Assembly (NCBI GenBank): GCA_001275005.1
Contig: JWZX01003272.1
Coordinates: 1-33,042 of the forward strand
Direction: 5' to 3'
Source of the DNA: Chrysochromulina tobinii
Taxonomy: Eukaryota; Haptophyta; Prymnesiales; Chrysochromulinaceae
DNA: 33,042 nt
Shown here piece after piece: positions 1-33,042 of the stretch; positions within the stretch are counted from its first letter, which is position 1, and every line of letters starts with the position of its first letter. A model generated the notes under the pieces. It had not been told where the DNA came from, made no database searches, and saw only the letters and a program-made list of their open reading frames with translations. Both the position numbers and the translations under genes were made by a program.

Positions 1-72
1 CCGCTGCTGCTGCTGCGCGAGCTGCCCGCCCACCCCCGGCTGAGCGCACCTGCTGATCGGTGCGGCACGCAG

Positions 73-2305
73 GTACCCGGAAACGGATCTCAAGAGCCCG
101 GAAGGCGAGCACTGGGTGACAGGGCGGCGCAAGATTGCGTGGCGCTACGTGGCCAGCTTTTGGTTCATTGTGGACGTCCTCTCTATCGGCGTTTCCCTCT
201 TCGACATCTTGGCGCCCACCAGCGGGCCACTCGCGAGCGCCAAGGGCTTCCGCGCCATTCGCGCGCTGCGGCTGATTAAGCTCGCGCGCCTGGTCAACGT
301 GAGCCGCATCTTCAAGCGCTGGGAGCTGAAAGCCTCCATCAACTACGGCGTACTCTCTATCTCGATGATCCTCCTCGGGCTCATCTACGCGTGCCATCTG
401 TTCGCATGCGTGTGGGGGCTGCAGGCCTACTTCGACCCGCTGAACAGCTGGCTCGGCCCGCAACAGCAAGGGTACTGCGTCGAGTGGGACCCGACCACGC
501 CCTGCCCAGATGGTCAGAGATGCAACGAGAACGGGTACAGCTGCTTGCAGGCGGACGTGCTGTACATCCGCTCCCTCTACTGGGCCGTGACCACCGTCAC
601 CTCGACAGGGTACGGCGACGTGGCGGCGTCAAAGCTCAACGCGACCGAGAACCTGGTGTGCGCGGCGATCCTGTACATCGGCGCCGTCTGCTTCGCGTAC
701 ATCGTGGGCTCGTTTTTCGGGATCGTCGTGAGTCTCGCGCCCGAAAGGGCACAGTTCCGCATCGACCTGACCGAGCTCAACTTCCACATGGCGGCTGAGA
801 ACATCCCTCCCGAAATGCAGTACCGGCTGCGCGAATACATGCAGATGACGGTGCATCTGCGCCAGGGCGCGACGCGCGTCCGGCTGCTACAGCTGCTCTC
901 GCCCGGGCTGGCCGGCGACTTCGCACTCAGGATGAATGTGCGCTGGCTCAAGAACGTGTGGTGGCTTGAGGGTATTGATATGGAGCAGGACCGTGAGCTG
1001 CACATCATGCTGTGCCTCGAGCTGCGCGCGCAAGTCTTCCCGCACAAGGAGCCCGTGCCCCACGGCTCGCTCTACGTCGTCTCACATGGCGCCGCAGTCA
1101 CCGGACGTACCGAACACAAGTACTCAGGTAGGATAATCCATTTCGGCAACGCCTTCCGCACGGACGAGTTCCTCGAGAACGCCGGCCTGCGTGCGCGCTT
1201 CAGCGTGACGGCCCTAGGCTACTTGACGACGTTCGCGATCCCGGGCGAGCGGCTGCGCGAGATCATCCGCGAGTGCCCGATGCCCATCCGGAGAATCATC
1301 AAGAAACTCGAGACCAACCTTTCCATCCGGCGCGCCATCGTGCGTGCCGCAGAGGAGGAGTGTTATCGGCGCGGCGTGCGGTTCATGGGGCGCGCGCAGG
1401 TATGCTGATGGCCTCTCATGACATCTGATTGCATCCCTCATCAGCTTCCCCTGGGGGGTGGCAAAGGAATGCACGCGAGTACCTTGAGGTCGATGAACTG
1501 GCTCATTAGGATTGACACGGAGTGCTCGCTCCTAATTAGGATTCACACGGAGTGCTCGCTCCTAATTAGGATTGACACGGAGTGCTCGTTGCGTTCCCGG
1601 GGTGCTCGTTCACAGTTCATCTACGCGCGCGTCGCCGGGGAGGCGAGCCTCACCTCCGATGAGACGCTGATTGAGAAGGCTTCGTCTCAGGACACTCGGA
1701 TCGCAAAGGCACTTCAATCCGATGCGCTCCGATCCAACTGCAATCATCTTCTCATCAGCTCCTCGCCGCCGAGGCGTCCGAGCGCTCACCACGGCGCCAA
1801 TCATCTTCTCATCAGCTCCTCACCGCCGAGGCCTCCGAGCGCTCACCACGGCGCTACTGTCGCCAACACGAGCCCCGGGGCCCACACGAATGTCGCCGGG
1901 GCCCGCCGCATGCACATCCCGGCGGCGTTTGTGACGGTCGTTCGCGACGACCAGGCTTCCCTACCATCCCAGCAGGCTTCCCTCCCACCCCATGGGCCAT
2001 TGAGCCTCAAATCACCGGCTAGAGTGGCCGTGAGGTGCATGAAGGCACACTTGGTAGCACCAGCTGCAGCACCCCCGGGACCCTCAGGCGCCATCGTGGG
2101 CGGGCGCGCGGCCAGCAGAGGCTCCGCTTCAGAGCGCATGCAGCTGCTCAGGCAGCTGCTCGATGCTGGCTTCATTAGCCTAGAGGAGTTTGATCGCAAG
2201 CGCAAGCAGATCGTCATTCAAGCGGAGCCCGTGACTTCGGGCGCCGAGATGGGCGCCAGAGAGTCCAGCGAGTCCAGCGAAGACATGAGTGCCATGAGAG
2301 TCTGA
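73..2305 (+). CDS. Voltage-gated K+ channel with cNMP-binding-like domain and SHOCT-like tail (5' partial)
   Basis: Membrane channel of the CNG/HCN/EAG superfamily; its 5' part lies outside the window. The first exon probably begins at 73 after an AG, because the frame is closed by TGA at 41-43. In order it shows an S2-S3 segment (IAWRYVASFWFIVDVLSI), an S4 with regularly spaced Arg/Lys (RAIRALRLIKLARL, about 251-292), S5, a pore loop with K+-selective filter TSTGYGDV (about 599-622), S6, a C-linker and a degenerate cNMP-binding fold up to about 1340. A 45-nt GT..AG intron at 1400-1444 is phase 0 and contains a stop, so retention truncates the protein. The second exon, 1445-2305, is low-complexity with two in-frame minisatellites, then a segment like SHOCT oligomerisation domains (MQLLRQLLDAGFISLEEFD, about 2138-2194). 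The channel assignment is firm. The second exon is less sure because further introns could hide in it. Confidence 0.82.
1400..1444 (+). other. Short intron with the shared 3' module
   Basis: GTATGC donor, CTGATTGCATCCCTCATCAG 3' end, only 45 nt. It sits between codons of the channel gene and the frame continues for 861 nt beyond it. It is the shortest member of the intron family described in the findings. Confidence 0.6.
1505..1589 (+). repeat. 30-bp coding minisatellite, about three copies
   Basis: A 30-nt unit containing GGATTGACACGGAGTGCTCG is repeated almost exactly and stays in frame (repeat of RIDTECSLLI) in the second exon of the channel gene. Because 30 is a multiple of three, copy number can change without a frameshift. 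Confidence 0.85.
1741..1854 (+). repeat. 57-bp tandem duplication, two copies
   Basis: Two 57-nt units (1741-1797 and 1798-1854), nearly identical, in frame (19 residues each). Each unit contains CTCATCAG, resembling the local intron 3' ends, followed by the dispersed 14-mer GCTCACCACGGCGC. It could be a decayed intron-derived duplication that now reads through. Confidence 0.85.
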
Positions 2306-2822
2306 GTGCGCAGGACTACTACTCATCGAGGATCTGTCTTACCCTATCCTTGCATGCAAGTGCTCACCACGGCGCCAGTGGATAGGATCTCTCTTACCCC
2401 TGGGCGGTCTGACGTCTGAGTGCAAGCCGCCTGCATCGGCGGCACCGCCCAAGTCGCCCGCACGGGGTGAGTGACGGTGTTCAATTGGCAACAAAAAAGT
2501 AGCGTGAGGGTAATAACTGCCCCTCTGTGTTGCCCGCACGCATCCAAGCATGCATCCGGCATGCGCGTTCTGCGTTACGTCACATCTCGTCCGTGAAACG
2601 AAGGACGGGATGGCCGTGAGTGTGATCTAGGCTCAACGCTCATGTCTAGGCACCACTCACCAGTGGAAGTGCAACTGCAAGTGCGAAGTATGGATGCGCG
2701 GCGGCCCATGTGAACGCCGGTCCGGTGTCTTCGGTGTCGAATTAGAACCATTGGCTGTGAAGCGAGTGTGAACGATTGGCTGTGAACTTGTAAGCGTTCG
2801 TGAATGAAGCCCCGCCCTCAAA
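2306..2822. other. Intergenic gap, channel gene to TPR gene
   Basis: No supported gene. It holds the presumed 3' flank of the channel gene and the promoter of the TPR gene. Visible items are a 28-nt stretch at 2350-2377 that recurs inverted at 17627-17654, two similar segments near 2330 and 2380 (variants of GGATCTSTCTTACC), and two copies of ATTGGCTGTGAA at about 2750-2785. Confidence 0.5.
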
Positions 2823-4988
2823 ATGCGGCTACCGTCGTGTGTGGCGATCCTTCTCTTTCTCGTCGCCATTTTGTGGCAATGGGCGCTGACAAGCTTCCCA
2901 CACGATTGGATGGCATCGGCGCAGTACCTTGACGATCTCGTCAAGGGTTTCCTCGACCCAGACCATCCCTTGCACCGGAATCGCGGCGTGGCCGGCCCTA
3001 GGGGTGGACGAGGGGACGGCACGGTCACGGGCGCCGTTTTCACGCCGGGCGTGGTCGCGGCCGACGGCAGCAGAGGCGGTGCGCCTGTGAGCGAGGTGTT
3101 CGCGGCCAGCTGGTCGGGCCTCACGAATACTCTCGAGATGGCTCTTGAGGCAGAGGAGTGGGATGAGGCATACAATGTGTGGCAGCTGATGGCGGCTGAG
3201 CACCAGGCGCAGATCAGCAATGCCAACGCGCGCTCTGCGCCGGCCGCCTCGCCCTCGGTCGTTGCGGCGCAGCAGCTCGCGAAGCTACGCGACCTCCTCC
3301 AACGACAAGGCGCGACTGAGCGAGAAGCGCTCACCACGGCGCTCTTCGCGGTCCACGCCGCGAGCACGTTCGGCACGGGCGCGCATGCATCGATCTCTGA
3401 GACGGGCGCGGCGGAGTTGATCCGGCAGGTGATGGTGCGCTTCCCTCGCCTCGTCTCGGAGGGCGAAGCGGCGCTCTGGCGGCTGTGGAAGCGAAGCGGC
3501 CAGCGAGAGCTCGACGCTCAGGTAACGTCTGATTGCTCTCTCTGATGGGATCCGAGTGTGACGAATCTCCGGTGACGAATCTCCGGTGACGAATCTCCGG
3601 TGACGAATCTCCGGTGACGAATCTCCGGTGACGAATCTCCGGTGACGAATCTCCGGTGACGAATCTCGGTGTGTAGCTACGGAAGGTCGAGAGGCTGGTT
3701 GAGTTGGAACAGCCCGTAGACGCGCACGCACTGCTCGATCAGGTGCTTGCCTTTGATGAGCGGAGTGCCCTCTGATTGCATCCCTCATCAGGTGCTTGCA
3801 CAGGCGCCCAATTGGGCCGAAGCATGCAATCAGCGCGCGACCCTCTGATTGCATCCCTCATCAGGTGCTTGCACAGGCGCCCAATTGGGCCGAAGCATGG
3901 AATCAGCGCGCGACCCTTCGTTACCTACAGAGGCGTCACCTCGACGCGCTCGACGATGTGGAACGAACGCTCGCGCTCAACCCGATCCATTTTGGGGCGC
4001 TCAGGTGATTGCATTTGATGGCCACTGATGGCCACTGATGGCCACTGATGGCCACTGATGGCCACTGATGGCCACTGATGGCCACTGATGGCCCTTGATG
4101 GCCACTGATGGCCACTGATGGCCCTTGATGGCCACTGATGGCCACTGATGGCCCTTGATGAGCTCACACTCTCGCGCTCCACCCGATCCATTTTGGGGTG
4201 CTCAGGTGATTGAATTTGATGGCCACTGATGGCCACTGATGGCCCTTGATGAGCTCACTCTCGCGCTCCATCTGATCCATTTTGGGGTGCTCAGCGGTGC
4301 GGCGCTCGTGCACACTGCCATTTGGCGCGAGACTCCGGGGCCGCTGGATGCGGGGAGCGAGGGACTTGAGCTAGCGAGGCGCCGTCTTGAGCGCGTCGTG
4401 GAGCTCTATCCGGGCAGGTGAGTGTGCCTCTCTGAGTGCCTCTCTGCGTGCCTCTCTGCATGCCTCTCTGCGTGCGCCTCTCTGCGTGCCTCTCTAATTG
4501 CCTCTCTGCATGCCTCTCTGCATGCCTCTCTGCATGCCTCTCTGCGTGCGCCTCTCTGCGTGCCTCTCTAATTGCCTCTCTGCGTGCCTCTCTGCGTGCC
4601 TTTCTGCGTACCTCTCTGAGTGCCTCTCTGAGTGCCTCTCTGCATGCCTCTCTGCATGCCTCTCTGAGTGCCGCTTGAGTGCCTCCCTGAGTGCCTCCCT
4701 GAGTGCCGCTTGAGTGCCTCTCTGCGTGCCTCTCTGAGTGCGCCTCTCTGAGTGCCTCTCTAATTGCATCTCTGAGTGCCGCTTGAGTGCCTCTACAGCG
4801 CGTCGTGTTGAGCGCCCCCCAGCAGCGAGAGCGCTCACTTCAACTAAAGCGCGTCGTGTTGAGCGCCCCCCCTCAGCAGCGAGAGCGCTCACTTCAACCT
4901 CGAGCAGCTCGAGAAGATGCAGGCGATGGTGCGTGACCAGCACGCGAGTAGCGCCAAACGGTCCAAGGCAGCGATGATGAGCGCTTGA
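2823..4988 (+). CDS. TPR-repeat protein with N-terminal signal/anchor, five exons
   Basis: Exons by frame and splice signals: 2823-3521, 3677-3742, 3865-4004, 4295-4417, 4877-4988, giving about 379 residues. The start MRLPSCVAILLFLVAILWQW looks like a signal peptide or membrane anchor. The spliced middle and C-terminal parts form tetratricopeptide helices (LLDQVLAQAPNWAEAWNQRA, then RATLRYLQRRHLDALDDVER and TLALNPIHFGALSGAALVH), the pattern of bacterial-type and organellar TPR proteins with an NP.HFGAL signature. The last exon adds ESAHFNLEQLEKMQ. TPRs bind proteins; the partner and role here are unknown. The unspliced frame hits stops at once in every intron, so splicing is required. Three of the four introns carry duplicated pieces of the adjoining exons. 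The family call is good; exact acceptors are less certain because of the duplicates. Confidence 0.75.
3557..3670 (+). repeat. 14-bp tandem array in intron 1 of the TPR gene
   Basis: About eight near-perfect copies of GTGACGAATCTCCG filling most of the intron 3522-3676. This is the only intronic array here that does not use the YTGAKKGC core. Confidence 0.9.
3743..3914 (+). repeat. 73-bp tandem duplication covering intron 2 and the start of exon 3
   Basis: Two units with period 73 (3768-3840 and 3841-3913) contain the 3' module CTGATTGCATCCCTCATCAG followed by the first part of exon 3 (GTGCTTGCACAGGCGCCCAA). The intron itself begins GTGCTTGC at 3743, a third partial copy. The upstream exon copy reads into TGA and has Cys for Trp (GCATGC for GCATGG), so the downstream copy at 3865 is taken as the real exon. 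Confidence 0.85.
4005..4294 (+). repeat. Intron 3: CTGATGGCCA array plus repeated exon-3 ends
   Basis: A 10-bp array of GATGGCCACT (about 4018-4158, with some GATGGCCCTT variants; shorter at 4217-4250). Three copies of the exon-3 end (around GATCCATTTTGGGGCGCTCAG) lie at about 3970-4004, 4171-4205 and 4260-4294. The AG of the last copy is the acceptor (TGCTCAG|CGGTGC). The splice restores FGAL-SGAALVH. Confidence 0.85.
4418..4876 (+). repeat. Intron 4: CTCTCTG-rich 10-bp array and 53-bp duplication
   Basis: Some 35 degenerate units of TGCCTCTCTG with TGAGTGCC variants (4425-4790) are followed by two copies of a unit of about 53 nt (from about 4798 and 4851), each holding GCGCGTCGTGTTGAGCGCCC and the start of exon 5 (GCGAGAGCGCTCACTTCAAC). 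The second copy continues into the real exon at 4877; the first is followed by TAA. Confidence 0.85.
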
Positions 4989-5563
4989 TGCACGCCAGTG
5001 CATGCATTCGTGACCAGCACGCGATAGCGCCAAGAACAGTCCCGACGAAGGCAGCGATGATGCCGAGCGAAGTTGAGGTCGCATATCCCTGGTGAGCGTC
5101 GTGTCGCTGCCGGGCACAACACGACGATTCGTCCGGTGTGTGAATACAAATGAAGCCCACGAACGCCCGCTGTGTCGAAACCCGTGACACGCTCCACCCG
5201 GTATGCCTATTGACGATACTAATTAAAAAGCATGCCTGACATTGTACATGTAATTGCAAATCATTATAATAAGCGCAAATTCCTGGAGATTTCAATCTGA
5301 ACCCTGCTGTTTGTGGACTCTCGTTTTTTCGCCGAAGAAGCAGAATCCTTCGCCTGATTCGCAAAGGAGCGAGTATGAAGTGGCCTTCCCGACTCACAGG
5401 CGGCAACTCCGAGCGCCGGCTCGCCTTGCCTGCCCTGCGCGCCCCTGGGGGTCATCGGCGTTGCTGACTCGACGCGGGTGCTGCGCTTCACGTCGCAGGT
5501 CTCAACACAAGTGTCCGTTCCCCGTCTCCCCCATCGCGCTCCCCCAGCGCTCCCCCGAGCAGT
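4989..5563. other. Intergenic: TPR gene 3' flank and receptor promoter
   Basis: No convincing gene. Positions about 5010-5062 repeat, with indels, the end of the TPR gene (about 4931-4980; CGTGACCAGCACGCGA, then AAGGCAGCGATGATG), a decayed tandem copy of the last exon. The stretch 5210-5290 is AT-rich for this locus and may be promoter sequence for the 5564 gene. Confidence 0.45.
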
Positions 5564-8500
5564 ATGCTTCAATCTTCGTGGCGCCGCTCCGCGCCTCGAC
5601 TTGCGCACGCCATCTTCTTCGCCCTGATGGTGAGCGCCACCGATGCGCAGTGCACGGAGACGTGCAACTACGCCTCCGATGGATACTGCAACGATGGCGG
5701 CCCAGGCGCGGTGTTTGCTGATTGCACGATTGGCACCGACTGCGCTGACTGCGGCCCTCGAGGGGCGTCGCCGTCGGGGACGAGCTGGTCGATTGTTTCG
5801 GGTGGATCGTATTGCGAGGTCACATCCAATGGGTTGTGCATCACCGATGGCAGCGAATCGTATAACGACAACGAGGCATGCACGATGCGAGCGGAAGTGA
5901 CAATGAATATCACCGCCATCGAGTTCAACACCGAGAGCTGCTGCGATTATCTCACGATTGGGGGCAACACATTCTCCGGCACCCAAGGGCCAACGAATGT
6001 GCAAGTGACCGCCGGAACAACTGTGACCTGGTACAGCGACAGCTCGGTCACGGGTCCAGGCTTTGTGATCTGTATGCTCATACCACCACCAGCACGACCA
6101 CCAGCACCACCGTCGCCACCAGCACCGCCGATGCCACCGCCAGCACCGCCAGCATCGCCGCCGCCACCGCCATCAGCGCCGCCGCCGGGATCACCACCGT
6201 ATCCACCGGCACCACCGCCTTCACAACCGAGCCTCTGCTCGAATAATTATGGCAGCGGGTCGGAAGGCTGTTGGTACATCAACGACGGCCACTGCGACGA
6301 TGGCGGGCCAGGGGCTGAATTCGGCGACTGCGACTTGGGCACAGACTGCTACGATTGTGGGATCCGCCTCTTGGAGTCCCCTCCGTCGCCCACATATCCA
6401 CCGCTCTCGCCGTTGCCAGGCGGAGCGCTCATCATGGGAGGCGTGCCCGTCGTGCGCGTCGCCTTCTCCTTCCCCCCGCGGAATGTGACTCAGGAGGAAG
6501 TGGTCGAGTTCACGCGTACGGTGGTCGACGTTGCGCTCTGCACAACCCACCCAGTACGCTGCCAAGTATCTCGTGAGCTGACATCAACCAGCCCTGGATT
6601 CGTAGACAATCTAGGTCGGGAGTTTTCACAAGTGCTCGCGAGCACTATGACCTTTCGGCTCGCATTCCCCGAGTCCAACTTTAACGGCTCCGCTGGCTCG
6701 GTCGCCCCCGCCGCAGCGGGAGCGGCGCGCGCCAATGCGGTGCGCACGCTCTTCGCGTCTACGCCACTCACCGCGCCGGCGTATTCGGCAGACCGCAGCA
6801 TCACTTTCGCCCTTTTGCTTGCCGGTGACGTCGCCGCGTTCACTGAGAGCGTGAATGGCGAGATTGCCGCCGCGATCGCGACCGCGGCGAGTATGAACGT
6901 GTCTGCCTGCACCGAGACGTGCGAGTGGGCCTCCGATGGCGATTGCGACGACGGCGGTCTGGGCACGGAGTACTCATCCTGCGCCATCGGCACCGACTGC
7001 ACCGACTGCGGCATGCGCCAGCAAGTGGTTCTGAATGTTACGTCGTGCAGCGTCGTGACCTGTGGCACGGCCACCGGCGTCATCGTTGCCGTGCGTATCC
7101 GGACGCCCACAGAGACGGCAACCACGGTGCAGTCGAGGATCACCAGCGCCATTAGCAGCCCGAGCCTCGCAACCCTCATGCTCGCCAACGTCACCGGCGT
7201 ACGCCGTGCCCGACGTCTCTCGGCTACCGTGATCGCGGTCCTGGCAGCACCGACCGTGATAGGCGGGAACTCCTTGCTCGGCGCATTCGGCGTCACCAGC
7301 CGACCCGACGCAACAATCACCTCCGCAGCTTTGCCGTACTACAAGCCACCCTCGCCCCCGCCTGCGCCTCCGCCTCCCGCAGCGCCACCGGGCCTGTGCT
7401 CGAACACGTGCGACGCCTCTGGCGTAGGGGGCACCCCGGGTGTGTGCAATGACGGCGCCTCCCCTGACCCGTTTCCTTTTAGGCAGCTCTGCCCGTTCGG
7501 CAGCGACTGCACTGACTGCGGCTCACGTGACTTTTGTCTCACCTGCTCGCTCGAGTGTCAGAGGCGCAACAATGCGCTGACCGAAACGAAGCGCGGCGAT
7601 GGGTGCATGGCCTCCATGTATGGTGACACAATCTGCGACCCCAATTGCAACAACCGCGAGTGTGGCTACGACGCCGGCGCATGCACACTGAGCCAGATCC
7701 GGTCCGTGTGCATGGCCGAGCAGGATCTTGGTCGCACGGACTACAGTACGAAGCCGCAGGCGCTCGGGACCCTCGTTGGTGTGAGTGATGGCTCCTTCCG
7801 GCTACTCCTGCAAGAAAATAACTCGCATACCTCGAGCGCCTCAATGCTCGCCATGGGCCGCGTGCCGGTCGCGATCTCGCTCAACCTCTCGCCCATCCGC
7901 CTGGTGCTGCAGCAAGACTTCAACGAAAACTACATCTTCGCCGAGATGAGGTACACGCTGCAGTGGGCCGACCCACGCCTCGCTCGCTCACCGTGTGCGG
8001 GCGCACTTTCGGGGATGCTCTCGCTCGACTTTGAGCAGGGCCTGAGCGACATCGCGCGCGAGGCGGCGCGCGCGATGCGCTCCAAGTTTTGGGTGCCCTC
8101 GTTAATGCAGGTATTCGCCGTCCCTGGCTACCGTGGCATCGATGCATCCGCCGATTTCCATCTAGGTACGGAGACGATTCTTATAGATGGTGCGCCAGGA
8201 TCGAGAGATGAAGGGCTAAGGGTCCCTATGCCAGTGCAGCCTTGGCTCGAAGGCTATGGGAGCAGCCTGCCGGCGCCCGCACCATCAGCAACGCTCTCGG
8301 GCGTCCTCCCGATCGCCAACCAGTTCACGTTGGGGCCACGCAACACGTCGGCATGTGTCGGTTGCGCCTCCTGGACGGGCGACATCGAGTTCCAGCTGCT
8401 CCAGTCGCACCACGTCTTCTTCTTCTATCCCTTTGACCAGCAGGAACTCACTGTGACCATAGAAGTGGCTGGGGCCTGGCTGTACGGCTGCGTGGGCACG

Positions 8501-10252
8501 GGCGCGGACTCGCCTGTGCTGGCCGCGATGGGCCTCACGGAGGAGAACAAGGACGAAGTGTTGCTGCCACCGACGGCCGAGTGGTACTTAGACGGACCTC
8601 TGTCCGAGACGGTGCGTGTGGCGCACCCATTCGAAAACGGAGTGGAGCAGGTGCACCGATGCGAGGTCGTTATGATGGCAAACCGCAACCCGACAGTGTT
8701 CATCTTCCGTGCGCTGCTCACGACGATCATTATCGTCTTCGGCTCCTTGCTGACGGCGATCTTCATGCATGCCGAAGAGCACAGCGGCGACCGCGCGTCG
8801 GTGCTGTACATCGCCTTCCTCATCTCGCTGACCAACATGGCGACGACCAACCTGGGCCTAGGAAAGGTCTCCTCGCTGCTCTGGTACGACCTCTTCAACC
8901 TTTCGCAGCTGCTTCTCTCGCTGATCGCGGTGGCCGAGACGATGGTGGTTCACCTCCTCTTCAAACATAACGCGGCTAAGCTCGCCACGCACATCGACTC
9001 TGTCTGCCGGCAAACGCTGCCGGCCCTTTACATCGGCGTGACGGCGGGCATCTTCATCTACGGCATTGGCCGTGGCCGAGAACTTTACACGAGCGTGGGC
9101 TTTGCGATCATGGGCATTTTCATCATCACTATGATCCCGGCAACCCTGTTCTTTGTTTGGGTTCGGCAGGGGCGCCTAGGGCGCTGGCAGGCAAAATGCA
9201 TCAAGGAGCTCAAGAAGGCCAATCCCGCCGATGGCAAAGAGTACGACACGAGAGTGAGGCAGGTCTTCCACGCCTTCGACGTGGACGAAAGTGGCGAACT
9301 TGACACGGACGAGTTGCGCGACTTGTTCGTTGCCCTCCACCCGAAGATCTCTCGCGATGACCTGAGCGCTTGCATTCGGTGTATGTCCGGGTACGTCGAT
9401 CCCTCTTCGGGTGTGCTCACGGAGCCCAAGTTTCTCGACGCGCTCATCGAGGGCGAACGTACACTGTCGCAACTCCTCAATGCCGGTCCCAAGGTCCCTA
9501 AGGTCCCTAAGGTGCGGATGGGGATCGGCTCTGTTCATTTCAGAGAGATCCCCGCATCGCCGGGTGATGAGCGCGAAGGCGTCTTCGAGGAGGATACCAA
9601 GGATACCACTCTCAAGGACAAGGAGCATCGCATCAAGAAGGAGAGATCCCATGTCACGATTGGCCCCGAAGGAAATCTACTTTCAAAGGCGCCGAGCTCG
9701 GCGTCAGCCGTCGCTACATCGGCGGCCCGCTTCCACGCAGGCGGCTCCGCCACGATGAATTCGGATGGCACCGAGCTGTTCACGTGGCTACTGTATGCCG
9801 CGGAGGTGAATGAGAGCTCTGTGGCCCTAGTTCTTGGCGACTTGCAAGAAGAGGGTGTGGAGTGCCTGAAGGACCTGCACATCCTCGCGGGGCTTCCGCA
9901 CTTTGAGACGTGCGGCATCAAGGCACTCGACGTTGCCAAGATCCGCAAAGCGCTCACCACAGCGCTCACCGCCGATGGCCCGTCGCTTGTGACGATGCCA
10001 GGGTTGATGTCGTCGTCCACTTACACAGACTCCACAAAGGGGGCGTTCACCAAGGGCGACGCGGTCCTCTACCGTACGGGCCATGGCACGCAGATCCGCG
10101 CCGAGATTGTGCACGTGCTCACCGAGACGACGCCCCACTGTTACACGATTCGCTACGAGGGCCTGGGCAGGTTCATCGAGAAGCAGACCGAAGAGCATCG
10201 GCTCGCGATGGCCCCCGCATTGTCCATCCCCGAAGCTTCCGTCACCCCCTAG
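5564..10252 (+). CDS. Chimeric pentameric ligand-gated ion channel with CUB-like, LNR, EF-hand and SAM-like modules
   Basis: One uninterrupted frame of 1562 residues. Residues 1-29 form a signal peptide. Four Cys-rich modules of the pattern C..TC..ASDG.C.DGG..C..GTDC.DCG start near 30, 224, 448 and 611. A CUB-like segment covers about 75-165, a Pro-rich spacer 167-220, and a LIN-12/Notch-type repeat about 678-708 (CDPNCNNRECGYDAGAC). Residues about 712-1040 resemble a Cys-loop superfamily ligand-binding domain with a YPFDQQEL Pro-loop lacking the flanking Cys pair, as in prokaryotic members. Then M1 (about 1042-1069), M2 beginning DRASVLYIAFLISL (1076-1098), M3 (1105-1133) and M4. The cytoplasmic tail has an EF-hand loop DVDESGELDTDE (about 1239), a SAM-like helical domain (about 1405-1469) and a C-terminal domain with CYTIRYEGLGRFIEKQTEEH (about 1495-1550). 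Its likely role is a surface receptor channel; the ligand is unknown. The channel call is good; CUB and SAM calls are tentative. Confidence 0.8.
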   Translation: MLQSSWRRSAPRLAHAIFFALMVSATDAQCTETCNYASDGYCNDGGPGAVFADCTIGTDCADCGPRGASPSGTSWSIVSGGSYCEVTSNGLCITDGSESYNDNEACTMRAEVTMNITAIEFNTESCCDYLTIGGNTFSGTQGPTNVQVTAGTTVTWYSDSSVTGPGFVICMLIPPPARPPAPPSPPAPPMPPPAPPASPPPPPSAPPPGSPPYPPAPPPSQPSLCSNNYGSGSEGCWYINDGHCDDGGPGAEFGDCDLGTDCYDCGIRLLESPPSPTYPPLSPLPGGALIMGGVPVVRVAFSFPPRNVTQEEVVEFTRTVVDVALCTTHPVRCQVSRELTSTSPGFVDNLGREFSQVLASTMTFRLAFPESNFNGSAGSVAPAAAGAARANAVRTLFASTPLTAPAYSADRSITFALLLAGDVAAFTESVNGEIAAAIATAASMNVSACTETCEWASDGDCDDGGLGTEYSSCAIGTDCTDCGMRQQVVLNVTSCSVVTCGTATGVIVAVRIRTPTETATTVQSRITSAISSPSLATLMLANVTGVRRARRLSATVIAVLAAPTVIGGNSLLGAFGVTSRPDATITSAALPYYKPPSPPPAPPPPAAPPGLCSNTCDASGVGGTPGVCNDGASPDPFPFRQLCPFGSDCTDCGSRDFCLTCSLECQRRNNALTETKRGDGCMASMYGDTICDPNCNNRECGYDAGACTLSQIRSVCMAEQDLGRTDYSTKPQALGTLVGVSDGSFRLLLQENNSHTSSASMLAMGRVPVAISLNLSPIRLVLQQDFNENYIFAEMRYTLQWADPRLARSPCAGALSGMLSLDFEQGLSDIAREAARAMRSKFWVPSLMQVFAVPGYRGIDASADFHLGTETILIDGAPGSRDEGLRVPMPVQPWLEGYGSSLPAPAPSATLSGVLPIANQFTLGPRNTSACVGCASWTGDIEFQLLQSHHVFFFYPFDQQELTVTIEVAGAWLYGCVGTGADSPVLAAMGLTEENKDEVLLPPTAEWYLDGPLSETVRVAHPFENGVEQVHRCEVVMMANRNPTVFIFRALLTTIIIVFGSLLTAIFMHAEEHSGDRASVLYIAFLISLTNMATTNLGLGKVSSLLWYDLFNLSQLLLSLIAVAETMVVHLLFKHNAAKLATHIDSVCRQTLPALYIGVTAGIFIYGIGRGRELYTSVGFAIMGIFIITMIPATLFFVWVRQGRLGRWQAKCIKELKKANPADGKEYDTRVRQVFHAFDVDESGELDTDELRDLFVALHPKISRDDLSACIRCMSGYVDPSSGVLTEPKFLDALIEGERTLSQLLNAGPKVPKVPKVRMGIGSVHFREIPASPGDEREGVFEEDTKDTTLKDKEHRIKKERSHVTIGPEGNLLSKAPSSASAVATSAARFHAGGSATMNSDGTELFTWLLYAAEVNESSVALVLGDLQEEGVECLKDLHILAGLPHFETCGIKALDVAKIRKALTTALTADGPSLVTMPGLMSSSTYTDSTKGAFTKGDAVLYRTGHGTQIRAEIVHVLTETTPHCYTIRYEGLGRFIEKQTEEHRLAMAPALSIPEASVTP

Positions 10253-11078
10253 AGTTTCACACCCGAAGTCTTCACACCCAAAGTCTTCTCATCCAGAGTC
10301 GAGTCCCCTCGCCACTCACCGAGGAGCGCTGAAGAGCCAACTGCAGCTGTGAAGAGCCAACTTCATCTGTGAAGAGCCAACTGCAGCTGCTTGCAGCTGC
10401 TGGGGTGGCACGGCAGTGGCTGGCTCAAGAGGCTGGCAAGCTTGCAACGTAATCGAGTCGCAATCGTGATCTTCGTGGTCGGACCTCAGGGTCAGGCGGT
10501 CAGCTCAGGGGTCGGACTTCAGTGTCGGGACCTGGAGTGGGAACCTTCCACACTGGGCGCGTGGGGGGAGTGCGCAAGCGTGATATGCTAGTCCAAGGGT
10601 GCACCCAGACGCGGAACAGGGTGAGAGGGTGGGCTAAGGGTGGGCGTGGAGCATGCTCGACTCATGGCGGGGGATGCCCTTGGGGGGATGGGGGAGCCAT
10701 GTGCATAGCAGGATCAAAGGGGCAGGATAAAGAGCCCAATAGCCTGGATCCGAGCACGAGCACAAATAGGCGCGAGCATGCTTCTACTTCACAGGGTCGC
10801 ATCACGAGGGGGCGTGCGAGGGGGGCACCGTCGTTGGCATCGAAGACGCGGCGCACGAAGACGGCGGCCATACGACGGCGTCGCGCGCGAGGGCGCGAGA
10901 GCGGAGCAGGCAAGGGGGTGCAGGGGATGTGCGCGCGCGCATGTGGCTGGCTCCTCGGACTGTTTGTCGATTCCTACAATCCCTTTCACACGGAAAGTGT
11001 AACAGAAAGCCACCGTTCACAGCGACCTCCGCTTTTGCTTGGCTGCAACATTTTTTGCGATCCATAGCATCGCGTACC
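10253..11078. other. Intergenic gap between receptor and phosphatase
   Basis: No supported gene. Simple repeats occur just after the receptor stop: CGAAGTCTTCACACC twice (10262-10290) and three copies of GAAGAGCCAACTGCAGCTGT or close variants (10331-10390). The rest is G-rich and has only short frames without family resemblance. Confidence 0.5.
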
Positions 11079-13049
11079 ATGGCGATGAATCCCGGCCCTG
11101 CGGGCGCGCTCGCGCCGGTGCCGCCACCGCGACCGATGCCTGAGAGCCCAGTCGATGAACGGCGTGAACGCCTCATCCGTGCAGGCCTGAGAGACAAACA
11201 TGGCAACTTATCTCCAGATTATGTGGAGTCCTGCACCATCTTCGATCACGTGGCAACCATCGCACCATCTCCAGCAAGCGGCGAACCAACCATCGACAGC
11301 GCCCGGTTCCAGGCGATAATGCGTCAGCGCGTGCCCGACTGGTCAGCACGTGCACTGCATGCTGCGTTCCAGGCCGCTGACGTCGATAGATCCACCTTGC
11401 TTAACCGTCACGAATTCGCGATGCTCCGTCGTGCTCTCGAGACCTTTGACCCCGCCCGCGACGCCGCAAACAACGATCTGATCGAGATTCGATGCCGCGC
11501 GCTCTTCGCCATGCATATGTCATCGGACAACGAGCTCAACGCGGCAGCTCGTCGAAAGCTAGTCGAGCGCGTCCGCGATCTTTGTGGGCGCTCCTCCCAT
11601 GTGGACCGCGTGTTGGCAGCCCTGGGCTTGCCTTTGGACGACACGGCAGCGCCGATGACATACGCCCAGTTTGCCCAGGCGGTTCAGCAAGGCACACTGA
11701 TGACTCTGGCCAGTCTCAACATCGGAGATCCACCAGCGACGGAGCGCACGACCTCCCTCAAAGTGGACGATCGTCAAGTGGTCATGGAGCAGGCCGCGGC
11801 CGGAGGCCCCCATCGCGCAGCGAGCAATATGGCAGGGCCCAAAGCGGTAGCTCCTGATATGCGCCTGGATCCGGAGCTGTGTCCCAACGCTGGAGACGAC
11901 TGGCGCGGCGCGCTCGCCGCCCCTCGCGGTACCGAACGCTTCAGGATCGCGCAGCTCGTGGTCGAGAATGCGCGTGCGCTCTCGAATGAGATCTCCACGC
12001 AGCCCGACGTTGACCACCGCGACTGGATGCCTGGAAGCGCAGCGCTCGAACGTCTACTGGATAGACGTCGAACGCCTGAGTTGGCGCAACTTTCGCCTGA
12101 ATATATGATCGGACGGTTGTGCGAACATGTAAAGCGCATCGCGATAGCGCAGCCGATGGTCGTGCAGGTCCCTGCTCCGGCCAAGGTGTTTGGGGATATC
12201 CACGGGCAGCTTCGCGACCTTCTGATGCTCTTCTGCCGGTACGGCTTCCCTTCGCATCACGGCGGCGACATCGAGACGACCTCGTACGTCTTCAACGGCG
12301 ACTGGGTCGATCGTGGCGCACACCAGCTCGAGGTCGTCGTGCTCCTCTTCGCCCTCAAAACACTCTATCCCGCGCGCGTCTTCCTCATTCGGGGAAACCA
12401 TGAGTTCCGCAGCCAGTCGGAGGGAATGGGCCTCCGAGGCTTTCGCCATCACGTGAAGCACCATCCAGCCTTCTCGACGATCCCCGACCGTGGGCTGGTG
12501 GGGGTGTACGAGAGGATACACGCGAGCTTCGATTGGCTTCCGCTCGCCGCACGCGTCGGTGGGGTGGTGCTCGTGCTTCACGGAGGCATCGGCGACGGCA
12601 GCTGGACGGTCGACGACCTCGCCGCTGTCAGACGGCCGTTGAGTGACGAATCGGATGCTGACGTGCCCCCATGCGCATCGCAAGCCCTTTGGAGTGATCC
12701 AGCTGATTCCGATGCGGTCATGGCCCACGGCGTGCACACACGCAACAGTACGAGTAAAGGTCTGAACATGCAGCATGTGGGTGCGGGGATCCCCGGGTTC
12801 GGTGCGGATGTGACACGCCGGTTCTGCGCACGCGAGGGCCTGAAGATGGTCGTCCGCTCACATCAGTTCGTGCCCGAAGGTGCCAAATACATGCATGGCG
12901 GACACCTGGTGACTCTCTTCTCGGCGCGGAACTACTGCGATGGGGAACAGAATGACTCGGCGCTTCTCCTCTTCGCAAATAATGAACTGGGGGAGCTTCT
13001 CGTGCGCGTCAAACGGCTCGCTCACCGTTTGACGCCGTATGACGCGTGA
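11079..13049 (+). CDS. EF-hand-containing PPP-family Ser/Thr protein phosphatase
   Basis: Metal-dependent phosphoprotein phosphatase of the PPP superfamily (PP1/PP2A/PP2B/PPEF fold). All signature motifs are present: GDIHG (about residue 372), GDWVDRG (407), RGNHE (438), LHGG (about 500) and VRSHQ (about 593), followed by SARNYCD where most relatives have SAPNYC. The N-terminal third has EF-hand-like helices with loop DVDRSTLLNRHEF near residue 101 and possibly a weaker one before it, suggesting Ca2+ control. EF-hands ahead of the catalytic domain differ from PPEF/RdgC, which carries them at the C terminus. The start at 11079 has a strong ACCATGG context and gives 656 residues; the frame is also open from an ATG at 10929, which would add a basic leader of 50 residues. 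No intron is visible. Substrates are unknown. Confidence 0.85.
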   Translation: MAMNPGPAGALAPVPPPRPMPESPVDERRERLIRAGLRDKHGNLSPDYVESCTIFDHVATIAPSPASGEPTIDSARFQAIMRQRVPDWSARALHAAFQAADVDRSTLLNRHEFAMLRRALETFDPARDAANNDLIEIRCRALFAMHMSSDNELNAAARRKLVERVRDLCGRSSHVDRVLAALGLPLDDTAAPMTYAQFAQAVQQGTLMTLASLNIGDPPATERTTSLKVDDRQVVMEQAAAGGPHRAASNMAGPKAVAPDMRLDPELCPNAGDDWRGALAAPRGTERFRIAQLVVENARALSNEISTQPDVDHRDWMPGSAALERLLDRRRTPELAQLSPEYMIGRLCEHVKRIAIAQPMVVQVPAPAKVFGDIHGQLRDLLMLFCRYGFPSHHGGDIETTSYVFNGDWVDRGAHQLEVVVLLFALKTLYPARVFLIRGNHEFRSQSEGMGLRGFRHHVKHHPAFSTIPDRGLVGVYERIHASFDWLPLAARVGGVVLVLHGGIGDGSWTVDDLAAVRRPLSDESDADVPPCASQALWSDPADSDAVMAHGVHTRNSTSKGLNMQHVGAGIPGFGADVTRRFCAREGLKMVVRSHQFVPEGAKYMHGGHLVTLFSARNYCDGEQNDSALLLFANNELGELLVRVKRLAHRLTPYDA

Positions 13050-13853
13050 ACAGGTGGTCAAGGGGGAGCAGTTCATGAGTGCTATCCGGACAGCAACCGG
13101 GAGCCGCGACACACTGAACAGGCGATGGCCGAGGGCCCCCTCGGTAGCTCTGCCCTTCGCTGCCGGCAGCTGAGACATGAGGCCAGCGCGTACCTCAGGG
13201 CCGAGGTCGGCACTGGCCAGGCACCGCTCTCAGTCCCACACCCCACACGGTGGCGTCTGTTCCATTCCGCGCGCTGGGATGGTGTCGGAGAGAAGTCGAC
13301 GAAACGCCCGCACCCACGAGCCGTACTGCGCAGTCGAAGCATCCATGCATGATCGGATCTCTGAGATGTCGATCTGGCATCTCTATCCACGGCCACAACT
13401 CGGGCGCCGAACGAAACTCGACGAATTATATGATAATTACGAAACTCGACGAATTATATGATAATTACGAAACTCGACATGATTGTACTCGACATGATTG
13501 TGCACGACGCGTAGTCGGCTGACGCGATGAGGCGTGCACCGTGGTCGCGCGCGTTAAGACTTAGTTAAGAGAAAACCGGTCGTGGGGATTCCCGCTTGTG
13601 CGGGGATTGGAATGCGGAGCCGGAGGCCGGAGCGCGCGCACTCACCTAAACCTTTCCCACCGCAATTTAGGGGGTCCCGCCAATTGGTAGGGTAGCTTGT
13701 TCTGTTGTAAATTATGCTCTCTATTCGCCGCCTCGTCCTGTATGACGACGCGGGAATCTTCGCTCATCAGCATCATCAACACAGCTCCGACGCAATTCTC
13801 CTCCGCACCGGCGCCCACCGCGGCGCGCGTCGCGGCGCCCGTCGTGGCGCCCA
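13050..13853. other. Convergent intergenic region with short AT-rich repeats
   Basis: It lies between the 3' ends of the phosphatase (+) and the urea transporter (-). It contains two copies plus a partial third of a 28-nt unit holding CGAAACTCGACGAATTATAT (about 13413-13480), then two copies of CTCGACATGATTGT. Short frames elsewhere show no recognisable protein. Confidence 0.5.
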
Positions 13854-14930
13854 TCACGGCGCCTCGTTCTTCTCGGGCGAGTGTGGGTTTGCCGCGTGAA
13901 GTAGCCCAGGCACAAGCCCGAGACGCGGTGTGAGCATGCAAGCGCTCGCGACGGCGCAAAAGGGCAGCGTGCACACAGGGATACCCAGACCCGCCGCGAC
14001 GATGCCCTTGGCGCCACCGAAGACCAAGGTCGATGCCACGGCACCGGAGCCGGCGAGGGCATACATTTCCAATTTAGGAACGAAGAAGACGCCGACGGCG
14101 AGGGAGGTGAGGGCCGCGTTGAAACCCCACAGCCCGTTGGCGATGTCGAAGTGCGACGCGCCCAGTACGGCGCCCGTACCGGTGCCGATTGCGGAGCCCA
14201 TCAGCGTGAGCGCAGCGCACTGTGGGGAATAGACGCCGATGGCGCCGAGCATCATCGCGCCTGCGATCGGGTCGTTGACGACAAAGATCTGCGACACACC
14301 CACGAGAGGAGCGCAGAGCCAGTCGGTGATGCCGCCCACGACGGCGGATGGGTCAGGCGGCGGCGAGAACTCCCACAGCGGCCTGACGAAGGCGAGCACC
14401 GAGAGCGTCGCCATGTTGAAGGCGAGAGTGAACTGCGGCACTGCGCCACACGCCATCTTGAGAGGCACCGTGAGCAACGTGCTGCCGCCGGCGGCGACGG
14501 CGGCGGCGACCGCGGTGGGCAATGTCCACGCGTCCGTGCCCATGAAGACGGAGAAGGCGCATCCGACGAGGCAGCCGTTGTAGCCGGTCAGTCCGTTGGC
14601 GATGGCGCCCGAGTCAAGGTTGAAGACTTTGGCGGTCGTGGTAGCCGAAACCGTGCCAATGGTCGCCAGCGTGCCGAGCCACGGATCGCCCTTGAAGAGC
14701 GCGGCAAGCATCAACGCTCCGGAGGCTGCGCTGTTGCAGAAGACCACCTGCCCCACGCCTCGCAACACCTCATCAACAAACGGTGGCAGGCCGGGCTTGT
14801 TGGAATCAGAGGATGACGGTGGCGTTGCTTGAGGTGGGCTCGTTTTCGCGGGTGTAGACTTGGATGCGAGCGCCCGCACGGTATGGCCGGGATGACGTAG
14901 CGGCCCGTGCGCGAGCGGCACCTCCATCAT
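13854..14930 (-). CDS. Urea transporter (UT/SLC14 family)
   Basis: Integral membrane urea channel-type transporter of the UT family. From the ATG at 14930 it is about 358 residues, close to the usual length. Family features are LRGVGQVVFCNSAASGALML, where relatives have VGQV.F.NNP.SG, then GLTGYNGCLVGCAFSVF and its internal-repeat counterpart GLWGFNAALTSLAVGVFF, matching the two-fold UT fold with about ten hydrophobic segments. The frame is open upstream to 15506, but that part is driven by an ATGCATGC repeat tract and basic low-complexity sequence, so a start at 14930 or 14987 is preferred. The Ser/Thr/Pro-rich first 45 residues could be a targeting or cytosolic tail. Its role is urea uptake across the plasma membrane or between compartments. 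No intron is seen. Confidence 0.88.
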   Translation of the reverse strand: MMEVPLAHGPLRHPGHTVRALASKSTPAKTSPPQATPPSSSDSNKPGLPPFVDEVLRGVGQVVFCNSAASGALMLAALFKGDPWLGTLATIGTVSATTTAKVFNLDSGAIANGLTGYNGCLVGCAFSVFMGTDAWTLPTAVAAAVAAGGSTLLTVPLKMACGAVPQFTLAFNMATLSVLAFVRPLWEFSPPPDPSAVVGGITDWLCAPLVGVSQIFVVNDPIAGAMMLGAIGVYSPQCAALTLMGSAIGTGTGAVLGASHFDIANGLWGFNAALTSLAVGVFFVPKLEMYALAGSGAVASTLVFGGAKGIVAAGLGIPVCTLPFCAVASACMLTPRLGLVPGLLHAANPHSPEKNEAP

Positions 14931-15533
14931 TTTCAGCGCGCGCGGCCGGCCGCATCGAGTGAGCTGCACAGTTCCCCGCCACAGCATTCCTTGTTCGGCA
15001 CGAGATTTGTCTCGAAATAGTTCGAGTGATCTCGCCGAGTGAACTCGCCACTTTTCAAGTCTCCTGAAACTTGAATTAAGCGACTTTGGCTTGAAACGGC
15101 CCGTGGCGTAGGTCGGACTTACGTTCACACGTTTGACACAAACATTCGCTATACAATACGATACTGGGCGAGGGGGAAGTCGAAGTGTACACGAGTCGTG
15201 AACAACCGTGTGGTGCTGCGGATCAACAGGACCAGGACATGTCTCAAGAGGGCGACTACGAGGGCTGGGCAACAGTAATGTCATGCAGTACAACGTCGCG
15301 GAGAGGGTACACGGCCGGCCCACCGCACGCGCGAAGACGTACGTGCGAGGTGCGACAAGCCGAGCCGGAGGTGTACATAAAGGTACATCGGCCTGGGAGT
15401 GTCCCTGATGGCCAGAACGTACTCGTGCGTGCATGCATGCGCGTCCTCGTGCATGCATGCTGGCGTCCTCGTGCGTGCATGCATGCTGGCGTCCTCGTGC
15501 ATGCATGCATGCTGCGTCTTGCTGCGCGCGCGC
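14931..15533. repeat. Intergenic region with GCATGC/GTCCTC minisatellite
   Basis: About 15428-15515 holds three to four degenerate units of roughly 26-28 nt, mixing ATGCATGC runs with TGGCGTCCTCGTGC. The remainder, to 14931, would be the upstream region of the urea transporter and the 3' flank of the methyltransferase. No gene is supported. Confidence 0.6.
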
Positions 15534-16361
15534 TCACGCGCGATCGAGGCGGTACATAACGACATGACCGGCAAGCATCGTGACGCGCCGGACGCTCCAG
15601 CGATTCTCGTGCGTCGCCGCCGCCGAGAAGACGTCCGTGTCGATGTTTGTGAGGTACTCGAGGACATACGGTTCGCCCATCAAGAAAAATTCTCCGTTCA
15701 TGGGCTTCTTCGCAAGCGTCTCTTGGAACTCGGGGTGGATGTCGACGATCACGACGGACTCGCGCGCGACGCGCATCATGTTGGCCAGCACGCGTTTACG
15801 CGCATCGCCCGGCATCTCGTGCATTGCGTACATGATCGTCACGACGTCGTAGCCCTGGGTATCGCCGTAAGTCTCCGCGTTGCCAAACGAGAAGGACAAG
15901 TCAGGCCGATGGAAGCGTGCGACGTTGAGCATCATGGGTGAGGTGTCGATGGCGTGGCCGCCTTCCATCGTCGAGAAGCCGACGCCACAGCAAAGGTCGA
16001 GCACCGTCTTGTCGGTCCCGATCATGTCGTGAGCCACCTTGCGGACATCCAAACCGCCATAGGATGCACGGTCGATGACCGCCGTGGCCAGTGGCGCCAT
16101 GAGGGCGTGGAAAAAGCCGCCTAGCCCGATGTTGCCAAACGTGTGGATCTGCGGATTGTACCAGTACGGAACCGGTGCCGTTGTTCCCGTCGAGGACGCG
16201 GCATCCTTGGGCCGCGTCGTCACGGCCAGGTCCCCCGAGAGAACAGCACCCTTGGGCCGCGACGAACCCATTTTGATTGGTGGCTTGGCGGAGAAGCCAG
16301 AGGCGACCCGGGTGTGCATCGCAAGGAGCGTCACGATCGCGCCTGCCGTGCGCGAGAGCAT
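15534..16361 (-). CDS. Class I SAM-dependent methyltransferase, possibly plastid-targeted
   Basis: Rossmann-fold methyltransferase. The SAM-binding motif I is VLDLCCGVGFST, followed by an acidic strand (HAIDTSPMMLNVA), motif FGNAETYG, and YDVVTIMYAMHEMP as the post-motif region, like UbiE/COQ5 and Methyltransf_25-type enzymes. The substrate cannot be told from sequence. The ATG at 16361 starts a hydrophobic leader MLSRTAGAIVTLLA ending in RVASGF-SAKPP, similar to a signal peptide plus the ASAFAP-type motif with invariant Phe used in algae with red-derived complex plastids. An in-frame ATG at 16415 adds 18 residues and would bury the leader. No intron is seen. The fold is certain; plastid import is inferred. 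Confidence 0.82.
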   Translation of the reverse strand: MLSRTAGAIVTLLAMHTRVASGFSAKPPIKMGSSRPKGAVLSGDLAVTTRPKDAASSTGTTAPVPYWYNPQIHTFGNIGLGGFFHALMAPLATAVIDRASYGGLDVRKVAHDMIGTDKTVLDLCCGVGFSTMEGGHAIDTSPMMLNVARFHRPDLSFSFGNAETYGDTQGYDVVTIMYAMHEMPGDARKRVLANMMRVARESVVIVDIHPEFQETLAKKPMNGEFFLMGEPYVLEYLTNIDTDVFSAAATHENRWSVRRVTMLAGHVVMYRLDRA

Positions 16362-16415
16362 TGTGCGCGAGGGCGTTGGGTTTAGCGCGGCGTTGATGAC
16401 GAGCAGTCCATCCAC

Positions 16416-16989
16416 TGTTCGCGAGTCGAGTATGGGCTCTCGCCGCGCAGACGGGTGTTTTCCAGTAAACTACCCCTTTAGCGATGAGTTATTAGGGTTT
16501 CGTTGATGGTATCCGTCTCAAAATGGCGTGGCGAGAAAATTTGACGAGTTTCGACATTGCACGTTCGTCAGGCAGTGAGCTTTCACGAATCCTTCCTGTC
16601 AGCGGCGTGGAAAGGTCGTCCAGAGAAAGGCGCGGTCCCGGTCGAACCCACAAGTCCCCGCGGCGTCCGAACAGTTTACGTCCGATCGGCGCGCGCCGCT
16701 CACGAGAAACGCAAGGAGAGGCGAGGCTTCTCTTCTACTGACTTCTGACAGATTTCACGATCGAGACATCGCATGCTCGGCTATCTAGACGAGACATGCT
16801 TACACAAATTAATTTCGTTTAGGGTAACTGTTCGGTCGAAACTCGAATAAACTCGTATAACTCCTTTGTGTAGCGCGTAGGATGTGGTCTCTGAAAAAGT
16901 AAATATAGAGGAACAAGCTTGTCATGTATTGCGGTGCGAGCCGCTCGCACCCTTCACGCACCTCAAACTGAAATTCATGTATCTCTCCG
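16416..16989. other. Intergenic gap upstream of the methyltransferase
   Basis: Promoter side of the methyltransferase and 3' flank of the TPR-Aha1 gene, both on the minus strand. It is less GC-rich than its surroundings around 16790-16870. It contains a single TTAGGGTTT (about 16492), not a telomere array. No gene is supported. Confidence 0.5.
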
Positions 16990-19133
16990 TCACCTCCGCC
17001 CGAGCTCCGCCACAAAATCGCCGAGGGCGCTCTCGACGCGCTGCTTGAGGTGCGCGAGCTCGGCCTGCACCGCCGGTCGCGCCGCCGACGACGGCGCGAC
17101 TGTCCGCTGCTCGCCTAGCTCATACGTAACGGCCGCTGCCGGTAGGCCGGATTTGGAAGGTCCGGTTGGGCAGATCTCGCTGTACAGCAGCTTGCCACGG
17201 GCCGCCGTCGTGGGCACCTCCCCCCCGGCTCCGGCGTCGTCCTGGGCACCCCAGCGCCACTCGATCTCGCACTTGAGCTCGAACGGCCGTTTCACCCTGC
17301 CGCGCATGCTGATGATCGACGCGTGCCCCTCGAGCGCCGCGACATTGCTCACCGAGATATTGGCCAAGCTCAGCCCCTCGAGCCGCCTCTGCACGTCGGC
17401 GAGGGCCCACGCGCTCACGTCGCGCTCCTCCCACGTGCCCGCGCTGTTCCAAGCACTGGCCGCGCTCGTTGGCGCAGTCGTGGGCGCCACCATGGGCACC
17501 GTCGGCATGGGCGCCGTCGTGGGCGTCGGCTTGGGCGCCGTCATGGGCGCCATCTCGAGCTTCTTGGGCGCCTTTTGGGCATCGAGGAGCGCTTTGGTTG
17601 CGGTGTCCACCTGTGGGAAGACGGGATGGCGCCGTGGTGAGCACTTGCATGCAATCAGACTCCACCTCCGATGGTTGCGGCGTTCACACCTGGTCGGTGC
17701 GGGCGAAGTACGATGTCTTGCTTCCGTCGGCGCGGACCTGATGAGGGAGGCAATCAGAGAGGCGATCAGAGGCGATCGGAGGCGATCAGAGGCCATCAGA
17801 GGCCTTCAATAGCCATCCGACCACAGATGTGCTACCTTGTACCCCCTGCAATCAGGGATACTCAGGGACACTCTGTGGCACTCAATGGCACTCTGTGGCA
17901 CTGGGTGACACTCTGTGGTACTCTGTGGTACTCTGTGGAGCGTACCTTGTACCCTCTGCTGAAGCCCTCGAGCAAAGCTGCCTCGTCCTCGTCCTCCACC
18001 TCCAGCTTCGTCACCGCCGACTGCGATGCTCGACGCGCCTCCTCTTGCTGGCGCGCCTGATGAGGGACGCAATCAGTCGCAATCAGTCGCAATCAGTCGC
18101 AATCAGTCGCAATCAGTCGCAATCAGTCGCAATCAGTCGCAATCAGTCGCAATTAGCCGAAGCTCCTCTCGCTGTCGCGCACCTCCTCAGCCTTTCGCAG
18201 GTCCTCGTCCGCCTTTCGCTTGGCCTCGCGCTCCTCTTGGCGCGCTCTCTCCTTCGTTGCAGCCTTGAGCTTCGCCTGATGAGGGAGGCCATCAGAGGCC
18301 ATCAGAGGCCATCCCAGGCCATCCGAGGCATGCGTGGCACACTCAGTGGCACACTCAGCGCCACTCACCTGCCCGAACTCCTCAAGTGTGAGTGGTGCAA
18401 GCTTATCAAGGGCCGCTCGCGCCTCCGCGTCCCCCGACGCCGCCGCGGACGCAAGTAGATCGATCGCGGGGTTCGGCGGCCCGCGTTGGCGTAGTGCGTC
18501 GCACTCCTGGCGCCACTCGTGCAGCAGCGCCGCCTCCTGCTTCGCGAGCGCCTGGGCCTTCGCCGCCTTCTCTCGCGCCTCGATCGCCGCTTCCTCTTTC
18601 GCGAGCCCTTCGAAAGCTTTGCCCATCATCGCACGTTCAGACGAGGCTTGCTCCTTGAGCTTGGCGAGCACGAGCTCGAGCGCGGCGCGCGCCTCCCGAT
18701 TTTTCGGGTCCGCCTTGATCACGGCGGTCAGGTCGGCCTTGGCCTCGGCCAGCCTGCCCACGTGGGAGCACGCGACACCCCGTCGAAGCCGGGCCTTGAC
18801 GAGGGAGGGATCGAGGTCCACGGCGGCGGACGCGGCGCGCAGGGCGCTCTCCCACTGCTGCGCTTTGACGTGACACGCGGCCAGGTTGTTGTGGCACGCG
18901 GCCAGCAGTGGCGACGCCGTGTCCGTCTCGCCCGGGTTGCTCTTCCACCACACGCGGAGGGCCGTCTTGGCCGCGTCGGATGTCAGCTTGGCGACGGCCT
19001 GCTCGTACGCCGCAGTGGCCGCGGCAAGGTCACCCGCGGTGAAATTTTCGTTGCCGAGCGCCTTGAGCTCGTTGGCCTTCGCGATCAGGCTGGCGACGCC
19101 ATCGCCGGGCGCCGACTCGTCGTCGGAATCCAT
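16990..19133 (-). CDS. TPR-Aha1 fusion co-chaperone, five exons
   Basis: Minus-strand exons 19133-18369, 18275-18183, 18056-17946, 17737-17690 and 17610-16990 give about 545 residues. The start MDSDDESAPGDG is chosen as the first Met before the TPR block. Exon 1 carries three TPRs (KALGNENFTAGDLAAATAAY; CHNNLAACHVKAQQWESALR; ARLRRGVACSHVGRLAEAKA) of the STI1/FKBP/TTC4 type that bind Hsp90/Hsp70 C-termini. A charged coiled coil follows (QEEREAKRKADEDLRKAEE). Exons 3-4 join as GFSRGYK-VRADGSKTSYFAR. Exon 5 includes SAWNSAGTWEERDVSAWA and RGRVKRPFELKCEIEWRW, the pattern of the Aha1 N-terminal domain that stimulates the Hsp90 ATPase. The likely role is a cytosolic Hsp90 regulator joining docking and activation in one chain. 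Domain calls are good and exon limits are supported by phase. Confidence 0.8.
17611..17689 (-). other. Intron 4 of the TPR-Aha1 gene with a dispersed 28-mer
   Basis: GTGTGA donor, CTTCCCACAG acceptor. It contains at 17627-17654 the reverse complement of the intergenic 28-mer at 2350-2377. Confidence 0.65.
17738..17945 (-). repeat. Intron 3 of the TPR-Aha1 gene with duplicated donor
   Basis: The exon-3 end GGGTACAAG|GTA recurs about 100 nt into the intron as CAGGGGGTACAAGGTA. Short CACAGAGTGCCACTGAGTGCC-like units lie between. The sense 3' end is CTGATTGCCTCCCTCATCAG. An internal 10-nt micro-exon is conceivable but would break the frame. Confidence 0.7.
18057..18182 (-). repeat. Intron 2 of the TPR-Aha1 gene: CTGATTGCGA array
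   Basis: About nine 10-bp units, GCAATCAGTC on the plus strand and GACTGATTGC in the sense of the gene, ending in CTGATTGCGTCCCTCATCAG. The donor is GTGCGC. Confidence 0.85.
18276..18368 (-). other. Intron 1 of the TPR-Aha1 gene, 93 nt and stop-free
   Basis: GTGAGT donor and CTGATGGCCTCCCTCATCAG 3' end, phase 0. Its length is a multiple of three and it has no stop in the host frame, so retention would insert 31 residues. It is called an intron because of its perfect splice signals and the shared module. Confidence 0.6.
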
Positions 19134-19329
19134 ATCTACAGAAAGCGCCGTGAACTGACGTGTGAACGTTAACACGACAGACGCGACAACCGGTGCTACG
19201 GCACTGTGTGAAGAGACTACGCGCACCGCACCAAGAGACTACGAGTACCGCCGATGCAAACGACCAGATGCACCCCGCCCAAGTCCCGAAAGTCGCAAGG
19301 CTCTCAACCACCGTAATCTCAACACCATC

Positions 19330-21405
19330 TCAACACCAGGGATTCCCTTTGTGGGGATGGCACGGCACGTCGGCGAGCGAGGCTACGCCTGGTAGCTTGA
19401 GCAGGTCCATTTCGGTGCGTGCGTCACAACAAGTCTCATGAACCTGCGTGCAAGGTCATCCAAGCTCATCAGATCTCATTAGAGGTCATCAGAGGTCATC
19501 AAGTATGGGGTCTGACACACCTTGGTAAACAGCGGACGCGTGTCCGTCGGGTGTTGCGCACGGCGCACGTTGATGATGTGGCCGGACAGAGTAGAGGGCA
19601 GCGAGCCTACGAAACCGCCGGGCGCCTCGGCGCACACGATCTACGTCCAGATGGCGAGGGCAATCAGCGCCGAACAATCATTCATGCCCATTCACAGCCC
19701 ATTCACAGCCCATTCATGGCCCCATCCACGGATGGCACTCAACGGCGAACAACAGCACTCAATGGCACTCAATGGCAATCCAATGGCACTCAGCGCACCT
19801 GCTCGAGGATGGCGAGCACGTCAGCCCAGAGCTTCTGTGGAAAGGCGGAGAGCGCGAGCACGAGCGGAGGTTGCGCGAGATCGTCGACGAACACCAGCTT
19901 GTACCCGCCCAGCTGCGCGAGCGGCTTGAACCAGCTGCGTCCGAACTCGTGCGAACTCGTCATCAGTCGTCATCAGTCGTCATCAGTGGTCATCAGTGGT
20001 CATCAGTGGTCATCAGTGGTCATCAGTGGTCATCAGTCGTCCGAACTCGTGCGTGGCGACGAAGACAATCAATTGCAATCAATTGCAATCAATTGCAATC
20101 AATTGCAATCAATTGCAATCAATGGCAATCAATGGCAATCAATTGCATCCGTTTCAATCAGCGCACCTGCGTTCGAGCTCGTCCGTGGCGACGAAGACCG
20201 TGGCGCCGTTGACGAACCCCTCGTCCTTCGCCAGCTGTCCGAAGAATTCGGTCGTCATCTTGCCGCCGAAGACGGCCGCGTAGCTGATGAGGGAGGCAAT
20301 CAGTGGTCATCAGGGGTCATCAGGGGTCATCAGTCGTCATCTTGCCGCCGAAGATTGCATGTACGCACGCCTTGTCGACAACGGCCTTGTCGCCACGGCG
20401 CACGTGCATCGCCGCGTACGAAGGGCCAAGAGGTGCCGCCGCCTCGCGCGCCGCACGCACGAGTGTCGGGTGGTACCTGATGAGGGAGGCAATCAGCATG
20501 CAATCAGTCTCTCGCGCCGCATGCATGAGTGTCGGGTGGTACTTGATGAGAGACTGATTGCAAGCGGATTGCATGCTGTGAGAGAGAAGGCGCCGTATAG
20601 ACGGCAATCAGAGGCAATCAGAGGCCCACCAGAGGCCCATCAGAGGGCCATCAGAGGCCCATCAGAGGCCCATGAGCGAAGGCCAGAGGGGAGACTAGTT
20701 ATGGATTCAGCGTACGCTATCAGCTTGTACATCTCGAGCGCGATCTCCTCGGGCAACGGCCACGTCCAATAAAGGCAACAGGTGACCCGGAGCAGACCGA
20801 CGTCGCTGCCCGCGTGGTCGCGCACCCAGACCTCGCGCGACCAGCGAGGCATGCCGCGCCTCCGATGAGGCTGCCCTTCGCCCGAGAGCGTCACCGTCGA
20901 CCGATCGGCCGCAGCGAGCGCGGGTGCGAGCAGCCCATCGACGCTGCCATGCTCATCCTCGCAGAGGACGCGCACGCCGAGCCGGGCGAGGGTGCTCAGG
21001 TCGAGCAGCCTCGCCACGCTCACGCGCGCGTCGCCCCGACGCCGTACCCACGCAAACGGCGGCACGATCAGCGTCCTGTTGAGCAGCCGCGCCATGTCCA
21101 AGGCGCAGAGCAAGTTGAGGATCTGATTATTCCACCCCGTTGTCGGTGACGTACGTGAAGAAGCGCTCGGAGCTCGCGTCGACGATGCTCAGGGAGCCGT
21201 CCGCGCGCACGACCGCCGGCATCCCCGTGGAGGGCGCGAACTGGCCCGCACGGCCCGACGTGACTTTGTCGATGAAGTCCGTGTTCATCGTATGCGCAAA
21301 GGTAGAGAGCGGCGTGCCCAGCGGCTCGTCGCACTCAGCCTCAGCATCTGCCGCCACTCCAGTGCTTAGGAGCAGCAGACAGATCAGTTGCATGAGGGTT
21401 CGCAC
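19330..21405 (-). CDS. GDP-fucose O-fucosyltransferase-like glycosyltransferase, six exons, one frameshift
   Basis: Minus-strand exons 21405-20716, 20476-20369, 20283-20167, 19934-19799, 19640-19521 and 19443-19330. The N-terminus (MRTLMQLICLLLLSTGVAADA) is a signal peptide, so the enzyme should enter the secretory pathway. Family motifs in order: WNNQILNLLCALDMARLLNR (donor-binding loop region), YAAMHVRRGDKA (the H.RRGD arginine motif of FUT8/NodZ/POFUT-type enzymes), VFVATDE, and near the end CAEAPGGFVGSLPSTLSGHI. In exon 1 the frame changes within a C-run at 21135-21138 (sense GGGG), just between TYVTDNG and WNNQ. One base fewer would restore the frame, so this is an assembly error or a recent lesion. 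Introns i1, i2 and i3 carry copies of neighbouring exon sequence. The fold is confident; acceptor and sugar are not determinable. Confidence 0.78.
19935..20166 (-). repeat. Intron 3 of the fucosyltransferase-like gene: exon copies and two 10-bp arrays
   Basis: Arrays (plus strand) are GTCATCAGTG-type at about 19961-20038 and CAATCAATTG-type at about 20068-20150. Copies of the exon-3 end lie in the exon (20167-20198), in the intron (20039-20067), and at the acceptor (19935-19961). Sense CTCGAACGCAG|GTGCGC is the donor and TTCGGACGCAG|CTGG the acceptor. Confidence 0.85.
20284..20368 (-). repeat. Intron 2 of the fucosyltransferase-like gene: intron 5' part copies exon 3
   Basis: A 22-nt stretch inside the intron (20333-20354) is identical to exon-3 sequence at 20251-20272 (sense core TTCGGCGGCAAGATGACGAC). 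Donor GTGCGT, 3' end CTGATTGCCTCCCTCATCAG. Confidence 0.85.
20477..20715 (-). repeat. Intron 1 of the fucosyltransferase-like gene: copy of the exon-2 start
   Basis: The first ~33 nt of exon 2 (sense TACCACCCGACACTCGTGCG) recur inside the intron at about 20511-20546 with substitutions (CTCATGCATGCG). In that copy the preceding acceptor has decayed from CATCAG|GTAC to CATCAAGTAC. GAGGCCCATC/GAGGCAATCA-type 10-bp units occupy about 20600-20680. Confidence 0.8.
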
Positions 21406-21752
21406 TCCCGCGGCGCGGGGTTCTCGATCTGTGAAGAGCGAAAGGGAGGGGGACAGGAGCCGCGTGCGTGCGTGCGTGCGTGCGTGGCCGGTCGAGGAGT
21501 TCCACGAAGTTCACGTTCACGTTTAAATTGCCATCTCGGCAAGACGCACTACCACATAATGTACGACGACAACTTTAAGTTCCCGGAGACAGTCTGGAGT
21601 CTGGCTATCTGGGTACAAAGATTGTCCAAGACACCTATTGACCCTGTGGACCCGAGCATGAACCGACAGAGTAGAACCGACTGACAGCGTTAACGACCTT
21701 ACACAAGCATGCCACACAAGATCAACCCTTTATGTCTCCGGTTAGTCTCCGG
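21406..21752. other. Intergenic gap between NF-YC-like and fucosyltransferase-like genes
   Basis: Upstream side of the minus-strand fucosyltransferase-like gene and 3' flank of the NF-YC-like gene. It has (GTGC)n at about 21465-21486 and three GTCTCCGGTTA units at about 21735-21768 that run into the NF-YC-like stop codon. No gene is supported. Confidence 0.5.
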
Positions 21753-22646
21753 TTAGTCTCCGGTAGCCCACTGGGCAAGCTCGCCGTCGAGCTCAAAGCT
21801 GTCTGGCTCGAATGCTAGCTGCGCTGCTCCCCAGTCTATCGCGATGCCTGTGCTCAGAAGACAATCACTTTCGCTGCCCCACTGGCGAAGCTCGGCACCT
21901 AGCTCGGCAACGAGATCGAAGCTTCCTGCTTGCGGTGTTTCCCTTCCCGTCCCCGGCATGGTCAACGCGAACGGGGGCAGGGAACGGTAGGCATCGCGTT
22001 CCTGGTGCGCCACTCCCGATCCTGTCGGCGGGAGCGGCGGTAAGGTGGAAGGAGCGGGCTCAAGTCCCTGCGCGGAAGGAGCGGGCTTAAGTCCCTGGTT
22101 GGAAAGAGCGGCCCGAGCCTCATTAGCCTTTCGTCTCCGCTTGGAAGCAGGCGACATGGACATGTGTGACCGCTCCCATTCGTCGACGATGTCGAGCAAG
22201 AAGTCGCAATTGGACGAGTCCTTCACCGCAGCGATAATGTCTCTCACCAAGAGCGTGGTGCGTTTCTCGGCAATCATAAACTGTGCCGCACGCGCCGTGA
22301 TGAGGCGCAGGAACACTCTAGTAGCATAGGCCATGAGATAAACTGCATTGGCGGAGACCATTCGTGGGCTCCCGAATATCGTAGGCCTCTTCATGATCCT
22401 CTTGACTCTGACGATGGGCCACTCGTTGAGGATGCGCTTCTCCCACAAATGGTCGCTTTTGTCCGCCACCCGCATTTCGAGCTCGAGCTTTGTGGACTCG
22501 AGGAACTTACGAGTGAACTCGGCTTCTTGCTCGCTCTTCTGGCGCGCCTTGTGGATTGGGCCGAACGAGGGCAAGATCTTCATCATTGGTCTCTTCTGCA
22601 CGGTTCTTCTCCCCGCACGGAGGTATTGCACGGAGGTATTAGGCAA
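21753..22646 (-). CDS. NF-YC/HAP5-type histone-fold protein
   Basis: 297 residues, intronless. Residues about 75-158 carry a CBF/NF-Y histone fold: WPIVRVKRIMK, then MVSANAVYLMAYATRVFLRL and KRTTLLVRDIIAAVKD, matching the LPLARVKKIMK / ISAEAP / LQRNDIAAAI layout of NF-YC subunits. Such proteins pair with an NF-YB-type partner in the nucleus for CCAAT-box binding; related Dr1/DRAP1 and DNA-polymerase epsilon subunits cannot be excluded, especially since ISAEAP is altered to VSANAV. The C-terminal 140 residues are low-complexity, with GLKPAPSAQGLEPAPS repeats and an acidic end. A basic patch SKRRRKANEAR could be a nuclear signal. An alternative start is the Met pair near residue 21. A strong inverted repeat lies 8 nt upstream of the ATG. 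Confidence 0.78.
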   Translation of the reverse strand: MPNTSVQYLRAGRRTVQKRPMMKILPSFGPIHKARQKSEQEAEFTRKFLESTKLELEMRVADKSDHLWEKRILNEWPIVRVKRIMKRPTIFGSPRMVSANAVYLMAYATRVFLRLITARAAQFMIAEKRTTLLVRDIIAAVKDSSNCDFLLDIVDEWERSHMSMSPASKRRRKANEARAALSNQGLKPAPSAQGLEPAPSTLPPLPPTGSGVAHQERDAYRSLPPFALTMPGTGRETPQAGSFDLVAELGAELRQWGSESDCLLSTGIAIDWGAAQLAFEPDSFELDGELAQWATGD

Positions 22647-22653
22647 TTCCGGC

Positions 22654-22734
22654 AGAACTTAGGAACGCGCAACGCGAGATGTTCTCTACTATTTTAGGAA
22701 AAGGTTTATCTCCTGTTGCGCGATCCTAAGTTCT
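22654..22734 (-). promoter_or_regulatory. Large imperfect hairpin upstream of the NF-YC-like gene
   Basis: Arms 22654-22673 and 22715-22734 are reverse complements with one mismatch in 20, extended inward by GAGAT/ATCTC after a 2-nt mismatch, for about 27 nt per arm around a loop of about 27 nt. Lying just upstream of the minus-strand start, it could form in the 5' leader or be a relic of a small inverted-repeat element. Confidence 0.7.
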
Positions 22735-23072
22735 GGGAGAAGCGCATCTCCCGCAAACTAAATTGATCTCATCCGAATCTGCTGTCGCAGCGCAAGAGCT
22801 ATCCAAAAGAGGTGCTGTATGCATCTGGATGTATTGTTGGTGACAATTGGTTGGTGGGAAAAGCTGCATCTCCCTCATGGTCTCCGTTCGCTCGTTCCTG
22901 GAAGCATGCGCAAATGCCTCACCTCTCTCCGCCATGGTGCGCCTCCGCCTACGGTAACCTCTCCCACTGACCTCTCCCCGCCTTGGTGCGCCCCCGCCTC
23001 TTGCCGCCTCGCCCGGTCCGTGCCTTGCTGCGTCGCTCGGCCGAGTCCGCCACGGCGACCGCCCCGCGCGCC
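22735..23072. other. Gap between NF-YC-like and SGNH-like genes
   Basis: 3' flank of the SGNH-like gene and upstream region of the NF-YC-like gene. It contains an 18-nt palindrome-like GGGAGAAGCGCATCTCCC at about 22735 and a repeated GCCTCACCTCTCYCCGCC-like run. A basic low-complexity frame on the minus strand is not convincing. Confidence 0.4.
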
Positions 23073-25402
23073 TCAGTCGCCTGTGCGTACGCAATCAGAC
23101 GCAATCAGACGCAATCAGACGCAATCAGACGCAATCAGACGCAATCAGACGCAATCAGACGCAATCAGACGCGTCGCACGCAGATGGTTGACAGATGGTC
23201 CACGGATCGGCAGCATCACCTGGCCGTAGATCCACCGGCCGAGGCAATCAGCCTGCAATCAGCCTGCAATCAGCCTGCAATCAGCCTGCAATCAGCCTGC
23301 AATCAGCCTGCAATCAGCATCACCTGGCCGTAGATCCACCGGCCGAGGCAATCAGCCTGCAATCAGCCTGCAATCAGCCTGCAATCAGCGTGCAATCAGC
23401 ATCACCTGGCCGTAGATCCACCGGCCGAAGTAGCTCGCGTCGCCGTGCCTGCCCAGCACAGGGCGCGATAGAATGTCAAAAGCACTCAGGTGCACTCAGG
23501 TGCACTCAAAGAGCCAACAGTGCTATCCACAGTGCTCACCTGTTCACAAAGAGCGCGGTCAACTTAAACTTGTGATGACCAGATGACGTGGCGTTGAGGA
23601 CCGTAAGGCGCACGCCGCAGCGCCGCCGGGTGCTCTCACGCAACGCCTCTGCCGTTGGAGGCTGCTGTTGGATCCGCACGGAAAAGTAGACGAGATCGAG
23701 AGGCGAGACGCGCTCGAGATTGTGCGCGTCGATCACGAGCGGCTCGCATGCACACTGGTGCATGCAATCGACACGGACGGAGCCCATGTGCTCATAGCTC
23801 TTCAGGTAGCCAATCCCGACTCGGTTAGCCACGCTCGTCGTGTCGCCGAGAGCGTACGAGAAGGTGCACTGCGCGTGGCATGCGCAGTCCAACCAGACGC
23901 ACTCAGACGCACTCAGACGCACTCAGACGCACTCAGACGCACTCAGACGCACTCAGACGCACTCAGACGCACTCAGACGCACTCAGACGCACTCAGACGC
24001 ACTCAGATGCCAATAAAGACAATCAAAAGCCATCCGAGCTCATCAGGGCTCATTAAGGCTCATCAGAGCCACTCATTGCGGCCACGTGCACCTGCGCGCC
24101 CACGACGGCGCTCAACCAGCCGGGTTTTGGCACGCCGGAAGGCGAACGCTCGACGGCGTACGCCCAGCCGATACAACCCTCACGCTCGACCAAGGCATGC
24201 AACGAGTCCGCATCATGGCACTCCAGCCGGCGAGCCTCCGCGCCGGCGACGTTGGGTAGCATGGGCTGCGGCGGCAGCGTCCGAATGCCGCCGGGCCGTG
24301 CACACGTGGCCAGGGCGTCTGTGGAATTGGCATCGCCTAATTTGGCATTGAGGGGCTTCACCGAGCGCCCCGCCGCGAAACGCACGGCGTCGTCGTGGGC
24401 GAGGGCAATCAGAGCTGAGGGTGACATCGAGGGCGACGACGTGGGCGTGGGCACCACGGGTTCGTCATGGGCGGCATGCATCGGAGCTCCGGTGAGCTCG
24501 AGCATCAGGAGCGCCGTCTTGAGCAGATGGACGAGGCCGTGAGCAAGGATCGCATGCCCATAATTGGAAGGGTGGATCCGGTCGTAATAGAGCTCATGCA
24601 GGCGCAGCCCGCCAAACGTACGGTTGGCCTTCATCGCGTGCCAGATGACGTTACGCAGCGAGATTGAGGGCAGATCGTAATACCTCGCGAGCATCTCGAG
24701 CGAGTCTTCATTCGCAGTGTGGCCCCATTGCTTGTGATAGCTGAACGCGAGGTCGGACGCGTGCGCGAGCGGCGCGGCGGGCACCGTGCGCCCGCGCTGC
24801 CCCTCATTCGGCCAGCGCGCGTACCAAGATTTGGGCGTCTCCATCGTCCAAAACGGGAATGCATGCACGAAGACGACGGCGGGTGCCGACGGAAAGCCGA
24901 GCACTTGGCGCAGCATGCGTTCGACCGACTCACGGCCCAGCTCGCACGGATCCGGCTGCCCGGACGAGGCGCCCTCGCGCCGAGCACGCCCGCACATGTT
25001 CGCCGAGGCTTCGAGGAGAACGAGGTCGACGGTCGGAGGTACGTGAAGCGAGAGGCACTGCTCCATGTAGCCTGGCGGCACGGCGGGCGTGGCGGCGTTA
25101 ATGTGGCCGACGTGGCCGGGGAAGCGCGACTGCAGCCACCGCTGCAGCTTGCGGTGGTAGAGGCCGCTCTGATCCGGGCGTACGCGCGACGACGACCCCG
25201 CCGACACGGAGCCGCCCAGCACCGCGATGCTCACATTGTTGCCCGCCCGCAGCTTGGCGGCGAAGCAGCGTAGGCGGTTGAGGCCGCCCTCGTGCGAGAC
25301 GGCGCGTCGCAAGTGTGCGAGATTTAATACGCCCGCAGGAAGGTCGTCTCCAAGCAAAGGAAGCGACGCGAGCTCGCGAAAGAGAGCGCTAGCGACATCC
25401 AT
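23073..25402 (-). CDS. SGNH/GDSL-like esterase or acyltransferase with extra C-terminal domain, multi-exon
   Basis: Exons (minus): 25402-24092, 23901-23540, 23448-23406, 23219-23180, and a short uncertain last piece near 23080-23073. The start at 25402 (AAAGAAATGG context) gives MDVASALFRELASLPLLGDD; the frame stays open 39 codons further up. The first exon has the SGNH layout: SIAVLGGSVSAG (block I with nucleophile Ser), a block III-like LLEASAN, and DRIHPSNYGHAILAHG (catalytic Asp/His of block V). These proteins hydrolyse or transfer acyl groups, often on polysaccharides. Exon 2 adds a Cys-rich segment (WLDCACHAQC) and a beta-rich part, and exon 3 reads HGDASYFGRWIYGQ across the splice. Which acceptor is used in the repeat-filled introns and where the protein ends are uncertain. 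No clear signal peptide was seen. Confidence 0.7.
23089..23172 (-). repeat. CTGATTGCGT 10-bp array, probable last intron of the SGNH-like gene
   Basis: Eight perfect units (GCAATCAGAC on the plus strand), with a possible donor CTGC|GTGCGACG at 23179 and acceptor TACGCACAG|GCGACTGA at 23081. With that splice the protein ends two codons later. Confidence 0.75.
23220..23405 (-). repeat. Intron 3 of the SGNH-like gene: 11-bp arrays alternating with exon-3 ends
   Basis: Three copies of a block containing the sense exon end GGTGGATCTACGGCCAG and GTGATGCTG (plus coordinates about 23208-23243, 23317-23347 and 23396-23427), separated by CTGATTGCAGG units of 11 nt. The first-transcribed copy provides the donor, the last the acceptor AG followed by in-frame GTGATGCTGCCGATC. 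Confidence 0.85.
23902..24091 (-). repeat. Intron 1 of the SGNH-like gene: CTGAGTGCGT array
   Basis: About eleven perfect 10-bp units (GACGCACTCA on the plus strand, 23896-24006), then CTGATGAGCC-type variants. The donor is GTGCAC at 24091. The array itself supplies several possible AG acceptors. Confidence 0.85.
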
Positions 25403-25627
25403 TTCTTTGATTTTTTCCGTTGAAGTGAATTGTGCATGCAATCCGCTTTGTGTCAGAAACACACGGTGAAACCGCCTTCTCCCTTCCTTCTCCCGCTCCC
25501 ACGCGCCCATTTGTCTCACATCCCACGTCCATCAAGAGTCTTCACAGCCTTGTTCGCCCCCTTCACACCGGGAGTCGTCAGTGGTCGACCGCCGGTTCAC
25601 GCAGCGGCGCGCGTGCGCGTGCGCGCG
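25403..25627. promoter_or_regulatory. Divergent promoter region, SGNH-like and cNMP-binding genes
   Basis: About 225 bp separate the two outward-facing start codons (25402 minus, 25628 plus), so one region probably serves both. No TATA element or other known motif is recognised; it is C-rich on the plus strand. Confidence 0.45.
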
Positions 25628-28600
25628 ATGCATCGCGCCCAGTCCGCGCCCGATCCGAAGTATGTGCGGGAGGTCTCCATCCTGTCCCGCTTCTCCTTTG
25701 GGGGAGATTACCCGAGAGGACGTGCGTCCGGCGGTGCGGCTCGACGACGTTGCCCGGCCTCAGCTCAAGCAATTCGAGCCTTCGGCGGGGTTGCCTGGCA
25801 GCCGGAAGACGCTGAGGAAGAGCAAGAGTTCTGAGACGCTGAGGAAGAGCAAGAATTCTGAGCTGGACCCGCCGCGCACCGCGTCAGTGCACGTGGCACG
25901 GCCGCAGGCAGATCGGCTCAACACCACCGGCTTCCACGACGAGCGCCACCGCGGCCACTCATCCGGGGCGATGCTGCACGTCGAGGCGTTCGAGTTTGAG
26001 GCGCCACCGCAGTCGGCGGCGATGCGGCACGGCATCTCGACTCCGACGCTCGCACCGGCCGCGCTCCGCCACCGCCGGCCCGGCAGCAGGCCCAGTGCCA
26101 TGGCGGGAGCCATGCTGCCATCGCTCTCGTGGCCGGCCGGAGCCGCGCCCGCGGCGGCCACGGGCCTGCTCCTGGGGAAAGGCGCGCTCCCGCCGACGGA
26201 CGCGCAGCAGATGGCGGCACAGCCGGACGCGCGTGACGAGTTACGGTCCGCGCCACGCTCGACGCCCAAATCGAGTCCACGTGGCCTCGATGGACTCGAG
26301 CCTGCCCCTACCGCCAACGCCGCCAACGCCGCCGCCGCCGCCGTCGCCGCCGTCGCCGTCGTCGCAGCAGCAGCAGGATCAGCCGCAGCAGCGGCATTCG
26401 CCGCAGCCGCCACATCAGCCTCGCCGCATCAGCCTCGCCGGCAGGCGCCAGTGCCTAATATGGCAGTGTCCTTAGGATCGCATTCCCCTTCGCCCGTGCC
26501 CTCCTCGTCAGCCTCGCCCATGCCGCTCAAGCGGATGTCGGCCCGGGCGGCAGACGAGCCCGATCGCACGGAATCTCCATCGGTCTCTCCGTCGGTGTCA
26601 CCATCTCGTCGGACCTCGACCGTCGAGATGTCTCCGTCGGTGTCACCATCTCGTCGGACCTCGACCGTCGAGATGGATTCGTTGGGTTCGTCACCATCTC
26701 GTCGGACCTCGACCGTCGAGATGGATTCGTTGGGTTCGTCACCGTCGGCGTGGAAGCGCGCCAAGATCAAGACTGTGCGCACGAGACGGCGCGCTCGAGA
26801 TAGCGCCCCGATGACCTCTAATTGACCTCTGATTGACCTCTGATTGACCTTCAATCGCAGATGCGCCCGAGTCGGCGCTACTCGATCTTCGATCGCATCT
26901 TGCGCCCCGTCAACCGCTGGCAGCGAACGGTAATTACCACCTGATGGTCGCTGATTGCTCCCTGACAGCCACTGGTTGCCACTGATTGTCACTGATGTAT
27001 CATCGACTGTCACTGATTTGTGGCAATCAGTGGCGGTCAGGGCCATGGATCCGTCACTGATTCGTCACTGATTACCGTCATCAGGTCCTTACAACCGCCT
27101 TCCTAACTCGGCTCGCGAATGATTCGTCACTGATTACCGTCATCAGGTCCTTACAACCGCCTTCCTAACTCGGCTCGCGAATGATTCGTCACTGATTACC
27201 GTCATCAGGTCCTTACAACCGCCTTCCTAACTCGGCTCGCGAAACGGATCCATCTGCTCAAGAAGCTTCGCGCCATCTTCGCCACCATCATCGTGCCGCA
27301 TAGGAAGAAGCTTGCCATTTTAAGGCCGCTCAAGATGTTCGCCTCCCTCTCGTACCGCGAAGTCTACGCGCTCGCGGGCATGATGAAGCTCAAGCTACTG
27401 CCTCGGTGCGCACCAGCAGAGTGCCTCTGGTGATCTCTGATGACCTCTGATGACCTCGGAGTGCGTCTGAGTGCGTCTGATTGCCTCACCGATTGCAGGT
27501 ACGCCAAGGCCCTGCGTGCCGGGTGCGCGCCGTCCGCCTTCTACGTCGTAGTCTGGGGCGGTTTGCATTTCATTGGCGGTCGAGAAGATGGGCTGCCTCA
27601 GACCGTAGGTGTGGGCGAGAGCTTCGGTGGCGGGCATCTCGCCTCGCCGCTCAATCTGGGCGACATCAAGGGGGACAGCAAGGGGGACGGCGCCGTAGCG
27701 GGCTCGCACAGAGGGCAACTGTCGGTGTCTCCGGGGCGCGAGGTCATGGGCGGAGGGCAATCTCCGGGGCGCGAGATCGCGTCGAATGACGTACCTCTCG
27801 AGCCATTCGATCTGCAGGCCGCCGAGCCGACCCTGCTGCTCAGCCTGCGAGTGAGTGATGTCGATACGATCCTCCATCCGACTGAGTGCATGCTGATGGC
27901 CTCCCTCATTGCATGCAGGTGAGTGATGTCGATACGATCCTCCATCCGACTGAGTGCATGCTGATGACCTCCCTCATTGCATGCAGGTGAGTGATGTCGA
28001 TACGATCCTCCATCCGACTGAGTGCATGCTGATGGCCTCCCTCATTGCATGCTGATGGCTCCCTCATTGCATGCTGATGGCCTCCCTGATCGCAGGTGAG
28101 TGATGTGGATACAATCCTCCATCCGTGGTTCATTACTCTGCAGAAGCAGTACGTGCCGCCTTGGAGTGCACCGCCTTGAGTGCACCGCCTTGAGTGCGCC
28201 GCCTTGGAGTGCGCCGCCTTGGAGTGCGACCCTAAATGGACTCTCTGATGGCCCCCATCATCAGGTACGTGAGTAGCCAGCTCAAGTTTGATATGCTCAT
28301 CAGGGCGCCTGCCTTCGCGCGTGCGGGCGTTGAGTTGGTCGATCAGCTCGCCTCATGCTTCGTGCTGCACCGAGCGCCTTCAGGAGCGACGCTCTACCAC
28401 GCCGGAGACCGACCAAACGGCGCGTTCTTGCTAATCGAGGGCACGGTCGATCTCTTCGCACCTCCGAGATTGAACCTGAGCGGTCCGAGGAGCTTTGAGG
28501 ACACTCAGCCGAGTCTAGTGATGCGTCGATCTCAGCTGAGCGAGTGCGCGTGGGTTGGCGAAGGTACGTTGATGACCGCTGAATGCCACTGTTTGCGACC

Positions 28601-29461
28601 GATGACCACTGATGAGCTCTGATTGCCCCCCTCATCAGGTGCTCTGTTCCACGGGCGCGAGCCACCGGGCAGCCGTGATGACGGGCCAGGCAAGGGCTAC
28701 CGCCGCTCGCACACTGCCCGGGCCGCCCGTGCGTGCCAGATGCTGCGCCTGCCGCAGGCGTCCTTCGCGCGCTTCGAGCAACTCGCTACGGTCCTGCTGC
28801 CCATGCTGCGCACCCACGACAAGCGGCTCGAAGAGCTCGTGGCCGACCCCCCACCCAAATTTGGGCATGCGACGAAACGGGTCGAGGCGGCGGGGGAGGA
28901 TGCGGGCCTGAAGGAGATGCAGCAGTTCGCGCACGAAGCCGCTCTGGCAGCGCGCGTACGGGAGTTTGATATTGTCCGTTACATTGATTGCCATTGATTG
29001 CCATTGATTGCATGCACCTGAGTGTCCCTAACTAGGGAGTTTGATATTGTCCGTTACATGCACCTGAGTGTCCCTAACCCGATGCGCTCGGAGTGCCACT
29101 GATGGACATGGGTTGCCACTGATGGCCACTGATGGCCACTGATTGCCATGGTTTGCCACTGATGGCCACTGATTGCCATGGTTTGCCACTGATGGCCACT
29201 GATTGCCATGGTTTGCCGCAGGCGGAGGCGCACAGGCGCTTCGAGCAGAGCCAGCACCGCGACTTGAAGGCCACGTTCATCTACAACCTCGCGTCCGCCT
29301 ACGACCGCATCGACCGGTACAAGCGCCTGCAAGAGGGGGAGAAGGCGCCGCGCTCGGCTTCGCTCCAAAAGGGGAGCTCTCCGAGAAAGGCAACTGCCAC
29401 GCCCCAATCCCTCGTCGCTGGCCCGAGCCATGCTGCCCCTACGCCAGCACCTACGGTGTAG
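25628..29461 (+). CDS. Protein with tandem cNMP-binding domains and repeated RRTST sites, about eight exons
   Basis: Exons: 25628-26774, 26861-26929, 27209-27405, 27499-27850, 28096-28148, 28265-28563, 28639-about 28990, 29222-29461. The first exon is Ser/Ala/Pro-rich and disordered, with three SRRTSTVEM copies. Exons 3-5 form one cNMP-binding-like fold (KMFASLSYREVYALAGMMKL, PSAFYVVVWGGLHFIG, VGVGESFGGG); exons 5-7 a second (RAPSGATLYHAGDRPNGAFL then LIEGTVDLF, and VGE|GALFHG, YRRSHTARAARACQMLRL). No transmembrane segment or kinase domain is present, so it resembles a soluble cyclic-nucleotide sensor or PKA-regulatory-like protein. The start is uncertain: ATG 25628 opens MHRAQSAPDPKYVREVSI, but this frame joins the main one only if one G is removed from 25700-25704; the main frame itself starts at ATG 25581. 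The junction of exons 7 and 8 is unresolved. Confidence 0.68.
26580..26745 (+). repeat. 45-bp coding minisatellite encoding RRTST motifs
   Basis: Three in-frame units with core CATCTCGTCGGACCTCGACC (about 26603, 26648, 26693), separated by CTCCGTCGGTGTCAC or ATTCGTTGGGTTCGTCAC spacers. Each encodes SPSRRTSTVEM, an R-R-x-S/T basophilic phosphosite. Confidence 0.85.
26930..27208 (+). repeat. Intron 2 of the cNMP-binding gene: 62-bp unit carrying the exon-3 start
   Basis: Units start at 27061, 27123 and 27185 (period 62). Each has ACTGATTACCGTCATCAG followed by exon-3 sequence GTCCTTACAACCGCCTTCC. Only the last copy runs on in frame (GCGAAACGGATCC); the earlier two end in GCGAATGA. Donor GTAATT. 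Confidence 0.88.
27851..28095 (+). repeat. Intron 4 of the cNMP-binding gene: 68-bp units made of exon 5 plus intron end
   Basis: Copies of the exon-5 start (GTGAGTGATGT.GATAC.ATC) lie at 27851, 27919, 27987 and 28096; the last is the real exon. Units are exactly 68 nt apart for the first three. Because exon 5 itself begins GTGAGT, a perfect 5' splice site, the first copy serves as donor. Confidence 0.88.
28149..28264 (+). other. Intron 5 of the cNMP-binding gene
   Basis: Donor AAGCA|GTACGTGCC, acceptor CATCATCAG|GTACGTGAG; GTACGTG begins both the intron and the next exon. The inside holds four GCCGCCTTGGAGTGC units. The splice gives QKQ-YVSSQLKF in frame. Confidence 0.7.
28956..29221 (+). 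repeat. Unresolved intron between exons 7 and 8 of the cNMP-binding gene
   Basis: GAGTTTGATATTGTCCGTTA occurs at about 28962 and 29038. The first copy differs from the second by an insert of about 29 nt made of TGATTGCCAT units. A 30-bp array (CACTGATTGCCATGGTTTGC) follows at about 29110-29215, ending in the acceptor TTTGCCGCAG before 29222. No GT donor fits the phase cleanly, so a GC donor or a sequence error is possible. Confidence 0.6.
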
Positions 29462-29820
29462 CCATGCTGCGATGAACACACTTCATACACATGTATCTGG
29501 TGGCCTCATGTGGCCATCCTTCTAGATCCGGAGTAGAGGACTGAGGAGAACTTACAGCATTCTTGCTCACCTAGCATTTCACGAGTCTGCAGCAGAAAAT
29601 CATTCGAGATTTGATCCAGTGACCCACACCTCCCCATGCCATGCTCTTCGTTTCCCGTCGGGGTGCGTAGGCATAAGTTTCGATCTTCTTCATTCCTATG
29701 ATTCATTGCGGACTTCGCCGAAAAACGCGCGACGTCCTGCTGGGGAGAGGCGCGACGGGCGTTCGCCGAAGCGAAGCGCAGCGCGCGCCGCGCCGCACGT
29801 GAGGTACCAGCCTGTACGTA
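29462..29820. other. Intergenic gap before the MBD4-like gene
   Basis: 3' flank of the cNMP-binding gene and promoter of the glycosylase-like gene. Nothing repeated or gene-like is evident. Confidence 0.45.
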
Positions 29821-30929
29821 ATGGAGGGCCTGAGCGAATACGAGCAGCAACGGCTGGCTCACATAAGGCGCAACCACGAGATGCTCGTCCGGCTCGGGCT
29901 TGTCGACGCCGACTCAAAGCCGATCTTCTGTGCTTCCGCCAAGGGGAAGATGATTGCCAAGGGGCCGACGAAGCAGCGCACAAAGCTGCCTGCTGTGCCG
30001 CCGGAGAGCCTGCGCCGCTCGAGCCGCAAGCGTGGCGACAACCCCGAGTACGGCCCTGAGGTGGTCGACTCGTATGGTGACGAGGATGAAGAGGTCTCGG
30101 GAAAGAAGCGCAAGCTCGATCCGGAGAGAAATGGGAAACTTGGCGCCAAGGACGACGAGGCTGCGGTGCAAGCCGACATGCTCGAAGCTGCCACCGAATT
30201 CTTGCGTGCGGCGCGCGAGGCGCTCTTGCAGTTTGTCTCCTCGGCGGATGGCGAGGCGCCCGCCACGGCCGAAGGCTGGCACGCCGAGGCCGTGCAGCGC
30301 TGGGGGCCCCAAGTGGGCGGCGAGACTGGGGATGAGCGCGACTGGGAGACCTACGTGTCCTCGCGCCTCTCAAAGCCGCCGCCCACGAGCTCACTCGACC
30401 TGCTCCAAGAGTACTATGCGGCCGACACGTGGCAACTGCTCTGCTGCTGCGTGCTGATGACGCGCTGCTCGTCGTGGGCGACGAAGCACAGGTGCATCTC
30501 CGGCTTCTTCGAGGCGTTTCCCACACCGTCGGCCTTTCTTAGCAAGGTGGTCCTCGCCGGAGAGACGGCCGATCTCAAGCCGATCATTCACTCACTCGGC
30601 CTCTTCGACGACCGGCTCAAGAGCCTCGTCAACGTCACACGGGCCTTCCTCTTTGGCGACGATGCCTTTGAGGTGGGCCTCGAAGGCGAGCACCTGATGG
30701 CCACTGATGGCCTCTGATGACCACTGATTGCCTCCCTCATCAGGTTGGCCTCCAAGGCGAGCACAAGATTAAGGGCGTGGGCGAGTTCGGCTACCACTCG
30801 TGGCTCATCTTCTGCCGTGACGAGGGCGCGACGCTCAAGGCGACGGACGAGACGCTCAAGGGCTTTTGCCGCTGGCGGTCCCGGCATGCGCAGGCCGAAG
30901 AGACATGTAAGAACGCCACGGCTTCGTGA
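29821..30929 (+). CDS. MBD4-like HhH-GPD DNA glycosylase domain protein, two exons
   Basis: Exons 29821-30672 and 30744-30929 give 345 residues. The N-terminal 130 residues are charged, with likely nuclear signals (RRSSRKRGD, GKKRKLDPERN). From about residue 195 the sequence follows the C-terminal glycosylase domain of MBD4: LDLLQEYYAADTWQLLCCCV then LMTRCSSWATKHR, a PSAFLSKV helix, LKPIIHSLGLFDDRLKSLVN, and across the splice FEVGLQGEHKIKGVGEFGYH then SWLIFC. MBD4 excises T or U opposite G in nuclear base-excision repair. No methyl-CpG-binding domain is seen. In MBD4 the catalytic Asp lies in IGKYGNDSYRIFC; the aligned position here is His (VGEFGYHSWLIFC), so activity is doubtful or differs. 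The intron's first 21 nt copy the start of exon 2. Confidence 0.75.
30673..30743 (+). repeat. Intron of the MBD4-like gene with the exon-2 start duplicated
   Basis: A 71-nt intron. Its first 21 nt (30673-30693, GTGGGCCTCGAAGGCGAGCA) match exon 2 (30744-30764) at 19 of 21 positions. It then has CTGATGGCCA/CTGATGACCA units and ends CTGATTGCCTCCCTCATCAG. Confidence 0.9.
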
Positions 30930-31475
30930 TCGGTGCTCCGCTGTACATGCTGTGCACGTACACAGCTCCGTTCGCGCGTGCGTTCGGTATTGTGACAGCG
31001 ACCAGTGCGTGAGGGTTGAGGGTTGAGGTACTATTCGTCATCGAAGGTCGGGTGTCGGCGACGTGGCGCTAACGAAATTGCACTACGCTATGGAGTTGAC
31101 AATCTCTATGATCTCTAATGAAGTCACGATGGATTAAAGAGGCGAAGTTGCTCCATACCGAACGCTCACATCAACTCGGGCCGTGACTCGTGCATCGGAG
31201 AGGCGGGGCGCCGTCCGTTGGCCGTCCGCGGGCGCGCCGGCGCCAATGGCAATGGGCATGGCCGCCCGGACCGCTCCCGGTCCGGGATAATAACTGTCCG
31301 CGTCCCGCCCTTAATTACCCGCCCTATGCGACGCGTGCGGTACAGCTCAGCTGTACTGTAGGTGAAGCGATTACAGCGTCCGCAAGTAATGACTAATGTT
31401 CGAGAGGTCTCCCGAAGGTAGGTCTTAATCATTACTTACAGTGATCAGTGTGTGTGGCCCGAGGATGCCATGCCA
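30930..31475. other. Convergent intergenic region with GC hairpin
   Basis: It lies between the 3' ends of the MBD4-like gene (+) and the FAHD1-like gene (-). A perfect 9-bp stem CCCGGACCG/CGGTCCGGG with a 4-nt loop sits at 31265-31286. Short frames show no family resemblance. Confidence 0.5.
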
Positions 31476-32300
31476 TCACGTCCCGCGCGACAATCTCGCG
31501 CAACGGGCACCGCTCTTGATCGTGGACGGAATCGGAGAAGACACGCCGACCACCTCAACAGCCATCTCAACGTGACCTACGATTCCGGCCGTGATTCGAT
31601 CTCCCGGCACGAGGCTCCCCACACCCGAAGGTGTGCCAGTGACTATCAAATCTCCGGGCTCGAGCGTCATGATTCTCGAGATGAAGGCAATGAGCGAAGG
31701 TACCGAGTGGATCATCGCGCCCGCCTCGCACGCTTGCCGCCGCTGCCCGTTGACGTCCAGCCACATGCGCAGTGTACGCCAATCCTCTCCCGCCTCAAGC
31801 TCAAATGGGTCCGAGAGAGGCAGGAAGGTGTCGTACGACTTGCTCACCGTCCACGGCATCCCCTTGTCCTTAGCGGCCGTCTGCTCGTCGCGCTCGGTGA
31901 TATCGAGCGCGAGCATATACCCGGCGATGGCGCCCATCGCGTCTCCCTCCGAGACGTCCTTGACCGTCTTTCCAATGATGACGGCCAGCTCAAGCTCGTG
32001 GTGGATGCCATTTCTGACGGGAAACCTTGCTCCCGTACGCCGTGGCGGCAGCACAAGTTGCGTACCAGGGAACGCGTACGACGTGGTAGGCTTCAGGAAC
32101 AGTACCGGCTCCGGCTCCTCCTCCGCTTTCCAAGAGGGCCCGAGCTGAACCAACTCCGTGATGTGATCGCGATAGTTCTTTCCCACGCAGACCGCTTTTC
32201 TGCCCGCGCGCACCAAGCGCGAGAGCAGTTGGCGCCGGCGGTGATGGTAGAGCACAGCTGCTGCAACGATGGTGGCGCCCACGATAAGCGCGGCCTTCAT
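31476..32300 (-). CDS. FAHD1-like fumarylacetoacetate hydrolase family protein with N-terminal anchor
   Basis: 274 residues from ATG 32300. The FAH-family core is clear: AVCVGKNYRDH, EPVLFLKPTTSY, HHELELAVIIGK (metal-binding Glu residues), GYMLALDITERDEQ, KGMPWTVSKSYDTFLPLSD and PGDLIVTGTPSGVG. Relatives such as FAHD1 act as acylpyruvate hydrolase or oxaloacetate decarboxylase with Mg2+, usually in mitochondria. Here the N-terminus MKAALIVGATIVAAAVLYHHRRR is a hydrophobic helix followed by basic residues, which suggests membrane anchoring or organelle targeting. The frame extends 56 codons further upstream without family sequence. No intron is seen. It is divergent to the 32510 gene. Confidence 0.88.
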   Translation of the reverse strand: MKAALIVGATIVAAAVLYHHRRRQLLSRLVRAGRKAVCVGKNYRDHITELVQLGPSWKAEEEPEPVLFLKPTTSYAFPGTQLVLPPRRTGARFPVRNGIHHELELAVIIGKTVKDVSEGDAMGAIAGYMLALDITERDEQTAAKDKGMPWTVSKSYDTFLPLSDPFELEAGEDWRTLRMWLDVNGQRRQACEAGAMIHSVPSLIAFISRIMTLEPGDLIVTGTPSGVGSLVPGDRITAGIVGHVEMAVEVVGVSSPIPSTIKSGARCARLSRGT

Positions 32301-32509
32301 CTCACGCGCGAGGCACTTGTCGAGGCCGCCGGAGCATGGATGAGGGCAGCCTCCGCGTTGTGATGAGGCCGCGTTGCGTTTTGTCGCCGCAAAGACTGCG
32401 CTAAAGAGAGTTTCGGTGTTTGAAAATTTACCTGCTACTTTAGGGGGGGTCGTGGTACGCCGTGTCACGGCTTGGCATGTAATCTTTCGGCTCGACAGAG
32501 CGCCCGATC
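32301..32509. promoter_or_regulatory. Divergent promoter region, FAHD1-like and LURP-one-like genes
   Basis: About 209 bp separate the two outward-facing start codons. A TACTTTAGGGGGGGTC element sits near 32437-32452. A shared promoter is inferred from spacing only. Confidence 0.45.
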
Positions 32510-32983
32510 ATGCTCACCGTCGAGAGCCGCTGGACGCGCTCCATCCCGGTGCTGGTGCTAGCGGCGGTGCTCGCTGCGGTCGCGCTCTCGGCCCTTCCGA
32601 GCTGGGACGCGGGCTTCGGCTCTGGTCCGTTCACGGCAGGGATGACCATCACCGGGAAGGTGACAACGGAGCCGGTCGGAATCTACATGGGCCGAGACTT
32701 CTTCTCATGGACGGGCCGCTTTGACGTCTTCGACATGGCTACGGATAGGGTTGCATACACGGTCACCGGCAAGCTCATCTCGATTCGCAAGCGCGTCGTC
32801 ATCTCCGACGCGGCCACCGGCGTCCCCGTCGCGATCGTGCAGAAGTGCCTCTCTTGCCTGCAAAAGGTGTATGAGATCTACCGTTGGAAAGAGTCGTTCC
32901 CGGGGCAGTTGGCCACCGAGAAGGACGATTCCGACAAGCAGGCGCCGCTCTGTGCGCGATCGATGCTCCAACTCTCTCTCTCT

Positions 32984-33042
<59 letters not shown>
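32510..33042 (+). CDS. LURP-one-related (Tubby-like fold) protein, 3' partial
   Basis: The ATG at 32510 opens a frame with a hydrophobic N-terminal helix (IPVLVLAAVLAAVALSALP), suggesting a signal anchor. From about residue 60 it has the beta-strand pattern of LOR/DUF567 proteins: FFSWTGRFDVFDMATDRVAY, YTVTGKLISIRKRVVISDAA, TGVPVAIVQKCLSCLQKVYE and IYRWK, as in LURP1-related and scramblase-like folds. Function is unknown for most members. The coding exon probably ends near 32951 (CTCT|GTGCGC, a donor type common in this window), and the window then runs into (CT)n. Length and the rest of the gene cannot be judged. The family call is tentative. Confidence 0.55.
32971..33042 (+). repeat. (CT)n microsatellite at the window end
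   Basis: About 70 nt of near-pure CT with one TTTT interruption. It reaches the last base and may mark a contig end caused by the repeat; it probably lies in an intron of the LURP-one-like gene. Confidence 0.9.

Follow-up and report, generated by a model that had tools for sequence, protein, structure and literature searches.

Known routes of intron gain

How new introns originate has long been debated. According to a review from 2012, the proposed mechanisms fail for thousands of novel introns, many of them recent (PMC3443670). Introners are the closest described system, and in the passages of PMC9860276 that concern splice sites the element may bring one splice site, the other coming from the target duplication. 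In Symbiodinium the 3′ site comes with the introner and the 5′ site is recruited from the target; the duplications of earlier introner families are given there as 3-9 bp, and Chrysochromulina introners are described with 4-bp duplications and a carried 5′ site (PMC9860276). Low-complexity families were excluded from a large introner survey, according to the same passages (PMC9860276), so introns of the kind described below may have been overlooked. Other routes use duplication of local sequence. The potato RdRp intron, as outlined in PMC4974935, arose from a duplication over an intron-exon boundary, and an excerpt of PMC11782384 reports direct repeats of 4-30 bp near the splice sites of 213 introns of several classes. 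Among the literature matches listed, none deals with the cassette described here or with minisatellite introners in haptophytes.

Exon copies in the introns of the window

Gene models in the window, which is the whole 33,042-nt stretch of Chrysochromulina tobinii DNA analysed (contig JWZX01003272.1), gave 25 introns in TPR, TPR-Aha1, O-fucosyltransferase (FUT), SGNH, cNMP-binding and MBD4-like genes. Copies of adjoining exon were scored against a null of 494 cross-gene pairings per test, with significance at p<0.01. Such copies were found in 15 of the 25 introns, where about 0.5 would be expected, and the same test gave nothing significant in the other 10. The copied piece is the start of the downstream exon in 11 introns and the end of the upstream exon in five, one intron having both. 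All 12 places where the preliminary description had reported exon copies (TPR 2, 3 and 4; TPR-Aha1 3; FUT 1, 2 and 3; SGNH 3; cNMP 2, 4 and the exon 7-8 gap; MBD4) are among the 15; the exon-copy duplications far exceed chance, and they are tied to intron gain, as it had proposed. Several copies are near-identical, as it had said (SGNH 3, cNMP 2 and TPR 4 match at every position). Copy-bearing introns beyond its list are cNMP 1, TPR-Aha1 2 and TPR-Aha1 4. The 15 introns are given below with the identity of the exon copy.

TPR intron 2, 3743..3864, + strand: 49/50; 73-nt tandem unit; in order, donor-side 8-nt copy GTGCTTGC (by itself scoring 16, below threshold), cassette-like acceptor to 3791, internal exon-start copy, second acceptor to 3864
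TPR intron 3, 4005..4294, + strand: copy of upstream exon end, 35/38; body a TGATGGCCAC minisatellite; acceptor AG, by eye, within the last exon-end copy
TPR intron 4 (acceptor tentative), 4418..4876, + strand: 22/22; GTGCCTCTCTGA minisatellite; downstream exon-start copy at about 4823-4844
TPR-Aha1 intron 2, 18057..18182, - strand: 16/18; donor-side exon-start copy, TGATTGCGAC minisatellite, cassette-like acceptor
TPR-Aha1 intron 3, 17738..17945, - strand: 13/14 (p=0.008); upstream exon end copied internally (growth type); cassette acceptor
TPR-Aha1 intron 4, 17611..17689, - strand: 14/16 (p=0.004); donor-side exon-start copy; without cassette
FUT intron 1, 20477..20715, - strand: 31/34; downstream exon start copied internally after CATCAA, then cassette acceptor
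FUT intron 2, 20284..20368, - strand: 24/25; donor-side exon-start copy, TGATGACCCC units, cassette acceptor
FUT intron 3, 19935..20166, - strand: 26/29; upstream exon-end copies; two minisatellites; acceptor AG, by eye, within the last exon-end copy
SGNH intron 3 (a single intron), 23081..23405, - strand: 23/23; upstream exon end plus donor in three copies in total; CTGATTGCAGG minisatellite
cNMP intron 1, 26775..26860, + strand: 20/24; donor-side exon-start copy, diverged
cNMP intron 2, 26930..27208, + strand: 35/35; tandem repeat of a 62-nt unit (intron end plus exon start), three times at 27058-27243
cNMP intron 4, 27851..28095, + strand: 28/30; donor-side exon-start copy, then tandem array of a 68-nt copy-plus-body unit
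cNMP intron 7 (the exon 7-8 gap; acceptor tentative), 28956..29039, + strand: 24/25, supported also by the reading frames; by eye, an exon tandem duplication whose left copy is interrupted by a TGATTGCCAT minisatellite
MBD4-like intron, 30673..30743, + strand: 19/21 (p<0.01); left exon copy 30673-30693, body 30694-30723, 20-nt cassette with the terminal acceptor 30724-30743; right copy is exon 30744-30764

Seven of the 15 end in CATCAG. By our sorting, six look like growth of an already existing intron. The copied piece is the upstream exon end in SGNH 3 and TPR-Aha1 3, and an acceptor-exon unit in cNMP 2, FUT 1, TPR 4 and most of TPR 2. A significant donor-side copy was found in six introns (MBD4, FUT 2, TPR-Aha1 2, TPR-Aha1 4, cNMP 1 and cNMP 4), which sort as candidate births; adding TPR 2, TPR 3 and FUT 3 makes nine. 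The dozen births suggested previously was therefore an over-count.

The preliminary description had attributed these births to tandem duplication of AGGT-containing exon pieces, in which the two copies supply donor and acceptor; on this reading the minisatellites were added later. AG|GT is indeed present at both junctions of four copy-bearing introns (TPR 2, MBD4, TPR-Aha1 3 and TPR-Aha1 4), and an exon tandem duplication lies within cNMP 7. TPR 3 and FUT 3, in which the copied exon end holds the acceptor AG, come nearest to the proposed model. However, one junction lacks AG|GT in the other 11, and among the cassette cases from the assembly (below) a non-exonic body separates the copies and identical bodies occur at unrelated loci. 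As a general account this model is very unlikely; in their letters the four introns conform to it.

Support for the splice junctions in this analysis is at the protein level. A 243-aa JGI protein (P0057), whose contigs do not exceed 1192 nt, shares 205 of 206 residues with the spliced FUT product and spans junctions 1-4; its own tail runs on across junction 5. Among nine other homologues, the alignment spans junctions 1-4 in eight and junctions 1-3 in one. The FUT frame is broken in exon 1 on this contig, and the search used the sequence downstream of the break. SGNH junctions 1-3 are spanned by five of seven homologues and junctions 1 and 2 by the remaining two. For TPR-Aha1, junction 3 is spanned by all nine homologues and junction 4 is gap-free in six of them. 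MBD4 PDB chains align to residues 186-329 of the MBD4-like protein, a range including the junction at 284, and no Pfam family was found in this protein at E<=0.01.

A shared acceptor cassette and its flanking duplications

Further analysis was directed at one intron type across the 53-Mb assembly. These introns carry an exon copy at their 5′ end, usually starting from GT, and their acceptor is part of a common 20-nt cassette, CTGATTGCCTCCCTCATCAG. The cassette was found exactly 643 times (0 for a reversed control) and 4604 times with at most three mismatches (control 1); a further count gave 1945 against 0 for the backward pattern. The 643 exact cassettes are followed by G in 560 cases, GT in 425 and GTNCG in 142, a donor-like trace. 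In 20 random 10-kb stretches, three were rich in CTGATTGC (12-31 per 10 kb), two had 4-5 and 15 had 0-2; so uneven a density means either a patchy process or a mixed assembly. Viral contigs, a collection that may lack records close to this genome, held no exact match to the 19-nt motif, and in prokaryote genomes four single matches turned up.

A flank was counted as copied when the sequence after the cassette, from its first base, was repeated upstream with a score of at least 24. This was found at 34 of 66 cassette sites and at 0 of 660 controls, and in a held-out set at six of 13 (0 of 156 controls); in both sets the search required at least the 19-nt motif between the copies, and the acceptor lies in the cassette by construction. 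At 23 of the 66 sites no copy reached the score. In the 29 non-array cases the duplicated flank X is 8-50 nt long (median 23), the copies match at 690 of 731 positions, and nine of the 29 pairs are identical. A non-exonic body of at least 32 nt (range 32-190 nt) keeps the copies apart in all 29. X lacks an initial GT in eight of the 29, so the donor is unclear there. AG stands ahead of the left copy in nine of 27 GT-starting non-array cases (five of 21, plus four of six held out), compared with 19 of the 335 GT sites that two genes without introns contain; it is thus favoured, as AGGT duplication would have it, and not required. The expectation that exon copies would exceed controls genome-wide is upheld in this motif-chosen sample. 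It did not extend to random contigs: 200 kb scanned independently of the motif, with minisatellite-word repeats excluded, gave no AG/GT donor-side duplication among 369 repeat pairs and six mirror-type rows, of which two, at L025, are intron-like.

Further evidence comes from units that have travelled. A 42-nt unit carries a piece of exon from contig C858, and a 29-nt part of it has 16 matches on eight contigs (control 0). Six of nine places with this tagged unit, the C858 source included, have their own duplication of 12-36 nt; three do not. An identical 47-nt body occurs at two C214 places with duplications of 26 nt and 32 nt. A second copy of three other bodies was searched for, and only the originals were found. 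Convergent selection favouring strong 3′ splice sites could account for the 20-nt cassette taken alone, but not for the tagged unit or the 47-nt body, which recur with other flanks.

These findings bear on whether any birth took place. The copies could instead reflect old, ordinary introns in which minisatellites and junctions were tandemly duplicated, donor-side copies being [cassette-exon] arrays minus their first unit. The 10 array-internal copies in the 66-site sample and the growth types in the window (for example SGNH 3, cNMP 2 and FUT 1) fit this explanation, but it is made improbable by the tagged unit, which occurs at further loci next to locus-specific duplications, and by the GTNCG behind 142 exact cassettes. 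An introner of the non-autonomous DNA-transposon kind, duplicating its target site at a fixed length, is a still poorer candidate and highly improbable. Its splice-site logic would resemble that of published introners, as far as the passages of PMC9860276 describe them, but the spread of duplication lengths is not that of a fixed duplication, the bodies are unlike one another and their starting points vary.

The reading that we consider probable is introner-like intron gain by insertion, with a long and variable flank duplication. A short 3′ part of an existing intron (CTGAT resembling a branch point, a run of pyrimidines and CATCAG) would be copied into a coding exon, and the insertion would duplicate a flank X of variable length, giving A-X′-[body+cassette]-X-B. 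Where X starts with a donor-like GT, the spliceosome could excise X′ and the body and leave the protein unchanged, the donor being supplied by the duplicated exon and the acceptor by the cassette. There are also mirror cases, with X ending in AG and the GT coming from the body. Slippage would later let 10-11 bp minisatellites grow in the body, and tandem duplication over the junctions would multiply units. CTGAT is the presumed branch point, selection would explain why X starts at GT, and slippage is the putative cause of minisatellite growth. Counting against the insertion reading are the uneven density of CTGATTGC, the outcome of the motif-free scan, the 23 sites without a copy, the eight cases in which X lacks an initial GT, the three tagged places with no duplication of their own and the three bodies without a second copy.

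How the piece is copied divides this explanation. DNA-templated repair at staggered breaks, without an RNA intermediate, is the leading route, at about even odds. A rival route within the insertion explanation, possible though somewhat doubtful, is retro-insertion of excised intron RNA. Reverse transcription at a nicked exon would give an exact 3′ end, frequent 5′ truncation and a variable, LINE-like target-site duplication. Tagged copies begin at varying points and those examined end at ATCAG, the copy at C176 begins exactly at the GT of the unit, and duplications range from 12 to 36 nt, all as this route would have it. A 3′ end at AG would, however, equally be fixed by selection for splicing, and at the targets C1953, C2244 and C1733, 5-8 nt are shared with the exon that follows the source unit, which fits a template extending past the intron. 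GTGCTC is a common start in this setting, which weakens these three matches. A tentative extension is that spliceosomal introns renew themselves in a cycle that needs no transposon. Their 3′ pieces, perhaps in the form of excised RNA, would retro-insert into exons, and every birth would add a copy of host exon and pass this tag to the next generation. If so, exon tags would let intron lineages be traced through the genome.

Comparison with known systems

This alga is a good place to study intron birth. Intron ends of the cassette type number in the thousands in a single assembly, a readable footprint is kept at roughly half of the clean sites sampled (34 of 66), and one tagged unit allows the source to be told from its copies. 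A full catalogue could separate DNA from RNA routes.

As in introners, including the Micromonas elements in the part of PMC3879977 that describes them, intron sequence is repeated at new gene positions (PMC9860276). The cassette recurs at many unrelated positions (4604 against 1) and the tagged unit on eight contigs, the shared length being short, and locus-specific target duplications lie at the intron ends (34 of 66 against 0 of 660; six of nine tagged places). Unlike the 3-9 bp given in PMC9860276 for earlier introners, and expected as a fixed length of DNA-transposon introners, the duplications here are 8-50 nt (median 23). Moreover, broad sharing is limited here to the 20-nt 3′ cassette, and the bodies are minisatellites.

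As with AGGT tandem genomic duplication, in the form outlined in PMC3443670, splice sites are flanked by duplicated exon and coding sequence is preserved. The difference is that AG|GT is provided at both junctions in just four of 15 introns, and that the intron is not built of duplicated exon; a body of 32-190 nt lies between the copies in 29 of 29 cases, of which at least 19 nt was demanded by the search. Double-strand break repair resembles the present cases in form, with filler inserted between direct repeats of variable length, but the filler here is a recurrent intron cassette. The potato RdRp intron, as PMC4974935 outlines it, is similar in that branch site, pyrimidine tract and acceptor come from an existing intron and the donor is recruited from exon. 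The window arrays TPR 2, cNMP 2 and FUT 1 are nearest to it; in contrast to that local tandem duplication (PMC4974935), the copies in this alga are also dispersed.

Exon copies in the window introns

Exon-intron models for six window genes (TPR, TPR-Aha1, O-fucosyltransferase (FUT), SGNH, cNMP-binding and MBD4-like), refined with homologues, gave 25 introns, with tentative acceptors at TPR 4 and cNMP 7 (numbers after gene names denote introns). Named relatives of the encoded proteins include Prymnesium, Chrysochromulina and Emiliania. Each intron was aligned with 50 nt from the start of its downstream exon and, separately, with 50 nt from the end of its upstream exon; exons of other genes served as controls (494 alignments per test, p<0.01). 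Copies of adjoining exon were found in 15 introns (11 downstream-type and 5 upstream-type), including all 12 places named in the preliminary description; the same test found no significant copy in the other 10. Compared position by position, the intron start and the exon start had an identity of 0.51 vs 0.37 at positions 2-5 and 0.40 vs 0.26 at positions 6-9, with no clear excess past position 9, and the excess was weaker on the acceptor side than on the donor side.

Types of window intron, sorted by eye from copy alignments
Donor-side copy (birth type): MBD4, FUT 2, TPR-Aha1 2, TPR-Aha1 4, cNMP 1, cNMP 4
Acceptor-exon array (growth): TPR 2 (also with an 8-nt donor-side match), TPR 4, cNMP 2, FUT 1
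Upstream exon-end copy, one copy carrying the acceptor (mirror type): TPR 3, FUT 3
Upstream exon-end copy, growth: SGNH 3, TPR-Aha1 3
Exon tandem duplication, minisatellite within one copy: cNMP 7

Splicing is supported by protein comparison. The JGI protein P0057 (243 aa, contigs of at most 1192 nt) equals the spliced fucosyltransferase at 205/206 residues over junctions 1-4 and itself runs on through junction 5 (LFTK/VHETCC). It is most simply explained as a transcript, the alternative account being a near-identical intronless genome. Further homologues also span SGNH and FUT junctions. For TPR-Aha1, junction 3 is spanned by 9/9 homologues and junction 4 is gap-free in 6/9; several show gaps at junction 1, and the sequence around junction 2 is variable. 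Intron starts in P0024 and P0076 closely resemble those of the window when compared by eye, so these particular introns are present in related strains as well.

Two other coding features were observed.
21132-21144, minus strand: FUT exon 1 frame broken at a G run; no such break in related proteins P0076, P0077 and P0089
5564-10249: intronless 1562-aa gene adjoining intron-rich genes; an LNR (Notch-type) match exceeds its cut-off, and EF-hand matches fall short of theirs

A common intron 3' end and its duplication footprint

Introns of both strands share a 3' end, the cassette CTGATTGCCTCCCTCATCAG; CATCAG closes 10/25 window introns and 7/15 of those bearing copies. Across the assembly (53.15 Mb in 2253 contigs, the window being C2113) the cassette occurs 643 times exactly, 1945 times with at most 1 mismatch and 4604 times with at most 3; the backward pattern gave 0, 0 and 1. 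The exact cassettes are followed by G in 560 cases, GT in 425 and GTNCG in 142, and conservation 5' of position -20 drops to minisatellite words. Among 20 random 10-kb stretches, 3 were CTGATTGC-rich, 2 intermediate and 15 nearly empty; cassette and minisatellite words cluster in few random contigs (L014, L015, L026). This uneven spread may reflect gene-level patchiness or a mixed assembly.

Other repeat features were noted.
L037 (sampled locus) 601-685: cassette in tandem array, 21-nt spacing, four exact copies
Window 1426-1444: 19-nt motif following the channel-like gene with which the window opens
Window 1785-1798, 1842-1855, 2363-2376, 3330-3343, 9953-9966, 17628-17641 and others: CTCACCACGGCGCC, a further recurring word, with 11 matches (at most 2 mismatches) vs 0.77 expected, lying inside an intron as well as in exonic and intergenic sequence; also in L095, and possibly another repeat family

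The footprint was studied at loci mostly picked by motif, some for motif clusters. Sampled sequence contained 106 distinct 19-nt motif sites, 105 with enough flank; dropping 39 with minisatellite words downstream left 66 sites at 52 loci. An upstream copy of the post-cassette sequence (score >=24) was present at 43/66 sites vs 18/660 permuted pairs, and one beginning at the first post-cassette base at 34/66 vs 0/660. Ten copies were preceded by another CATCAG (arrays). In the 29 non-array cases the duplication measured 8-50 nt (median 23) and the body between copies 32-190 nt; copy identity was 81-100% (pooled 690/731), and GT began the duplication in 21. A further 20 exact-cassette sites, 13 after the same filter, gave upstream copies at 6, all from base 1 (controls 0/156). 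A motif-free scan of the 20 random stretches found 0 donor-side cases in 369 repeat pairs. The excess of exon copies over permuted controls is seen in the motif-chosen sample; the random scan gave no such positive result. Judged by copy identity, the gains may be recent.

Bodies shared between loci

Searching the assembly with 29 nt from the unit GTGCTCCTCACC+CTGATGACCTCTGATTGCCTCCCTCATCAG gave 16 matches on 8 contigs (at most 2 mismatches; control 0), the tag being imperfect in C272 and C1953.

Own flank duplication at the nine tagged places (contigs)
C858: 12 nt
C1757: 16 nt
C176: 18 nt
C373a: 24 nt
C272: 36 nt
C1953: 36 nt
C2244, C1733, C373b: none

C858 is the likely source of the tagged unit, since GTGCTCCTCACC there also begins the exon behind a five-unit array. 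C214 carries one 47-nt body twice, at sites 1.2 kb from each other, one with a 26-nt and the other with a 32-nt duplication; a 36-nt part of this body had no other occurrence in the assembly, and searches with three other bodies found no second copy. Among 131 cassette sites, 147 different-locus pairs had at least 30 nt in common up to the acceptor, many of the 40 longest (those inspected) being minisatellite-like. In an uncontrolled count, joined junctions kept an open frame in 14/17 cases (exceptions C1953, L004 and L097); the unspliced frame in C858 and C272 is likewise open, which makes this a weak test. The tagged unit at several places and the 47-nt body at two point to insertion rather than duplication alone.

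Mechanism and comparison with known intron gain

The common layout is A-X'-body-cassette-X-B, where X is the duplicated exon flank and X' its left copy, X' supplying the donor and the cassette the acceptor (the latter by construction in the sampled set), with CTGAT as putative branch point. An origin of most introns from AGGT-containing exon pieces, as the preliminary description held, does not agree with the junctions: AG/GT stands at both in 4/15 copy-bearing introns (6/25 overall). AG precedes the left copy in 9/27 cassette cases vs 19/335 GT sites in two intronless genes; it is favoured, not required. A transposase is disfavoured because duplication length varies. Two routes fit: staggered breaks may be mended by DNA-templated repair, towards which the analysis leans, or intron RNA may be retro-inserted, which is less favoured. 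Introner-like intron gain in a new form is quite probable, with confidence slightly lowered by the preference for AG before the left copy.

Excerpts of further work on intron gain give context (PMC3443670; PMC3879977; PMC7789003; PMC4974935; PMC11782384). In excerpts of PMC9860276, low-complexity introner families were filtered out of the survey, and introners with 3-9 bp duplications are described, whose splice-site sharing follows the same logic as that of the cassette introns here.
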